Shown here piece after piece: positions 1 through 64,000 of a stretch of 64,000 bases of DNA; the stretch's first letter is position 1; the number at the start of each line of letters is the position of its first letter. Under the pieces are notes generated by a model. It was not told where the DNA came from, did not search any database, and saw only the letters and a program-made list of their open reading frames with translations. Both the position numbers and the translations under genes were made by a program. Source of the stretch: Lysobacteraceae bacterium (lineage in GTDB: Bacteria; Pseudomonadota; Gammaproteobacteria; Xanthomonadales; Rhodanobacteraceae); NCBI GenBank assembly GCA_004143945.1, contig SEHB01000003.1, positions 248,001 to 312,000 of the forward strand, given 5' to 3'.

Positions 1-381
1 CGGGTTGTGGCTGCGGATCGTGAAGTGATCCTCGTCCAGGCGCAGGATCTCGGTCGGATACGCGATGCCTTCCTCGATCATCACGAACGCACCGTCCTGC
101 AGGGACCAGCGGCCGATGCCGGGCGGCGATCCCGCGACGTCGATGCGCAGGCCGCCATCGGCCGCGAACCGGTAGCGCGTGCCGACGGCCACCGCGCTCG
201 ACGACACCACGCGCCAGTCGACGTCGACGAAGCGCGCGCGCGGTGCGGCGACGCCCGCGGGCCGCGCGCGCGCATCCACCGGGTCAGCCGCGGGCGGCGC
301 GGAGCACGCGGCGCAGCTCGAGACCAGCAGCGCGACGAGGCACGGGCGGCCTCGAGACGATCGGCGTGGCAGTCCATTCAT
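1..381 (-). CDS. Putative lipoprotein, partial (runs off the left edge)
   Basis: A frame opens with ATG at 381, preceded by GGAG eight to nine bases upstream, and stays open to the window edge (127 codons visible). The N-terminus has basic residues, a hydrophobic stretch (LVALLVSS) and cysteines that could serve as a lipobox (VSSC or CAAC), so it is probably an outer-membrane or periplasmic lipoprotein. The visible body (VGTRYRFAADGGLRIDV, then GRWSLQDG) resembles small beta-barrel META or lipocalin-like domains, but I cannot assign a family. The C-terminus is missing. A competing frame starting at 377 lacks a coherent signal peptide and was rejected. Confidence 0.6.
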   Translation of the reverse strand, partial: MNGLPRRSSRGRPCLVALLVSSCAACSAPPAADPVDARARPAGVAAPRARFVDVDWRVVSSSAVAVGTRYRFAADGGLRIDVAGSPPGIGRWSLQDGAFVMIEEGIAYPTEILRLDEDHFTIRSHNP

Positions 382-474
382 CGAAGGTCTCCGTGCAGCT
401 CCGGCTGCGCGCGACATGATCGGACGCCGAACCCGCCCCGTCCAGCCGCGCAGGGCGCCGCCGTGAACGCGCGT

Positions 475-1077
475 TCAGGCCGCGAGCACGTCGCGCACGC
501 GTGCATGCAGGACCGGCAGCACCTCGGCCGCGAACCATGCGTGGCGCTGGAACCACGCGGTGTTGCGCGGCGACGGATGCGGCAGCGGCAGGAACGCCGG
601 CGCGTAGTCGCGCCATGCCGCCACCGTGCGCGTGAGGCTCGGATGCGCACGCGCGCCGAGCATCGCGCGCTGCGCATGCCAGCCGACCAGCAGCGTCAGT
701 CGGATCTGCGGCAGGGCCGCGAGCAGGCGTGCGTGCCAGAGCGGGGCGCATTCGCGCCGCGGTGGCAGGTCGCCTCCGCGGCCGCGCCCCGGATAGCAGA
801 AGCCGATCGGCATGATCGCGACGCGCGAGGCGTCGTGGAACACGCGCTCCTCGAGTCCGAGCCAGTCGCGCAGGCGCTCGCCGCTCGCATCGCTCCACGG
901 GACTCCGCTCGCATGCACCTTCGAGCCCGGCGCCTGGCCGATGATCAGCAACCGCGCACTGGCCGCGGCCTGCACGACCGGACGCGCGCCGAGCGGCAAC
1001 ACGGCATCGCAGGCACGGCAGGCGCGGATCGAGGCGAGCAGCGCATGCAGCGGTTCGCGCATCGGCACCGGATCCAT
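475..1077 (-). CDS. Uracil-DNA glycosylase family protein
   Basis: This 200-residue protein belongs to the uracil-DNA glycosylase superfamily (COG1573-like), which removes uracil or other damaged bases from DNA in base-excision repair. Visible signatures are the phosphate/uracil-binding loop LLIIGQAPGSKVHASGVPWS and the C-terminal LPHPSPRNTAW, which matches the HPS-type motif of the superfamily. Two paired cysteines near the N-terminus (ACRAC) are too few for the usual four-cysteine Fe-S cluster of family 4/5 enzymes, so I call only the superfamily. It stands alone, 33 bases after the gene ending at 1111 on the other side. Confidence 0.88.
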   Translation of the reverse strand: MDPVPMREPLHALLASIRACRACDAVLPLGARPVVQAAASARLLIIGQAPGSKVHASGVPWSDASGERLRDWLGLEERVFHDASRVAIMPIGFCYPGRGRGGDLPPRRECAPLWHARLLAALPQIRLTLLVGWHAQRAMLGARAHPSLTRTVAAWRDYAPAFLPLPHPSPRNTAWFQRHAWFAAEVLPVLHARVRDVLAA

Positions 1078-1110
1078 CCCGCGATTGGTCGCGTCGCGCG
1101 CGGAATCGTT

Positions 1111-1929
1111 TCACTCGTCGTCGGGCACCGAAACCTTGCCGCGCACGTCGCGATGGGTGACGTCGCCGGAGCCGCTCGAACGCACGGCGAGGGCGCCGCC
1201 GATGTCGACGGCTTCGACGTCGCCCGAACCGATCGCGCCGACCAGCACGTTGCCGGTCACGCGCTGCAGCGATACGTCGCCCGAGCCGACGCTGCCGATG
1301 TCGACATGGCCGCCCACATCGGCAAACCTGAGGTCGCCCGAGCCCGAGCGTGCGACCTTGACGTCGCCGCGCACGTCAGCGAGTTTGATGTCGCCCGAAG
1401 CGGTGCTGCGGATTTCGACGCTGCCCGACCCGCGCCCGTGCACGTCGCCGGAGCTCGTGCGCACGCCGATCGAACCCGCGATCGCATCGGCGACGAGGTC
1501 GCCCGAGGTCGTTTCGAAGTCGAGTGCCGCGACCTTGCGCACCTTTGCATCGCCCGAACTGCCGCGGATGCCGACCACCATGCGTTCGGGAACGCGCAGC
1601 GTGAAGTCGATGTAGGCGTAGCTCGATCCGAACAGGCGGAACTCCGAGGGGCGTGCGCGCGAGGTGATCGCGAAGTCCTTGCCGGTTCGCTGCTGGTCGA
1701 CGATGAGGTCGGGGAGGCGGTCCTCGCTGGAGGCGCAGGCCTTCGCACGCACCTCGATGCGTTCGAGTCCGGCGACGCCCTCGATATCGATGTCGTCGGA
1801 CTCGAGCGCGAGCACCAGGGTCTGGATCCCAGCCGCGTCGACGTCGAAATCGCGAGGCGCGCTGAACGCGCAGGGCTCCGCGAACGCGATCGCGGGCATC
1901 AGGGCGAACAGGCAGGTCAGTCGGCGCAT
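1111..1929 (-). CDS. Secreted DUF4097/DUF2807-like beta-repeat protein
   Basis: A 272-residue protein starts at ATG 1929 with a signal peptide ending near AFAEPC. From about residue 120 onward it is built of short repeats of the form (T/G)SGD(V/I/L)xxxxVxGxVxVx, about nine to ten SGD units, which is typical of putative-adhesin DUF4097/DUF2807 (GIN) domains folded as a single-stranded beta-helix. It is expected in the periplasm or outside the cell. The molecular role of such domains is not established; adhesion is only a family-name inference. The frame stays open far upstream of 1929, but the signal peptide fixes the start. Confidence 0.8.
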   Translation of the reverse strand: MRRLTCLFALMPAIAFAEPCAFSAPRDFDVDAAGIQTLVLALESDDIDIEGVAGLERIEVRAKACASSEDRLPDLIVDQQRTGKDFAITSRARPSEFRLFGSSYAYIDFTLRVPERMVVGIRGSSGDAKVRKVAALDFETTSGDLVADAIAGSIGVRTSSGDVHGRGSGSVEIRSTASGDIKLADVRGDVKVARSGSGDLRFADVGGHVDIGSVGSGDVSLQRVTGNVLVGAIGSGDVEAVDIGGALAVRSSGSGDVTHRDVRGKVSVPDDE

Positions 1930-2012
1930 GGCGTCACTCCGCACGGGAACATGATCGATCGGATGCGCGAGCGTAGCGCAGGGTTGAAACGCGCGCGCGG
2001 CGCCGCGGCCGC

Positions 2013-3410
2013 TCAGGCCGGATCGAAGCCGTTTACGAAGATCGCGTCGCCGCGACGCTCGTACGCGCCGGCGTCGAAGCCCGCGCCCTGCGGCCGCGGC
2101 ACGCGGTCGGCATCGAGCGGTGGCGCCGATTCGGCGCTGCCCGCGTCGACCGCGGCCGCGCCGTCGCGCAGGTGCAGGTCGAACGGCGCATCGACGAACA
2201 GGCTCGCGGCATCGTCGGCGTCGAGGTTGTGGTCGGCGGTGATCTCGATGCCGTCGAGCGCATGGTCGGTCGCGAGGTTGTTGCGCACGAGCACGCGCTC
2301 GCTCGGCCGCCCGTCCTTGTGGTCGTGCACCATGATCCAGGGCGGACCCGGCTGGCCGCCCGCGAGGTCGATCACGGTGTTGTTGGCGATGCGCGAATCG
2401 CGCATGCCGTAGAAGCTGATGCCGTGCCAATGGTCGGTCACGACGACGTTGTTCTCGACGACCCACCCGTCGAAGAAGCCATCGAAGCAGCCGATGCCCT
2501 GCATCGAGCTGCGCAGCGGATTGGACGGATCGGTCGCGTTGACGAACACGTTGCCGCGCAGCACCACGCCGGTGACCGCGCCGGTGCCGACGCCGTCGGG
2601 CCCGTACGACCAGCTCTGGAAGCCGTCGTCGTGGTTCTCGTCGAAGTCGTCGCCGATGAGGTTGTTCTGCACGCGGTTGTACTCGAACACGCCGCGGTCG
2701 CCGAGGCCGCGCATGCCGTCGGCGGAGAAGCCGTCGACGAGGTTGCGCAGGATGCGCGCATCCACCCCCGACACCGCGATGCCGAACCGCACGTTGCGGA
2801 TGCGGCTGTCGCGCAGCGTGACGCGCGCCGCGTCGATGTCGACGCCGCTCGACGCGAGCTCGACCCATTCGGCCGGACCCCAACCCGAGGCGTCGTCGAT
2901 CGAGTGGATATCGAGTTGGGCGAGCTCGATGTCGTACGCGGGACCGGACCAGCCGTGATCGGCCACCTCGACGATCGTGACCTGCTCGTTGGTCGCGCCG
3001 AACGACGGGCTGATCTCGAGCCCGCTGATGCGCCAGTTCTGCGCGGAACGCACGCGCAGGCTGCGCAGGCGCGCCGTTTCGCCGGGCGCGGCCGCGATCG
3101 TGATCGGCGCCGCGTTGTACAGGTGCTCGATCGCGACGTCGCCGTGGTAGCCGGCGTGCAGCAACAGCGTGTCGCCCGCGTGCACGGGCGCGCCGGCGTT
3201 GACCGGCACCAGCACCATGCCGTCCTCGTACGGGTATCCGGGCCAGTCGCGGCTCTCGACGAGGCCGGCCTCGAACACGGCCTGCAACGATTGCCACGGC
3301 TGCGCCGCGCTGCCGTCGCCGCCCGCACTGCCGTTGACGGGATCGACGTGGAAGGTGGTCGCGCCGAGCGGCGTCGCCCCGATGAGGAACAGCAGCAAGG
3401 CGCAACGCAT
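2013..3410 (-). CDS. Secreted right-handed beta-helix protein with C-terminal GF tag
   Basis: A 465-residue protein starts at ATG 3410 with a short signal peptide (MRCALLLFLIGATPLGA) followed by FHVDPVNGSAGGDGSAAQPW, the usual opening of parallel beta-helix proteins of the pectate-lyase or Disaggr-repeat type. Repeated segments such as VTLRDSRIRNV, VVLRGNVFVN and RVLVRNNLA are helix rungs, and the end has the typical VDAGS...DAGAYERRG. The last nine residues, AIFVNGFDP then A, carry the short tag seen in other secreted proteins here. Carbohydrate binding or cleavage is plausible, but no catalytic residues could be assigned. Confidence 0.85.
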   Translation of the reverse strand: MRCALLLFLIGATPLGATTFHVDPVNGSAGGDGSAAQPWQSLQAVFEAGLVESRDWPGYPYEDGMVLVPVNAGAPVHAGDTLLLHAGYHGDVAIEHLYNAAPITIAAAPGETARLRSLRVRSAQNWRISGLEISPSFGATNEQVTIVEVADHGWSGPAYDIELAQLDIHSIDDASGWGPAEWVELASSGVDIDAARVTLRDSRIRNVRFGIAVSGVDARILRNLVDGFSADGMRGLGDRGVFEYNRVQNNLIGDDFDENHDDGFQSWSYGPDGVGTGAVTGVVLRGNVFVNATDPSNPLRSSMQGIGCFDGFFDGWVVENNVVVTDHWHGISFYGMRDSRIANNTVIDLAGGQPGPPWIMVHDHKDGRPSERVLVRNNLATDHALDGIEITADHNLDADDAASLFVDAPFDLHLRDGAAAVDAGSAESAPPLDADRVPRPQGAGFDAGAYERRGDAIFVNGFDPA

Positions 3411-3515
3411 GGCCGGTCCCGGCTTCGAAGGATCCCGATTGCACCACTGCGGATAGGCCACGACCGTGACGCGTTCCCGATCCCGGCGAGCGCACCGGGC
3501 GGGCCGCTGACTTGC

Positions 3516-3601
3516 AGGCTGGGCGCGCGCAGCGCGGCCGGCGCTGCTCGCATGGTCGCGGGTCGGTACGACGCCGGCCGGCCTGCGGCCGTCCAGCCTG
3601 C
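3516..3601. repeat. Two copies of the AGGCTGGACG / GCCGGCCGGCG palindromic repeat
   Basis: Upstream of the beta-helix gene lie two inverted copies of an intergenic element: AGGCTGGGCGCGCGCAGCGC (from 3516) and GCCGGCCGGCCTGCGGCCGT leading into CCAGCCTGCG (to 3601). Related copies occur at 13407 and three times at 20270-20440, and a degenerate copy at 6867. It is a short high-GC palindromic repeat confined to intergenic DNA. Confidence 0.6.
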
Positions 3602-3630
3602 GAATGCCGTCGCGCACGACGTGGCGCTGT

Positions 3631-4263
3631 TCAGTCGCGCATGCCCTCACGATGCCAACGCAGCACCGCATCGGGCAGCACCGACTCGAGCGGCAGATCG
3701 AGCGCGGCGCAGGCATCGAGCGCGTCGCGCAGCGCGCGCGCGGGCCGGCCGGACCCGCCGGGTGCGTCGACCGCGTTGAAGCGTTCGTATTCGGCCTGCT
3801 CGAGCATCGCGAGCGACCAGTCGTGCAGGCGGTCGAGCCGCGCGCCGAGCTCCGCGCGCAACCAGCCGCGCAGTGGCGCGTGCAGCTCGAGCCCACCGTC
3901 GGCACACAGCGCACGCACGTGCGCGAGCGCGTCGTCGTGCACGCCCGCGTGCCATTCGGTATGGCCGGCCGCGGACTTCGGCACCACGAACGGCGCGATC
4001 GCGCGCTGCGCCGCATGGCGCACGAGCAGCGCGCGTTCGAGCCGCCGCGCGTCGGCCACGCGCTCGAGCTCGACCAGCGCGCCCGCGTCGAGGTCGAAGT
4101 AGTCGAACCAGCGCGCATGCAGGGTCTGGAACCGCTGCAGCGGCGTGCTCGAGTAGCCGATCTTCACGAGGTCGGACTCGCGGCACGGCAGCAGGTAGAC
4201 GAAGCTGCGGCCGCTGCCGCGGCTGCTCGTGCGCGGCTCGGGGAATGCACTGGGCGAGGGCAT
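3631..4263 (-). CDS. GIY-YIG nuclease family protein
   Basis: A 210-residue protein whose first third contains FVYLLPCRESDLVKIGYSS, matching the GIY-YIG fold (a Y-L-L strand, then KIGYS) as found in the T5orf172/Mug113 subgroup. It is followed by a conserved region with many charged residues (LERALLVRHAAQRAI, FVVPKSAAGHTEWHAG). The family contains nicking or homing-type nucleases and DNA-processing proteins. No dedicated DNA-binding domain is visible, and the function in this organism is unknown. The start at 4263 is the ATG closest to the domain; the next upstream region is a simple repeat. Confidence 0.7.
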   Translation of the reverse strand: MPSPSAFPEPRTSSRGSGRSFVYLLPCRESDLVKIGYSSTPLQRFQTLHARWFDYFDLDAGALVELERVADARRLERALLVRHAAQRAIAPFVVPKSAAGHTEWHAGVHDDALAHVRALCADGGLELHAPLRGWLRAELGARLDRLHDWSLAMLEQAEYERFNAVDAPGGSGRPARALRDALDACAALDLPLESVLPDAVLRWHREGMRD

Positions 4264-4291
4264 CGGTCGGCGGCTTCGGTGGTCCCGCGAT

Positions 4292-4330
4292 TGTGCGCGC
4301 ACGCGCGCGCACGCGCACGCGCACGCGCAT
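4292..4330. repeat. Alternating purine-pyrimidine GCGCAC simple repeat
   Basis: About 39 bases of GCGC/GCAC units lie between the divergent GIY-YIG and FAD-oxidoreductase genes. The tract is a potential Z-DNA-forming or slippage-prone segment in their shared upstream region. No function can be read from it. Confidence 0.7.
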
Positions 4331-4389
4331 TCATGTCCGCGCAAGCCGGCTGCGGCGACGATGCGCGCACTCCGGGCAGGCGGCAGTGC

Positions 4390-5598
4390 ATGGACCTCAA
4401 GAGTGGATACCCCTGGTGGGTGGTCAGGAACGGGCTGCTCGGCGACTACGGCGCGCTCGCCGAAGACCTCGACTGCGACGTGCTCGTGATCGGCGCCGGC
4501 ATCACCGGCGCGCTGATCGCGGACGAGCTCGCGCGCGCGGGCCTGCGCACCTGCGTGGTCGACCGCCGCGACGCGGGCTGGGGCAGCACCGCGGCGAGCA
4601 CCGCGCTGCTGCAGTACGAGATCGACGTGGAGCTTCGCGCGCTCGCGCGCGAACGCGGGCTGCGCGATGCGCTGCTCGCGTACCGCGCGTGCGCCGATGC
4701 GGTGCGCGCGCTGACCCGGCTCGCGCGCACGCTCGGGCGCACCGGCGTGATGCCGGTGCGCAGCCTCTACCTCGCGAGCCGCGGCTTCCACCGCACGCGC
4801 CTGCGGCACGAGGCGGCGCTGCGACAGGCGCACGGTTTCAAGGTCGAAGTGCTCGAAGCCGAGCCACTGCGTACGCGATTCGACCTCGATGCACCGCTCG
4901 CGCTGCTCACCGCGCCCGCCGCGGTGGTCGACCCCTACCGCTTCGCGCATCGCCTGCTCGCACGCGTGCGCCGCCACGGCGGTCGCGTGCACGATCGCAC
5001 CGGCGTCGCCGGGTTCCGCGTGCGACGCGGCGGCGTCGACGCGGACCTCGAGAATGGCGCGCGCGTGCGCTGCCGCCACCTCGTGGTCGCGGCCGGGTAC
5101 GAAGGCCAGCGTCACCTCGACCAGCGCGTCGCGCGCAACCGCAGCAGCTACGCGTTCATCACCGACCCGCTGCCGGCCGGCCAGGGACTGCTGCGCGATT
5201 GCGTGGTATGGGAATCGGCGCGGCCCTATCTCTACGCGCGCGGCACGCCCGACGGGCGCGTGCTGTTCGGCGGCGAAGACGACCGCATCGACATCCCCGC
5301 GCGACGCGACGCGCGCCTCGCGGGCAAGACCGCGCGCCTGCGCGCGAAGGCGCGCAAGCTGCTGCCCGCGCTCGACATCGAGCCCGCGTTCGCATGGGCC
5401 GGCACGTTCGCCGAGACCGTCGACGGGCTGCCGTTCTTCGGCGCGCACGAGCAATACGGCCCCCGCGTGTTGTTCGCGATGGCCTACGGCGGCAACGGCA
5501 TCACCTACAGCCAGATCGGCGCCGGCCTGCTGCTCGACACGATCCGCGGACGACGCCATCCCTGCGCACGGCTGTTCTCGTTCGACCGCCTGAAGTGA
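4390..5598 (+). CDS. FAD-dependent oxidoreductase (DAO family)
   Basis: A 402-residue flavoprotein with the ADP-binding Rossmann motif DVLVIGAGITGALIADELA at about residues 29-47, a dinucleotide-binding acidic end (VVDRRDAGWGST), and the C-terminal FAD contact YGGNGITYSQIGA. It belongs to the D-amino-acid-oxidase/GlpO-like fold (PF01266). The WGSTAAST segment is typical of FAD-binding oxidases acting on amines or amino acids. The substrate cannot be predicted. The start at 4390 gives an N-terminal extension (MDLKSGYPWWVVRNG) common in this subgroup. It is divergent from the GIY-YIG gene and convergent with ackA. Confidence 0.88.
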   Translation: MDLKSGYPWWVVRNGLLGDYGALAEDLDCDVLVIGAGITGALIADELARAGLRTCVVDRRDAGWGSTAASTALLQYEIDVELRALARERGLRDALLAYRACADAVRALTRLARTLGRTGVMPVRSLYLASRGFHRTRLRHEAALRQAHGFKVEVLEAEPLRTRFDLDAPLALLTAPAAVVDPYRFAHRLLARVRRHGGRVHDRTGVAGFRVRRGGVDADLENGARVRCRHLVVAAGYEGQRHLDQRVARNRSSYAFITDPLPAGQGLLRDCVVWESARPYLYARGTPDGRVLFGGEDDRIDIPARRDARLAGKTARLRAKARKLLPALDIEPAFAWAGTFAETVDGLPFFGAHEQYGPRVLFAMAYGGNGITYSQIGAGLLLDTIRGRRHPCARLFSFDRLK

Positions 5599-5611
5599 GG
5601 CGCGCCGCGCC

Positions 5612-6826
5612 TCAGCGCGCGAGCAGGTCGAGCGCGTCGCGCGCCGCGACCCATTCCTCGTTGGTGCGCTCGACCGCGATCACGAGCCCGGAATCCGCGC
5701 GCGAGATCACCGCCTCGTGGCGTGCGTTCGCCTCCTCGTCGAGGCGCGCGTCGAGGAAGCCGAGGTCGGCGCAGACGCGGCGCCGGATCTCGGCGTTATG
5801 TTCGCCGATGCCGGCGGTGAACGCGAGCAGGTCGAGTCCGCCGAGCACCGCGGCGAGCGCGCCGATCTCGCGCACGATGCGACGCACGTAGAGCGCGAGC
5901 GCGGCGCGCACGCGCTCGTCCCCGGCTTCCAGCGGCAGCAGCGCGCGCGGATCGGACGAGACGCCCGACACGCCGAGCAGCCCGGACCGGTGGTACAGCA
6001 GTTCGCCGACCTGCTCGAGCGTGAGTCCCTGCACCTGCATCAGGTGGAGCACGACGCCGGGGTCGAGCGCGCCACAGCGCGTGCCCATCATGAGGCCATC
6101 GAGCGAGGAGAAGCCCATCGTGGTCGCGACCGAGCGCAGCGACTGCATCGCGCAGAGGCTTGCGCCGCTGCCGAGGTGCGCGACGATCGTGCGCCCGCGC
6201 GCGCGCTCACCGTGGCGCTCCGCGAGCGCGTGCGCCATGTATTCGTAGGACAGGCCATGGAAGCCGTAACGGCGCACGCCCTGCTCCCACGCGTCGTACG
6301 GCAACGCGAGCATGCGTTCGACATCGGGCATCGTGTGGTGGAATGCGGTGTCGAAGCACGCGACCTGCGGGATCGCGGGCACCGATGCATGCAGTTCGGT
6401 GATCGCCTCGAGCGCGAACGGCTGGTGCAGCGGCGCGAGCGGGATGTACGAGCGCAGGTCCGCGAGCACCGCATCGTCGATGCGCACCGGCGCGAAGTAG
6501 CGGCTGCCGCCGTGCACGACGCGGTGCGCGACCGCGACGATGCGCCGTCCCGCGAGACGCGCACGCACGCGTTCGCGGATGTGCGCGAGCGCGGCGCGGT
6601 AGGGCGCCTGCGGATCCAGCACGAGCGGACCCGGGTCGACGCCGGTTTCGCCGAAGGTCGGCTGCGCGCCGGTGATGCCGTCGACCTTGCCGTTCCACTC
6701 GGCCTGGCGCGGCAGCGGCGACGCGGCCGCGTCGAACAGCGCGAACTTGATGCTCGAGGAGCCGCAGTTGAGGACCAGCACGAGGCCTTCGCGCACGGTG
6801 GAACCTGGTTCGGGGAACGGCGTCAT
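5612..6826 (-). CDS. ackA: Acetate kinase
   Basis: A 404-residue enzyme that interconverts acetate plus ATP and acetyl phosphate plus ADP in overflow and fermentative metabolism. It shows the acetokinase signatures VLNCGSSSIKFALFD near the N-terminus, VAHRVVHGG in the first third, FDTAFHHTMP, and FTAGIGEHNAEIRRR near the C-terminus; its length is normal for AckA. No phosphotransacetylase gene lies next to it, which is unusual because ackA and pta are often paired. Its 3' end lies 13 bases from the convergent FAD oxidoreductase. Confidence 0.97.
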   Translation of the reverse strand: MTPFPEPGSTVREGLVLVLNCGSSSIKFALFDAAASPLPRQAEWNGKVDGITGAQPTFGETGVDPGPLVLDPQAPYRAALAHIRERVRARLAGRRIVAVAHRVVHGGSRYFAPVRIDDAVLADLRSYIPLAPLHQPFALEAITELHASVPAIPQVACFDTAFHHTMPDVERMLALPYDAWEQGVRRYGFHGLSYEYMAHALAERHGERARGRTIVAHLGSGASLCAMQSLRSVATTMGFSSLDGLMMGTRCGALDPGVVLHLMQVQGLTLEQVGELLYHRSGLLGVSGVSSDPRALLPLEAGDERVRAALALYVRRIVREIGALAAVLGGLDLLAFTAGIGEHNAEIRRRVCADLGFLDARLDEEANARHEAVISRADSGLVIAVERTNEEWVAARDALDLLAR

Positions 6827-6896
6827 CGCGCCGAGCGTAGCAGGAGCACCGCGCGGGTGCGGCGCGCGCGAGCCGGCCGCGCTGCGCGCGTGCGGC

Positions 6897-8294
6897 CTAC
6901 GGCGGGTCGGAATCGAACAGCTTGCCCGGATTGAGGATTCCGCCCGGGTCGAGCACGCGCTTGATGCCGCGCATCAAAGCGATCTCGGCCGCGCTGCGCG
7001 TGCCCTCGAGGTGCGGCTTCTTGACCAGGCCGATGCCGTGTTCGGCCGAGATGCTGCCGCCGACCTCGGTCAACGCGGCCGACAGCGCATCGGTGACGTC
7101 CTCGCAGCGCGCGAGGAACACCTCTTCGGACACCGATGCGGGCTTGAGCACGCTGATGTGCAGGTTGCCGTCCCCGAGGTGGCCGAACCAGACCACGTCG
7201 AAACCCGCGTAGCCCTCGGCGAAGATCGCCTGCATCGATTGCATGAAGCGCGGGATCGCGCCGATGCGCATCGAGATGTCGTTCTTGTAGGGACGATGCG
7301 GCGCGAGGCTTTCGGTGATGCCTTCGCGCAGGCGCCAGAGCGCGGCGGCCTGCGCCTCGCTGCGGCTGATCACGCCGTCCTCGACCCACCCTTCGCCCGC
7401 GCAGTGCTCGAACAACGCAAGCGCCGCGTCGCGCTGCGCGTCGTTGGCCGCATCGAACTCGGCCAGCACGTAGTACGGCGAGGTGCCTTCGAACGGTCGC
7501 TGCGCGCCGTGGCGCAGCACATGCTCGAGCGCGCGAACGGTGAAGAACTCGAACGCGGACAGGCGAAGCCGGCTGCGGCAGGCGTCGAACACCCGCATCA
7601 GCGCCTCCATGTGCGGCAATGCGAGCAGCATCACGCTGGACGGCGGCGCCGGATCGGCGAGTCGAACCGTGACCTCGACGACGATGCCGAGCGTGCCTTC
7701 CGAACCGATCGCGAGGTGGCGCAGATCATAGCCGCTCGCGTTCTTGACGAGGCCTCGGTTGAGATCGAGCAGGTCGCCGTTGCCGTCCACGAGCTTGATC
7801 CCGCCGATCCATTCGCGCGTGTTGCCATGACGGATCACGCGGATGCCGCCCGCGTTGGTCGCGACGTTGCCGCCGATCGTGCACGAGCCGCGCGACGCGA
7901 AGTCGACCGGGTATGCGAGGCCGCGTTCGACCGCCGCCTTCTGCAGGTTCTCGAGCACCAGGCCCGCCTGCACCGTCAGCGTGCGGTCGACCGGATCGAA
8001 GTCGAGCACGCGGTTCATGCGTTCGAGGCTCACGACGAGCTCGCCGCGCGCGGCGACCGCGCCGCCCGACAGCCCGGTGCGTCCGCCCGAGGGCACCAGG
8101 CCGATCGCGTGTTCGCGCGCCCAGCGCACGATCGACTGGACCTCGACGGTCGAATCGGGCAGCGCGATCGCGAGCGGCGCCGGGGTCCAGCGCCGCGTCC
8201 AGTCGCGCCCGTAGTGCTCGAGGTCGGCAGCATCGGTCTTCAACACCAGCTCCGGCAGGCGGCGGGCGAGATCGGCAAGGGCGGCGGCGTTCAT
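6897..8294 (-). CDS. FAD-linked D-2-hydroxyglutarate dehydrogenase-like oxidoreductase
   Basis: A 465-residue flavoenzyme of the GlcD/D-lactate/D-2-hydroxyglutarate dehydrogenase family. It has a PCMH-type FAD-binding half (LVPSGGRTGLSGGAVA, GNVATNAGGIRVIRHGNTRE, SEGTLGIVVEVTVRL) and a C-terminal catalytic half with FGHLGDGNLHISVLKP and the ending EHGIGLVKK...DPGGILNPGK. It is transcribed divergently from serA. In Pseudomonas, SerA makes D-2-hydroxyglutarate from 2-oxoglutarate and a D2HGDH recycles it, which pulls serine synthesis forward; this arrangement suggests the same coupling, which is inference. ATG 8294 was preferred to 8387, which would put the start almost on top of serA. Confidence 0.88.
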   Translation of the reverse strand: MNAAALADLARRLPELVLKTDAADLEHYGRDWTRRWTPAPLAIALPDSTVEVQSIVRWAREHAIGLVPSGGRTGLSGGAVAARGELVVSLERMNRVLDFDPVDRTLTVQAGLVLENLQKAAVERGLAYPVDFASRGSCTIGGNVATNAGGIRVIRHGNTREWIGGIKLVDGNGDLLDLNRGLVKNASGYDLRHLAIGSEGTLGIVVEVTVRLADPAPPSSVMLLALPHMEALMRVFDACRSRLRLSAFEFFTVRALEHVLRHGAQRPFEGTSPYYVLAEFDAANDAQRDAALALFEHCAGEGWVEDGVISRSEAQAAALWRLREGITESLAPHRPYKNDISMRIGAIPRFMQSMQAIFAEGYAGFDVVWFGHLGDGNLHISVLKPASVSEEVFLARCEDVTDALSAALTEVGGSISAEHGIGLVKKPHLEGTRSAAEIALMRGIKRVLDPGGILNPGKLFDSDPP

Positions 8295-8425
8295 CGGGGC
8301 GTGGATCGGAAACGGAGGCGCCAGCCTGCCAGCCACGCGCTCGGCGGTCCACTGCTGCGGCGCCGCATACAGCGGCCGTTCTGGCATAGTGGCCGACCCT
8401 TCGAAGGCCCGCCCCGTTGCCCGCC
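8295..8425. promoter_or_regulatory. Shared divergent promoter region of the D2HGDH-like gene and serA
   Basis: The 131 bases between the two divergent start codons must hold both promoters. I see no convincing sigma-70 hexamers or operator. Their joint placement suggests co-regulation. Confidence 0.4.
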
Positions 8426-9661
8426 ATGAGCCGAACCTCGTTCCCGAAGCAGGACATCCGCGTGCTGCTGCTCGAAGGCATCAGCCGCAGCGCGATCGAG
8501 ACGTTCGCGGCCGCGGGCTACAGGCAGGTCGAACTGCACGAGAAGTCGCTGCCAGCGGACGAACTCAAGCGCCGCATCGCGGACGCGCACATCGTCGGCA
8601 TCCGCTCGCGCACCCAGCTCGACGCCGACGTGCTCGCGCATGCGCGGCGCCTGCTCGCGGTCGGCTGCTTCTGCATCGGCACCAACCAGGTCGACCTCGC
8701 GGCCGCGCAAGGCGCGGGCGTGCCGGTGTTCAATGCGCCCTACTCCAACACGCGCAGCGTCGCCGAGCTCGTGATCGCCGAGGCGATCCTGCTGATGCGG
8801 CGGATCCCGCAGAAGAACGCCGAGTGCCACCGCGGCGGCTGGTCGAAGTCGGCCGCGGGCAGCTACGAAGTGCGCGGCAAGGTGCTCGGCATCGTCGGCT
8901 ACGGCCACATCGGCACCCAGGTCGGGCTGCTGGCCGAGGGGCTCGGCATGCGCGTGGTATTCCACGACGTCGAGACCAAGCTCGCGCTCGGCAACGCGCG
9001 CGCGGCAGCGAGCCTCGACGAACTGCTCGCGCAGGCCGACGTGGTCACGCTGCACGTGCCCGAGACGCCGCAGACGCGGCTCATGGTCGGCGCGGCGCAG
9101 GTCGCGCGCATGCGCGCGGGCGCGGTGCTGATCAACGCCGCGCGCGGCAGCGTCGTCGACATCGACGCGCTCGCCGACGCATTGCGCAGCGGCGACCTGG
9201 TCGGCGCGGCGGTCGACGTGTTCCCGCAGGAGCCGACCGGCAACGCGGAACCGTTCGTGTCGCCGCTGATCGGCATGGACAACGTGATCCTGACGCCTCA
9301 TGTCGCCGGCAGCACGCTCGAGGCGCAGGACAACATCGGCATCGAGGTCGCGGCCAAGCTCGTGCGCTACAGCGACAACGGCTCGACCCTGTCGGCGGTG
9401 AACTTCCCCGAGGTCACGCTGCCCGAACACCCCGACAGCCGGCGCCTGCTGCACATCCACCGCAACGTGCCCGGCATGCTTTCGCGCATCAACGAAGTGT
9501 TCTCGCGCGAGAACGTCAACATCGACGGCCAGTACCTGCAGACTAACGCGACGATTGGCTACGTCGTCGCCGACGTGTCGACTTCCGAGGAAAAAGCCAG
9601 CGCGCTGCGCGACGCACTCGCCGCGATCCCCGGCACGCTGCGCACGCGCGTGCTCTACTGA
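8426..9661 (+). CDS. serA: D-3-phosphoglycerate dehydrogenase
   Basis: A 411-residue enzyme catalysing the first step of serine biosynthesis, 3-phosphoglycerate to 3-phosphohydroxypyruvate with NAD. It has the NAD-binding loop VLGIVGYGHIGTQVG, the catalytic segments INAARGSVVD and LTPHVAGSTLEAQ, and a C-terminal ACT domain (HRNVPGMLSRINEVFSREN) giving allosteric serine inhibition in this class. Its length equals that of E. coli SerA. The ATG at 8426 was chosen; an in-frame TTG nine bases upstream is less likely. It stands alone, divergent from the D2HGDH-like gene. Confidence 0.97.
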   Translation: MSRTSFPKQDIRVLLLEGISRSAIETFAAAGYRQVELHEKSLPADELKRRIADAHIVGIRSRTQLDADVLAHARRLLAVGCFCIGTNQVDLAAAQGAGVPVFNAPYSNTRSVAELVIAEAILLMRRIPQKNAECHRGGWSKSAAGSYEVRGKVLGIVGYGHIGTQVGLLAEGLGMRVVFHDVETKLALGNARAAASLDELLAQADVVTLHVPETPQTRLMVGAAQVARMRAGAVLINAARGSVVDIDALADALRSGDLVGAAVDVFPQEPTGNAEPFVSPLIGMDNVILTPHVAGSTLEAQDNIGIEVAAKLVRYSDNGSTLSAVNFPEVTLPEHPDSRRLLHIHRNVPGMLSRINEVFSRENVNIDGQYLQTNATIGYVVADVSTSEEKASALRDALAAIPGTLRTRVLY

Positions 9662-9811
9662 TCCCGGCCACGGCATCCGCACACGCCAGGTGTGCTGCGC
9701 GGAAGGCAAGCAGCTTCGGCCCAAAGCGCCTCGTCTCCGTGTGCTCCGTCGTGGAAGCTCTCGCTTCTTCTACCTTCGCATGCTCCGTGATGCAGTGGGT
9801 TCCCGGCCGGC
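9662..9811. repeat. Intergenic remnant of an ACGGAGACGAGG-type repeat
   Basis: The spacer holds no gene. Read on the minus strand it contains GACGGAGCACACGGAGACGA within an Arg/Glu-rich pseudo-reading, resembling the (ACACGGAGA)n-type intergenic repeats found in many proteobacterial and metagenomic genomes. No terminator is evident. Confidence 0.4.
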
Positions 9812-10639
9812 TCACGCACCGTCGCGGGCGACCTTGGCCATGACGAGCGGGATCGCGGCGATCATGAGTTCGGCGACGAACTTCGCGACGACGAAGCCGA
9901 TCGCCCAGCCCGCGACGCCGCTCGCCATCAGCCACGAGATCAGCGCGAAGCCGCCGCCCGCGACGAGCAGCATCGCGATGCTGCCGAGGATCGATTCGCC
10001 GGGCGCCGTTCGCATCCGGCCGAGCACGAACTCGACGAGCTTGAAGCCGCCGAACACGACGACGAAGAACGGCAACGCGAACGGGATACCGCCGAGCAGC
10101 AGCGTGAGGTAGCGACCGATCGCGTCGTGCGAGACCGTCGAAAGGAAGGGCCCACCGTGCTCGCGGTAATGCGCGTGGTCGGCTTGCGCGTGCACCAGCG
10201 CCAGCACCAGCGTGACCGCGAGCGGCCGGTGCAGGCCGGCTTCGATCCACGCATCGGGGCCGCGCAGCAGGTCGCGAAAATCGCCGAAGCCGCCGACCAT
10301 CAGCAGCGACACGCTGTAGGCGCCGCCGAGCCAGACCAGCACGAACGCGAACAGGAACAGGCGCTCGCGCAGCGGCTTGGGTTGCTCGGACCAGTCGCGC
10401 CGCGGCACGAAACGATGCTGCAGCCAGGCGATCGCGACCAGCAGCACCGTTTCGGCCATCACGAGCGCGATCAGGTGCGCTGCGCGCAGGCGCCCCTCGA
10501 CGAGCAGGTGCAGCACGATCGCGTTGCCGACGAGCACCCCGATCACGTTGCCGACGACGACCGACAGGCCCTGCGAGGGAAAGCGACGCAGGTACTGCAG
10601 CGCGTCCGCGCGCGTCAGCGTCTCGGAAGTGTCGGCCAT
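9812..10639 (-). CDS. Uncharacterised multi-pass inner-membrane protein
   Basis: A 275-residue hydrophobic protein with about six to seven predicted membrane segments (for example [69 protein letters not shown] at the end). The arrangement recalls the DUF6498 membrane proteins, but this is weak. A loop between segments contains [15 protein letters not shown], rich in histidines, which could bind a metal. It has no obvious operon partner; the ABC exporter genes downstream are separated by a repeat. Confidence 0.75.
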
Positions 10640-10745
10640 CTCGCATCCCCGTCACGACGGCCGGGACGGGCCGGCCCGGGCGCGATCTTAGGAGCGGGCG
10701 CGCGCATTCGCCAGTTGACGTCCCGTTGTCCGCCCCCCAGAGCAT

Positions 10746-10793
10746 CCCTTCTCCCGCCTGCGGGAGAAGGTGCCCCGCAGGGGCGGATGAGGG
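10746..10793. repeat. Double-hairpin intergenic repeat (TTCTCCCGC.../GCCCCGCAGGGGC)
   Basis: Two adjacent palindromes, CTTCTCCCGCCTGCGGGAGA and TGCCCCGCAGGGGC, are followed by GGATGAGGGC. The same element occurs at 28217-28262 and, inverted, at 50599-50647. It lies between the membrane protein and the 3' end of the ABC permease and may act as a transcript-end structure. Confidence 0.7.
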
Positions 10794-10824
10794 CGCTCTT
10801 CGCGCGCAGGCGCAGTGCGCGATG

Positions 10825-11582
10825 TCAGCTGCGCAACTTGTAACCGGTGCGGAAGATCCACCAGACCGCGACGAGGCATGCGACCAGGAAGCCGATGATC
10901 GCGAGCACGCTGATGCGCACGTCGACGTCGGATATCCCGTAGAAGCTCCAGCGGAAGCCGCTGACCAGGTACACGACCGGATTGAACAGCGTGAGCTTCT
11001 GCCAAACCGGCGGCAGCATCTGGATCGAGTAGAACGCGCCGCCGAGGAAGGTCAGCGGCGTGACCACCATCAGCGGGATCACCTGCAGCTTCTGGAAGTC
11101 GTCCGCCCAGAGCCCGATGATGAAACCGAACAGGCTGAAGGTCACCGCGGTCAGCACGAGGAATGCGAGCATCCAGAACGGATGCGCGATCTCGTACGGG
11201 ACGAACAGCCGCGCCGTCACGAGGATCAGCACGCCGAGCATCACCGACTTGGTCGCGGCCGCGCCGACGTAGCCGAGCACGACCTCGACGAACGACACCG
11301 GCGCCGACAGCAGCTCGAAGATCGTGCCGGCCCACTTCGGCATGTAGATGCCGAACGAGGCGTTGGAGATGCTCTCGTTGAGCAGCGACAGCATGATCAG
11401 GCCCGGGATGATGAACGCGCCGTAGCTGACGCCGTCGATCTCGCCCATGCGCGAGCCGATCGCGCTGCCGAACACGACGAAGTAGAGCGAGGTCGACAGC
11501 ACCGGCGAGGCGATCGACTGCGTGATCGTGCGGAACGTGCGCGCCATCTCGAAGCGGTAGATCGCGCGGATCGCGTGGAGGT

Positions 11583-11586
<4 letters not shown>
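10825..11586 (-). CDS. ABC-2 type transporter permease (YadH-like)
   Basis: A 253-residue integral membrane protein with about six transmembrane segments and the ABC-2 family pattern ([23 protein letters not shown] near the N-terminus; [24 protein letters not shown] near the C-terminus). It forms the channel of an exporter with the ATPase encoded just upstream; the start codon overlaps the ATPase stop (ATGA). E. coli YadGH is the closest named pair I recognise. The substrate is unknown; related exporters move polysaccharides, lipids or drugs. Confidence 0.92.
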
Positions 11587-12524
<938 letters not shown>

Positions 12525-12645
12525 CGGGCCTCCTGTTGGCGATGCGGCAACGCACATGCTAGCCCACGCGTCCGCGTCGCGGCATGGCGCGTGACGGACC
12601 GCTGCATCCCCCCGCAGGGATGATCGCCCGGACTTGTCGCAAGTC

Positions 12646-12677
12646 GTGTGCGAGGGACTTCAGACCCGAGCTTTTCG
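12646..12677. repeat. Single copy of the GGGACTTCAGxCCCGAGCT repeat
   Basis: GTGTGCGAGGGACTTCAGAC followed by CCGAGCTTTTCG matches half of the larger inverted repeat found twice at 44781-45040. It lies in the 253-base gap between the divergent ABC ATPase and HAD genes; nothing else is recognisable there. Confidence 0.55.
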
Positions 12678-12777
12678 CCGAATCCGCGGCCAACACCCTC
12701 TGACAAGGACGAACGACGATGCGAGGCGCCCGTGACGCGTGGGTTACGATCGCGGTTCCCGTTCACGGCCGCATGCA

Positions 12778-13410
12778 ATGAGCTACAGCTTCGCAATCTT
12801 CGACTTCGACGGCACGCTCGCCGACAGCTTCCCGTTCTTCATGCACGCGCAGCGGGTACTGGCGGACCGGCACGGTTTCTCGCGCGTGGAGCCGACCGAG
12901 GTCGAGTCGCTGCGGCGGAGTAGCGTGGCGCAGATCCTCGCACGCAGCCGCCTGCCGGCATGGAAACTGCCGCTGGTCGCGCGCGACTACCGCGCGATGA
13001 TGCGCGACGCGACCGGCGTCCCGCTGTTCGACGGCATCGAGCCGATGCTCGGCGAACTTGCCGAACGTGGCGTCGTGCTCGGCCTTCTGACGTCGAATGC
13101 GCGCGACAATGTCGAACGCGTGATGGGAAGCGACGCGTTCGCGCGTTTCGCGCACATCGAATGCGGCATGTCGATCCTCGGCAAGCGCCCGCGCATCCGC
13201 GCGATGCTGCGCCGGGCCGGCGTCGCGCCCGCCGACGCGATCTACATCGGCGACCAGGACAGCGACGGCGAAGCCGCGAACGCCGAAGGCGTCGCATTCG
13301 GCGCGGTCGGCTGGGGCTACGGCGCGCCCGAGCTGCTGCGTCTCCATGCGAAGCACGAGTTCGTGCACGTGCAGGACATCGCGGCCCTGTGGGCAGGCAG
13401 CACCTCGTAG
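12778..13410 (+). CDS. HAD-superfamily phosphatase (phosphoglycolate phosphatase-like)
   Basis: A 210-residue HAD hydrolase with motif I FDFDGTLADS (nucleophile Asp), motif II LLTSNAR, a Lys in motif III (GKRPRIRAML) and motif IV YIGDQDSDGEAA. The fold and length match Gph/PGP-like phosphatases (HAD subfamily IA), which clear phosphoglycolate or similar phosphometabolites. The real substrate is not predictable. It stands alone and is convergent with the SRPBCC gene. Confidence 0.9.
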   Translation: MSYSFAIFDFDGTLADSFPFFMHAQRVLADRHGFSRVEPTEVESLRRSSVAQILARSRLPAWKLPLVARDYRAMMRDATGVPLFDGIEPMLGELAERGVVLGLLTSNARDNVERVMGSDAFARFAHIECGMSILGKRPRIRAMLRRAGVAPADAIYIGDQDSDGEAANAEGVAFGAVGWGYGAPELLRLHAKHEFVHVQDIAALWAGSTS

Positions 13411-13545
13411 GCTGGACAGCCGCAGGCCGGCCGGCGCTGCTGCCACGGCGCTCGCACCGTGCACCCACGCCGAGCGCAGCGAACCTGCGCCGTCGGCGGT
13501 GCCCGCGCCTGCGCGGCTGCGTCCCACCCGCCGGCCTCGACCCGG
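13407..13545. repeat. Intergenic gap with an AGGCTGGACAGCC palindromic repeat
   Basis: AGGCTGGACAGCCGCAGGCC leading into GGCCGGCG at 13407-13437 is another member of the family seen at 3516-3601 and 20270-20440. It starts in the stop codon region of the HAD gene. No gene is seen in the remainder. Confidence 0.55.
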
Positions 13546-13995
13546 TCAGCCTTCGGGAATCTCGGCCTCGACCAGCGCCGCGAGCTGTGCGAGCGAGTCC
13601 TGCCAGCCGAGGTAGCAGCCATCGAGCGGAATCGCTTCGGGCAGGTTGGCCTGCTCGATGTGCACCTCGGTTCCGCACGACACCTGCCGCATCACGACCG
13701 TCGTCTCCATCGCGCCCGGAAAGCTGGGGTCCTCGAACACGTCGGTGTAGCGCAGGCGCTGGTTCGGCACCATCTCGAGGTATTGGCCGCCGAACGCATG
13801 CGACTGCCCGGTCGTGAAGTTCGTGAACGCCATGCGGTAGCGCCCGCCGACGCGCGCGTCGATCGCGTGCACGTGGCACGTGAATCCGTTCGGCGGCAGC
13901 CACTTGGCCATCGCATCGCCGTCGGTGAACGCGCGGAACAGGCGTTCGGGCGGGCAGCGCAGCACGCGATGGAGGCGGATCGTGCGGTCGGTCAT
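13546..13995 (-). CDS. SRPBCC (AHSA1/START-like) domain protein
   Basis: A 149-residue single-domain protein of the activator-of-Hsp90-ATPase homologue 1 (AHSA1)/SRPBCC fold. Visible features are LHRVLRCPPERLFRAFTDGD at the N-terminus, the core GGRYRMAFTNF and the closing C-terminal helix LGWQDSLAQLAALVEAEI. Such proteins form a hydrophobic ligand-binding cavity; many are encoded beside ArsR regulators, but none is present here. The ligand is unknown. Confidence 0.9.
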   Translation of the reverse strand: MTDRTIRLHRVLRCPPERLFRAFTDGDAMAKWLPPNGFTCHVHAIDARVGGRYRMAFTNFTTGQSHAFGGQYLEMVPNQRLRYTDVFEDPSFPGAMETTVVMRQVSCGTEVHIEQANLPEAIPLDGCYLGWQDSLAQLAALVEAEIPEG

Positions 13996-14086
13996 CGTCG
14001 AATCTCCAGATGGCGGGATCATCCCCTGCCCCGTTCGACGAACGGCCGGACGGAAATTCGACACGGGGTCCGCACGCCCGCTTCGC

Positions 14087-15409
14087 TCAGGGTTCGTACC
14101 CGTCCTCGAACAGCGCATCCATGCGCGCGCGCATCAGCGTCACGTAGTCGGGGCCGATCGCGTTGTCCTCGAAGAACGTGCGCCCGAACATCAGCGCCTC
14201 GCCGTTCGCGAAGGCCATGCCGTGGATCTGCGAGTACGGTCCGCTCTGGCCCTGCCCTTCGGGATCGGCGACCACGTAGCTGCGCCAGCCGACGTCGTTG
14301 AAGCCGGCGTCGAGGCTGCCGTCGTGGTGCAGGCGCACGAGCGTGAAGCGCGTGCGCGTCGCGATCTCGAACGGGAACGACACGCGCGCGAGCAGGATCT
14401 TTCCGTGCGGCAGCAGCGCGAGCGTGTTCGAGGTCTCGCCGAACGCCGACAGCGTGACGTTCGGGCCGAGCGGGAAGAGGCGCAGCGCATCGGGCTCGAC
14501 CGTGCCGTCCGCGTGGATGCGCGCGACCAGCACGCAGCACGATTGCATGCCGTTGTTGCCATCGCCGGCGACGACGAGGCTGCCGTCGCGGTCGACCGCG
14601 ATCGCGCGCGCGGCGATGCCGTTGTAGCCCTCGGGCGGATCGAGGTCGACGATGCCCTGCACGCCGAACGCGGGGTCCGGTGCACCGGAAGCATCAAGCG
14701 AGGCGACCACGAGGTTCGGCCCGTGGCTGTTGCCGCGCGAACCCGCAAGCACGATGCGCCCGTCCGCGCGCAGTGCCATCGCGGCGAGCGTGCGTGCACC
14801 GCTCGTCGACGCGGTGGTGATCGTCGCGACACCGTCGTCGCCGAACGCGGGATCGGGTGCGCCATCGGCGAGGAAGCGGTACACGCGCATCTCCTGGCCG
14901 TCGTTGCCCGCGAGCAACCAGCGTCCGGCGGCGTCCCGCAGCAGGCGCGCGGCGACGAAGTCCGGATCCGGTCCGCCCACCGCGGCGGGGAAAGCAGGGT
15001 CGAGCGTGCCATCGGCGCTGATCCGGCGCAGGCAGCGCCCGGTCCACGCGACGAGGCTCCCGTCATCGAGCGGCGCGATCCGCACCGGCCGCGGACCGAC
15101 GCAGTCGTCGAGTTCAAGCAGGCCGTCGCCTGCGAAGCCGGGATCGAAGGTTCCGTCGCGCCGCATGCGCGCGACCCAGAGCGACCCGATTCCGTTCTCC
15201 ATCGCCCACGCGATCCGCCCGTCGGGCAGCGTCGCGACGTCGCCGACCCAGGCCTGGCCGTTGCCGAACTCGACCGGGCGCACCTGCGTGACCTGGTGCC
15301 CATCGCCGAACGCGGGATCGAGGTCGGCATCGGCCGCGTGCGCGGCGAGCGCGCATCCGGCCAGGAGCCACGCCAGGAGGACGCGTGTGTGGCGCTCGAT
15401 TCCCGTCAT
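14087..15409 (-). CDS. Secreted delta-60 repeat protein with C-terminal GY tag
   Basis: A 440-residue exported protein (signal peptide ending near GCALAAHA). The body holds at least six copies of the delta-60 repeat, recognisable by DLDPAFGDG, TFDPGFAGDG, TLDPAF, APDPAFGDDG, APDPAFGVQG and SLDAGFNDVGW at 50-70 residue intervals, which usually forms a beta-propeller-like structure. The C-terminus ends ALFEDGYEP, a variant of the short tag on other secreted proteins here. The function of delta-60 proteins is unknown; they are often extracellular. Confidence 0.88.
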   Translation of the reverse strand: MTGIERHTRVLLAWLLAGCALAAHAADADLDPAFGDGHQVTQVRPVEFGNGQAWVGDVATLPDGRIAWAMENGIGSLWVARMRRDGTFDPGFAGDGLLELDDCVGPRPVRIAPLDDGSLVAWTGRCLRRISADGTLDPAFPAAVGGPDPDFVAARLLRDAAGRWLLAGNDGQEMRVYRFLADGAPDPAFGDDGVATITTASTSGARTLAAMALRADGRIVLAGSRGNSHGPNLVVASLDASGAPDPAFGVQGIVDLDPPEGYNGIAARAIAVDRDGSLVVAGDGNNGMQSCCVLVARIHADGTVEPDALRLFPLGPNVTLSAFGETSNTLALLPHGKILLARVSFPFEIATRTRFTLVRLHHDGSLDAGFNDVGWRSYVVADPEGQGQSGPYSQIHGMAFANGEALMFGRTFFEDNAIGPDYVTLMRARMDALFEDGYEP

Positions 15410-15510
15410 CGTTTCGATTCCCTGCGGATGGAGCCGGTGAGTGGCGCGCCGCGCGCCCGAAGGTTGCGCGGGCGGCGCACCGACGCGAACCGCGAGCGCG
15501 TCGGCGTGGA

Positions 15511-15993
15511 CTACTTCGGCATCAGCTCGAACCCCGATCCGAAGATCCAGTCGGGCGCGATCGGGACGCCATCGAGGTCGCGATCGAGGGCGTCGGTCGA
15601 GGGGCGGTTGTCGACGTCCTCTTCGGCGAGTCCGTCGCAGTCGTCGTCGTAGAAGTTCCCGGCGACCTCGGCCTGCATGGGATGGATCGCCGTATCGGTA
15701 TCGTCGCAGTCGCCCTGCTCGAGCGAGAAACCGTCCGCGTCGTGGTCGACCGGATCGGTCGAAGGCACGTCGTTCACGTCCTCGTCGGCGAGCCCGTCGC
15801 AGTCGTCGTCGATGAGGTTGCCGGCGATCTCGGGCTGGCCGGGGTGGACGGCCTGGTCCACGTCGTTGCAGTCGCCGCCGGACAGCGTGCCCGTGGGCGC
15901 CACGAACATGCCGTCTTCGACGGACGCCGCGAGCGCGGCCCCGCAGGCGATCGGCAATACGACGAATGCGAGGGCAAGCACGCGGCGACGCAT
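15511..15993 (-). CDS. Secreted MopE-like metal-binding repeat protein with C-terminal GF tag
   Basis: A 160-residue protein with a signal peptide (MRRRVLALAFVVLPIACGAA) and two tandem copies of an acidic repeat: GDCNDVDQAVHPGQPEIAGN then IDDDCDGLADEDV, and GDCDDTDTAIHPMQAEVAGN then YDDDCDGLAEEDV. This is the putative metal-binding (MopE-type) repeat with calcium-coordinating Asp ladders and paired cysteines. The C-terminus has DWIFGSGFE followed by five residues, fitting the shared tag. It lies 101 bases upstream of the delta-60 gene on the same strand and may be co-transcribed with it. Confidence 0.85.
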   Translation of the reverse strand: MRRRVLALAFVVLPIACGAALAASVEDGMFVAPTGTLSGGDCNDVDQAVHPGQPEIAGNLIDDDCDGLADEDVNDVPSTDPVDHDADGFSLEQGDCDDTDTAIHPMQAEVAGNFYDDDCDGLAEEDVDNRPSTDALDRDLDGVPIAPDWIFGSGFELMPK

Positions 15994-16214
15994 GGCGACA
16001 CTCCGGCAGTCCGGACAGGAGTCTTGCACGAACCCGATCGCGGCGGAATCGCGCAAGCCGGCGCCGGATCGCTGCCGCGCGCGACGGGCTGCGCGTATGC
16101 GACTATCGCGCGGACCCGCGCGCGAAGGCCGGATTTCCGGCGTCCGGCCGACTCGTGGCACATTCCGTGCATTCTTGCATCAAGGGCCGTTCGGGCCGGA
16201 ACAGGGGAAGCGCG

Positions 16215-18089
16215 ATGCGTCGTTCAGTCTGGTTGTTCGCGCTGCTGCTCGCGACGAACGCCTGCGCCGACAGCCCCGGGGACGCGGCGTTGCCCGTCAC
16301 GATCGATGAGCGCAACGCGGCCTGCCTCGAGGAGGAGGACGCCAACCCCGAGCGCGCGCTCGCACTCGCGCAGAGCGTGCTCGACGCGGGCGCGCTGCTG
16401 AGCCCGGGCCAGCGCGCCGAGGCGCTCGGCTGCCGCGGCTGGTCCTATGCCTCGCTCGCGCGCAAGGACGACGCGCGCCGCGATGCGCATGCGCTCAGTG
16501 AACTCGTGCGCAGCTTCGCGGCCGGACCCGAACGCGTCCGGCTGACGCGTCGCGCGGGCAGCATCCTGCATCGCAGCGGCGACCGCGTCGGCGCGGTCGA
16601 CCTCTATGCGCGGGCGGTCGCCGACGCCGAATCGCAGGGCCTCGAAGCCGAACGCATCCCGCTGCTGGTGAACCTCGGCGTGCTGCATTCGGAATTCGAG
16701 GAGCACGCGCGCGCGCAGGTCAACTACGAGCAGGCGCTCGCGCTGATGGAGCGGCTCGGCGACTACCGCTACGAAGCGCCGGTGCGCTACAACCTCGGCC
16801 TCAACCTCAACGGCCAGCACCGCTCCGCCGAAGCGACGCCGCACCTGCGCCGCGCGCTGGAGCTGATCCGCGAACGCGCGATCGGCGGTCCGACGCAGGA
16901 ACTCGCCGCGACGCTCGGGCTCGCCGAAGCCCTGCAGCAGTCGGGCGAAACCGCCGAGGCGCAGGCACTGCTCCAGCGCGCGAAGTCGATCGAACTGCCC
17001 GCCCCCGACGTCTCGCTCGACTACCAGCTCACGACGATCGAAGCGGGCCAGCGTGCAGCGGCGGGCAACCCGGTCGCGGCGCTCGCCCTGCTCGAGAGCG
17101 TCGATCCGGGCAAGCTCAACGAGATCCAGCAATGGCAGTTGCTGCAGATGCGCGCCGACCTGCTCGACCGCCTCGGCAGGCATGCGCAGGCGGGCGCGGT
17201 GCTGCGCCAGATCATCACGCTGCGCGAGAACTACCTGCGCCACCAGAACCACGAGCGGCTCGCCGCGCTCGATGCGCACATGCGCGACCGCGAGCAGCGC
17301 CTCGAGCTGGAACGCCTGAAGGCCGAAGCCGACACGCAGGCACTGCAGCTCGAAGCACGCGAGCGGCGGCAGTGGATCGCGGCCGGCATCGCCGGCCCGC
17401 TGCTGTTGCTCGCAGGCGGGCTGCTGCTGTGGCAGCGGCGCATGAACCGCCTACTCTACCTCGCAAGCCACACCGATCCGCTGACCGGACTCGCCAATCG
17501 CCGCGAGATGGCCAGGCACCTGCGCGAACTGTCGGTCGACGAGCACGGCTCCGCGGCCGTGCTGCTGATCGACATCGACCTGTTCAAGCGCATCAACGAC
17601 GAACACGGCCACGAAGCCGGCGACCTCGTGCTCAAGGCGTATGCGCAGCGATTGCGCGACAACGTCGGCGAAGGCGCATACGTCGCGCGCTGGGGCGGCG
17701 AGGAGTTCCTCGTGCTGCTGCCGCGCACCGACGCCGCGCGCGTGCGCGAGCTCGCCGATCGCCTGCGCCACCTGCTCGCCGAGCCGATCGCGGCACCGAA
17801 GGGCACGCTGCGAGCGGGCGCATCGATCGGCTACGCGAACCTGCCGCTGCCGGGGCCGCGTACCGACGATGCCTGGCACCACAGCGTGCAGCTCGCCGAC
17901 AGCGCGCTCTACCTCGCCAAGCGCGTCGGGCGCGATGCGTGGGTCGGCTACTGGATCGAGCACGCGATCCCGGAATGGCCGGCCGAACGTCTCGGGCGCG
18001 AGCCGCATCTGGCGCGTTCGCTGCACCTGATCGAACCGGCCTCGTCGCGGCAGTTGCGCGAAGCGGTCGCGTCGCTGTCCGCGCACTGA
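16215..18089 (+). CDS. TPR-repeat membrane diguanylate cyclase (GGDEF)
   Basis: A 624-residue protein: signal peptide (residues 1-19), a periplasmic alpha-solenoid of about seven TPR-like repeats (about 40-330), a coiled coil (about 345-385), one transmembrane helix (about 388-408) and a cytoplasmic GGDEF domain (about 417-580). The active-site motif is RWGGEEF with GGEEF at 494-498, so it should make cyclic di-GMP from two GTP. No RxxD inhibitory site precedes GGEEF. The layout implies that a periplasmic protein or ligand bound by the TPRs sets the enzyme's output. A purine-rich AGGGGAAG precedes ATG 16215. Confidence 0.93.
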   Translation: MRRSVWLFALLLATNACADSPGDAALPVTIDERNAACLEEEDANPERALALAQSVLDAGALLSPGQRAEALGCRGWSYASLARKDDARRDAHALSELVRSFAAGPERVRLTRRAGSILHRSGDRVGAVDLYARAVADAESQGLEAERIPLLVNLGVLHSEFEEHARAQVNYEQALALMERLGDYRYEAPVRYNLGLNLNGQHRSAEATPHLRRALELIRERAIGGPTQELAATLGLAEALQQSGETAEAQALLQRAKSIELPAPDVSLDYQLTTIEAGQRAAAGNPVAALALLESVDPGKLNEIQQWQLLQMRADLLDRLGRHAQAGAVLRQIITLRENYLRHQNHERLAALDAHMRDREQRLELERLKAEADTQALQLEARERRQWIAAGIAGPLLLLAGGLLLWQRRMNRLLYLASHTDPLTGLANRREMARHLRELSVDEHGSAAVLLIDIDLFKRINDEHGHEAGDLVLKAYAQRLRDNVGEGAYVARWGGEEFLVLLPRTDAARVRELADRLRHLLAEPIAAPKGTLRAGASIGYANLPLPGPRTDDAWHHSVQLADSALYLAKRVGRDAWVGYWIEHAIPEWPAERLGREPHLARSLHLIEPASSRQLREAVASLSAH

Positions 18090-18162
18090 AGCGGCGCGCC
18101 GCCCAGTGCGCGCGCACCTGCGCTAACCTGCCGGCATCCGCAGCCAGCATCGGAGGCCCTCG

Positions 18163-19062
18163 ATGATCGATCTCGTCATCGAACAGCGCACGCGTGACCT
18201 CGGCAGCTTCGAAGTCGGACGCGTGCTGCCGTTCGCGCGTCGCCGCATGGTCGGCCCGTACATCTTCTTCGATCGCATGGGTCCGAAGCAGCTCGCGCCC
18301 GGCCTGCCGCGCGAGGCGGACGTGCGCCCGCATCCGCACATCGGCCTGTCGACGATCACTTACCTGTTCGCGGGCGAGATCACGCATCGCGACAGCCTCG
18401 CGTTCGAGCAATCGATCCGGCCAGGCGAAGTCAACTGGATGACCGCGGGAAGCGGCATCACGCATTCGGAACGCTTCGAGCGCCTGCGCCATGAAGGCGG
18501 CGCGCTCGACGGCATCCAGGCCTGGGTCGCGCTGCCGGTCGAGCGCGAGGAATCCGATCCGGGCTTCTGGCACCACGCGAGCGAGGCGCTGCCGGTGTTC
18601 GACGAGGACGGCATGCGCGGGCGCCTGATCGCCGGGCGCTGGTCCGGGCTGCAGTCGCCGGTGCAGGTCGACTCGCCGCAGTTCTACCTGCACTGGCAAC
18701 TGCGCGCGGGTGCGCGCGTGTCGCTGCACGACGAGTATCCCGAGCGCGCGCTCTACGTCGTCGAGGGCGAGATCGAGGTCGCGGGCCAGCGCATCGCGTC
18801 GGGCAGCATGGCCGTGCTGACGCCCGGGCGCGTCGCGACGGTGACCGCGCTGACCGATGCGGTCGTGATGGCGCTCGGGGGCGAACCGGTCGGGCCGCGC
18901 TACATCGACTGGAACTTCGTGTCGTCGTCTAAGGACCGCATCGACCAGGCACGCGCCGACTGGCAGGCCGGTCGCATGAAGCTGCCCGACCTCGACCACG
19001 ACGAGTTCATCCCGCTGCCGCCGCGCATCGGCGAGTTGCGCGAACCCGAACCGATGTCCTGA
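18163..19062 (+). CDS. Pirin family protein
   Basis: A 299-residue bicupin of the pirin family. The metal-binding set is visible: H57 and H59 in RPHPHIGLSTITYLF, H101 and E103 in TAGSGITHSE. Family members bind Fe(II); some act as quercetin dioxygenases (YhhW), others as regulators. A C-terminal pirin cupin follows (ERALYVVEGEIEVAGQRI). The final segment WNFVSSSKDRIDQARADW is standard. It lies 73 bases downstream of the diguanylate cyclase gene on the same strand; a link is not evident. Confidence 0.94.
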   Translation: MIDLVIEQRTRDLGSFEVGRVLPFARRRMVGPYIFFDRMGPKQLAPGLPREADVRPHPHIGLSTITYLFAGEITHRDSLAFEQSIRPGEVNWMTAGSGITHSERFERLRHEGGALDGIQAWVALPVEREESDPGFWHHASEALPVFDEDGMRGRLIAGRWSGLQSPVQVDSPQFYLHWQLRAGARVSLHDEYPERALYVVEGEIEVAGQRIASGSMAVLTPGRVATVTALTDAVVMALGGEPVGPRYIDWNFVSSSKDRIDQARADWQAGRMKLPDLDHDEFIPLPPRIGELREPEPMS

Positions 19063-19103
19063 TCCCGAGGTTGGCATGCGATGCCGACGCCGATGAAACA
19101 CCG

Positions 19104-19217
19104 TTCGCCCTGAGCGCAGGCCGAAGGCCGGAGTCGAAGGGCATCGCGCGCGGTGATCCGCGGCACGCGTGGCGCTTCGACTCCGCGACCTGCGGCCGCA
19201 GCGCTCAGCGCGAACGG
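19104..19217. repeat. Long imperfect inverted repeat (CCGTTCG...CGAACGG hairpin element)
   Basis: The left arm CCGTTCGCCCTGAGCGCAGG continues through GGCCGGAGTCGAAGGGC; the right arm GCTTCGACTCCGCGACCTGC continues to CTCAGCGCGAACGG. The arms pair over about 45 bases with some mismatches. A second copy at 45079-45181 has the arms in the opposite order. It lies after pirin, and the rest of the 19063-19321 gap shows nothing else. Confidence 0.7.
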
Positions 19218-19321
19218 ATGGGGATGTGTGCCTCGTCGCTGGCACACATGCGCAGCGCGCGGCAACGAGTCGGTGCCTGCGCGGGCCATCCGCGCGAACC
19301 CTGCCAGCGAAGGTGAAGTTC

Positions 19322-20161
19322 CTACGGCGCGAGGCCGAACAACCGGCGTGCGTTTCCGACGCGGATCTTCGCCTTCTCCGCCTCGGTCAGGTCCAGCCGA
19401 TCGAGCGCCTCGACGCTGCTCGCGAGCGAGAACTGCGGGTAGTCCGAACCGAGCAGCACGCGATCGATGCCGACGTTGCGCAGCGTCCAGACGAACTCGG
19501 GCTCGAGCGGCGAATCGGCGACGACCGTGATCGTCCCCGACAGGTCGAAGTGGATGTTGTCCGCGAAGAACGCATCGGCCGTGCGCGCCATCGGCAACAC
19601 GTTCCAGAACCGGAAGTTCATCGCACCGATGTGCGCGAACAGGAACTTCGTCTTCGGCGCCTGCACCGCGAGATTGAACAGCTTCTCGCTGTCGCCGGGC
19701 AGGATGTTCGCGTTGTCGAACATCACCACGAGCCCGAGCTCGCCGGCGCGTTTCGCGATCGCGAGCACGCGCGGATCGGCCGCGTCGAACTGCTGCGTGT
19801 GCGGATGGAGCTTGAGCACCTTGCAGCCGAGCCCCGCGACGCGCGCGACCTCGGCCAGCGCGGCCTCGCCATCGTACGGGTGCACGGTCGCGACCGGCAG
19901 CATCTTCGGATGCTCCTTCGCGAGCGCGAGCTGCGCGTCGTTGGCTGCGCGGATCGCCGCCGGATCGCCCTGCGCAGCCTGGTTCGGCCCGCCGAACCAC
20001 ATGCCCGCGTAGCCCGCGAGCTCGAGCTTCGCGGAGGCCGCGTCGGCCTCGAACGCACGCGCCGAGTTCGCCGCGTCGTGGAGGTGCACATGCATGTCGA
20101 ACACGTCGCCTGCACGTGCCGTGGCGGCAAGCAGCAGGAAGATGAAAGGTAATACGCGCAT
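19322..20161 (-). CDS. Exported metal-dependent hydrolase (amidohydrolase family)
   Basis: A 279-residue protein starting at ATG 20161 with a signal peptide (MRVLPFIFLLLAATARAG) followed directly by FDMHVHLHD, the first metal-binding HxH strand of the amidohydrolase_2 TIM barrel. Further landmarks are KVLKLHPHTQQF, FLFAHIGAMNF and the C-terminal LLGSDYPQF carrying the catalytic Asp. The ending VGNARRLFGL is typical of the family. It probably acts in the periplasm, which is less common for this group. The substrate is unknown. Confidence 0.88.
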   Translation of the reverse strand: MRVLPFIFLLLAATARAGDVFDMHVHLHDAANSARAFEADAASAKLELAGYAGMWFGGPNQAAQGDPAAIRAANDAQLALAKEHPKMLPVATVHPYDGEAALAEVARVAGLGCKVLKLHPHTQQFDAADPRVLAIAKRAGELGLVVMFDNANILPGDSEKLFNLAVQAPKTKFLFAHIGAMNFRFWNVLPMARTADAFFADNIHFDLSGTITVVADSPLEPEFVWTLRNVGIDRVLLGSDYPQFSLASSVEALDRLDLTEAEKAKIRVGNARRLFGLAP

Positions 20162-20269
20162 CGCAGGGCCTTGCCAATCGGGATCACGCGAGTCTATGAC
20201 GGCTCGGCGCTTGCGAACACCCAATCCGGTGTCGAGCGCGCGCGCACGTCGGCCGCTGCGCGCGATGAA

Positions 20270-20434
20270 GCGCCGGCCGCGCTGCGCGCGTCCAGCCTAC
20301 AAGAGCAAGGTGCTTGCGAGGCCGCGCAGGCTGGACGGCCGACGGCCGGCCGGCGCCTTTGCCTTGGTGCGTCGGCACGCGAACGCAACGACACAGCCCG
20401 CGACCAGGCACCGGCCGCGCTGCGCGCGTCCAGC
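20270..20434. repeat. Cluster of three GCCGGCC.../TCCAGCCTAC palindromic repeats
   Basis: Three copies occur between the hydrolase and hisIE: two read GGCCGCGCTGCGCGCGTCCA then GCCTAC (from about 20277 and 20411), and one is inverted (AGGCTGGACGGCCGACGGCC, from 20329). The group has the alternating-orientation layout typical of REP/BIME-like clusters and sits just after the 3' end of the his operon. No separate terminator is seen. The copy ending near 20440 reaches the last codons of hisIE. Confidence 0.6.
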
Positions 20435-21088
20435 CTACGCGGACACGACGGCGTCGTCGGGTGGGCCGACCTGCGCTCGGCGTTCGCGCAGGACGGCTTC
20501 GACCTCGGACCAGCCGAGGCCGCGAGCGCGCAGCAGCACGAGCAGGTGGTAGAGGAGGTCCGCCGCTTCGCCGAGCAGCGCCTCGTCGCTGCCGACGACG
20601 CCCGCGAGCGCCGCCTCCACGCCTTCCTCTCCGACTTTCTGCGCGATGCGTGCCGTGCCCCCTGCGAGCAGCGACGCGGTATAGCTGCCGCGCGGCGCAT
20701 CGCGCATGCGCGCGGCGACCACGGCGTCGAGTTCCACCACGGCCGATGCGGGCACGTGCTCGAAGCAACTCGTGCGCGCGAGATGGCAGGTCGGTCCCTG
20801 CGGGCGCGCCTGCACGAGCAGCGCGTCGCGATCGCAATCGGCCGCGATCGACACGAGCGCGAGCCGGTGGCCGGAGGTCTCGCCCTTGGTCCAGAGGTTG
20901 CCGCGACTGCGGCTGTGGAACGTGACCCAGCCGCTGTCGAGCGTGGCGAGCAGCGCTTCGCGCGACATCCAGCCGAGCATCAGCACACGTTGGTCGTCCG
21001 CGTGCTGCACGATCGCGGGCAGCAGGCCGCCCGCGCGTGCATCGACCGACCGTGCCCATGCGAGCGCGTCGAGGTCCTCAGGCTGCAT
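20435..21088 (-). CDS. hisIE: Bifunctional phosphoribosyl-AMP cyclohydrolase / phosphoribosyl-ATP pyrophosphatase
   Basis: A 217-residue fusion enzyme for steps 2 and 3 of histidine synthesis. The N-terminal HisI part shows [18 protein letters not shown] and [11 protein letters not shown] plus the zinc-site cysteines ([22 protein letters not shown]). The C-terminal HisE part shows [20 protein letters not shown] and [15 protein letters not shown]. It is the last gene of the his operon; ATG 21088 overlaps the hisF 3' end by 11 bases. An upstream in-frame ATG at 21112 would add eight residues and is less likely. Confidence 0.96.
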
Positions 21089-21854
21089 CACGCACCTCGA
21101 TGCCGGCTCCACGCAGGTAGCCCTTCAACGCGGGGATCGCGATGCGGCCGGAGTGGAACGCACTCGCCGCGAGCGCGCCGTCGACGTCGGCCTGCGCGAA
21201 CACCTCGTGGAAGTGCGCAGCCACGCCCGCGCCACCCGAGGCGACCAGCGGCACGCTGCACACCGCGCGCACGGCGCGCAACTGGTCGATGTCGTAGCCC
21301 TCGCGCACGCCGTCGCTGCCCATGCAGTTGAGCACGATCTCGCCCGCGCCGAGCCGCTGGGCCTCGGCCACCCAGTCGAGCGTGCGCCGCGCGCTCGCGC
21401 GCATGCGGGCCGGGTCACCCGCGTGGCTGCGCACGCGCCATTCGCCGTCTGCGTCGCGCTCCGAATCGATGCCGACGACCACGCATTGCACGCCGAACGC
21501 GTCCGCGAGTTCCGACACCAGCGCGGGCCGTTCGAGCGCGGGCGTGTTGATCGAGACCTTGTCCGCACCCGCGTGCAGCACGCGACGCGCGCAGCCGACG
21601 TCGGCGATGCCGCCTGCGACGCAGAACGGGATGTCGATCGCACGCGCGACGCGCGCGACCCAGTCCGGATCGACGCTGCGCCCGCGCGGGCTCGCCGCGA
21701 TGTCGTAGAACACGAGTTCGTCGACGCCGGCATCGCGGTAGCGCAACGCGAGTTCGACGATGTCGCCGACATCGACGTGGTCGCGGAAGCGCACGCCCTT
21801 GACGACGCGTCCGTCGCGCACGTCGAGGCACGCGATGATGCGCCGGCTCAGCAT
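21078..21854 (-). CDS. hisF: Imidazole glycerol phosphate synthase, cyclase subunit
   Basis: A 258-residue TIM barrel that takes ammonia from HisH and converts PRFAR to imidazole glycerol phosphate and AICAR. The start [20 protein letters not shown] carries the catalytic Asp11; the second catalytic Asp lies in [11 protein letters not shown]. Phosphate-binding loops are visible ([11 protein letters not shown]). It overlaps the end of hisA by 7 bases, consistent with translational coupling. Confidence 0.98.
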
Positions 21855-22591
21855 GCGAGCGCCTGCGCGAGATCCAGCCGTTGCTCGAGCAGCGCCTTGC
21901 CGAGCACGATGCCCGCGCAGCCCGCATCCATCGCTGCGCGCACGTCGGCGGCCGATCGCACGCCGCCGGACGCCTGCACCGCCGCGTTCGGCAGCCATGC
22001 GCGAAGCTGCGCGTACAGCGCGAGGTTGGGTCCCGACAGCATGCCGTCGCGCGCGATGTCGGTGCACAGGAGATGGCGCATCCCGCCCGCATCGAGCGCA
22101 TGCAGCAGGTCCTCGACCGCATGCGGCGCGCTGCGCTGCCAGCCGTGGGTCGCCGCGACCCAGCGACCGTCGATCCGGCGCAGGTCGATCGCGACCGTCA
22201 CGCGGGCGGAGCCGAACACGGCGATCCAGTCGGCGACGCGCGCGGGATCGGACACCGCGACGGAACCGACCACGACGCGATCTGCCCCGGCCGCAAACAG
22301 CCGCTCGAGGTCCGCGCGCGTGCGTACGCCGCCGCCGGTCTGCACGCGCAGCCCGGTGCGGCGCTTGATCGCCGCCAGCAGCGCACCGAGCGCGTAGCCA
22401 CCCGTGCGCGCCGCGTCGAGGTCGACGAGGTGGAGCCAGCCCGCGCCGGCGGCCGCGTACGCCTGCGCGCGTTCGAGCGGATCGCCGACGTAGGCGGTCT
22501 CGCGCGCGTAGTCACCTTGCGCAAGGCGCACGACGCGGCCGTCGCGCACGTCGATCGCGGGATAGACCTGGAAGCCGCCGCGCACGTTCAT
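21848..22591 (-). CDS. hisA: ProFAR isomerase (1-(5-phosphoribosyl)-5-[(5-phosphoribosylamino)methylideneamino]imidazole-4-carboxamide isomerase)
   Basis: A 247-residue TIM barrel isomerase of step 4 of histidine synthesis. The start [20 protein letters not shown] has the catalytic Asp near the N-terminus, followed by [20 protein letters not shown] and the second Asp in [14 protein letters not shown]. It is longer at the N-terminus than E. coli HisA by a few residues. ATG 22591 overlaps the hisH stop by 4 bases. Confidence 0.97.
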
Positions 22592-23190
22592 GGCGTCCAG
22601 CGCAGGAAGTTCGCGAGCAGGCGCGCACCGACCGGGCCCGAGCGCTCCGGATGGAACTGGGTCCCGCAGTAGCGACCGCGCCGGACCACCGCGGCGAACG
22701 CGTCGCCGTGCGCGGCCATCGCGAGCGTGTCGACGCCGACCCGGATCGCGTAGCCGTGCACGAAGTAGCAGGCAGCGCGTTCGGCGATGCCGTCGAGCAG
22801 GGTGCAGTGCCGCGCGATGCCACGCAGCGCATTCCAGCCCATGTGCGGCACGCGCACGCCGGCCGCGGGCCTGAGCCTGCGCACGCGACCGCGCAGGATG
22901 CCGAGGCAGGGCTCGTCGCCCTCGTCGGAGCGCTCGTGCAGCAACTGCATGCCGAGGCAGATGCCGAGCACCGGCACCGGCGAAGCGCGCAGCGCCGCAA
23001 CGAGCCCGCGTTCGCGCAGCCGCGCCATCGCGGGCCGGGCGGCGCCGACGCCGGGCAGCACGATGCGCTCGGCGTCGGCCAGCTCGTCCGCATCGCGCGC
23101 GACATACGGTCGCGCGTCGAGGCGCTCGAAGGCGTACCGCACCGAGCCGAGGTTCGCGCCACCCGCGTCGATGATCGCGACGCGCGTCAC
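22588..23190 (-). CDS. hisH: Imidazole glycerol phosphate synthase, glutamine amidotransferase subunit
   Basis: A 200-residue class I glutamine amidotransferase supplying ammonia to HisF. The nucleophile is Cys78 in [11 protein letters not shown]; the His-Glu pair is in [12 protein letters not shown]. The N-terminal loop [17 protein letters not shown] matches HisH. The start is GTG at 23190, overlapping the hisB stop by 4 bases (GTGA), so translation is probably coupled. Confidence 0.97.
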
Positions 23191-24260
23191 AGCGCACCCT
23201 TCGTGCTCGGGACGGCGACGCCGTCGCGACGGATCGCCTGGCCGAGCGCACGCGCGACGGCCTTGAAGCAGGCTTCGACCTGGTGGTGGTCGTTGTCGCC
23301 GCGCACCGCGAGGTGCAGGTTGAGCGCGGCCGCGTCGCAGAGCGATCGGAAGAAGTGCGGCACCATCTCTGTCGGCAGGTCGCCCACGCGCTCGCGCCGG
23401 AATTCGCCCTCGAACACGAGGCAGGCTCGCCCGCCGAGGTCGATCGCGGCCTGCGCGAGCGCGTCGTCCATCGGCACGCAAGCGCCGTAGCGCGCGATGC
23501 CGCGCTTGTCGCCGAGCGCTTCGCGCAGCGCCTGCCCGAGTGCGAGCGCGGTGTCCTCGATCGTGTGGTGCTCGTCGACGTGCAGGTCGCCTTCGGCCTT
23601 CACGTCGAGCGCGAAGCCGCCATGCTGGCCGAGCTGCTCGAGCATGTGGTCGAGGAACGCGAGTCCGGTTTCCGCGCGCGGCGGCGCGACGTGGTCGAGG
23701 TCGAGCTCGACGCGAATGCAGGTCTCGCGCGTCCGGCGCAGCACGCTCGCCTGCCGCGGCGCGTCGACGAGCGCGTGCGCGATGCCGCCCCAGTCCCATT
23801 CGCCGCCGAAGCGCGGCGTGCGCAGGTGGAAGCCGCGCACGCCGAGGTTGCGCGCGAACGCGAGGTCGCTCTCGCGGTCGCCGACCATCGCGCTGCGGGG
23901 CCAGTCGATCGTGCGATCGCGCAGGTAGTCCATGACCATGCCGATGCCCGGCTTGCGATTCGCGCTGCCCGCCGACGGCAGGCTCGCGTCGATGAACACG
24001 TCGCGGAACGCGATGCCCTGGCTCCCGAACAGCTGCAGCATGAGGCGGTGCGGTCCCTCGAACGCCTCGCGCGGGAACGCCGGCGTGCCGAGCCCATCCT
24101 GGTTGCTCACGATCACGAACGCATACCCGGCCGCCTTGAGGCGCAGCAGCGCGGGCACCACGTCGGCGACGAAGCGCAGCTTCGCGTAGTCGTCGATCTG
24201 GCAGTCCGCCGGCTCCTCGATCAAGGTGCCGTCGCGATCGACGAACAGGATCGGCGTCAT
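23187..24260 (-). CDS. hisB: Bifunctional histidinol-phosphatase / imidazoleglycerol-phosphate dehydratase
   Basis: A 357-residue fusion as in enterobacteria. The N-terminal HAD phosphatase (about 1-165) has [27 protein letters not shown] and [16 protein letters not shown]. The C-terminal dehydratase (about 168-357) has the manganese-binding motifs [31 protein letters not shown] and [13 protein letters not shown]. It catalyses steps 6 and 8. It overlaps hisC upstream and hisH downstream by 4 bases each. Confidence 0.98.
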
Positions 24261-25351
24261 GCGGCCTCCGTGCGCGCGCGCAGCGCGTCGAGCACGGCGT
24301 CGTTTTCGACCGGCGTGCCGATCGTGATCCGCACTGCGTCGCCGAGCCGCGGCATCGCACGCACGTCGCGCACGACCACGCCGGCCGCGAGCAGGCGCGC
24401 GAGCGCCGCGTCGGCGTCGTCGAAGCGCACGAGCAGGAAGTTGGCCTGCGACGCGTGGACATGGCGCACGCCGGGCGTGCGCGCGAGTTCGCGCGCGAGC
24501 CGCGTGCGCTCGGCGCGCGTCTCGGCGATCCTGCGCCTGGTCGCGGTGAGCACCGCGGGTGCGAGTGCGGCCAGCGCGCAGCGCGCGCTCGGTTCCGGCA
24601 GCGGATACGGCGCCTGGCAACGACGCAGCGCCGCGATCACGCCCGGATCGCCGATCGCGCAGCCGATCCGCGCGGCGGCGAGCGCATGCGCCTTCGACAG
24701 CGTGCGCAGCACGAGCAGGTTCGACTCCAGCGCACCGCATTCCAGCATCGAAGCCGAGTCCGCGTATTCGATATAGGCCTCGTCGAGCACGAGCATCGCG
24801 CGCCGCGCCAGCCGGCGCGCGAGCGCACGCAGATCCGCCGCGGCGAGCATGCCGCCGGCCGGATTGCCCGGCGAGCACAGGAACACGACGCGCACGCGTT
24901 CGCGCTCCGCGCATGCAGCGACGTGGTCGAGGTCGACCTCGAACTCGCCCGCGTGCTCGCGCAGCGGCACTTCGACCAGCGGCGCACGCTGCAGCCGCGC
25001 GCAGACCGCGTACATGCCGAACACCGGCGGCGTGACCAGCACCGCGTCGAGGCCCGGGCGGCAGAACGCACGCACGATCAGGTCGATCGCCTCGTCGCTG
25101 CCGCGACCGATCAGCAGGTGCGCGGGCGGTATGCCGTAGAGCGCTGCCAGTGCGGACTGCAGCGCCTCGGACTCGCGGGGTGGATAACGTCGAAGGCGTC
25201 CTTCGGCGTCCGAGGCATTCGCATGCGCGGCCTCGTTCGCGTTGAGCCAGGCGCTGCCAGCCGCGCGCTCGCAGCGCGCGGAGCGATAGCCCGCGAAGTC
25301 GCGCAGGTCCTCGCGCAGCAGCGCGAGCGCATCGGTGGCGGCGTCGTTCAT
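24257..25351 (-). CDS. hisC: Histidinol-phosphate aminotransferase
   Basis: A 364-residue fold-type I PLP enzyme of step 7. It has the N-terminal [10 protein letters not shown] (substrate-binding Asn), [36 protein letters not shown] and the PLP-lysine region [17 protein letters not shown]. The C-terminal ANFLLVRF is typical. Start and stop both overlap neighbouring his genes by 4 bases. Confidence 0.97.
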
Positions 25352-26661
25352 GCGGCGACCCCGGCGAGGCGACGCGTGACCGCGCGCGCATGCGCATCGA
25401 GGCCCTCGGCGTGCGCGATTGTGCGCGCGCACGGGCCGATCGCGGCAATCCCGTCCGCGGTCGCGGACTGCACGCTGATCGCGACCTGGAAATCCGAAAC
25501 TCCCAGTCCGCCGTACGCGCGCGCGGCGCCACCGGTCGGCAGCACGTGGTTGGTGCCGCTGCAGTAGTCGCCGAGCGCCTCGGGGGTCCAGTCGCCGAGG
25601 AACACCGAGCCCGCGGCGTGCACCGACGCGAGCCACGCGCGCGGTTCGCGCAACGCGAGGATCAGGTGCTCGGGTGCGTAGCGGTTCGCGATGTCGAAGG
25701 CGACCTGCAAGGCGTCGACCCGCAGCAGCCGCGATGACGCGAGCGCCTCGCGCGCGATCGCCGCGCGCGGCAGCCCGGCGAGCTGCGTGTCGAGTTCGGC
25801 GGCGACCGCGTCGAGCAGCGCCGCACTGTCGCTGACGAGCAGCACCTGCGAGTCCGCTCCGTGCTCGGCCTGCGACAGGAGGTCGGCCGCGACGAACGAG
25901 GCGTCGGCGCCTGCGTCCGCGATCACCATGAGTTCGGACGGGCCGGCCGGCATGTCGATCGCGGCACCCGCCGGGTCCACCGATACCTGGCGCTTGGCCT
26001 CGTCGACCCACGCGTTGCCGGGGCCGAACAGCTTGTCGCGACGCGGCACGCTCGCGGTGCCGAACGCCATCGCAGCGATCGCCTGCGCGCCGCCGAGCTT
26101 GAACACGCGTTCGATCCCGCACAGGCGCGCGGCCGCGAGCACCGCAGGATCCGCGCTGCCGTCGCGCCGCGGCGGCGTGCACACGAGCACGTCGGGGCAG
26201 GCCGCGAGGCGCGCCGGGATGCCGAGCATCAGCATCGTCGAGGGCAGCGGCGCGCTGCCGGCCGGCACGTAGAGTCCGACGCGCCCGACCGGCCGCACGA
26301 TGCGCTCGCAGACGACGCCCGCGGCGGTCTCGACCGCGTACGCGCGCTGGCCGCTTTCGGCGTGGAACCGCTCGATGCGGCCCGCGGCCTCGATCATCGC
26401 CGCGCGCAGGTCCGCGGGCACGCGCGCTTCGGCCATCGCGAACTCGTGTTCGCCGACCGCGAAGTCATCGAGCACGGCGCCATCGAGGCGCTGCGTGAGT
26501 TCGCGCAGCGCCACGTCGCCGCGCGCGCGTACGTCGGCGATGATCGTCGCGACCGTCTCGCGCAGTTCGCATGACGCGGCAGTCGGCGGCCGCTGCAATG
26601 CGGTCGTGCGCCGCGGTTCGTCGAGCGCGTTCCAGTCCAGCCACGCCGCGAGTCGGCTCAT
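25348..26661 (-). CDS. hisD: Histidinol dehydrogenase
   Basis: A 437-residue zinc enzyme for the last two oxidations of histidine synthesis. It has [36 protein letters not shown], the cofactor segment [31 protein letters not shown], the zinc-site [10 protein letters not shown] and [20 protein letters not shown] near the C-terminus. Its length is normal. It overlaps hisG and hisC by 4 bases. Confidence 0.98.
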
Positions 26662-27557
26662 GCGAGCATCCTCTCGACCGGCACGACCATGAGGCCGCGC
26701 GCGCCCGCGTGCTGCAGCGCTTCGAGGTGTTGCCAGGTCATCACGCCGTGGCACAGCGCCTGCAGCGCGAGCGTCTCGCCGCCGTCCACCTGGAGCACCG
26801 TCGGCGGCTCGGCATCGGGCAGGAGTTCGAGCAGCGCGGGCAATGCGTCGCGCCGTGCCTGGAACAGCACGAGGCGGCTGTCGCGCAGGCGCAGCACGCC
26901 GTCGAGCCGGCGCAGCAGCATCTGCGCGAGTTCGTCGCGCACGTCGCCGAACGCCTCGCAGGGACCCGCGAGCACGGCTTCGCTGCGCAGCACGGTCAAC
27001 ACCGGCCGGAGCTGGTTCGCCGCCAGCGTCGCGCCGCTCGACACGAGGTCGCAGACCGCATCGGCCTGGCCGAGGCGCGGCGCGATCTCGACCGAACCCG
27101 ATAGTGCGACGACGTCCGCGGCAATGCGCTGCTCCGCGAGCCATTGCGCGAGCAGGGCCGGATAGCTCGTCGCGATGCGCAGGCCTTCGAGCTGCGCGGG
27201 TCCGCTCCAATTGCGCTCCTCGGGCACCGCGATCTGCAGCGTGCAGTGCCCGAATCCGAGCGCGCGCCATTCGCGCTGGCGCGCGCACGCAGCAGCCGAC
27301 AGTTCGAGCAGCACATTGCGGCCGACGATCCCGACGTCGCACGCGCCCGCGCCGATCAGGCCCGGGATGTCGTCGTCGCGCACGAGCAGCAGGTCCACCG
27401 GCAGCGATTCGCCATGGCAGAACAGCCGGTCGCGGCTCTCGCGCCAGTCGAGGCCGCACGCGGCCAGCAATGCGCGCGCGGGTTCGGCCAGGCGACCCGA
27501 CTTCTGGATGGCGACGCGCAGACGCTCGCGCGCCGCCGGTGCGGCGTGTGGGCTCAT
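26658..27557 (-). CDS. hisG: ATP phosphoribosyltransferase, long form
   Basis: A 299-residue enzyme catalysing the committed, feedback-inhibited step of histidine synthesis (ATP plus PRPP to PR-ATP). It has the N-terminal [20 protein letters not shown], the PRPP region [26 protein letters not shown], and the C-terminal ACT-like regulatory domain (about 225-299, ending [12 protein letters not shown]) that marks the homohexameric long form, so no HisZ is needed. It starts 10 bases after the hisR stop. Confidence 0.97.
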
Positions 27558-27567
27558 CGCGCGACCT

Positions 27568-27891
27568 TCAATGGGAGGAGTGGGAGACGGGCGCGTGCCG
27601 CGCGGCTTTCGCATAGCCGCCGGCGCCGTGTTCGAGCGTGCGCGCGACGCGGCCGATCGTGGTGACGCTCACGCGCGTGCGGTCGTGGATGTCGCGGTAC
27701 GGCAGGCCCTTGAGCAGCAGCGGCACCACGCGCCAGCGGTCGGCCATCGCCTCGAGCTCGGCCGGGGTGCAGAGGTCCTGCAGGAACGCGCGCACGTCCT
27801 CGGCCTGGTCGAGCGACGCGAGCGCCTTCGCCAGGGCCGTCAGGGAGGCCTTGGCGTCACGCTCGGGAACGGGCTCGGGGCGCTGCTTCAT
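27568..27891 (-). CDS. hisR: TrpR-family transcriptional regulator of the his operon (YerC/YecD-like, HisR)
   Basis: A 107-residue all-helical protein of the TrpR-like YerC/YecD family. Conserved features are [18 protein letters not shown] and the helix-turn-helix [20 protein letters not shown] followed by [14 protein letters not shown]. In Xanthomonadales a TrpR-family regulator called HisR is predicted to repress the his operon; its place as first gene directly upstream of hisG, and a palindrome over its own promoter, support autoregulation together with the structural genes. The co-repressor is presumably histidine (inference). The symbol follows that regulon usage and should not be confused with the tRNA-His gene. 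Confidence 0.88.
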
Positions 27892-27900
27892 CGTGTGCCA

Positions 27901-27947
27901 ACGTATTAACGTGTTAGTACGTTAGTGCGATGGAGCGACCGTGTCAA
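27901..27947 (-). promoter_or_regulatory. Probable his operon promoter with HisR palindromic operator
   Basis: On the minus strand a perfect -35 TTGACA (27942-27947) is followed after 17 bases by a weak -10, TAACGT (27919-27924). Over the -10 and start-point region lies a 22-bp palindrome, arms ACGTATTAAC and GTTAGTACGT separated by GT (27901-27922), with one mismatched pair. It ends 9 bases before the hisR start, and no Shine-Dalgarno site is visible, so the transcript leader must be very short. Binding of the TrpR-like regulator here would block RNA polymerase. Confidence 0.7.
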
Positions 27948-28475
27948 GCGGCGCCCGCGGTGGGAGCGCGGCCGCTGCGCGGCGTCGAGTGCACGTCCCA
28001 TCCCGATGTCTCCGATCGCGCGATCGCGCTCGCGCACACGGCAACCCTGCTTCAGCGTCGAAGGTGCGGCGTGGCGGCCGCGATCCGCTCAACCAATCGG
28101 GACGCCGTGCTCGCGTCCCTCCTGCCGCCGCAGGGGAAGGTGCCCGACTCCCTTCTCCCGCTCGCTCGAGATCGTGCCTGACTTCCCTCCTCGAGCTCTC
28201 GGGGGACCGTGACTACCCTTCTCCCGCTTGCGGGAGAAGGTGCCCGCAGGGCGGATGAGGGCCCCTCTTGCCTCATCGCGACCCCGAGCCTGACGAACCA
28301 CGCACTCCAGGCGCGTAGCGCACGATCGAATTGACGACTTCTGTCAGCTTCGCGGCTGCCCGCACGTTTTCGGGTGTCGACGTCCGAATGTGGCGAGTAT
28401 CCGGACCGCAACGCGTGTATCTCTCGCGCCCTGCCTCGCTCACCACGCATCGTGACCCACCGGATGGACGACCCC
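27948..28475. other. Gene-free interval with intergenic repeats
   Basis: No supported gene is seen in these 528 bases. The interval contains the double-hairpin repeat at 28217-28262 (CTTCTCCCGCTTGCGGGAGA, TGCCCGCAGGGC) and a degenerate relative around 28123-28165. The part after 28320 is of lower GC and marks the edge of the accessory region. Confidence 0.6.
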
Positions 28476-29069
28476 ATGAAGAACACGCCTCGACGCACGC
28501 TCGCGCACGCAACCCTCGCTGCGATCGGCATCGCCTGCCTGATTCCGCAGTTCACGACCGCGGCCGAACGCGTGCCCATGTCGCGCGACTGCGCGACACC
28601 GGAACACCGCCAGCTCGATTTCTGGATCGGCGACTGGGATACGTTCGAGAGCGACACGCCGGGCGGCGCGTCCATTGCCCGCACCCGCGTCAATTCGATC
28701 GCCGACGGATGCGCCCTCCACGAACGCTACGAACAGAACGACGGGCTCATCGGCGAAAGCATCCTGAGCTACGACGCCGTGCGCCAACACTGGCAACAGA
28801 CCTGGGTCACCAATCGCGGCGCACTGATGGTGATCGTCGGCCACTTCAAGGATGGCGCGCTGACTCTCGAGGGCGAGGTGCATCTGAGGGATGGCACCAC
28901 CGTCCTGCAGCGCATCACCTGGAAGGCGCAAGGCGTGGGCGTACGCGAGTTGGCCGTCCTGTCGAAGGACGGCGGGAAAACGTGGAAGCCGGCGTTCGAC
29001 GTGCTGTTTCTCGCTCGCGCGCGCGGCGATGAGCGATCGGAGCCGAGGCCGCTGTTGCGCGGTGATTGA
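28476..29069 (+). CDS. Secreted DUF1579-like protein
   Basis: A 197-residue protein with a signal peptide (MKNTPRRTLAHATLAAIGIA onward, cleavage near TTAAE). The mature domain begins with RQLDFWIGDWDTF and contains SIADGCALHERYEQNDG, LSYDAVRQHWQQTWVTNRGA and LEGEVHLRDG, a lipocalin-like beta-barrel pattern of the kind annotated DUF1579. The function is unknown. ATG 28476 gives the cleanest signal peptide; an earlier ATG at 28464 would add four residues. Confidence 0.75.
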   Translation: MKNTPRRTLAHATLAAIGIACLIPQFTTAAERVPMSRDCATPEHRQLDFWIGDWDTFESDTPGGASIARTRVNSIADGCALHERYEQNDGLIGESILSYDAVRQHWQQTWVTNRGALMVIVGHFKDGALTLEGEVHLRDGTTVLQRITWKAQGVGVRELAVLSKDGGKTWKPAFDVLFLARARGDERSEPRPLLRGD

Positions 29070-29634
29070 GGGAAGCCGGCGAGGTCGTCGATGCAACGAG
29101 TTCGCCCATGAAGCTGGTTCAACCTCGGCGTACCCACGCGTGCGCAGATCTGGCGCCGCCTTGCGGCGTCCCGCAAGCGTGGCACCAGCGGCGAAGTCGA
29201 TCCTGAAAAGCAAACCTGAGCCCGCTTTCCTTTGTGGCCGTGGAGTTGGGGCACGGCGCCGAGCCAATGGCGCGCTCCGCGCACGATGACGAGCGCCGCC
29301 TTGCGCTCGATCGCCTGCCGATCCAGCGCGAACGAGTACGGCTGCGAAGGCAGCCGCAGGTGGCCGCAGCCGAACGAGGTCGAACGGCATGCAACGAACT
29401 CGACCGACAGGACTTGGCGCGCAACGTCCGCATTCGGGCATTCGTTCGACAGCGCGCGCACGAGCCTCCACCACCCCACGTGGCGCTTGCGGATGTAGAA
29501 GTGCGAGTCGGAAGACGCATCCCCGTTCTCGCATGCGTCGTTCATTGCATGCGTTCACACAGCAGCGCGCGCAGGTTGACGCTGACCATGGCGAGCGCGA
29601 CCATGCGCCCGATCATCGAGCGTTCGGGTGCGCC
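29070..29634. other. Gene-poor interval, possible decayed coding sequence on the minus strand
   Basis: No convincing gene is seen in these 565 bases. A minus-strand frame from 29545 reads HFYIRKRHVGWWRLVRALSN and QPYSFALDRQAIERKAAL, which looks more protein-like than chance, but it later dissolves into Arg-rich sequence and has no Shine-Dalgarno site. It may be the remains of a secreted protein gene. Confidence 0.3.
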
Positions 29635-30211
29635 ATGTTCCGCACAGTCTGCTTCTTGCTGCTGACCGGATTCCTCGCGAGTGCGTCCGCACAACCGCCT
29701 TTCGGTGCTCCCGGCGCCTACCTGCGCGAAGACGAATCGCGATTCCTGCCCGACGTGTACCACTACCAGAAGGGTTGCGAACTCTACACGCGCGGGCGCG
29801 TCGCCGCGGCGATTGCGGAGTGGAAGGTCGCGGCAGGATGGGCGATGAAGGAGGCGCAGTACAACCTCGGACTCGTCTATTTCAAGGGCCAGCATGTCGA
29901 GCCTGACCGGCCGCTCGGGCTCGCCTGGCTCGCGGTCGCTGCGGAGCGCAAGGATGCGGAGTTCTCCGAATCGCTGGCGGTCGCATGGCATGAAGCCACG
30001 CCGGCCGACCGCGCATTTCGAGCAGGAGCTCTCGCACGTGACCGGGTCGCGTGTCGGCATGCCCGGCAACGTCACGGTGTGGACCCCTCGCACGGGCAGT
30101 CTGGACGTGGCGGTCTACCGCAGGGATCTCGAGCGCCTGGCGGACATCAACTTCGGGTCAGCACCACAAGCACGCGTGGCCATCGGCGAGATCCAGCCGG
30201 TTGCGGATTAG
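29635..30211 (+). pseudogene. Sel1/TPR-like secreted protein gene, frameshifted
   Basis: From ATG 29635 the frame encodes a signal peptide (MFRTVCFLLLTGFLASASA) and a Sel1-like unit (AAIAEWKVAAGWAMKEAQYN then LGLVYFKGQHVEPDRPLGLA). Near 30012-30020 the sense continues in another frame (HFEQELSHVTGSRVGMPGN, then YRRDLERLADINFGSA, ending IGEIQPVAD). A single-base deletion would explain this. The original frame runs on into unrelated sequence. The last 35 codons recur as a free fragment at 32291-32399. Either a real pseudogene or a sequencing error; the duplicate and nearby repeats favour decay. Confidence 0.7.
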
Positions 30212-30321
30212 CTGGCCCGGCACGGAGGTGTAGTGACTCCGTTGACTGCTGCCCAAGTCTGACCTTCGATCAAGCACGCGACGTGTGTGCCGACCAGAAA
30301 GGCGACTCTGACCCCAGTCTC
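30208..30321. repeat. Repeat family A, copy 1 (about 110 bp, ending in the GGCGACTCTGACCCC core)
   Basis: Following the frameshifted gene is a stretch (TAGTGAC, CTTCGATCAAGCACGCGA) that ends in AGAAAGGCGACTCTGACCCC at 30296-30315, then AGTCTC. Similar stretches precede the same core at 32484, 33261 and 37315. Confidence 0.7.
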
Positions 30322-30368
30322 ACCAGTTTTCGACGATGTTGACGCCAGGCCAATGGCGCCGCCGCCGC

Positions 30369-30435
30369 AGGAACTGCGCGGTGATTGTCGGCCGATTGCG
30401 GGCGCGGTCTTCAACTACCTCCGTCCCCGTTTCTG
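30369..30435. repeat. Repeat family B, copy 1 (GCGCAGTG...AACTAnCnnCGTCCCC)
   Basis: ACTGCGCGGTGATTGTCGGC, followed by TTCAACTACCTCCGTCCCCG, matches elements at 34483-34540, 37370-37430 (partial) and 37655-37735. It lies between a family A copy and trmO, and may carry the trmO promoter region. Confidence 0.55.
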
Positions 30436-30476
30436 CTGCGGGGATAGAATCGCGCGGCCACCCCCGCAGCGCTGCA

Positions 30477-31007
30477 ATGAAGTCCCCGATCCTCGAGTTC
30501 ACCGGCCGACCGATTGCGTTCGCGCGCTCACCGTACGCGAACCGCATCGACGCGCCGCATCAGCCGACCGTCGTCGAAGGCACCGAGACCGGCGCGGCGG
30601 CCGAAGCGCGCATCGAATTCCTCGCGGACGTGCCCGCTTCTGCGTTCCGCGACCTCGCCGGGTTCGAACGCATCTGGCTCGTGTTCGTGTTTCATCGCAG
30701 CGAGGGCTGGAAGGCCGAGGTGCGCCCTCCGCGCGGCGGCGGCAAGCGCAGCGTGCTCGCGACGCGCTCGCCGCATCGACCGAATGCGATCGGCCTGTCG
30801 GCCGTCGAGTTGCTGGGCATCGATGCGCACGCATTGCGCGTGCGCGGGATGGATCTGCTCGACGGCACGCCAATCCTCGACGTGAAGCCCTACGTGCCCT
30901 ATGCCGACGCGTTCCCGAGCGCACGCGCGGGATGGATCGACGCGATCGATGAAAGCCTCGGTCGCCATTCCGCGCCGGGCCCGCGGCGTCCGCGCGGCAA
31001 GGGCTGA
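30477..31007 (+). CDS. trmO: tRNA (N6-threonylcarbamoyladenosine-37-N6)-methyltransferase
   Basis: A 176-residue protein of the TrmO/TsaA/YaeB family (UPF0066), which methylates t6A37 of certain tRNAs using S-adenosylmethionine. Signatures are FARSPYANRIDAPHQPTVVE at the N-terminus, LAGFERIWLVFVFH, VRPPRGGGKRSVLATRSPHR followed by PNAIGLSAVEL, and LDVKPYVPYADAF. E. coli TrmO is longer by a C-terminal domain; many homologues are short like this one. It is an intact housekeeping-type gene amid degraded DNA. Confidence 0.95.
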   Translation: MKSPILEFTGRPIAFARSPYANRIDAPHQPTVVEGTETGAAAEARIEFLADVPASAFRDLAGFERIWLVFVFHRSEGWKAEVRPPRGGGKRSVLATRSPHRPNAIGLSAVELLGIDAHALRVRGMDLLDGTPILDVKPYVPYADAFPSARAGWIDAIDESLGRHSAPGPRRPRGKG

Positions 31008-31082
31008 GCCGAACCGCGGGTGGACGGCCGCATCAGTCGACGCGAGTCGCCGACTGCCTCCTTCGCGTTCGCTTGCTGGCGC

Positions 31083-31290
31083 TCAGGCCTGGTGCCCGTC
31101 GACGAAGATCGCGTCCTGGTATGCGCCGGTTTCCGCGCGAAACCGCCCGTTAGCGGGCGGGAACCGGTGGTCCTCGCGATCAGCGGGCGAGAACAGCAGC
31201 GGCAGGCCACTCGGATCAAGGGCGTGCCGCTGCCGAGGTGGTAGTCGCCCGCCGCGGGGCTCGCGAACATCGGATCGACGTCGGTGACCT
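31083..31290 (-). pseudogene. C-terminal fragment of a secreted beta-helix protein, frameshifted, with GF-like tag
   Basis: On the minus strand the sequence reads VTDVDPMFASPAAGDYHLGS then GTPL, the standard end of beta-helix proteins, and after a one-base frameshift near 31220 continues PSGLPLLFSPADREDHRFPP, then RAETGAYQDA and the terminal IFVDGHQA with a stop at 31083. It resembles the end of the intact gene at 2013-3410. There is no 5' part: upstream it meets a repeat core (ACGTGAACCTGATCCC) at 31291. Confidence 0.7.
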
Positions 31291-31310
31291 ACGTGAACCT
31301 GATCCCGATA
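31291..31310. repeat. Variant repeat core (GTGAACCTGATCCC)
   Basis: ACGTGAACCTGATCCCGATA is a variant of the core at 35957 (AAGTGAACCTGACCCCGTTC). It separates the beta-helix fragment from the 3' end of the thioredoxin-like gene, whose stop is only 10 bases away. Confidence 0.5.
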
Positions 31311-31319
31311 TTGATCCGC

Positions 31320-32222
31320 CTAGTGAAGCCCGAGCTGGCCAAACGCCCGGACCAGTTCATCCGCTTTCGATTCGCCTTCCCAACCCACAACGCTGGAAAC
31401 CAGTTTCCCGCCCTGAAAGAAGTAGAACGCTGGCGTCGCCCATGACCGTATGAATTTCCACTGCTTCCGATCAAGAACGATTGACAGGGGCAGCTTGTCA
31501 TTCTCCTGGTTCCAGCGAGCGATATCCTTGATGTTCGGAACGATCGACTGGGGCGTTATCCACGTCGAGTAAGTCTTCATCAGGCGAAGAAGGTTGGGCG
31601 AGCGAGAGATCGCACGCCCTGCATTCGTCGAGAATGCGCACCATGGAGAACCTACGACAATCACATGCGCGCCTTTCGGCAACGCGAAGCTAACCAAGCG
31701 GACCGTACGCGCGTCGTTCTCGATCCGCATGAGCTCGGGCGTTGCCTCCCGCGAATCGGCCTCATCGATGACTGTCAGGCCTGAAAGCTCGCTGACAAAA
31801 GGATGTGTCGCGCCGAAGGCAGGGATCGAATCGAACATGCGCGCAGCGAAATAGTGACTGACGACAGTCCTGGCGTCCGCAGTCGTTGCGATCTTCCTTC
31901 GCTCCAGCTCGTCGAATGCAGTACGCAGGTCGACTGCGTAACGGGCATCGTTGAAATAGAACGACAGTGTCTCGGCACCGGCGAAGTAGTTCCGCACGTC
32001 GATGTCGGAAAGTCGACTCATCGAAGCTTGATCGATTCTTGAGCGCAAGCGCTTGTAGATTCGTTCCAACTCCGGATTCTTCTGTTCGGGGTGCAGGAGT
32101 TCCGCATCGGCGCGTTTCAGGTCGCTGACGACTTGCGAAAACGTGTCCGATGCACTCACCTGCCCGGAGACGAGCAGCAACAGCCATACCAGTGCGGCCT
32201 TCAGTCCCAGCGCCTTGGGCAT
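31320..32222 (-). CDS. Exported thioredoxin-fold protein lacking the second redox cysteine
   Basis: A 300-residue protein with a signal peptide (GLKAALVWLLLLVSGQVSAS). The N-terminal half is helical and unassigned. The C-terminal half (about 170-300) looks thioredoxin-like: VIVVGSPWCAFSTNAGRAIS sits where a WCxxC site is expected but has a serine in the second position, followed by the strand FYFFQGGKLVSSVVGWEG. A monothiol or structural role is likely. The lower GC content and mixed codon use differ from the core genes around it. I cannot name a family. Confidence 0.7.
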   Translation of the reverse strand: MPKALGLKAALVWLLLLVSGQVSASDTFSQVVSDLKRADAELLHPEQKNPELERIYKRLRSRIDQASMSRLSDIDVRNYFAGAETLSFYFNDARYAVDLRTAFDELERRKIATTADARTVVSHYFAARMFDSIPAFGATHPFVSELSGLTVIDEADSREATPELMRIENDARTVRLVSFALPKGAHVIVVGSPWCAFSTNAGRAISRSPNLLRLMKTYSTWITPQSIVPNIKDIARWNQENDKLPLSIVLDRKQWKFIRSWATPAFYFFQGGKLVSSVVGWEGESKADELVRAFGQLGLH

Positions 32223-32270
32223 CGCGTCGTCCCTTGAATTGGCAGCCCTGCCTTAGTTTGCCATTTCTCC

Positions 32271-32290
32271 GAAAAGGCGACTCTGACGCC
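32271..32290. repeat. Repeat family A core at the head of a duplicated gene fragment
   Basis: GAAAAGGCGACTCTGACGCC directly precedes the displaced 3' end of the Sel1-like gene (from 32291). Confidence 0.6.
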
Positions 32291-32399
32291 GCGTCTGGCG
32301 GTCTACCGCAGGGATCTCGAGCGCCTGGCAGACATCAACTTCGGCTCGGCGCCGGAAGCACGCGTGGCCATCGGCGAGATCCAGCCGGTTGCGGATTAG
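32291..32399 (+). pseudogene. Displaced copy of the 3' end of the Sel1-like gene at 29635
   Basis: These about 109 bases encode YRRDLERLADINFGSAPEAR then VAIGEIQPVAD and a stop, nearly identical to the end of the frameshifted gene at 29635-30211 (two residue-level differences visible in the stretch). Similarity continues past the stop into a family A repeat (to 32510), so about 215 bases are duplicated. There is no upstream coding part or start codon. Confidence 0.75.
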
Positions 32400-32483
32400 C
32401 TGGTCGAGAATGGAGTCGTGGTGACCTTGTGGCTTGCTGCTCAGGGCTTACCTTTGATCGAGCACGCGACATGCGCGCCGACT

Positions 32484-32568
32484 AGAAGGGCGGCTCCGAC
32501 CCCAGTTTTCTCCCCACGCCAGAGCTTCGGGCAGGTTTCGTCCAGAAGGGCGACTCTGACCCCATTCC
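32484..32568. repeat. Repeat family A, two cores in tandem, ending at the neighbouring stop codon
   Basis: AGAAGGGCGGCTCCGACCCC (from 32484) and AGAAGGGCGACTCTGACCCC (from 32544). The second is followed by ATTCC and then, at 32568-32570, the reverse complement of the stop codon of the LPMO-like gene. No spacer remains between repeat and gene. Confidence 0.75.
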
Positions 32569-33092
32569 TATGCTCCCTCGAATCCGTCATGGAAGACGCC
32601 GTCGCGAACGAGGATCACGTCCGCACACTGCCAATGTAGATCGTCGGTGTTGCCGTCGGCGGTATAGGGCAAATGATCGGTCAGGACCTGCAGCAGCTGG
32701 ATCGTGCAGTTGTCGCATTCGATATCAGGCAAGACCAGCGAAAATGACCGGTTCGGGTCGTCCGACAGGCCGGGAATGTCGTCGGCGACGACATTCGAAT
32801 CGGTGTGGAGATCGTCCGGCGAGGCGGGCACCGAAAAATCCTGGCCGTCTTCGTCGAAGCTGATGCGGAAGTGACCGGGATGCGAGATCGTACTGGTCCA
32901 GCGCAGTGTGGTCGTAGAGCCCGCCGACAATGTCGTCTCGTTCGCCCGCCCGGTGTCGGGGTCCTGCCCGCAAGGTCGCCCGAACAGCGTCGTCTCGTAG
33001 CGGGACACGGGATCGACCAGGTCGAAATGCGCGAGCGCCGCAACAGGCGTCGCGACCAGCAGGACAAACGCAATCGCAGCAGTGCACCGCAC
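32568..33092 (-). CDS. Secreted polysaccharide monooxygenase-like protein (SCE4755-like) with C-terminal GF tag
   Basis: A 174-residue protein with a signal peptide whose predicted cleavage (AALA, then HFDLVDPVSRYE) would leave His22 as the mature N-terminus, as needed for the copper histidine brace of lytic polysaccharide monooxygenases. Other landmarks are ISHPGHFRISFDEDG (H71, H74) and CDNCTIQLLQVLTDHLPYTA then LHWQCADVIL. This resembles the SCE4755 family of LPMO-like proteins. It ends GVFHDGFEGA, the shared C-terminal tag. Oxidative activity is an inference; the second brace histidine is not certain. Confidence 0.75.
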   Translation of the reverse strand: MRCTAAIAFVLLVATPVAALAHFDLVDPVSRYETTLFGRPCGQDPDTGRANETTLSAGSTTTLRWTSTISHPGHFRISFDEDGQDFSVPASPDDLHTDSNVVADDIPGLSDDPNRSFSLVLPDIECDNCTIQLLQVLTDHLPYTADGNTDDLHWQCADVILVRDGVFHDGFEGA

Positions 33093-33186
33093 GGGCCGGC
33101 TCCCCTCCCAGGAATACCGGGCGGATGCTACTCCCGACGGTCACTCAACGGTAGGCAAGTTCGCCGGGCCTGTGGCCACCGACGAC

Positions 33187-33339
33187 TTCTGTGTAGTGAC
33201 CCAGTGCTTTCCTGATCAGGCCAGACTTCCGATCACGGATCAGACGCGAGAGTGCGTCAGGAAAGGCGACTCTGACCCCGGTTTCCTACGGTTTCCTACG
33301 TGCTTGCCGGCCGAAAAGGCGACTGTGACCCCAGTTTCC
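33187..33339. repeat. Repeat family A, two cores, ending one base from a stop codon
   Basis: A family A copy (TGTAGTGACCC... GATCAGACGCGAGAGTG) ends in GAAAGGCGACTCTGACCCCG (33261-33280), with a short local duplication GGTTTCCTACG. A second core, GAAAAGGCGACTGTGACCCC (33313-33332), ends one base before the stop codon of the DUF4087 gene at 33341. The remaining part of 33093-33340 has no gene. Confidence 0.75.
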
Positions 33340-33340
33340 G

Positions 33341-33964
33341 TCAGTCGCTAAATGAGCGTTCGGAAGGGAGCGCAGGATCCACTCGGCAAACCTGAGGCAT
33401 CATTGCTCGCGAGGAGGTAATGACGCTGATCTCGTTGCCGACCAACTGAAACTCCAAGCATGCGCAGCCGTATCCGTAGCCCATCCCCCCAATGACTTCG
33501 ATCCACTGCTCGTGTGAAAACTTCGGCCAATGCTCTTCTCCCTCATGATCTTCGCGCACATTGACCGTCCACGATCCACTAGCCTCATGAAACTTCGCGG
33601 TCAGCGAATCGGAGTGCTCGAACCAACCGCAATGACTGGGGGACTTTGCAACATTCGCTCGATCTCGATAAGGCGGCATCGAAGGCGGCTCAGCTGATCT
33701 CGACAAACCTAGACTTGTTGCGTGGTCCTGTACTTCTGTCGTAGCAGCCGGAGGAGTCAGCACGCGACGGGAATTCGGCTGGTCGGACTTCTGCGAACAC
33801 ATGCCCAATGCGATAAGCATCATTGCTCCAAGAAGAGCGCCGCCACCGACTGCAGAAACGGAGGTGCTACCGCAACTCGGGCAGCGGAGCGACCGGTTGC
33901 TGCCACGCGGATACCATGTGTGACCGCATTTTGAGCATCGATTCTGAGGCCGCTTCGTCGCCAT
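33341..33964 (-). CDS. Zinc-ribbon membrane-anchored protein with DUF4087 domain
   Basis: A 207-residue protein: a zinc ribbon (NRCSKCGHTW and RCPSCGS, residues about 9-33), one short transmembrane helix (GALLGAMMLIALGM, about 42-56), a variable linker, and a C-terminal DUF4087 domain (about 110-200) recognised by HCGWFEHSDSLTAKFHEASG, EEHWPKFSHEQWIEV and GYGYGCACLEFQ, ending VCRVDPALPSE. DUF4087 is usually found in small secreted proteins of Gammaproteobacteria; joining it to a zinc ribbon and anchor is unusual. The function is unknown. Repeat A lies one base past the stop. Confidence 0.75.
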   Translation of the reverse strand: MATKRPQNRCSKCGHTWYPRGSNRSLRCPSCGSTSVSAVGGGALLGAMMLIALGMCSQKSDQPNSRRVLTPPAATTEVQDHATSLGLSRSAEPPSMPPYRDRANVAKSPSHCGWFEHSDSLTAKFHEASGSWTVNVREDHEGEEHWPKFSHEQWIEVIGGMGYGYGCACLEFQLVGNEISVITSSRAMMPQVCRVDPALPSERSFSD

Positions 33965-34126
33965 CGATTAACCCTTGCCTTTAGCTGCTCTCTGCCGGAG
34001 GCTGTCGATGATATTGGTGAACCGCGACTTCAAGAGCATAAGGCATACGCGTCGCATGTACTGGAATGACCCAGTCAATTTCTGCTCAGGCCTCGCCATT
34101 ATCAACGACGCGACGCACGCGTGGCG

Positions 34127-34315
34127 TCAAGAAGGTGACTCTGACCCCAGTTTCCCCCAGGCCGATGGCATCACCATGCGCGGGCCGATGACCAGCGCGG
34201 TGAGAAAGCCTTCCAGCGTGGAGACATCCATGGCCGATTCGGGCACGACATCCGAACTCAGGAAATCGCCGAGGCGCTCCAAGTCGGCATCGGTGATGAG
34301 GGGCGTTGCGTTCAT
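34127..34315 (-). pseudogene. YecA/UPF0149 family gene, N-terminal fragment cut off by a repeat
   Basis: From ATG 34315 the frame reads MNATPLITDADLERLGDFLS then SDVVPESAMDVSTLEGFLTA and LVIGPRMVMPSAW, the standard N-terminus of YecA/UPF0149 proteins (about 200 residues when intact). After PSAW the reading frame runs directly into the repeat A core (encoding GKLGSESPS) and stops at 34127. The missing C-terminal two-thirds is not found nearby. This shows the repeat sits exactly at a coding break. Confidence 0.8.
34130..34155. repeat. Repeat family A core inside the YecA fragment
   Basis: AGAAGGTGACTCTGACCCCA then GTTTCC, the same core and orientation (plus strand) as the copies at 30296, 32544 and 33261. 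Confidence 0.8.
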
Positions 34316-34678
34316 GCGATGGGTTCCGGCATCGGGGTGACCGTGTTCGTCGAGGGAAGGTCTGACAGCTTTCCTCAAGTGTGCTGGGAGTACCCCACCG
34401 CAGCAAGCGTCAGGACGAAGAGCCAGGCAAGTTTCGGAGCAGTCGAGTACGCCGCGGAGAAGAAGTGTAGCCAGCTGACATGCACATGCAGGGGGCGGCG
34501 CATACGCGCTCCGGTCAACTACCCTCGTCCCGTTTGATTGCTGTTGCCAGACACCGTTCCTCGAAGTCACATTCTGTCAATCGCAACCGCTCCCTGCGAC
34601 GGCCAGTACGAGAATCCTCGGTGCGCGCGCATGGCCTGAATCTTGCTGCCTAGTTGATATTTCGATCTGGGGTCGGCC
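34316..34678. other. Gene-free interval with a family B repeat
   Basis: No gene is seen. At 34483-34540 a family B element is present (CGCATACGCGCTCCGGTCAA then CTACCCTCGTCCCG). The last 60 bases presumably hold the promoter of the next gene; no clear -35/-10 pair can be named. Confidence 0.5.
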
Positions 34679-35926
34679 ATGAGAATGGTTTTCAGCTTGG
34701 TGACGGCCATACTCTGGAGCTCATCTGCGGTTGCTCTCACCTGCCAGGAGCTGGACGGCGCAAAGATCTTCTCGCAGGAGCAGCCGTCTGTGTATCTGGG
34801 CTTCTTCGGTAACAAATTCGCCTCTGATTCCGTCAACAATCAGTTTGGCGACTACGGAAGCCCCTTCTCCAACGAATCCGTGCGCAACCAGTTTGGTCCC
34901 TATGGATCTCCGTTCGACACATACAGCGCGCGCAACCGCTTCTCGACAAGCCCGCCGGTTATCGTACGCGGCGACGATCCACTTGCCTTCTTGTCGACCA
35001 ACACGCTCCTTAGTCCGAGAGTGTCACTGGACGAAGTCGATGCAGCATGCAATTTCTATGCTATGGAACCATGGGAAGCGGGAGGTGTTCCCGCGGCCAA
35101 TCCGAACCAGCACGGGATCTCTGGAACGTGGGCAAATCCCGCCACTGACAGCCAAGGATTCGTGATCGAAGTAGTGCCAGACTACTTTGCGCGCGGTGAA
35201 GGGTTGATATTCGCTGGGTGGTACACGTACGGGGCGGGTAAGGGCGCGGCGAAGCGTTGGTACACGCTTCAGGGTAAGGTACTCGAAGGTTCGCGCGTCG
35301 CCGAGATGGAGATTTTCGAGACGACTGGCGGCCGTTTCGATTCATTGCAGGCGACGTCGACCAGATCGGTCGGAAGAGCAGCCGCCCAGTTCTTGAACTG
35401 CGGGTCCGGACTTCTGGTGTTCAACTTCACTGATGGGAGCGGTCGATCTGGCGCTATCCCAATCCTTCGTTTGCTGCCCAACATCAGCTGCACGCAATCT
35501 GGGCCGGGAGCCCAAGGCCAAAGCGATTATTCGCTTTCGGGCGCTTGGGCGGATGTTGGGGGGAACTCGGGTCAGGGTCTCGTTTGGGAAGTGAATCCCG
35601 CCCTCGGATTTCTGTTTGCCGGGTGGTACACGTTCTTCCCCGACGCGAGCACCGCGGGGGAGATTACGACTCAGACTTGGTACACCCTGCAGGGCGAGAT
35701 GCCCGAGGACGGTGCGACAGCATTCACTCTCGGCATTTTCGAAACCCGAGGTGGTGATTTCAATACCGCCGCTCCGACCACTACGGAGCAGGTTGGGGAT
35801 GCAACCATTCGCTTGCAGAGCTGCACATCCGCTACCTTGCAGTACCAGTTCACGTCGGGCCCGAATGCCGGGAAGAATGGCATGCTCGAACTGACCAAGC
35901 TCTTGCCGCTGGCCGCCGGGTGCTGA
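34679..35926 (+). CDS. Secreted two-domain protein with YGSPF repeats
   Basis: A 415-residue exported protein (signal peptide to about residue 20). After it comes a short repeat region (NNQFGDYGSPFSNESVRN, then QFGPYGSPFDTYSARNRF). The rest consists of two copies of one beta-rich domain (about 145-265 and 285-412), each with SG(T/A)WA, (G)QG(F/L)V, FAGWYT, WYTLQG and a cysteine near the end (FLNCGSG, LQSCTSA). This domain is common in secreted Xanthomonadales proteins, but I know no function for it. Codon use and GC are lower than in the core genes, which suggests acquisition. Confidence 0.75.
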   Translation: MRMVFSLVTAILWSSSAVALTCQELDGAKIFSQEQPSVYLGFFGNKFASDSVNNQFGDYGSPFSNESVRNQFGPYGSPFDTYSARNRFSTSPPVIVRGDDPLAFLSTNTLLSPRVSLDEVDAACNFYAMEPWEAGGVPAANPNQHGISGTWANPATDSQGFVIEVVPDYFARGEGLIFAGWYTYGAGKGAAKRWYTLQGKVLEGSRVAEMEIFETTGGRFDSLQATSTRSVGRAAAQFLNCGSGLLVFNFTDGSGRSGAIPILRLLPNISCTQSGPGAQGQSDYSLSGAWADVGGNSGQGLVWEVNPALGFLFAGWYTFFPDASTAGEITTQTWYTLQGEMPEDGATAFTLGIFETRGGDFNTAAPTTTEQVGDATIRLQSCTSATLQYQFTSGPNAGKNGMLELTKLLPLAAGC

Positions 35927-35956
35927 AGCATTGTCGGCGGCGCCTTTCAGCTGCAA

Positions 35957-35981
35957 TAGAAAGTGAACCTGACCCCGTTCC
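35957..35981. repeat. Repeat core variant (AAGTGAACCTGACCCCGTTC)
   Basis: AGAAAGTGAACCTGACCCCG then TTCC. This GTGAACCTGACCCC variant resembles intergenic motifs associated in other proteobacteria with REP-associated tyrosine (Y1/RAYT) transposases. No transposase is found in this window. Confidence 0.6.
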
Positions 35982-36059
35982 TGCTGATAACGCCATTTGC
36001 TGATGAAGCCATCGACTGGCTCGACACATTGTTCGATTGTACACGTTGGAGGGGAAATC

Positions 36060-36398
36060 ATGCGCATTGTCACGCTTCGTCTACTCGGAGTAGTGCTATT
36101 GTTGGTTGCGTCTTCTGCTGGTGCGGATCGATTCGTTCCTTACACAGATGGTAGAGCCGGGGGCTGTATGCTCAACAGAGCAAACGTGCTCTATGGCTGT
36201 ACGCCGCAACCTACCAGCGGTGGGTCAGGTAGTAGCTCAAATGATCGGAGTCCTCCGGAAGGCTTTCAAGCCCAGAATCGTGAGGACTACTGCTGGCAGG
36301 AACGAAAGAGACTCGAGAACGCCAATTCAGATTTCAACCGCACCGTCACAAGTATGCGCGCGGCCGAAGAACGCTTTGAACGTTCCGGTTGCGAATAA
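36060..36398 (+). CDS. Small secreted protein, unknown
   Basis: A 112-residue protein with a clear signal peptide (MRIVTLRLLGVVLLLVASSA, cleavage near AGADR) and a strong ribosome-binding site (GGAGGGG eight bases upstream), which sets the start at 36060. The mature part has four cysteines, a Ser/Gly linker (SGGSGSSS) and a polar helical C-terminus (ENANSDFNRTVTSMRAAEER). I do not recognise it. It is flanked on both sides by repeat cores. Confidence 0.65.
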   Translation: MRIVTLRLLGVVLLLVASSAGADRFVPYTDGRAGGCMLNRANVLYGCTPQPTSGGSGSSSNDRSPPEGFQAQNREDYCWQERKRLENANSDFNRTVTSMRAAEERFERSGCE

Positions 36399-36484
36399 TG
36401 CGTTCAACTCTCATTCCAAAAGAAGGAGCTTTTGCGTGGCGGCCTGGATGGGTGAAGACGCTCCGCCCTCCTCCTTGGCGCTAT

Positions 36485-36507
36485 AGGAAGTGCACCTGAT
36501 CCCGTTA
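36485..36507. repeat. Repeat core variant (AGGAAGTGCACCTGATCCCG)
   Basis: A further diverged copy in the 267-base gap between two small secreted-protein genes. Nothing else is recognisable in that gap. Confidence 0.5.
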
Positions 36508-36665
36508 TCTGTCCACGGTGGGTGCGCGGTAGAACACCTGCGCGTTCGCGCAGCGGTGCGGCGAGTGCAGAAACAGCCAGCACACCGACGCCGACGCGCC
36601 ATTGTGGGAGGATTTTCCGCGGCGCCAACGCGTGCCGCTACGGCGTAACCATCCAGGGGGAATCG

Positions 36666-37217
36666 ATGAGGAATTGGATTGCCATGCTCGCCGCGATCGC
36701 GGCTTTGAGCGCCGGCTGTACGAACGCTAGAATTTCTCAGGGTTTCACATCGGGCGCCGTTGGGTGTCCGCGTGGCGAAATCACGATCTACAACGAAACG
36801 GCGAGCGGGCCGATGGGAAGCATGCATGCTTGGGAGGCTGAGTGCCGTGGCAAGCATTTTGTTTGTTCCTACCACGAAACCTCAGGCGTCCGTTGCTCAG
36901 AGGCTCTTGCGGGCGCTCCTGACCCCAAATTCCCCGATAGTCCGAAGGACCTGCGCGCACGCGTCGCGGAGTTCAATGAATTCGAAGGAGCAATGTCTCC
37001 GGCGTCGCAGGATGATGCGATGATGTGGCTAGAGCGCAACCAGGCCGCCACGGATGATGAGGCCGTATCAGCAATGATCGATCTCTGCGATTTGATGAGT
37101 CACCGAGGTTCAAAGCCTTTCGCTGCCCGGCTCGAAGCCATCGAAAGGAACGCGGCCAATAAGGATGTTCGCTCCGAATGCGCGGAGGCACGCGAAGAGG
37201 CCGAGGAACGGGACTGA
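36666..37217 (+). CDS. Putative lipoprotein, unknown
   Basis: A 183-residue protein with a lipobox LSAGC (Cys18) after a short hydrophobic stretch (IAMLAAIAALSAG) and GGGGGAAT just before ATG 36666. The first part contains CPRGEITIYNETASGPMGSM then HAWEAECRGKHFVCSYH, a cysteine-containing beta region; the second half is helical and charged. No family is recognised. It is an isolated gene of moderate GC, flanked by repeats. Confidence 0.65.
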   Translation: MRNWIAMLAAIAALSAGCTNARISQGFTSGAVGCPRGEITIYNETASGPMGSMHAWEAECRGKHFVCSYHETSGVRCSEALAGAPDPKFPDSPKDLRARVAEFNEFEGAMSPASQDDAMMWLERNQAATDDEAVSAMIDLCDLMSHRGSKPFAARLEAIERNAANKDVRSECAEAREEAEERD

Positions 37218-37244
37218 GCACACCAGTCTCGGAATTCCGTCGAC

Positions 37245-37735
37245 CCAGATGACGCCTGATCTTCGATCACCCGTCATCGGATGAGCGGGCCAACGCACGT
37301 ACGGAATCGGGCCCAAGAAAGCCCACTCTGACTTCGGTTTCGCAGCGGCGAAATGGTGACTCCGATTGCCCCACTGCGCAGTGATGGGGCCGATGCCCGT
37401 GTGGCTGGCCGGGAATACGCGCTTTCGATTGACGTCCTCTTTGTCGTGTTCCTGACTTCCTGACCCCGTTCCTTGCTCCACCAAATTCGAGACGGACAGG
37501 TTGTCCCATAAGCCGGATCGTACATTCGGTGATGCTACGATGCTAGACCTGAACCCGTTGCGTTCTTGCGTTCTGCGATCTGCCGTTCCGATGCTAGACC
37601 TGACCCCGTTGTGCGCGTGCGGCGTTGCGTGTGCGCGTTGCGCTCGAGCCCCGCTGCGCAGTGGTGGGCCGATGCTCGCGTCGTCGGGTGCGAACGCGCG
37701 CTCCGGTTAACTATCTCCGTCCCCATTGTTCGACG
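37245..37735. repeat. Dense cluster of repeat families A and B
   Basis: A roughly 490-base block without genes. In order: a diverged family A copy (GCCTGATCTTCGATCACCCG, core AGAAAGCCCACTCTGACTTC at 37317), a partial family B copy (about 37370-37410), a core fragment (TTCCTGACCCCGTTCC, about 37456), two direct copies of ATGCTAGACCTGAnCCCGTT (37541 and 37591), and a full family B copy (37655-37735, with CGGTTAACTATCTCCGTCCC). Confidence 0.65.
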
Positions 37736-37750
37736 CGGGGGCCCGTCTTG

Positions 37751-38176
37751 CTAAAGATGGCGGGATACGTAGAGATTTTGCCCCACTTTCCTCACATCCA
37801 AACTATAGCGGCGCGCTACGTCGGCCAGAATCGCGTCCCACGGCGTATTCAAGTAGACGAATTCACCGGTCGCATCGATAGAAGAATCAACTACCAACTC
37901 TAAATCTGCAACCACTGCAACTGTGTCAAGCACCTTTCGCAAAGATGTCATATGAATGGTAATTCTTTCCCCAATATACGCTTGCTCAATTGGCAAGTTT
38001 GGGGCGGCCGCCTCATCATTGGGCGAGACGCCAGTTCCTTTGGGACAAGGATAGTCTTGAAAAACTTGCACCTTGTCCTTGCCTTTGCATGCATAGAATC
38101 CGCCGGCGTGCGCATATCCGCACAAACACAACAGTGACATAGACGCCAGAGCAACACTCCGCAACGTCACCTTCAT
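37751..38176 (-). CDS. Secreted protein joining a DUF4124-like segment and a secretin-N (STN-like) domain
   Basis: A 141-residue exported protein. After the signal peptide comes GGFYACKGKDKVQVFQDYPC, resembling the DUF4124 pattern, then a second domain ITIHMTSLRKVLDTVAVVAD, LELVVDSSIDATGEF and NTPWDAILADVARRYSLDVR then KVGQNLYVS, which matches the STN/secretin N-terminal module (as in PilQ and FpvA). The start was placed at 38176, nine bases after AGGGAG; an ATG at 38185 is immediately adjacent to that site. It may act as a periplasmic adaptor; no secretin gene is nearby. Confidence 0.65.
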   Translation of the reverse strand: MKVTLRSVALASMSLLCLCGYAHAGGFYACKGKDKVQVFQDYPCPKGTGVSPNDEAAAPNLPIEQAYIGERITIHMTSLRKVLDTVAVVADLELVVDSSIDATGEFVYLNTPWDAILADVARRYSLDVRKVGQNLYVSRHL

Positions 38177-38643
38177 CTCCTTCATCTCCCTGTTTTTCCG
38201 ACTGGTAGTCCCGTGTGTTTGATGCGAACGTTAGCTTATAGAAGGGTTCCAGTAACGTCTCACGTGTTGTTGTGCAAACGACCTTTAAATCAAGGATTCT
38301 GAAGCACTTTCCAATTATTTTGCGTGTGACCGACTTGGACAGCGCTTTCCCGGCCTGCGACTCTGCCGAGGGGAATCGTTGCAAGGAGTCAACCCTACAT
38401 CCGGCTGGAACCCTCAATACTATTTCCATCGGCTGCTGAACTAGGCGGTGGAGTCTCTGCATCTGCTCGATGCTTTCGAGCCTGCCTCTCGCGCAAGTCT
38501 CTTGTTTCCGATCACGTCAACCAGGGTGACCACGCAGTCATGCCAATTTAGCGCACTCATCGCTCCACCCTTGTAAGCGGACTTGCTTGAGTGAGCTTCT
38601 CCAGCGGGAGGATAGTTCACGCCGACAAATTAAGCTGAGACAC
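38177..38643. other. Gene-free, relatively AT-rich interval
   Basis: About 460 bases of lower GC lie between the STN-like gene and the 3' end of nrdJb. No gene, repeat or terminator that I can support is present. It is the right-hand boundary of the accessory region. Confidence 0.5.
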
Positions 38644-39468
38644 TCACCCACACTTCGAATACCCACAATTCAAACACGTAGCACACCCATCCATCACGAT
38701 GACGGCCGTCGTGTTGCACTTGTGGCAGAGGGTGGCGCCTGGGGGGAAGTCGGAGGAGTCGGTGGGTTGCGCCGGGGAGGCGATTGGGGCTGAAGCCCCT
38801 CCCACAAGGTTGCCCGCAGCGGCGGGCACGGGTGCCTTGCGGGCGCTTTCGGCGCCCGCGCCGGCGAGGTCGGGGCTCAGGTCAGACTTTTTTTTTGAGC
38901 GGGACTCGTAAGCCGCGCGCTTCTCGGCGATGAGGCGCTTCTGCGCGTCGTCGAGTTCGGGGTCGTGCAGCAGGCCGATCATCTTGAGGTGCTGCTCGAT
39001 CACCGCGCCGAGTTCGGCGACGATGCTCGGCATGTAGACGCCGCCGGCCTTGAAGTAGCCGCCGCGCGGGTCGAACACGGCCTTCAGCTCCTCCACGAGG
39101 AACGTCACGTCGCCGCCCTTGCGGAACACCGCGGACATGATGCGCGTGAGCGCGACGATCCACTGGAAATGCTCCATGTTCTTCGAGTTGATGAAGATCT
39201 CGAACGGGCGGCGCATTTCATGTTCGGTGCCGGGGTTCAGCACGATGTCGTTGATCGTGACGTAGAGCGAGTGCTCGAACAGCGGCGACTTGATCTTGTA
39301 GGTGGCGCCGATCAGTGAATCGGGGCGCTCGACCTTTTCGTGCATCTGGATGATTTCGGCCATCGGCACGCTCGGCGCGCTCTCGGGCGCCTCGGCGGGC
39401 GGCACGATCTTGGCGGTCTCTTCCGGCTTGACGACGCTGTATCCCTTGATTTTCTTGCTGATCTTCAT
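38644..39468 (-). CDS. nrdJb: Class II ribonucleotide reductase, C-terminal component
   Basis: A 274-residue protein corresponding to the C-terminal part of adenosylcobalamin-dependent ribonucleotide reductase, encoded separately from the catalytic chain as in Pseudomonas (nrdJa/nrdJb). It has MKISKKIKGYSVVKPEETAK, LIGATYKIKSPLFEHSLYVT then INDIVLNPGTEHEMRRPFEI, a TSCPD-like region, and a C-terminal cysteine motif CHKCNTTAVIVMDGCATCLN ending CGYSKCG, which can deliver electrons and bind zinc. A linker (about 210-245) contains an in-frame intergenic repeat (GNLVGGASAPIA). ATG 39468 was chosen because the conserved sequence begins there. Confidence 0.9.
   Translation of the reverse strand: MKISKKIKGYSVVKPEETAKIVPPAEAPESAPSVPMAEIIQMHEKVERPDSLIGATYKIKSPLFEHSLYVTINDIVLNPGTEHEMRRPFEIFINSKNMEHFQWIVALTRIMSAVFRKGGDVTFLVEELKAVFDPRGGYFKAGGVYMPSIVAELGAVIEQHLKMIGLLHDPELDDAQKRLIAEKRAAYESRSKKKSDLSPDLAGAGAESARKAPVPAAAGNLVGGASAPIASPAQPTDSSDFPPGATLCHKCNTTAVIVMDGCATCLNCGYSKCG
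38784..38812. repeat. GGGGCTTCAGCCCC-type intergenic repeat inside nrdJb
   Basis: GATTGGGGCTGAAGCCCCTC then CCACAAGG is the same element that forms the tandem at 44781-45040 (TGTGGGAGGGGCTTCAGCCC on the other strand). Here it lies within the nrdJb reading frame and is translated as part of a flexible linker. Confidence 0.75.
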
Positions 39469-39628
39469 GGTTCCACTGCAGGTTCGGTCCAGGGGAGTCC
39501 GGAAACGGCGCACGGCCGCACGGACGACGGATTTCATGGCTGCCCACTTCCTCGGGCAGGTCCAACGGAGTGTGATGCGGCGCCGGCGAGGCGCCGCGGG
39601 TCCGGATCGGAGCGGCGTCGAGCGAGGC

Positions 39629-40075
39629 CTAGCGCGCGGACTTGCGACCGGCCTTCTTCGCGACCTTGCGCGCGGGTGCCTTCTTCGCCGCCTTCTTCAC
39701 GGCCTTGCGCGCGACCTTGCGGACCGCCTTCTTCGCGGCCTTCTTCGCGGGCATGCGCTTCGCGGTCGCGGCGCGTGCGCCGGTCTTCCTGGCGCCGGTC
39801 TTCTTCGCGGTGCTCTTGCGCGCGGTCGACTTCTTCGCCGTGGCCTTCTTGGCCGTGGCCTTCCTGGCGCCGGCCTTCTTCGCCGCGCCCTTGCGCGCAG
39901 ACTTCGCGGCGGCGCTACTGTCCGCGGCGAGCTCGGCCGCGCTCTTGCGCGCGAGGTCGGCGCGGTGCGCGCGCTCGTAGGTCTGGATGTCGTTGAACGT
40001 GCCGTCGGCGTTGCGGACGGCGTAGAGCTTCTTGCCGCCGGTGCTGTACATCGTGGTGCGCTTGCGCGTGGCCAT
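39629..40075 (-). CDS. Histone H1-like DNA-binding protein (short)
   Basis: A 148-residue basic protein. The first 45 residues form a small conserved head (MYSTGGKKLYAVRNADGTFN then DIQTYERAHRADLARK); the remainder (about 60-148) is a Lys/Ala/Arg tail of KKA/RKA/KKTGARK units like eukaryotic H1 C-termini and bacterial Hc/AlgP proteins. Such tails bind DNA or RNA non-specifically and condense nucleoids. It lies between nrdJb and nrdJa in the same orientation. ATG 40075 was preferred to an upstream in-frame ATG at 40108. Confidence 0.85.
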   Translation of the reverse strand: MATRKRTTMYSTGGKKLYAVRNADGTFNDIQTYERAHRADLARKSAAELAADSSAAAKSARKGAAKKAGARKATAKKATAKKSTARKSTAKKTGARKTGARAATAKRMPAKKAAKKAVRKVARKAVKKAAKKAPARKVAKKAGRKSAR

Positions 40076-40154
40076 GCGGATCGTCCTCGGCGGCGTGCGG
40101 GTGTTCACCAGCGGCCGGCTGCCGCGTGCCGGACCGCTGGTGGAATGGCGCGGA

Positions 40155-40757
40155 TCAGGGGCGCCGTGCGCCCTTCTTCGCGGCCTTCTTCGCCGGAGCC
40201 TTGCGCATGGCCTTCTTCATCGCCTTGCGCGGCGCCTTCTTCGCGGCGGCCTTCTTCGCGCCCTTCTTCGCGGGTGCCTTGCGGGCCACCTTCTTCGCGA
40301 CCTTGCGCATGGCCTTCTTCGCGGCCTTGCGTGCGGGAGCGGCCTTCTTCGCGGCCTTGCGCGCGACCTTCTTCGCGGCCTTCTTCACGGCGGCCTTCTT
40401 CGCGGATGCCTTCTTCGCGACCGACTTCTTCGCGGTCGCCTTCTTCGCCGAAGACTTCTTCGCGGCCGCCTTCTTGCCGGCCTTCTTCGCGGCGGGCTTG
40501 GAGCCGCCTGCGCCGACCGCCTTCTTCGCGGTCGCGACGACGGTCTGCACCTTGCGCGCGGCCTGCTTGCGCGCCTTCTGCGCCTTCTTCGCGACCTTCT
40601 TCGCGGTCACTTCCACCGCGTGCTTGGCGTCGGATGCGGCATTGCCGACCGACGTCGCCACGGCGCTGGCCGCGTCGACGACGGCGCTGCCCATCTGCGC
40701 CGCGCCTTCCTTGAGTTGCTCGAACGTACCGCCGGAACTGCCGCCTTCGCTGTGCAT
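40155..40757 (-). CDS. Histone H1-like DNA-binding protein (long)
   Basis: A 200-residue protein. An acidic/neutral amphipathic N-terminal helix region (FEQLKEGAAQMGSAVVDAAS then AVATSVGNAASDAKHAVEVT) is followed by about 145 residues of AKKA/RKAAKK repeats with several Met and Ser-containing variants. It resembles AlgP/Hc1-type nucleoid proteins. The N-terminal helix may mediate self-association. The gene lies 115 bases downstream of nrdJa and 79 bases upstream of the shorter H1-like gene; all four genes of the cluster share orientation. Confidence 0.85.
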   Translation of the reverse strand: MHSEGGSSGGTFEQLKEGAAQMGSAVVDAASAVATSVGNAASDAKHAVEVTAKKVAKKAQKARKQAARKVQTVVATAKKAVGAGGSKPAAKKAGKKAAAKKSSAKKATAKKSVAKKASAKKAAVKKAAKKVARKAAKKAAPARKAAKKAMRKVAKKVARKAPAKKGAKKAAAKKAPRKAMKKAMRKAPAKKAAKKGARRP

Positions 40758-40872
40758 CGTGGGTTCCCCTCTCCTGTCATTGCGTCTGGTTGATGGACCT
40801 GATCACGAGTTCCGCTGGACCGGCACAGGCGCGGGCGGCCTCCCAGGCCGCGGGCGTCGCGAGCCGACGCCG

Positions 40873-43020
40873 CTAGAACTTGCCGTAATAGCCTTCCTTG
40901 AGCGCATCGAACAGATTGGCCGCGGTGTGCGTTTCGCCATCGTACTCGATCTCTTCATTACCCTTGACCTCCACCACGGAACCGTCCTCGAGCTCGAAGC
41001 GGTAGGTGGTGTTGGCGAGATCATGCTCCTTCACCAGCACTCCTTGGAAGGCCGCCGGGTTGAAGCGGAACGTGGTGCATCCCTTCAGGCCCTGGCGATG
41101 GGCGTAGGCGTAGATGTCCTTGAAGTCTTCGTAGGGGTAGTCGGTCGGCACGTTCGCGGTCTTGGAGATCGAGGAATCGACCCAGCGCTGGGCCGCGGCC
41201 TGGATGTCCACGTGCTCCTTCGGCGAGATGTCGTCGGCGGCGACGAAGTAGTCCGGCAGGCGTTCCTCGGCGACCTGCGAGCCCGGGATCGCCTGGCTGT
41301 TGATGAGTTCGCGGTAGGCCAGCAGCTCGTAGCTGAACACCTCGACCTTTTCCTTGGACTTCTTGCCCTCGCGCAGCACGTTGCGGCTGTAGTGGTGCGC
41401 GAAGCTCGGCTCGATGCCGTTGCTCGCGTTGTTCGCGAGCGACAGCGAGATCGTGCCGGTCGGCGCGATCGAGCTGTGGTGGGTGAAGCGCGCGCCGCGC
41501 TCGGCCAGCGCCGCGACGAGCTCGGGCGCGACGCTCGCGACCTTCTGCATGTAGCGCGAATAGCGCGCGTGCAACACGCGACCCGGGATCAGCGCGCCGA
41601 CCTTCCAGCCGTCGGCGACCATCTCGGGCCGCTTGCGCAGCATCTCGGCGGTGACCTCGAACTGCTGCGCGAGGATCGGCGCGGGGCCCTTCTCCTCGGC
41701 CAGCGACAGCGCGACTTCCCAGCCCGCGAGCGCCATCTCGCGCGCGACGTCCTCGGTGAACGCGCAGGCGTCCTCGCTGCCGTAGCGCATCTTCAGCATC
41801 GTGACGGTGCTGCCGAGGCCGAGGAAGCCCATGCCGTGGCGGCGCTTGGACTGGATCTCGTTGCGCTGCTGCTCGAGCGGCAGGCCGTTGATCTCGACGA
41901 CGTTGTCGAGCATGCGCGTGAACACGCGCACGACTTCCTTGTACTCGTCCCAGTCGAAGCGCGCCTTCGGGCCGAACGGGTCGCGCACGAAGGTGGTGAG
42001 GTTGACCGAGCCGAGGAGGCACGAGCCGTAGGGCGGGAGGGGCTGCTCACCGCACGGGTTGGTCGCGCGGATGTCCTCGCACCACCAGTTGTTGTTCATC
42101 TCGTTGACGCGATCGATCAGGATGAACCCGGGCTCGGCGTAGTCGTACGTCGAGACCATGATCATGTCCCAGAGGTGCCGCGCCTTGAGGTGGCCGTAGA
42201 TCTTGCAGGCGACCAGGCCGTCGTCGCGCGTGACGTAGTTGCGGTGCACGGGCCATTCGCGCCAGATCACCCTGGCCGGATCGCCGACGTCGATCTCGTG
42301 CTGCTCCTTCACGTGCACCGGGAACAGCAGCGGCCAGTCGGCGTCGTTCGCGACCGCCTCCATGAAGCCGTCGGTGATCAGCAGCGACAGGTTGAACTGC
42401 CGCAGGCGGCCGTCTTCGCGCTTGGCCTTGATGAACTCGCGCACGTCCGGGTGCGAGACATCGAAGGTGCCCATCTGCGCGCCGCGTCTGCCGCCTGCGG
42501 ACGAAACGGTGAAGCACATCTTGTCGTAGATATCCATGAACGACAGCGGGCCCGAGGTGTACGCGCCCGCGCCCGACACGTACGCGCCGCGCGGGCGCAG
42601 CGTCGAGAATTCATAGCCGATGCCGCAGCCCGCCTTCAGCGTGAGGCCGGCCTCGTGCACCTTCTCGAGGATGTTGTCCATCGAGTCTTCGATCGTGCCG
42701 GAGACCGTGCAGTTGATCGTCGAGGTCTTCGGCTTGTGTTCCTGCGCGCCCGCGTTCGAGGTGATACGGCCGGCCGGGATCGCGCCGCGGCGCAGCGCCC
42801 ACAGGAAGCGCTCGTTCCAGTACGCCTGCTTCTCGGGACTCGCCTCGACGTCGGACAGCGCCTTCGCGATGCGCTGCCAGGTGTGGTCGATGCTCGCGTC
42901 GATCGCCTCGCCCTGCTTGGACTTCAGGCGGTATTTCTTGTCCCAGATGTCCCAGGACGCGGGCTGCAGCGGAATCTCCACCGCGCCGCGCGCGAGCTGT
43001 TCAAGGCGCACCGTGCTCAT
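40873..43020 (-). CDS. nrdJa: Class II (adenosylcobalamin-dependent) ribonucleotide reductase, catalytic component
   Basis: A 715-residue enzyme reducing ribonucleotides to deoxyribonucleotides using a B12-derived thiyl radical, so it works with or without oxygen. The active-site loop NPCGEQPLPPYGSCLLG has Asn321, Cys323 and Glu325; the N-terminal redox cysteine lies in STINCTVSGT, and GPLSFMDIYDKMCFTVSSAG and APTGTISLSLANNASNG are substrate/specificity segments. The C-terminal TSCPD/zinc part is missing here and encoded separately as nrdJb. NrdR-like boxes lie upstream. No cobalamin riboswitch was recognised. Confidence 0.96.
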   Translation of the reverse strand: MSTVRLEQLARGAVEIPLQPASWDIWDKKYRLKSKQGEAIDASIDHTWQRIAKALSDVEASPEKQAYWNERFLWALRRGAIPAGRITSNAGAQEHKPKTSTINCTVSGTIEDSMDNILEKVHEAGLTLKAGCGIGYEFSTLRPRGAYVSGAGAYTSGPLSFMDIYDKMCFTVSSAGGRRGAQMGTFDVSHPDVREFIKAKREDGRLRQFNLSLLITDGFMEAVANDADWPLLFPVHVKEQHEIDVGDPARVIWREWPVHRNYVTRDDGLVACKIYGHLKARHLWDMIMVSTYDYAEPGFILIDRVNEMNNNWWCEDIRATNPCGEQPLPPYGSCLLGSVNLTTFVRDPFGPKARFDWDEYKEVVRVFTRMLDNVVEINGLPLEQQRNEIQSKRRHGMGFLGLGSTVTMLKMRYGSEDACAFTEDVAREMALAGWEVALSLAEEKGPAPILAQQFEVTAEMLRKRPEMVADGWKVGALIPGRVLHARYSRYMQKVASVAPELVAALAERGARFTHHSSIAPTGTISLSLANNASNGIEPSFAHHYSRNVLREGKKSKEKVEVFSYELLAYRELINSQAIPGSQVAEERLPDYFVAADDISPKEHVDIQAAAQRWVDSSISKTANVPTDYPYEDFKDIYAYAHRQGLKGCTTFRFNPAAFQGVLVKEHDLANTTYRFELEDGSVVEVKGNEEIEYDGETHTAANLFDALKEGYYGKF

Positions 43021-43119
43021 CGTCGTTCCGTCTCCTTCTGACCGGGTCGACCCGGTTCGTCACCGTTCGTCCAGCGGCCGCCTTCCCGGCGGCGCATGGC
43101 TCTCCGTCTGCAACGCCCC

Positions 43120-43164
43120 CACAAGCAGTGGGGTGCGGGCATCCGGCAACCACAATATCTTGTG
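43120..43164 (-). promoter_or_regulatory. Probable NrdR box pair upstream of nrdJa
   Basis: CACAATATCTTGTG at 43151-43164 matches 13 of 14 positions of the NrdR box consensus (CACWATATATWGTG). Exactly 31 bases away, at 43120-43133, CACAAGCAGTGGGG keeps the conserved CACAA half. NrdR sites typically come in pairs about three helical turns apart. The boxes lie 100-145 bases upstream of the nrdJa start, in the region shared with the divergent protease gene. Confidence 0.65.
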
Positions 43165-43341
43165 ACGCCGGCCCGCAAAGCTACGCCCCCGGCGGGGCGA
43201 AGTAAAGCGGCGCGAAGGATCGCGGACGCGCTTTTCCTGAACGCCGCACCGATCGCGCGCGCGGCACTTGAAACCGCGGCGCGTTTGCGTGGTCAGAGCG
43301 ATCCGCCGATGCTTCCACGACTCCAGCCGAGGATTTCCGCC

Positions 43342-44748
43342 ATGCCGCGCGCCGCCTTCCGACGCACCCTTCCGTACGTGCTGCTGCTGCTCGCGGGGCT
43401 CGCGCTCGGCGCGCTCTGGCCGCATGGCGTGCGCGCGCCGCTGCGCGATGCGCATGCGGCGCTGCCGGCGGCCGTCGACGGCGCGCCGATGCCGTCGCTC
43501 GCGCCGATGCTCGAGCGCGCGACGCCTGCGGTCGTCAACATCGCGAGCCGCGCGCGCGTGCGCGTGCGCAACCCGTACTTCGACGACCCGATGTTCCGCC
43601 GCTTCTTCGGCATGCCGAACCTGCCGCAGGAGCGCGTGCAGCAGTCGCTCGGCTCCGGCGTGATCGTCGACGCCGCGAAGGGCTACGTGCTGACGAACAA
43701 CCACGTGGTCGAGGGCGCCGACGACATCAGCGTGACGCTGGCCGACAGCCGCACCGTGAAGGCGACGATCCTCGGCACCGATCCGGACACCGACCTCGCG
43801 GTGCTGCAGATCCCCGCGACGCGGCTGACCGCGCTTCCGATCGCGGATTCGGGGCGGGTGCGCGTCGGCGATTTCGTCGTCGCGATCGGCGAGCCGTTCG
43901 GGCTCGGCCAGACCGTGACCTCGGGCATCGTGTCCGCGCTCGGGCGCAGCGGGCTCGGCGGCTCGGGCTACCAGAACTTCATCCAGACCGACGCCTCGAT
44001 CAACCCGGGCAACTCGGGCGGTCCGCTCGTGAACCTGCGCGGCGAACTCGTCGGCATCAACTCGATGATCTACTCGCCCTCGGGCGGCAACGTCGGCATC
44101 GGCTTCGCGATCCCGTCCAACCTCGCGCTCGGCGTGATGCGCCAGCTCGTCGCGGGCGGCACGGTCAAGCGCGGCGTGCTCGGCGTCGAGAGCCAGGACG
44201 TGACGCCGCAGCTGCAGGAGATGCTCGCGCTCGACGATCGCCGCGGCGCGGTCGTCACGCGCGTGCGCCCGAACTCGCCGGCCGAAGCCGCGGGCCTGCG
44301 GCCCGGCGACGTGATCGTGTCGCTCGGCGACAGCGCGGTGTCGAGCGCGCAGGAGCTGCACAACCTCGAGGGCCTGACGCCGCCGGGCGCGCGCATCACG
44401 CTCGGACTCGTGCGCGATGGCGAAACGCTGTCGGTCGATACCGCGCTCAAGGTGCAGGAACTGCGCGTGCTCAAGGGTGACGCGCTCGATGCGCGGCTCG
44501 CGGGCGTGGAGTTCAGCGAGCTCGGGCCGGAGCTGCGCCGGCAGGGCATCGCGGGCGTCGGCGTCAGCCGCATCGCAAGCTCGAGCCGCGCATACACCGC
44601 GGGCCTGCGCACCGGCGACGTGATCGTCGCGGTGAACCGCCGCGACCTCGCGGGGGCGAGCGATTTCGAGCGCCTCGCATCGACGCGTCCGCGCCAGCTC
44701 ATGCTGACCCTGCTGCGCGGCGAGGAGGCGTTCTACCTGTTGCTCTGA
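43342..44748 (+). CDS. Do-family periplasmic serine endopeptidase (DegP/DegQ-like)
   Basis: A 468-residue exported protease for quality control of envelope proteins. An uncleaved or cleaved signal segment (LPYVLLLLAGLALGALW) is followed by the trypsin-like domain with triad His121 (TNNHVV), Asp151 (DTDLAVLQI) and Ser225 (INPGNSGGPL), then two PDZ domains (about 270-360, with VRPNSPAEAAGLRPGDVI, and about 385-465, with YTAGLRTGDVIVAV). The domain order and length match DegQ/DegP. The ATG at 43342 has GAGG about ten bases upstream. Confidence 0.95.
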   Translation: MPRAAFRRTLPYVLLLLAGLALGALWPHGVRAPLRDAHAALPAAVDGAPMPSLAPMLERATPAVVNIASRARVRVRNPYFDDPMFRRFFGMPNLPQERVQQSLGSGVIVDAAKGYVLTNNHVVEGADDISVTLADSRTVKATILGTDPDTDLAVLQIPATRLTALPIADSGRVRVGDFVVAIGEPFGLGQTVTSGIVSALGRSGLGGSGYQNFIQTDASINPGNSGGPLVNLRGELVGINSMIYSPSGGNVGIGFAIPSNLALGVMRQLVAGGTVKRGVLGVESQDVTPQLQEMLALDDRRGAVVTRVRPNSPAEAAGLRPGDVIVSLGDSAVSSAQELHNLEGLTPPGARITLGLVRDGETLSVDTALKVQELRVLKGDALDARLAGVEFSELGPELRRQGIAGVGVSRIASSSRAYTAGLRTGDVIVAVNRRDLAGASDFERLASTRPRQLMLTLLRGEEAFYLLL

Positions 44749-44780
44749 CGGCGGCACGGCTCGCTGCGCGACTGCGGCGC

Positions 44781-45040
44781 GTGTGGGAGAGGCTTCGGCC
44801 CCGAGCTGTTCGGGCCGATTGCGGATTGCACAAGCAAGAGCTCGGGACTGAAGTCCCTCCCACAAGAGCGCAGGTCGGTACTGGCGGTCTTTCCGCAACG
44901 AAGCTCGACGCTCGTGTGGGAGGGGCTTCAGCCCCGAGCTGTTCGGGCCGATTGCTGATGCACAAGCAAGAGCTCGGGACTGAAGTCCCTCCCACAAGAG
45001 CGCAGGTCGGTACTGGAGGTCTTTCCGCAACACGAGCCGC
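44781..45040. repeat. Tandem duplication (period about 133 bp) of a long inverted-repeat element
   Basis: Two nearly identical units start at 44781 and 44914. Each begins GTGTGGGAG, GGGCTTC-type sequence, then CCCCGAGCTGTTCGGGCCGA, and contains the inverse arm AAGAGCTCGGGACTGAAGTC then CCTCCCAC, so each unit is itself a hairpin; a common tail GAGCGCAGGTCGGTACTGG follows. This is the GTGGGAGGGGCTTCAGCCCC element known from Xanthomonadales intergenic DNA. No gene is present. Confidence 0.8.
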
Positions 45041-45078
45041 TGACCCATTGCGCGCATGTCGAGCAGCTGTTCGCGCGC

Positions 45079-45181
45079 GGTGCCCTTCGACTTCGGCCTC
45101 CGGCCTGCACTCAGGGCGAACGGCCGGGGAGATATCCGTTCACGCAGAGCGCAGCGGCCGCTGGCCGCGGAGTCGAAGCGC
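45079..45181. repeat. Second copy of the CCGTTCG/CTTCGAC hairpin element, arms reversed
   Basis: GTGCCCTTCGACTTCGGCCT continues to CTCAGGGCGAACGG, then after a short loop (CCGGGGAGATAT) CCGTTCACGCAGAG continues to GCGGAGTCGAAGCGC. These are the same arms as at 19104-19217 but with the CCGTTCG ends inside rather than outside. The rest of the gap to 45280 shows no gene. Confidence 0.65.
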
Positions 45182-45280
45182 TGCATGCGCCGCGTCACGC
45201 TTTTTCCCGAACGCATGCGCGGCCCCGCGGCGCGGCGCGTGCTATCGTGCATGTTGCATTTTCTTGCAGCAGCCTTCGCC

Positions 45281-46723
45281 ATGTCCGCACGTTCATTCGC
45301 ACCGTCATTCGCACTCGCCTGCGCGTTCATCTTGGCCGCATTCGCGGCGCCTGCCGACGCGGCCGACACGCTCGTCTGGCGCGGCGACCTCGCGACCGGG
45401 CGCGCGATCATGGAGGACATCGCGAAGGCCTATGCGAAGCAGAAGAAGGGCACGATCGACCTGCAGCCGTTCAGCACGCTGTCGGGCCTCGACGCGGTCG
45501 CGACGGGCAGCGCCGACATCGCGGGCAGCGCACGCGGCAAGTTCGCTCGACGCGCCGAGGAAGCCGGCCTCAACTTCAATCCGGTCGCGCTCGACGCGGC
45601 GGTGATGGTCGTGCACGCGAAGAACCCGGTGTCCTCGATCAGCCTCAAGCAGATCCACGACCTCTACTACGGCCGCATCACGAACTGGAAGGAGCTCGGC
45701 GGGCCGGACAAGGCGATCAACCTCTACGCGATCGCGAGCCCGCTCGACGGCGTCGAGTACTCGCTGCGCGAACTCGTGTACCGCAAGGGCCACCAGCCGA
45801 TCGCGGCGCCGCGGCTCTACCTCAACACCGCCAAGCTCGAGGAAGCGATCGCGATCGACCAGGCCGGCCTCGGCCTGACCACGTTGGCGCGCGCGCACGC
45901 GAACAAGGGCCTCAAGATGCTGCGCGTCGAGAACGTCGCGCCGTCGACCGCCTCGGTCGGCGACGGCAGCTATCCGCTCTACATCACGCTCTACATCGCC
46001 GAGCGCGAGGCCTCGCCCAAGCACGACGCGGTGCTGCGCTTCCTCGCGTTCCTCGACACGCCCGAGGCCAAGGCGATCCTGCGCAAGCACCAGCTCGTGC
46101 CGTACGGCGAGGCCGGCGACGTCGCGATGCGCAACGAGCAGCGCCTCGTGTTCATCGACACCCAGGTCGGTCGTGACGCGGCGAGCGTCGCCGCGCTGAC
46201 CGGCAAGCCGATGCCGACCCCGGTCGCCGCGCCGCGCGCGACGCTCGATGCGGCGACGCGCATTTCCTCGACCTCGGCGACCGCGCAGGCCGCACGCGAG
46301 AACCTCGCGCGCGCCGAGCAGAAGAAGGCCGAAGAGGCCGCCGCGAAGACCGCCGCCACGCCTGCGAAGACCGCAGCCCCGGTCGCCGCCGCGACGCCTG
46401 CGGCGAAGCCCGCTGCCGCGTCCGCGAAGCCGGTTGCGAAGAAGCCCGTTGCGAGCGTTCCGGCCAAGCCGGCGGCAGCCACGCCTGCGGCCAAGCCCGT
46501 GGCCACCGTCGCCGCGAAGCCTGCGACCGCGAAGCCCGCCGCCACCGTGGCCGCGAAGCCTGCGCCGAAGAAGCCGGCTGCGACCGCTGCCGCCAAACCC
46601 GCGCCGAAGAAGTCCGACGCGACCGCTGCCGCCAAGCCTGCGCCGAAGAAGGCCGAGGCTGCGCCGGCCAAGCCGGCCGCATCGTTCGGCAACGTCAGCG
46701 GTGGCGCCGGAGGCGGCAAGTAG
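45281..46723 (+). CDS. Periplasmic PstS-like substrate-binding protein with Ala/Lys/Pro-rich tail
   Basis: A 480-residue exported protein. After the signal peptide (ALACAFILAAFAAPADAAD) comes a PBP-like domain of the phosphate-binding PstS type (about 25-300: VWRGDLATGRAIMEDIAKAY, DAVATGSADIAGSARG, AVMVVHAKNPVSSISLKQIH then DLYYGRITNWKELGG). The last about 155 residues are low complexity, with repeated KPAATVAAKPAPKK units. The IHDLYYGRITNW segment is diagnostic of PstS-like proteins. No pst transporter genes are adjacent, so it may have an envelope or phosphate-sensing role. The start at 45281 gives the only good signal peptide. Confidence 0.85.
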   Translation: MSARSFAPSFALACAFILAAFAAPADAADTLVWRGDLATGRAIMEDIAKAYAKQKKGTIDLQPFSTLSGLDAVATGSADIAGSARGKFARRAEEAGLNFNPVALDAAVMVVHAKNPVSSISLKQIHDLYYGRITNWKELGGPDKAINLYAIASPLDGVEYSLRELVYRKGHQPIAAPRLYLNTAKLEEAIAIDQAGLGLTTLARAHANKGLKMLRVENVAPSTASVGDGSYPLYITLYIAEREASPKHDAVLRFLAFLDTPEAKAILRKHQLVPYGEAGDVAMRNEQRLVFIDTQVGRDAASVAALTGKPMPTPVAAPRATLDAATRISSTSATAQAARENLARAEQKKAEEAAAKTAATPAKTAAPVAAATPAAKPAAASAKPVAKKPVASVPAKPAAATPAAKPVATVAAKPATAKPAATVAAKPAPKKPAATAAAKPAPKKSDATAAAKPAPKKAEAAPAKPAASFGNVSGGAGGGK

Positions 46724-46740
46724 CCGTACGACGCGACACG

Positions 46741-47460
46741 ATGCGCGCGCGCATCCTCGCGGTTTCGCTCGACCTCGACGACACGCTGTGGCCGATCGCG
46801 CCCGCGATCGACGCAGCCGAACGCGCGCTCGACGACTGGCTGCGCACGCATCATCCGACCGTGGCCGACGCCTGGTCGATCCCGGCGCTGCGCGTGCTGC
46901 GCGAGCAGGTCGCGCAGGAGCACCCGCATCTCGCGCACGACTACGGCGCGCAGCGGCGCCTCACGATCGCGCGTGCGTTCGCGCACTGCCGCCATGGCGA
47001 CGAGCACGTCGACGCGGCGTGCGAGGCCTACATCGCCGCGCGCAACCGCGTCGAGTGCTACGCCGATGCGGTGCCCGCGCTCGCCGCGCTCGCGGCGCGC
47101 GGACCGCTGGTCAGCATCACCAATGGCAATGCCGACCTCGCGCGGATCGGACTCGGCCACCACTTCGCGCACCGGCTGTCGGCGCGCGAGTGCGGCATCG
47201 CCAAGCCGGCGCCGGAGATCTTCCTCGAGGCCTGCGCGCGGCTCGGACTCGCGCCCTCGCAGGTGCTGCATGTCGGCGATGACCCCGAGCTCGATGTCGC
47301 GGGCGCGCGTGCGGCCGGGTTGCGCACGGCTTGGCTCAATCGCACGGGCGAGGACTGGCCGCATGCGGAGCCGCCGGATCTCGCGCTGCGCGACCTCGGC
47401 GAACTCGTCGACTGGCTCGCACGCCACGACCTCGAGCATGCGGGCGGCCCGGCCGCCTGA
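46741..47460 (+). CDS. HAD-family hydrolase (YigB-like)
   Basis: A 239-residue HAD hydrolase with motif I SLDLDDTLWPIAPAI, motif II SITNGNADL, the motif III lysine in CGIAKPAPEIF and motif IV LHVGDDPELDVAGARAAG. The DDTLWP form is typical of the YigB group, members of which dephosphorylate 5-amino-6-(5-phospho-D-ribitylamino)uracil in riboflavin synthesis. That assignment is by similarity of motif only. It starts 17 bases after the PstS-like gene and is followed 57 bases later by the aminopeptidase gene, so the three may be co-transcribed. Confidence 0.9.
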   Translation: MRARILAVSLDLDDTLWPIAPAIDAAERALDDWLRTHHPTVADAWSIPALRVLREQVAQEHPHLAHDYGAQRRLTIARAFAHCRHGDEHVDAACEAYIAARNRVECYADAVPALAALAARGPLVSITNGNADLARIGLGHHFAHRLSARECGIAKPAPEIFLEACARLGLAPSQVLHVGDDPELDVAGARAAGLRTAWLNRTGEDWPHAEPPDLALRDLGELVDWLARHDLEHAGGPAA

Positions 47461-47517
47461 ACCCCGCGCGGGGCGCCACGCGGAGTGCGACAATGGCGCG
47501 TTCGCAAGGAGTCGCCA

Positions 47518-48891
47518 ATGGATGCCTGGGTAGACGCGGCGGATGCCGCTGAAGCAGTCCCCCTGCTCGCGGTCGACCGCGAGAGCTTCCCCGCCGCCGT
47601 GGCAGGCTTCGGTGATGCGGCCACGCGCTGGTGCAGCACGCATGCATTCGCAGGCGAAGGCGGCCGCTTCCTCGTGCTTCCCGGGACCGATGGCGCGCCG
47701 CAGGCGGTGCTCGTGGGGTGCGATGCGCGTGACGCGTTCGCGGCCGTCGCGAGCCTTCCGCAGCGCCTGCCGCCCGGGCGCTATCACGTCGACGCGCGCG
47801 GGCTCGCGCTCGCCGCCGACGAGGTCGCGCTGGCCTGGGCACTCGGTGCATATCGCTATACGCGCTACAAGAAGCCGCTGCATGCGGCCGCCCAGCTCGT
47901 CGTCGACGAGGGCGGCGTCGGGCATGCGAGTGCGATCGCGCAGGCGGTCTACTGCGTGCGCGACCTCGTCAACACGCCGACCGAGGACCTCGGCCCGGCC
48001 GAACTCGCGGCCGAGGTGCAGGCGCTCGCACAGCGCCATCGCGCGACGTTCCGCGAATGGGTGGGCGACGACCTGCTCGCGGCCGGCTTCCCGACGATCC
48101 ATGCGGTCGGGCGCGCAAGCCATCGCGCGCCACGCCTGGTCGAGCTCACGCACGGCGAGGCGGGCGCGCCGCACGTCGTGCTGATCGGCAAGGGCGTGTG
48201 CTTCGACACCGGCGGCCTCGACCTCAAGACCGCCGACGGCATGCGCTGGATGAAGAAGGACATGGGCGGCGCCGCGCACGCGATCGCGCTGGCCCAGCTC
48301 GTGCTGTCGACGAAACTGCCGGTGCGCCTGACGCTGCTGGTCCCTGCGGTCGAGAACGCGGTCGCGGGCAATGCCTATCGCCCTGGTGAAGTGATCACGA
48401 CGCGCGCGGGCATCACGGTCGAAGTCGACAACACCGATGCGGAAGGGCGGCTCGTGCTCTGCGACGCACTCGCGTATGCGGCCTCGCTGTCACCGGACCT
48501 GGTCCTCGATTTCGCGACATTGACCGGCGCGGCGCGCGTCGCGCTCGGTCCGGACCTGCCCGCGTTGTTCGCCAATCGCGACGAGGTCGCGAACGGCTTG
48601 CTGCAGGCGGCGCAGGACGCGCGCGACCCGCTCTGGCGCATGCCGCTGTGGCGGCCGTACCTGCCGATGCTCGAATCGCACATCGCCGATCTCGCGAACT
48701 CGGGTGCCTCGCGCCACGCGGGCGCGATCACCGCGGCGCTGTTCCTCGAGCGCTTCGTACCCGAGTCGCAGGCGTGGGCCCACCTCGACGTGTACTCCTG
48801 GAACGATACCGACAGGCCCGGCCGCCCGCGCGGCGGCGAGGCACAGGGCCTGCGCGCATACTTCCGCTACCTGCAGCAGCGCTACGCCTGA
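47518..48891 (+). CDS. Leucyl aminopeptidase family protein (M17)
   Basis: A 457-residue M17 peptidase that releases N-terminal amino acids and uses two metal ions. The catalytic C-terminal domain (about 155-457) shows LIGKGVCFDTGGLDLKTADG with metal-binding Asp and Lys, WMKKDMGGAAHAIALAQL, the signature VDNTDAEGRLVLCDAL and LDFATLTGAARVALG. The N-terminal domain is variable, as in the family; the length is slightly shorter than PepA. AAGGAG lies nine bases upstream of ATG 47518. Confidence 0.95.
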   Translation: MDAWVDAADAAEAVPLLAVDRESFPAAVAGFGDAATRWCSTHAFAGEGGRFLVLPGTDGAPQAVLVGCDARDAFAAVASLPQRLPPGRYHVDARGLALAADEVALAWALGAYRYTRYKKPLHAAAQLVVDEGGVGHASAIAQAVYCVRDLVNTPTEDLGPAELAAEVQALAQRHRATFREWVGDDLLAAGFPTIHAVGRASHRAPRLVELTHGEAGAPHVVLIGKGVCFDTGGLDLKTADGMRWMKKDMGGAAHAIALAQLVLSTKLPVRLTLLVPAVENAVAGNAYRPGEVITTRAGITVEVDNTDAEGRLVLCDALAYAASLSPDLVLDFATLTGAARVALGPDLPALFANRDEVANGLLQAAQDARDPLWRMPLWRPYLPMLESHIADLANSGASRHAGAITAALFLERFVPESQAWAHLDVYSWNDTDRPGRPRGGEAQGLRAYFRYLQQRYA

Positions 48892-48919
48892 GTCGCTCGC
48901 GCGCGGGTGCGCGCAGGCA

Positions 48920-50287
48920 TCAACCCTTGGTCGGGCGGCGCCAGCCCGGGATCGTGGTCTGGCGCGCGCGCGCGAGCGTGAGTTCGGCGTCCGGCGCATC
49001 GCGCGTGACGACCGAACCCGCGCCGATCGTCGCGCCCTTGCCGATGCGCACGGGCGCGACCAGCGCGGTGTTCGAACCGATGAACGCGCCTTCCTCGATC
49101 GTCGTCGCGTGCTTGTTCGCGCCGTCGTAGTTGCAGGTGATCGTGCCGGCGCCGATGTTCACGCCCGCGCCGACCTCGGCATCGCCGATGTAGGACAGGT
49201 GGTTGGCCTTCGCGTTCTCGCCGAAGCGTGCCTTCTTGGTCTCGACGAAGTTGCCGATGCGGCTGCCGCTCGCGAGCTCGGTGCCCGCGCGCAGGCGCGC
49301 AAACGGGCCGATGTCGCAGGGACCGTGCGTGACGACGCCGTCGAGGTTGCAGTGCGAGTGCACGATCGTGCCGGCCGCGAGCGTCGAGTTGCGGATGCGG
49401 CAGTACGGCCCGATGCGCACCTCGTCGCCGAGTTCGACCAGGCCTTCGAGGATCACGTCGATGTCGATCTCGACGTCGCGGCCGACGCGCACGTCGCCAC
49501 GCACGTCGAAGCGCACGGGATCGGCGAAGCGCACTCCCGCGGCCGCGAGCTGGGTCGCGCGCATGCGCTGGTGCATGCGTTCGAGGCCCGCGAGTTGCCA
49601 CGGATCGTTCGCGCCGAACACTTCCTGCGGATTCAGGCACACGCTCGCTTCGGCCGGCTCGCCTTCCTCGTTGGCCTGCGCGAACACGTCGGTGAGGTAG
49701 TACTCGCGCTGCGCGTTCTGGTCGGTGAGGTTGTTGAGCCACACGCGCAGGCGGCGCGCGTCGGCGGCGAGGATGCCGCTGTTGACGCAGGTGATCGCGC
49801 GCTGCTCGGTGTTGGCGTCCTTCTCCTCGACGATCGCGCGGATGCGGCCGATGCCGTCGCGCACGACGCGGCCGTAGCCGTAGGGATTGTCGAGCTGCGT
49901 CACCAGCGCCGCGAGCGGCGTCTCGACCTGCAGCAGCTTGCGCAGCGTGTCGGCGCGGATCAGCGGCACGTCGCCGTAGAGCACGAGCACGCGCCCGTCC
50001 TCGGGGATGTCGGGCATCACGAGGCGCACCGCGTGGCCGGTCCCCTGCTGGCGCGGCTGGTGCACCCAGGCGAGGTCGCCGAGATCGGTCAGCGCGGCCT
50101 TGACCTGCTCGCCGAGGTGTCCGTGCACGACGTGGATGCGCGCGGGCTGCAGCGTGCGCGCGGTGTCGAGCACGTGCGCGAGCATCGGCCTTCCGGCCAG
50201 CGGCATCAGCACCTTGGGCTGGGCCGACTTCATCCGCTTGCCCTCGCCCGCGGCGAGGACGATCACATGCAGGGGCGCACTCGTCAC
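48920..50287 (-). CDS. glmU: Bifunctional N-acetylglucosamine-1-phosphate uridyltransferase / glucosamine-1-phosphate acetyltransferase
   Basis: A 455-residue enzyme making UDP-GlcNAc for peptidoglycan and lipopolysaccharide. The N-terminal pyrophosphorylase domain has [28 protein letters not shown] and VLYGDVPLI; the C-terminal left-handed beta-helix acetyltransferase has the hexapeptide-repeat region ([20 protein letters not shown]) and [20 protein letters not shown] then [20 protein letters not shown]. The start is GTG 50287, set by GGAGGAG seven bases upstream. It lies downstream of atpC in the same direction, a neighbourhood common in this order, but a terminator separates them. Confidence 0.97.
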
Positions 50288-50598
50288 GGAAACTCCTCCA
50301 GAGGATGCAGGTCGGGCGGCTTGGCCGGGGCGTCGCGACGACATGCACCCGCGGCTGCAGCCGCGCAGGCGCTCCCCGGCCCAATCCCCCCGGGGCAATC
50401 GCTGAGACGTGGTTCACATTCTAGACAAAGCGCCGGGTCGGCGTCGCGCCGTCTTTCCGGCGGGTCGCGACGCTCGTCGCCGCTTCCCCCACTCACGCGG
50501 CTTCGGCTTCCCCCGCGCGCGGGGAAAGATGCCGCACAGCGGCAGAAGGGGGCGGCTTTTGATCTTGATCGTGCGAGTACGCGCGAAGATCAAGAGCG

Positions 50599-50647
50599 CC
50601 CCTCATCCGCCCCTGCGGGGCACCTTCTCCCGCAGGCGGGAGAAGGA
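50599..50647. repeat. Double-hairpin intergenic repeat, inverted copy
   Basis: CCCCTCATCCGCCCCTGCGG then GGCACCTTCTCCCGCAGGCG and GGAGAAGG. It is the same element as at 10746 and 28217 but in reverse orientation. It lies between glmU and the atp operon terminator. The 50300-50600 stretch before it contains a looser relative (GCGCGCGGGGAAAGATGCCG) and no gene. Confidence 0.7.
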
Positions 50648-50664
50648 GGAGATCGGGCGCAGAC

Positions 50665-50689
50665 AAAAAACGCCGGCGTGCGCCGGCGT
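50665..50689 (-). terminator. Rho-independent terminator of the atp operon
   Basis: On the minus strand the stem ACGCCGGCG pairs with CGCCGGCGT across a 2-base centre and is followed by a run of T (six to seven). It lies 30 bases after the atpC stop and before glmU. Confidence 0.85.
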
Positions 50690-50718
50690 CTTCGATCACT
50701 GCGTGGTGCGGCCCGCGC

Positions 50719-51141
50719 TCAGTGCTTGAGCGAGCGGCGCAGGCGTTCGAGTGCCTGCAGCTGGGCCATCGCCTGCGCGAGCTGCGCCTGCGCCTGAGCG
50801 ACTTCGAGCGCGTCGGAACGGTTCGCGAGCGCGCGCTCGGCCTCGTCCTTGGCGCCGCGCGCGGCCGCTTCGTCGAGGTCCTTCGCGCGGATCGCGGTAT
50901 CGGCGAGCACGGTCACGACGCTCGGCTGCACCTCGAGGATGCCGCCGGAGACGTAGAAGAACTGCTCCTCGCCGTTCTCGAGCATCACGCGCACCTGGCC
51001 CGGCTTCAGCCGCGTGATCAGCGGCGCATGGCGCGGCGCGATGCCGAGCTCGCCCATCTCGCCGGTCGCGATGACCATCTGCGCGTTGCCGTGGAAGATC
51101 TCTTCCTCGGCGCTCACGATGTCGCAGCGGATTGTGGCCAT
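50719..51141 (-). CDS. atpC: F1Fo ATP synthase epsilon subunit
   Basis: A 140-residue epsilon subunit of the F1 central stalk. It has the N-terminal beta-sandwich ([40 protein letters not shown] then [23 protein letters not shown]) and the C-terminal helical hairpin that can inhibit ATP hydrolysis. Its length is standard. It is the last gene of the operon. Confidence 0.97.
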
Positions 51142-51147
51142 GGTGTC

Positions 51148-51265
51148 TCTCTCACTTCGTTCGGTCGACGGGAATGGGGAATCGGGAATGGAGAATGGCG
51201 GAGCAGGTTTCGTCGTCTTGTCGCTTTCGACTATTCCCTATTGCCCATTCCCCTTTCCCGCGGCG
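51148..51265. repeat. GGGAAT-type simple repeat in the atpD-atpC spacer
   Basis: The spacer contains GGGAATGGGGAATCGGGAAT then GGAGAATGG and, on the opposite face, CCCTATTGCCCATTCCCCTT, which together can form an irregular hairpin. Such GGGAATCGGGAAT tracts are typical intergenic filler in xanthomonads. No gene is present. Confidence 0.65.
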
Positions 51266-51272
51266 AAGCCGC

Positions 51273-52507
<1,235 letters not shown>

Positions 52508-52515
52508 TTAGTGAG

Positions 52516-52569
52516 AAGTGCGGCCATGGATGGCCGCTTCTTGATCTTCGCGATCAGGGACGATCGCAC
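52516..52569 (-). repeat. Paired-hairpin element directly after the atpG stop codon
   Basis: In the transcript sense: stem GCGATC / GATCGC, a spacer GAAGATCAAGA, then stem GCGGCCA with loop TCC and ATGGCCGC. It matches the element after atpB (56697-56751) in layout, loop and spacer while the first stem sequence differs. It lies 66 bases before the atpD start. Confidence 0.75.
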
Positions 52570-53433
52570 TCATACAGCGGCAGCGCCGCCGACGATCTCG
52601 GAAATTTCCTGCGTGATCGCCGCCTGGCGCGCCTTGTTGTAGACCAGGGTGAGCGAATCGATCGCCTTGGTCGCGTTGTCCGACGCGCTCTTCATCGCGA
52701 CCATGCGCGCGGCATGCTCGCTCGCGAGGTTCTCGAGCACGGCCTGGTAGACCAGCGACTCGATGTAGCGCGTGAGCACGTGCTCGAGCACGACGTCCGG
52801 GCTCGGTTCGTAAAGGTAATCCCAGCCGTGCGCGGACACCGGTTCATCCGACGGCGGCAGCGGCAGCAGCGACTCGCTCATCACGCGCTGCGTCATCGTG
52901 TTGACGAAGTCGTTGTAGGCGATGTTGACGCGATCGATGCGCCCGTCGGTGTAGGCGTCGAGCATGACCTTGATCACGCCGATCAGCTGCGCGACCTGCG
53001 GCTTCTCGCCGAGATGCGTGACCGAGCCCACCATGTTGACCTTGAGGCGGCGGAAGAACTGCGTCGCCTTCTGGCCGATGCAGACGAGGTCGACCTCGAC
53101 GCCCTTCTCCTGCCAGCCGCGGATCTCGCCGAGCAGCTTGCGGAACAGGTTCGAATTGAGGCCGCCGCAGAGGCCGCGGTCGGTCGACACCACGACGTAG
53201 CCGACGCGCCGGACCTCGTCGCGCGAGACCAGGAACGGGTGCTTGTACTCGACGTTCGCGTGCGCGACGTGGCCGATGACCTGGCGCATCATGCGCGCGT
53301 ACGGGCGCGAGGCGCGCATCAGTTCCTGCGCCTTGCGGATCTTCGACGCCGAAACCATCTCGAGCGCGCGCGTCACCTTGCGGGTGTTGGCGACACTCTT
53401 GATCTTCGTGCGGATTTCTCTTGCGCCTGCCAT
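52570..53433 (-). CDS. atpG: F1Fo ATP synthase gamma subunit
   Basis: A 287-residue central-stalk subunit that rotates inside the alpha/beta hexamer. The coiled-coil ends are visible: N-terminal [20 protein letters not shown] then [15 protein letters not shown], and C-terminal [20 protein letters not shown] then [20 protein letters not shown]. The central [12 protein letters not shown] is conserved. Its length equals E. coli AtpG. ATG 53433 was preferred over an upstream in-frame ATG at 53508, which reads through the spacer repeat. Confidence 0.98.
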
Positions 53434-53455
53434 TTGCTCGCTACGCTCGCTTGTG

Positions 53456-53530
53456 GTTGGTGAATCGTGATTGGTGATTCGTGTTCGCGATCCGCTTTCG
53501 CGAATCACGAATCACGAATGACAAATCACC
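53456..53530. repeat. GATTCGTGATT-type repeat hairpin in the atpA-atpG spacer
   Basis: TTGGTGAATCGTGATTGGTG then ATTCGTG faces CGCGAATCACGAATCACGAA then TGACAAATCACC; the two halves pair around a CGCGATCCGCTTTCGCG centre. A related tract is at 55140-55222. Confidence 0.7.
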
Positions 53531-53533
53531 GCT

Positions 53534-55081
<1,548 letters not shown>

Positions 55082-55139
55082 GGTGGTTTCCTCGGTCGCG
55101 CGTCGCGGATGCGGTGCGCGGGATGGTTTGGTTCTGCTG

Positions 55140-55222
55140 CCGTGATCGGTGGTTCGCGAATCGCGATTCGTGACCGGCAATCCCGCCTGCTCGGATCACC
55201 CGTCACGAATCACCCATCACGG
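55140..55222. repeat. GATTCGTGA-type repeat in the atpH-atpA spacer
   Basis: GTGATCGGTGGTTCGCGAAT then CGCGATTCGTGACCGG, and CCGTCACGAATCACCCATCA. The same short units (GATTCGTGA and its complement) occur in the atpA-atpG spacer, in irregular inverted arrangement. Confidence 0.6.
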
Positions 55223-55225
55223 CTT

Positions 55226-55759
55226 TCAACTCGCCAATGCTTGCTCCAGCCGCGCCAGCCGGCCGCGCACGGAGCCGTCGATGACGACGTCGCCCGCGTC
55301 GATCACGGCGCCGCCGAGCACGCTCGCATCAATCGACTGCTCGATCTCGATGTCGCGTCCGAAGCGGCGCTTGAGCGCGTCCTTGAGCTTGGCGGTTTCC
55401 GCCGAGTCGATCGGCGAGGCCGAACGCACGTTCACCTTGAGCACGCGCTCGGCGTCCTGCTTGTAGCCTTCGAACAGCGCGCCGATCTCGGGCAGCACCG
55501 GCAGGCGCTGGTTTTCCGCGAGCATCCCGGTGAAGCGCGAGTAGGCCGAATCGGCCGGCTCGCCCTCGGGCGCGAACAGCGCGGCGAGGTCGGCCTGCGC
55601 GACGCGCGGATCGCCGAACAGCGCGGTGACGCGCGGATCGGCCGCGACCTGCGCGGCGAACGCGAGCTTGCCGGCCCAGGCGGCGAGGCCGTCGTGGTCA
55701 CGCGCGAGTTCGAATGCGGCGCGCGCGTACGGTCGGGCGAGGGTGAGTGCGTCGGACAT
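55226..55759 (-). CDS. atpH: F1Fo ATP synthase delta subunit
   Basis: A 177-residue peripheral-stalk subunit joining F1 to the b dimer. The N-terminal helical domain (TLARPYARAAFELARDHDGL) and the C-terminal RRFGRDIEIEQSIDASVLGG then AVIDAGDVVIDGSVRGRLAR are diagnostic. It starts 3 bases after the atpF stop. Confidence 0.97.
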   Translation of the reverse strand: MSDALTLARPYARAAFELARDHDGLAAWAGKLAFAAQVAADPRVTALFGDPRVAQADLAALFAPEGEPADSAYSRFTGMLAENQRLPVLPEIGALFEGYKQDAERVLKVNVRSASPIDSAETAKLKDALKRRFGRDIEIEQSIDASVLGGAVIDAGDVVIDGSVRGRLARLEQALAS

Positions 55760-55762
55760 CGG

Positions 55763-56233
55763 TCAGATCTCGGTGACGAGCTGGTCGATCAGCGCCTTGT
55801 GCGCGTTCGCGTCGATCTCGCGGCGCAGGATCTTCTCCGCGCCGGCGACCGCGAGCTCGGCGACCTTGCCACGCAATTCCTCGCGTGCCTTGTGCGCCTG
55901 CGCCTCGATGTCGGCCGCGGCGATCGCCTTCTGTTTGGTCGCCTCGACGATCGCGTCCTGGCGCGCCTTGTCGACGATCTGCGCGGCCTGCTGGTTCGCC
56001 TTCTCGATGATCTGCGTCGCTTCGGCGCGCGCCTTGCGGATCTCGTCCGCGACGCGTGCGTCGGCATCGGCGAGCTCCTTGCGCGCCTTCTCGGCCTGGT
56101 TGAGGCCTTCCTCGATCTTCTTCTGGCGTTCTTCGATCGCCGCGATGATGTGCGGCCAGCCGAATTTCATGACCAGCAGGACCACGGCGAAGAACGCCAG
56201 GCCCTGGATGACCAGGGTGATGTTCGGAACCAT
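55763..56233 (-). CDS. atpF: F1Fo ATP synthase b subunit
   Basis: A 156-residue subunit with one N-terminal membrane helix (ITLVIQGLAFFAVVLLVMKF) and a long charged helix (KKIEEGLNQAEKARKELADA and onward) that dimerises as the peripheral stalk. The length is identical to E. coli AtpF. Confidence 0.97.
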   Translation of the reverse strand: MVPNITLVIQGLAFFAVVLLVMKFGWPHIIAAIEERQKKIEEGLNQAEKARKELADADARVADEIRKARAEATQIIEKANQQAAQIVDKARQDAIVEATKQKAIAAADIEAQAHKAREELRGKVAELAVAGAEKILRREIDANAHKALIDQLVTEI

Positions 56234-56296
56234 TGCGTTGCTCCTGGCTGGCGGGGACGACGCCTGCGCGCCGGCCCTGCCGGGATCGCGGGATTG

Positions 56297-56602
<306 letters not shown>

Positions 56603-56696
56603 CTAGGGTGATGTAGGAATCGGGTTGTTACGGCACTACGACGAAGCGGGTCATTCGCCACGAACGTCCATCCAGGCGCGCTCGTGCTTCACTTTG

Positions 56697-56751
56697 AAAG
56701 TGCGGCCAAGGATGGCCGCTTCTTGATTCTCGCGTTCAAGGATGAACGCAC
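56697..56751 (-). repeat. Paired-hairpin element directly after the atpB stop codon
   Basis: In the transcript sense: stem GCGTTCA, loop TCC, TTGAACGC; spacer GAGAATCAAGA; stem GCGGCCA, loop TCC, TTGGCCGC. It begins 3 bases after the atpB stop. It shares layout and spacer with the copy after atpG while the stems differ by compensating changes. Confidence 0.8.
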
Positions 56752-56754
56752 AAG

Positions 56755-57997
<1,243 letters not shown>

Positions 57998-58199
57998 TGG
58001 ATCACTCCCGGCGAGGGAGAAGGATGCGGCGCGGTCTCCCGTCAACCACCGCTGCAAAGCCTGAAGAGTTTACCAAGCCCTCGCAGCTTGTAGCAATCAC
58101 GCGCGCGGGTTCGCGCGTGCATCGGAGCCGGAGATGCGCGTGACGCCGTCCTCCCGGGCTGCGTCCGATTGCCGCAGCGCATGCAACGCCGCCGGGGCC

Positions 58200-58230
58200 A
58201 AAAAAAAGAGGCCGGACAGGGTCCGGCCTC
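58200..58230 (-). terminator. Rho-independent terminator of the phasin gene
   Basis: On the minus strand the perfect 10-bp stem GAGGCCGGAC / GTCCGGCCTC with a 3-base loop is followed by eight T. It lies 64 bases downstream of the phasin stop and upstream of the atp operon. Confidence 0.9.
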
Positions 58231-58293
58231 CAACTGGACGCCACCGCAACAGGGGAGATGCGGCGGCGTCGATTCCCTGTGGGAACCGTTGCC

Positions 58294-58680
58294 TCAGCGG
58301 GCGGCCTTGCGCGCCGTCGCGGCCTGCTTGGTCATCGCTTCGCTGGTGTTCTCGAGGCTGCCCTTCGCGAGCGAGCCGAGCGCTTCGGAGGTCTTCAGCG
58401 AGACGCCGAACACTTCCTGGCTGTTGGCGTAGAGCTTCTCGGCGCTTTCCTTGGCGAGCTGGACGCCCTTCTCGGAAATCGTCTTCAGGCCTTCGAAATC
58501 GCGGACTTCGGCGGCCTCGGTCCAGAACTCGACCGACGCCTTCATGCGCTCTTCGAACGCCTTGAGGTTGAGCTCGGTGATGCGCTCGAAACCGGCGAGG
58601 GCCAGGCCCTGGGCCTTGACGAAGGTATCGGCATAGCTCTTGCCGAGCGCCGCGTTTTGGGAATTGATCTGCTCGAACAT
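58294..58680 (-). CDS. Phasin family protein
   Basis: A 128-residue helical protein of the phasin_2/PhaP type (MFEQINSQNAALGKSYADTF, GFERITELNLKAFEERMKAS, ending MTKQAATARKAAR). Phasins coat polyhydroxyalkanoate granules, so the organism probably stores PHA, although no pha biosynthesis genes are in the window. It is monocistronic with its own terminator. Confidence 0.92.
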   Translation of the reverse strand: MFEQINSQNAALGKSYADTFVKAQGLALAGFERITELNLKAFEERMKASVEFWTEAAEVRDFEGLKTISEKGVQLAKESAEKLYANSQEVFGVSLKTSEALGSLAKGSLENTSEAMTKQAATARKAAR

Positions 58681-58905
58681 GATCGTTGCCTCTGGGTGTC
58701 TGGGGAGTGTGGAAGGCACTCTAGCAGAGGTTTTGTTGCGATGCAACACGCGAAGGGTCGCAGAACGCAGGATCGGGGCCTTCGTTCAGCCCTAGGCCAT
58801 GTCCATCAATGGGTTGCGTTTGGACTCGCGCATGTTGCGGCGCAGGTATCCTGCCGCGGTCGGCGATCCGCGAAAGCGCATCGGGGCGTGGACCCCCTGC
58901 CGCGG

Positions 58906-59274
58906 TCACGCGCGACGCTGGCCGCCGCGGTAGCGACAGGTCGAGGTGCAGGTTTCGTGCACGACGACTTCGCACAGTTGCGGCAGCCCGGGACGCAGGC
59001 GCTCCCAGATCCACGCCGCGAGGCGTTCGCTGGTCGGATTCTCGAGGCCCGGCACGTCGTTGAGGCAGCGATGGTCGAGCTGGTCGAACAGCGGTTCGAA
59101 CGCCTTCTTGATGTCGGCGTAATCCATGATCCAGCCGAGTTCGGGATCGAGCGGTCCGGTGACATGGATCTCGATGCGGAACGAGTGGCCGTGCAGGCGC
59201 GCGCACTTGTGCCCCGCGGGCACGTTCGGCAGCCGGTGCGCCGCCTCGATCTGGAAGGTCTTCGAAATCTCCAT
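58906..59274 (-). CDS. queD: 6-carboxy-5,6,7,8-tetrahydropterin synthase
   Basis: A 122-residue enzyme of queuosine synthesis (7-deazaguanine pathway). Zinc ligands are His13 (IEAAHRLP), His28 and His30 (LHGHSF); the catalytic Cys24 lies in GHKCARLHGHS. The segment GWIMDYADIKKAFEPLFDQL then DHRCLND and the C-terminal ETCTSTCRY are standard. Other que genes are not adjacent. Confidence 0.96.
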   Translation of the reverse strand: MEISKTFQIEAAHRLPNVPAGHKCARLHGHSFRIEIHVTGPLDPELGWIMDYADIKKAFEPLFDQLDHRCLNDVPGLENPTSERLAAWIWERLRPGLPQLCEVVVHETCTSTCRYRGGQRRA

Positions 59275-59403
59275 CGCGGCGAGTCTACTGGAGGCCGGGC
59301 CCGCGGCGCCGCCACCGTCGTCGCGCGCCTGGCGGGAATCCGCGCGGCTTCTCGTGAGACGGGGTGCGGGCGCCGTGTCCGCGCGAGTCCGATGGAGTAA
59401 CCG

Positions 59404-59976
59404 ATGCAGACGATGGAACGCGCACAGGACGCCCGTGCCGGCGCCTGGTGCTTCGGCGGCTTCAGGCTCGATCTCGCACGCGAGGAACTGGTCGGCCCCG
59501 GCGGCGTGCGGATCCTGCGGCGCAAGGCCTTCGCGACGCTGCGCCGCCTGCTCGAGGCCGCGCCCGCGCTGGTCACGCTCGACCAGTTGCTCGACGATGT
59601 CTGGGGCCGGCACGCGATTTCGCCGAGCGCGGTGCCCAACGTGATCGTCGAACTGCGCCAGGCGCTCGGCGACGACGCGCGCGCGCCGCGCTTCATCGAG
59701 ACGCGGCATCGGCGCGGCTACCGCATCGTCGTGCCGGTCACGCGCGAGCCCGCGACGCGAACCGCGAGCGGCGTGACGCAACGTGGCGGTGCCCTGCTCA
59801 CCGCGCTCGAGGCCTGCGCGCGGCAGCCGGCCGCGATGCCGCACGCGCGCCTGCGCCGGCTGCACGAGCTTGCCTGTGAAAACGGCCTGCCGTTCCTCGC
59901 GATCGAAGTGCGCCTTGCCTTGCAGGCGCTGTGCGGAAGCGACACGAGTCTCGCGCGCCGCCTGGTCGGAAGCTGA
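59404..59976 (+). CDS. Winged-helix (OmpR/CadC-type) DNA-binding protein without receiver domain
   Basis: A 190-residue protein. The first about 110 residues form an OmpR-type winged helix: FGGFRLDLAREELVGPGG, LRRKAFATLRRLLEAAPALV, LLDDVWGRHAISPSAVPNVI, VELRQALGDD and the wing RFIETRHRRGYRIV. There is no phospho-receiver or membrane segment; the C-terminal 70 residues are helical and unassigned. It is convergent with the kinase/ECF sigma operon, their ends 21 bases apart, and may belong to the same regulatory unit. Confidence 0.85.
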   Translation: MQTMERAQDARAGAWCFGGFRLDLAREELVGPGGVRILRRKAFATLRRLLEAAPALVTLDQLLDDVWGRHAISPSAVPNVIVELRQALGDDARAPRFIETRHRRGYRIVVPVTREPATRTASGVTQRGGALLTALEACARQPAAMPHARLRRLHELACENGLPFLAIEVRLALQALCGSDTSLARRLVGS

Positions 59977-59997
59977 CGCCGCCGGTGCGCAGCGGCC

Positions 59998-62406
59998 TCA
60001 GCCCGCGCGCGCGAGCTCACGATCGAGCGCCGCGAGTTCGCGACGCGCGGCATCGAACTCGGGCCGATCCGGCAACAGCGCGTGCGCGCGTGCGGCCTGT
60101 GCGCGCGCCGCGCGCGCATCGCCCGAACCGAGCTGCATGAATCCACGCTCGATCGCGAGCATCGCATGGCTCGGATGGGAGGCGTGCAGGTCCTGCCAGA
60201 CCCGCGCGGCCTGCTCGAGCGCAGGCGCGGCCTCGGCGCCGCGGCCGAGCTTGCGCAGCACGCGCGCCTCGCCGAGCCACAGGTCGCCGCCGTCCCAGCC
60301 GAGGCGCGCTCCGAACAGGTCGGGCTGTTGGCCATGGCGGAACGCCGCGACCGCGCCGTCGAGGTCGCCGAGCTGCTCGCGCGCGCGAGCGAGCGTTTCG
60401 TACTGCATCGACAACGCGGTGCGCCCGCGCGCGCCGCTCGCTTCGTTGATCGCGATCGCGCGTTCGATCGCGCTGCGTGCCTCGGCGACGCGCCCGAGTT
60501 GCAACTGGTAGTTCGCGACGAGGAACAGGTGGCGCGCGTACTCGGTGTGCTGTTCGCCCCACAGGCGCCTGCGGACCTCGCCATCGCTCGCGACCAGCGC
60601 ATCGGCCTCGTCGTAGTCGCCACGCGCGATCAGCAATCCCGCGAGGCCGAGCGCGGCGAGGCTGGTATCGGGATGATCGGTCCCGTTGAGGCGCGCGAGC
60701 GTCGCATAGCCCTGGCGCTTCAGCGTGAGCGCCTCGTCGAAATAGCCGCCTTCGGCGAGCCGGCCCGAGAGGTCGTGCATCGCGCGCGCGGTCGCCGCGT
60801 TGTCGGCGCCGAGGCGTTCGAGCGCGCTCGCGAGCGCGGCGCGATTCTCCGCGATCGCGCGCTCGAGCTGGCCGTCCTGGTTGAGCCGGATCGCCTTCAG
60901 GCGCCACGCATGGATGCGTCGCTCGGCCTGGCTCTTGCGATCGCCGTACAGCTGCATCGCTTCGTCGACGAGCGCGAGCGATCGCGCGCGGTCTGGCGCG
61001 TCGGACAGCTGCGCCGCGAGGCCGTACGCGACGTCCGCGAGCAACGCTGGGTCGGGCGCTTCCTCGCGTTTGAGCAGTGCATACGATTCCTCGTACAGCG
61101 CGCGACTGCTGTCGCGCTCGCGCCGCTGCGAGTACATCTTGCCGAGCATGTAGAGCAGGCGTGCGCGCAGCGCGGGCTGGTTCTCGAGGCTCGTGCGCAG
61201 CTGCGCGGTGCCGTAGGCAAGCGCTTCGGCGACGGTCTTCTCCTCGCCGCGGTGCTGCTGCGGCGTCGCCCACATCAGGAGGCCCGACAGGAACTCGATC
61301 GCGGCTTCCGCGCGTTCGGCCTGCGCCGTGGCGCGCACCGCCTGCGCGCGCGCTGCGTCGCGTTCGATCGCGACGCGCCAGCCGGCGCCGGCCAGCAACA
61401 CGATGCCGAACAGTGCGCCCGCGACCGCGACCGGATGGCGCCGCACGAAACGCGACGCGAGGTAGCCGACGCCGCCGGCGCGCGCCGCGACGGGGCGATG
61501 CGCGAGGAAGCGCGCGATGTCATCTGCGAGCGCGGCGACGCCCGCGTAGCGCTCGCGCGGGTCGAGCGCGGTGGCGCGCTGGAGGATCGCCGCGAGATCG
61601 CGCGGCAGCGCGCGCAGCTGCGCGCTCGCGAGCGCCACCGGCGCGGCGCCGGGCGCGGCACCCGCGAGCGCAGTTGCGTGGCCCTCCGCGGCGGGCACCG
61701 GCAGCACGTCGAGCAGCGCCGCGACCAGCAAGCCGGCCTGGTAGACGTCCGAGCTCACCGTCACCGCTTCGCCGCGCCATTGCTCCGGGCTCGCGTAGCG
61801 CGGCGTCAGCGCATGGTTGCCGAGCAGGTCCTGCTGGTCGGCGAGCCGCGCGATGCCGAAGTCGAGCAGGCGCACGCGTCCCTGCGCGTCGACGAGCACG
61901 TTCGAGGGCTTGATGTCGCGATGCACGAGCAGGCGCGAATGCGCGAATGCGAGTGCGTCGCACAGCTCGAACGCGAGCTGCAGGCGCTGCGCGCGCGTCG
62001 CGACGTGGTGGCGGCACCACGCGTCGATCGGCTCGCCCTCGACGAGTTCCATCGCGAACCAGAGCATCGAGTCCGCCGTGCGCCCGCCGTCGATGAGGCG
62101 CGCGATGCCCGGGTGCTCGAGCCCGGCCAGCGTCTGCCGCTCGCGCCGGAACAGTTCCTCGGCGGCGCTGCGGTCGCCCGCGACCGCCATCCATTTCAGC
62201 GCGACGCGCTGCTCGAACTCGCCGTCGGCGCGCTCGGCGAGATAGACGATCGCCATGCCGCCGCGCGAGAGCTCGCGCACGATGCGGAACGCGCCGATCG
62301 CATCGCCGGGCTCGAGCTCGCGCGGCGGCGGCGACTGCGCGAGCAGCGCGCGCACCAGCGCGCCGCCGAAGGCGCCACCCGTGCGCAGGCGTTCGCGGTC
62401 GATCAC
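59998..62406 (-). CDS. Membrane Ser/Thr protein kinase with TPR repeats
   Basis: An 802-residue protein: cytoplasmic Hanks-type kinase (about 35-300) with the glycine-rich loop LSRGGMAIVYLAER, catalytic lysine in VALKWM, HRDIKPSNVL with His162-Asp164, DFGIARLAD and an SPEQW segment; then one transmembrane helix (about 322-342, VAVAGALFGIVLLAGAGWRV) and about 440 residues of TPR-like repeats outside. The start is GTG 62406, overlapping the sigma factor stop by 4 bases. ECF sigma/kinase pairs of this type are known in Xanthomonadales and Planctomycetes; the kinase may control the sigma factor. Confidence 0.92.
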   Translation of the reverse strand: MIDRERLRTGGAFGGALVRALLAQSPPPRELEPGDAIGAFRIVRELSRGGMAIVYLAERADGEFEQRVALKWMAVAGDRSAAEELFRRERQTLAGLEHPGIARLIDGGRTADSMLWFAMELVEGEPIDAWCRHHVATRAQRLQLAFELCDALAFAHSRLLVHRDIKPSNVLVDAQGRVRLLDFGIARLADQQDLLGNHALTPRYASPEQWRGEAVTVSSDVYQAGLLVAALLDVLPVPAAEGHATALAGAAPGAAPVALASAQLRALPRDLAAILQRATALDPRERYAGVAALADDIARFLAHRPVAARAGGVGYLASRFVRRHPVAVAGALFGIVLLAGAGWRVAIERDAARAQAVRATAQAERAEAAIEFLSGLLMWATPQQHRGEEKTVAEALAYGTAQLRTSLENQPALRARLLYMLGKMYSQRRERDSSRALYEESYALLKREEAPDPALLADVAYGLAAQLSDAPDRARSLALVDEAMQLYGDRKSQAERRIHAWRLKAIRLNQDGQLERAIAENRAALASALERLGADNAATARAMHDLSGRLAEGGYFDEALTLKRQGYATLARLNGTDHPDTSLAALGLAGLLIARGDYDEADALVASDGEVRRRLWGEQHTEYARHLFLVANYQLQLGRVAEARSAIERAIAINEASGARGRTALSMQYETLARAREQLGDLDGAVAAFRHGQQPDLFGARLGWDGGDLWLGEARVLRKLGRGAEAAPALEQAARVWQDLHASHPSHAMLAIERGFMQLGSGDARAARAQAARAHALLPDRPEFDAARRELAALDRELARAG

Positions 62407-62960
62407 CGCGGATCCTGTGCGGCGAGCCACTCGCGCGCGCGCGCCCACTCGCGCTGCACGGTGCGCGTCGAGAGGCCGAGCGCCGTCGCAGTCTCCTCTT
62501 CGCTGAGCCCCGCGAAGAAGCGGCAGGCGACGACCGCGGCCTGTTGCGGCTGGTCGTGCTCGAGCTTGCGCAGGAGGTCGTCGATCGCGAGCAGTTCCTC
62601 CGCGTCGCGCGTCTGCGCGAGTTCGATGTCGTCGAGGTCGATGCGCTCGGCGCCACCGCCGCGCTTGTGCGCGAGCCGCGCGCGCGCCATCTCGATCAGC
62701 AGGTGGCGCATCGCCTGCGCGGCGATCGCGAGCAGGTGGTCGCCGTCGTTGATGCCGGGGCAATTGCGGATCAGGCGCAGGTAGCACTCGTGCACGAGGC
62801 CGGTGGTGTCGAGCGTCGCGCCGCCGAGGCTGCGCCGCGCGCGTCGCGCGAGCACCTGCAGCTCGGCGTAGGCGCACGCGAATATGCGGTCCCAGGCGGC
62901 GCGGTCACCCGTGCGCGCGAGCGCCAGCGCGTCGGCGAGCGGGGCGGCTTGCTCGTTCAT
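62403..62960 (-). CDS. ECF-type RNA polymerase sigma factor (TIGR02999-like)
   Basis: A 185-residue sigma-70 factor. Region 2 is visible in ADALALARTGDRAAWDRIFA then CAYAELQVLARRARR and TGLVHECYLRLIR; region 4 has ACRFFAGLSEEETATALGLS then TRTVQREWARAREWL. The HECYLRL form and the spacing fit the ECF subgroup encoded with Ser/Thr kinases rather than anti-sigma factors. No anti-sigma gene is present; the downstream kinase is translationally coupled. Confidence 0.93.
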   Translation of the reverse strand: MNEQAAPLADALALARTGDRAAWDRIFACAYAELQVLARRARRSLGGATLDTTGLVHECYLRLIRNCPGINDGDHLLAIAAQAMRHLLIEMARARLAHKRGGGAERIDLDDIELAQTRDAEELLAIDDLLRKLEHDQPQQAAVVACRFFAGLSEEETATALGLSTRTVQREWARAREWLAAQDPR

Positions 62961-63128
62961 GTCCAGGGGTCGAAGCCGGCTGCGATCGGCAGGCCCGATT
63001 ATGGACCCGGCGGCCACGCGGGCGACCGTGATGTGATCGAAATATCACGCTTCGCGGATCGGCTTGCGACAACCGGTGGCGCCCGCGGCGCGATCCTGCA
63101 CCACCCTGCCCCGACCGCCGACCCCGCC

Positions 63129-63905
63129 ATGCTGCCGACCCGCATCCTCCCCTCCGCCGGAATCCGGACCGTGGGCCTGCGCGCGAGCCTGCTCGCCGGG
63201 CCCGTGCTCGCGCTGCCGACGCACGCGCTCGCAGATGCGCCACCGCTGCACGCGGACTTCGACGCCGAACCCGTCGATGCCGCGATCGCGACCGGTGGCG
63301 CACTGCTCGGCCAGCCGATCACGGTCGACGAAGGCCTCTCGGCGATCGTGCGCGAGTCCGTGTTCGCGACGCCGTCGCTGGAGCTCTCGCACGATGCACC
63401 GGGACTCGCGCGCGCGCTCCGTTTCGAGTTCGTCGACGCGCAGGAAATCGCGCACGGCGACCTCGAGATCGCGTTCACGTTCCGCGCCGACCAGCTCGAC
63501 TTCTTCAGCCTCGTCTACGTGCGCGAGCAGGGCGGAAGCGCGCAATCGTTCCTCACGATGGAACTGCATTCGACCGGCGACGTGCTCGCGAACGATGCGA
63601 GCGGCGAGCCTGCAGCGGTGGTGGGCCACTACGTCCCCGGCGTCGGGCAGCGCGTGCTCGCGACGTTCCACCTCGATGCCGGCACCTGGGACCTCGCGAT
63701 CGACGACGTGCCGGCCGTGACCGCACGCGCGCACGGCGTGCACGGCCGCGGCATCGGCGGCCTGCTGTTCGGCACGCACCACCAGACCGCCGCCGGCAGC
63801 CTGCTCCATCTCGACGACGTCGAGGTGCGCCGCGGCGACCGCATCCTCGTCGACGGATTCGAGCAGGCCATCACGCCCGTCGACGGTGTGGAGGCGCCGC
63901 AGTAG
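63129..63905 (+). CDS. Secreted lectin-like protein with C-terminal GF tag
   Basis: A 258-residue exported protein (signal region LRASLLAGPVLALPTHALA). The mature part is beta-rich (LHADFDAEPVDAAI, LARALRFEFVDAQEIAHGDL then EIAFTFRAD, GRGIGGLLFGTHHQ, LLHLDDVEVRRGD) and resembles LamG/jelly-roll-like carbohydrate-binding domains, without a firm match. The tag DRILVDGFEQ is followed by 13 further residues, so here it is not quite terminal. It lies divergent from the ECF sigma factor and may be one of its targets, which is speculation. Confidence 0.75.
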   Translation: MLPTRILPSAGIRTVGLRASLLAGPVLALPTHALADAPPLHADFDAEPVDAAIATGGALLGQPITVDEGLSAIVRESVFATPSLELSHDAPGLARALRFEFVDAQEIAHGDLEIAFTFRADQLDFFSLVYVREQGGSAQSFLTMELHSTGDVLANDASGEPAAVVGHYVPGVGQRVLATFHLDAGTWDLAIDDVPAVTARAHGVHGRGIGGLLFGTHHQTAAGSLLHLDDVEVRRGDRILVDGFEQAITPVDGVEAPQ

Positions 63906-64000
63906 GAGCGCCGCAGGTGCGATCGACGAAGCGACGAAACCGCAAACTCGATGCGAACGGGCAAGACGACGGTCGCGGCTTTGCCGCTCCTACAGGAGCT
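63902..64000. repeat. GTAGGAGCG.../CGCTCCTAC inverted repeat
   Basis: GTAGGAGCGCCGCAGGTGCG (starting in the stop codon TAG) and the inverse arm TCGCGGCTTTGCCGCTCCTA then CAGG at the window end. This is the GTAGGAGCGGCAAAGCCGCG-type intergenic repeat. The spacer between the arms has no gene. Confidence 0.7.

Follow-up and report, generated by a model that had tools for sequence, protein, structure and literature searches.

A nine-residue export tag on unrelated proteins of the Lysobacterales that may act as a docking motif for a class-1 type II secretion system

Introduction

PEP-CTERM signals consist of a membrane helix and a basic end, and PEP-CTERM/exosortase, a many-to-one tag system, was reportedly discovered by phylogenetic profiling. 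The C-terminal domain of type IX secretion, an outer-membrane export label of the Bacteroidota, is folded and comprises about 80 residues. GlyGly-CTERM combines a part rich in glycine with a transmembrane helix and a basic tail. A rhomboid protease processes it, and in Vibrio cholerae it is coupled to type II secretion, for which a separate signal is needed (PMC13393428). Determinants of type II secretion are described for the folded clients Pel3/PelI and VesB, where they are read with the help of GspC (PMC7949064, PMC12369372), and the GspC PDZ domain is described as required for some clients (PMC12369372). According to the same papers, no common linear signal is known for type II clients (PMC7949064, PMC12369372). 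Here we describe a nine-residue tag that may address proteins to the type II machine, a kind of label not known for it. It was found by following up an earlier note on the window, i.e. the whole 64,000-nucleotide stretch of DNA analysed, in which six unrelated secreted proteins had been proposed to share a C-terminal motif.

Results

Six tags in the window and their counterparts in the genome

All six proposed C-termini were confirmed in the window sequence (Table 1), and a relaxed motif run over all stop-to-stop open reading frames of the window returned the same six matches and nothing else. The five intact proteins have, by eye, signal-peptide-like N-termini, and the 31083 reading frame is short and broken, with an in-frame stop upstream of its tag-like IFVDGHQ end.

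Table 1. Positions of the tags in the window.
Tag	Coordinates	Strand	Location	Remarks
DAIFVNGFD	2022..2048	(-)	C-terminus of beta-helix protein (gene end 2013)	then 2 residues, stop
DALFEDGYE	14093..14119	(-)	C-terminus of delta-60 repeat protein 14087-15409	then 1 residue
DWIFGSGFE	15526..15552	(-)	C-terminus of MopE-like protein (gene end 15511)	then 4 residues
DAIFVDGHQ	31089..31115	(-)	tag-like, end of broken gene fragment (31083-)	then 1 residue
DGVFHDGFE	32577..32603	(-)	C-terminus of LPMO-like protein 32568-33092	2 residues after; strict match C13:280577-280594
DRILVDGFE	63837..63863	(+)	near C-terminus of lectin-like protein ending 63905	then 13 residues

The same short C-terminal motif is present on many unrelated exported proteins of the window's own genome (3.67 Mb in 29 contigs), in which the pattern F-x-[DN]-G-F-E has 57 matches and its reversed counterpart 0, placing the shared tag claimed for the window far above chance genome-wide. 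Fifty-six of these matches were re-read with about 4 kb of upstream sequence, the 57th being the window's own 32568 gene. Several short reading frames among the 56 (L050, L058, L060, L063 and L074) seem truncated or mis-started. In 50 of the 56 only 0 to 24 residues separate the tag from the stop, and in 36 of them 0 to 4, compared to 5.1 within 24 residues expected under uniform placement, and so short a remainder bears out the description of a tag with neither membrane helix nor basic end. Among other families of the order, 28 of 32 and 29 of 33 matches are C-terminal (two partly overlapping sets); matches elsewhere in the protein are thus not as frequent as terminal ones but few in tag-rich genomes (6/56, 4/32 and 4/33). 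The 56 read tags give a nine-residue consensus with D first, D-x-[ILV]-F-x-[DN]-G-F-E, in which position -3 is D in 50/56 and position -1 is I, L or V in 54/56, neither position having been part of the search pattern. They are written in 40 distinct 18-base spellings, and the AT-rich relative G044 encodes the same peptide with AT-rich codons, indicative of conservation at the protein level.

Tagged proteins and placement of the tag

A family scan was made of 60 tagged proteins, the 56 together with four of the window's five intact ones. Among the matches listed (best 25 of 44 and 25 of 42), the tagged families are delta-60 repeats, choice-of-anchor Q, B and J, M36, M28 and S8 peptidases, GH44, endonuclease I, kelch, FG-GAP, beta-helix and DUF1800. 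The choice-of-anchor Q, B and J and M36 families carry known sorting tags elsewhere, as their names imply. No NCBIfam tag model occurred among the best 25 of the 44 families listed for the 60 proteins, and ten isolated tails scanned at E ≤ 10 returned one choice-of-anchor Q stretch only, in a search whose HMMER filters may miss short models. One 20-residue tail searched against PDB sequences gave no match. Most tagged proteins have a signal-peptide-like N-terminus according to a crude heuristic with best-start choice. Under a uniform rule, 11/11 tagged as against 46/107 untagged genes pass (the window and seven loci of the same genome), and because the heuristic over-calls this is weak evidence for export enrichment.

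Six of the 56 tags are not C-terminal, three standing right behind a signal peptide (L038, L049, L054) and three ahead of another domain (L047, L048, L078). Sorting, secretion and processing had all been offered as functions in the earlier note. Such placements make processing less likely, and sorting or secretion has gained from the exported carriers, their many folds and the way the tag tracks a second type II system (see below). L049 and L054 are DUF1800-like proteins with the tag right after the signal peptide, and their downstream partners, which by eye we take to be DUF1501-like, have none. G038 and G040 show the opposite arrangement, in which the DUF1501-like, twin-arginine partner carries a strict C-terminal tag and the DUF1800-like one has none, and the pair in G041 lacks a tag on either protein. 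Exactly one partner is therefore tagged in four of five pairs (those of L049, L054, G038 and G040, as opposed to G041), at either end of the pair; we assume that the two partners form a complex.

The tagged end was modelled for one M28 peptidase, in which residues 409-432, including the tag, have a pLDDT <50; this AlphaFold model was made from 6 sequences, has a modest mean pLDDT of 68 and contains other low stretches. Orthologs of the peptidase end in the tag in G000, G764 and one G654 copy and in weaker versions in G019 (IFGDDFD) and G004 (IFADAFE). No tag is present in the G013 and G724 orthologs, in the second G654 copy, or in those of the tag-poor G639 and G036. Across the neighbourhoods of tag genes in 20 loci and the window, the recurring genes are an ECF sigma family (4 genomes), a family of about 325 residues (3) and the DUF1800/DUF1501-like pair (3); no enzyme gene common to the tag loci recurred in this limited search.

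Spread of the tag across the order

Genomes with 10 or more pattern matches were termed tag-rich, a threshold picked after seeing the data. The 61 close genomes are mostly either tag-rich (10 to 113 matches) or near background (0 to 5), the reversed pattern giving 0 to 4, and 11 tag-poor genomes contain 27 scattered matches, 5 of them within 24 residues of the stop and one genuine-looking. In a class-wide draw of 370 genomes, none of the 365 outside the order has more than 8 matches. Within the order Lysobacterales/Xanthomonadales the tag is found in most families, and 82 of 397 genomes are tag-rich. The suggestion that it is specific to its lineage therefore holds for the order and fails for any single lineage within it. 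The tag is a genuine, selected and order-specific export label.

A class-1 type II secretion system largely follows the tag

Tag-rich genomes contain an extra, higher-scoring GspD beside another full-length GspD that is also present in tag-poor genomes. The latter, near-universal secretin, which by its gene order presumably resembles the Xps system, occurs in tag-rich and tag-poor genomes alike and does not follow the tag. The extra, class-1 cluster of G000 (near G000:C3:83-89 kb) comprises gspC, gspD, gspE and gspF, with Pfam matches to T2SSC, Secretin and GspD N0, T2SSE and T2SSF. Its GspC end is PDZ-like, the PDZ match being below the Pfam cut-off in G000 and above it in G031. A separate I-J-K-L-like pseudopilin cluster was recognised by eye in G031, G041, G050, G055 and G435, and none was located in G000. 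T2SSK (PF03934) was dropped as a marker of the second machine, being too unspecific. With the G000 class-1 GspD as query, 17 class-1 sequences score at least 483 bits and other secretins at most 169, and G057 (f2, tag-less) scores 423.

A profile of the 17 class-1 GspD sequences and the tag pattern were run on the same 397 genomes, a full class-1 GspD being defined by a best E ≤ 1e-200, a cut-off set after seeing the data. Ninety-four genomes have a full class-1 GspD, 72 of which are tag-rich. The 82 tag-rich genomes divide into these 72, 6 with pieces (G709, G533, G511, G521, G502, G498) and 4 with no such match (G445, G506, G454, G482), and 22 of the other 315 have a full copy. Contrasts within families agree with the link (f1, f2, f8 (g337) and f9, where G054 has no secretin and 5 matches). 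Co-occurrence with a type II secretion gene, proposed in the note as a check on the tag, was thus found to be large though not strict, and the co-distribution of tag and class-1 GspD across the order is strong but imperfect. As the genomes are related, the independent events are few, perhaps four, and a Fisher test on the genome counts overstates the association.

The exceptions run in both directions. The machine is present and the tag almost absent in 15 genomes of g31 (Wenzhouxiangella; 0 to 5 matches each), and it accompanies few tags in G590 and G666 (0 each; sisters in the tree), G467 (2), G455 (4), G522 (5), G755 (7) and G493 (9). It is likewise present in G001, a MAG labelled Rhodanobacter sp. 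(80% complete), with zero tag matches. Just below the cut-off are seven full-length class-1-like secretins (634 to 654 bits) in genomes with 0 to 2 matches (G607, G568, G738, G646, G733, G726, G693), followed in f2 by nine full-length secretins at 562 to 571 bits (0 to 1 tags) and by a larger set at about 450 to 507 bits in tag-poor f2 genomes. The GspC proteins of tag-less class-1 systems retain the region aligned with PDZ, so that presence of PDZ was discarded as the switch for the tag. Conversely, the f8 genomes G454, G482 and G525 have good C-terminal tags and neither class-1 GspD nor T2SSC, examples in machine-less f8 genomes being L349, L350, L355, L357, L359, L364, L367 and L372 (30/47 matches read). 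G445 (90% complete) has 38 matches with class-1 GspD and T2SSC both absent, G502 has 41 matches with a GspD piece and no T2SSC match, and G506 has a T2SSC match and no class-1 GspD match.

In a phylogenetic tree, the order's class-1 GspD sequences are gathered in a single clade (61 rows, support 100) that largely follows the families, suggesting that the system is probably ancestral in the order. Steroidobacteraceae and Woeseiaceae are the neighbours of this clade (support 91), and G000 clusters with a Dokdonella MAG. Most genera of f1, f2 and f8, and also G054, seem to have lost the tag and the class-1 machine jointly. In G000 and G019, homologous delta-60-like proteins ending in IFADGFD or IFRYGHE adjoin gspC divergently; in Dokdonella sp. 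ACE_PRO71 (with a gap) and in UBA703, homologs lying close to the cluster terminate in IFKNGFD, with 24-34% identity between pairs. Among 80 named class-1 loci, a tag-like end beside the cluster was found only in ACE_PRO71, UBA703 and a Marinicella, plus one chance-looking match.

Discussion

The existence of the tag, its position, its conservation at the protein level and its on/off distribution are direct observations. Regarding its function, we tentatively favour docking, in which the tag would be a linear motif, specific to the lineage, for class-1 type II secretion, a reading that the sequence comparisons leave just short of evenly poised. Exported proteins would carry the tag usually in their last 9 to 30 residues, probably in a flexible tail, and it would mark folded periplasmic proteins as clients of the class-1 system and not of the near-universal one. 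The class-1 machine would read it, natural candidate readers being the GspC PDZ and GspD N-domains. A tag that can stand after the signal peptide, before a domain or at the end, and on one partner per pair, behaves as expected of a docking label. It is conceivable, if somewhat doubtful, that this would be the first short transferable linear type II signal, by which nine residues, placed at either end of a protein and needed once per complex, would direct tens of folded proteins of unrelated families in each genome to one of two coexisting machines.

The main rival is a label for surface retention or anchoring with a putative extracytoplasmic receptor or enzyme as its reader, the class-1 system being either the usual route to the surface or lost along with the same lifestyle. 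We regard this as a serious but doubtful alternative. Another reader is suggested by tags without the class-1 machine in f8 and by the machine without tags in g31, and the choice-of-anchor Q, B and J and M36 families are among the carriers. However, tags located behind a signal peptide or before a domain poorly fit cleavage and attachment at the tag, the tag has no membrane helix or basic end, and the limited search of 20 loci and the window revealed no shared enzyme gene beside the tag genes. Lipoprotein anchoring was set aside, a loose lipobox-like string in 7/56 proteins falling by eye within ordinary signal peptides. PEP/GlyGly-type signals were set aside for want of a helix, as were the Bam beta-signal and the type IX domain, whose definitions do not fit, and a SpyTag-like isopeptide strand, to which there may be a resemblance.

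It is unlikely that the tag is instead structural, as an end-piece or as a relic such as one of the secreted-domain start SIFADGFETGDTSAWT, or that it acts in the periplasm as a chaperone or stability element. In favour are L121, in which one tag is followed by a SIFADGFETGDTSAWT-like domain start right behind the signal peptide, and the 6/56 non-C-terminal tags. Against this, the motif stands at the very end of unrelated folds with no domain after it, in most families and with repeated on/off switches, and the tagged end is of low confidence in the single AlphaFold model made. Chance or base composition can be dismissed almost outright given the reversed-pattern control (0 vs 57), the AT-rich codons of G044 and the positional bias toward the stop.

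If the tag is indeed a docking motif for class-1 type II secretion, lists of type II clients could be read from sequence (10 to 113 matches per tag-rich species) and recruitment could be followed with a tagged reporter. A conserved nine-residue motif makes the choice of clients by type II systems directly testable, and folded enzymes might also be exported by simply adding the tag. With a different reader, it would still be a large sorting-type tag for which NCBIfam scans gave no model among the families listed. A literature search of open-licence papers returned no description of it among the matches listed, which is not proof of its being undescribed.

Of the known systems, GlyGly-CTERM/rhombosortase is similar to the present tag in that one short motif ends many unrelated exported proteins of a genome; the present tag differs in having no helix or basic end and in that it can be internal or N-terminal. 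PEP-CTERM likewise has a membrane helix and a basic end, and the present tag neither. The type IX domain is also a C-terminal label but is a fold of about 80 residues, compared to nine residues here. Finally, Pel3/PelI and VesB rely on structural loops or an Ig fold as determinants, whereas the present tag is linear.

Class-1 secretion genes and tag placement

The GspD and GspC proteins of class-1, the second type II secretion system that is co-distributed strongly but imperfectly with the tag, are both present in G001, a genome from the same genus as that of the window, and a search of this 80% complete genome with the tag pattern gave no matches. At one class-1 gsp cluster, a tagged protein is adjoined by an ECF sigma factor (PF07638) and also by a Ser/Thr kinase with TPRs, and related ECF open reading frames lie close to tag genes in four genomes, that of the window included.

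The tag is not confined to protein ends, and a recurrent internal layout was seen in two genomes. Only one partner is tagged in four of the five DUF1800/DUF1501-like gene pairs (L387, L388, L152, L154 and L156): where the DUF1800-like protein has the tag, it is at the mature N-terminus, and where the DUF1501-like protein has it, at the C-terminus. In the window itself, a gene remnant interrupted by an in-frame stop codon retains a tag-like terminus. At the start of a secreted protein in locus L121 the tag is followed by SIFADGFETGDTSAWT, which is possibly a relative or the source of the tag.

Locations of tag-associated features
Feature	Location	Strand	Genome
Proteins with internal tag ~207-213 residues upstream of the end	L111; L148; L153	L148 minus; L153 minus	G019, G029
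ECF sigma factor and kinase next to tagged protein at class-1 gsp cluster	L157:13631-17231		
ECF open reading frame close to tag gene	62403-63017		window
Broken gene fragment	31083-31400	minus	window
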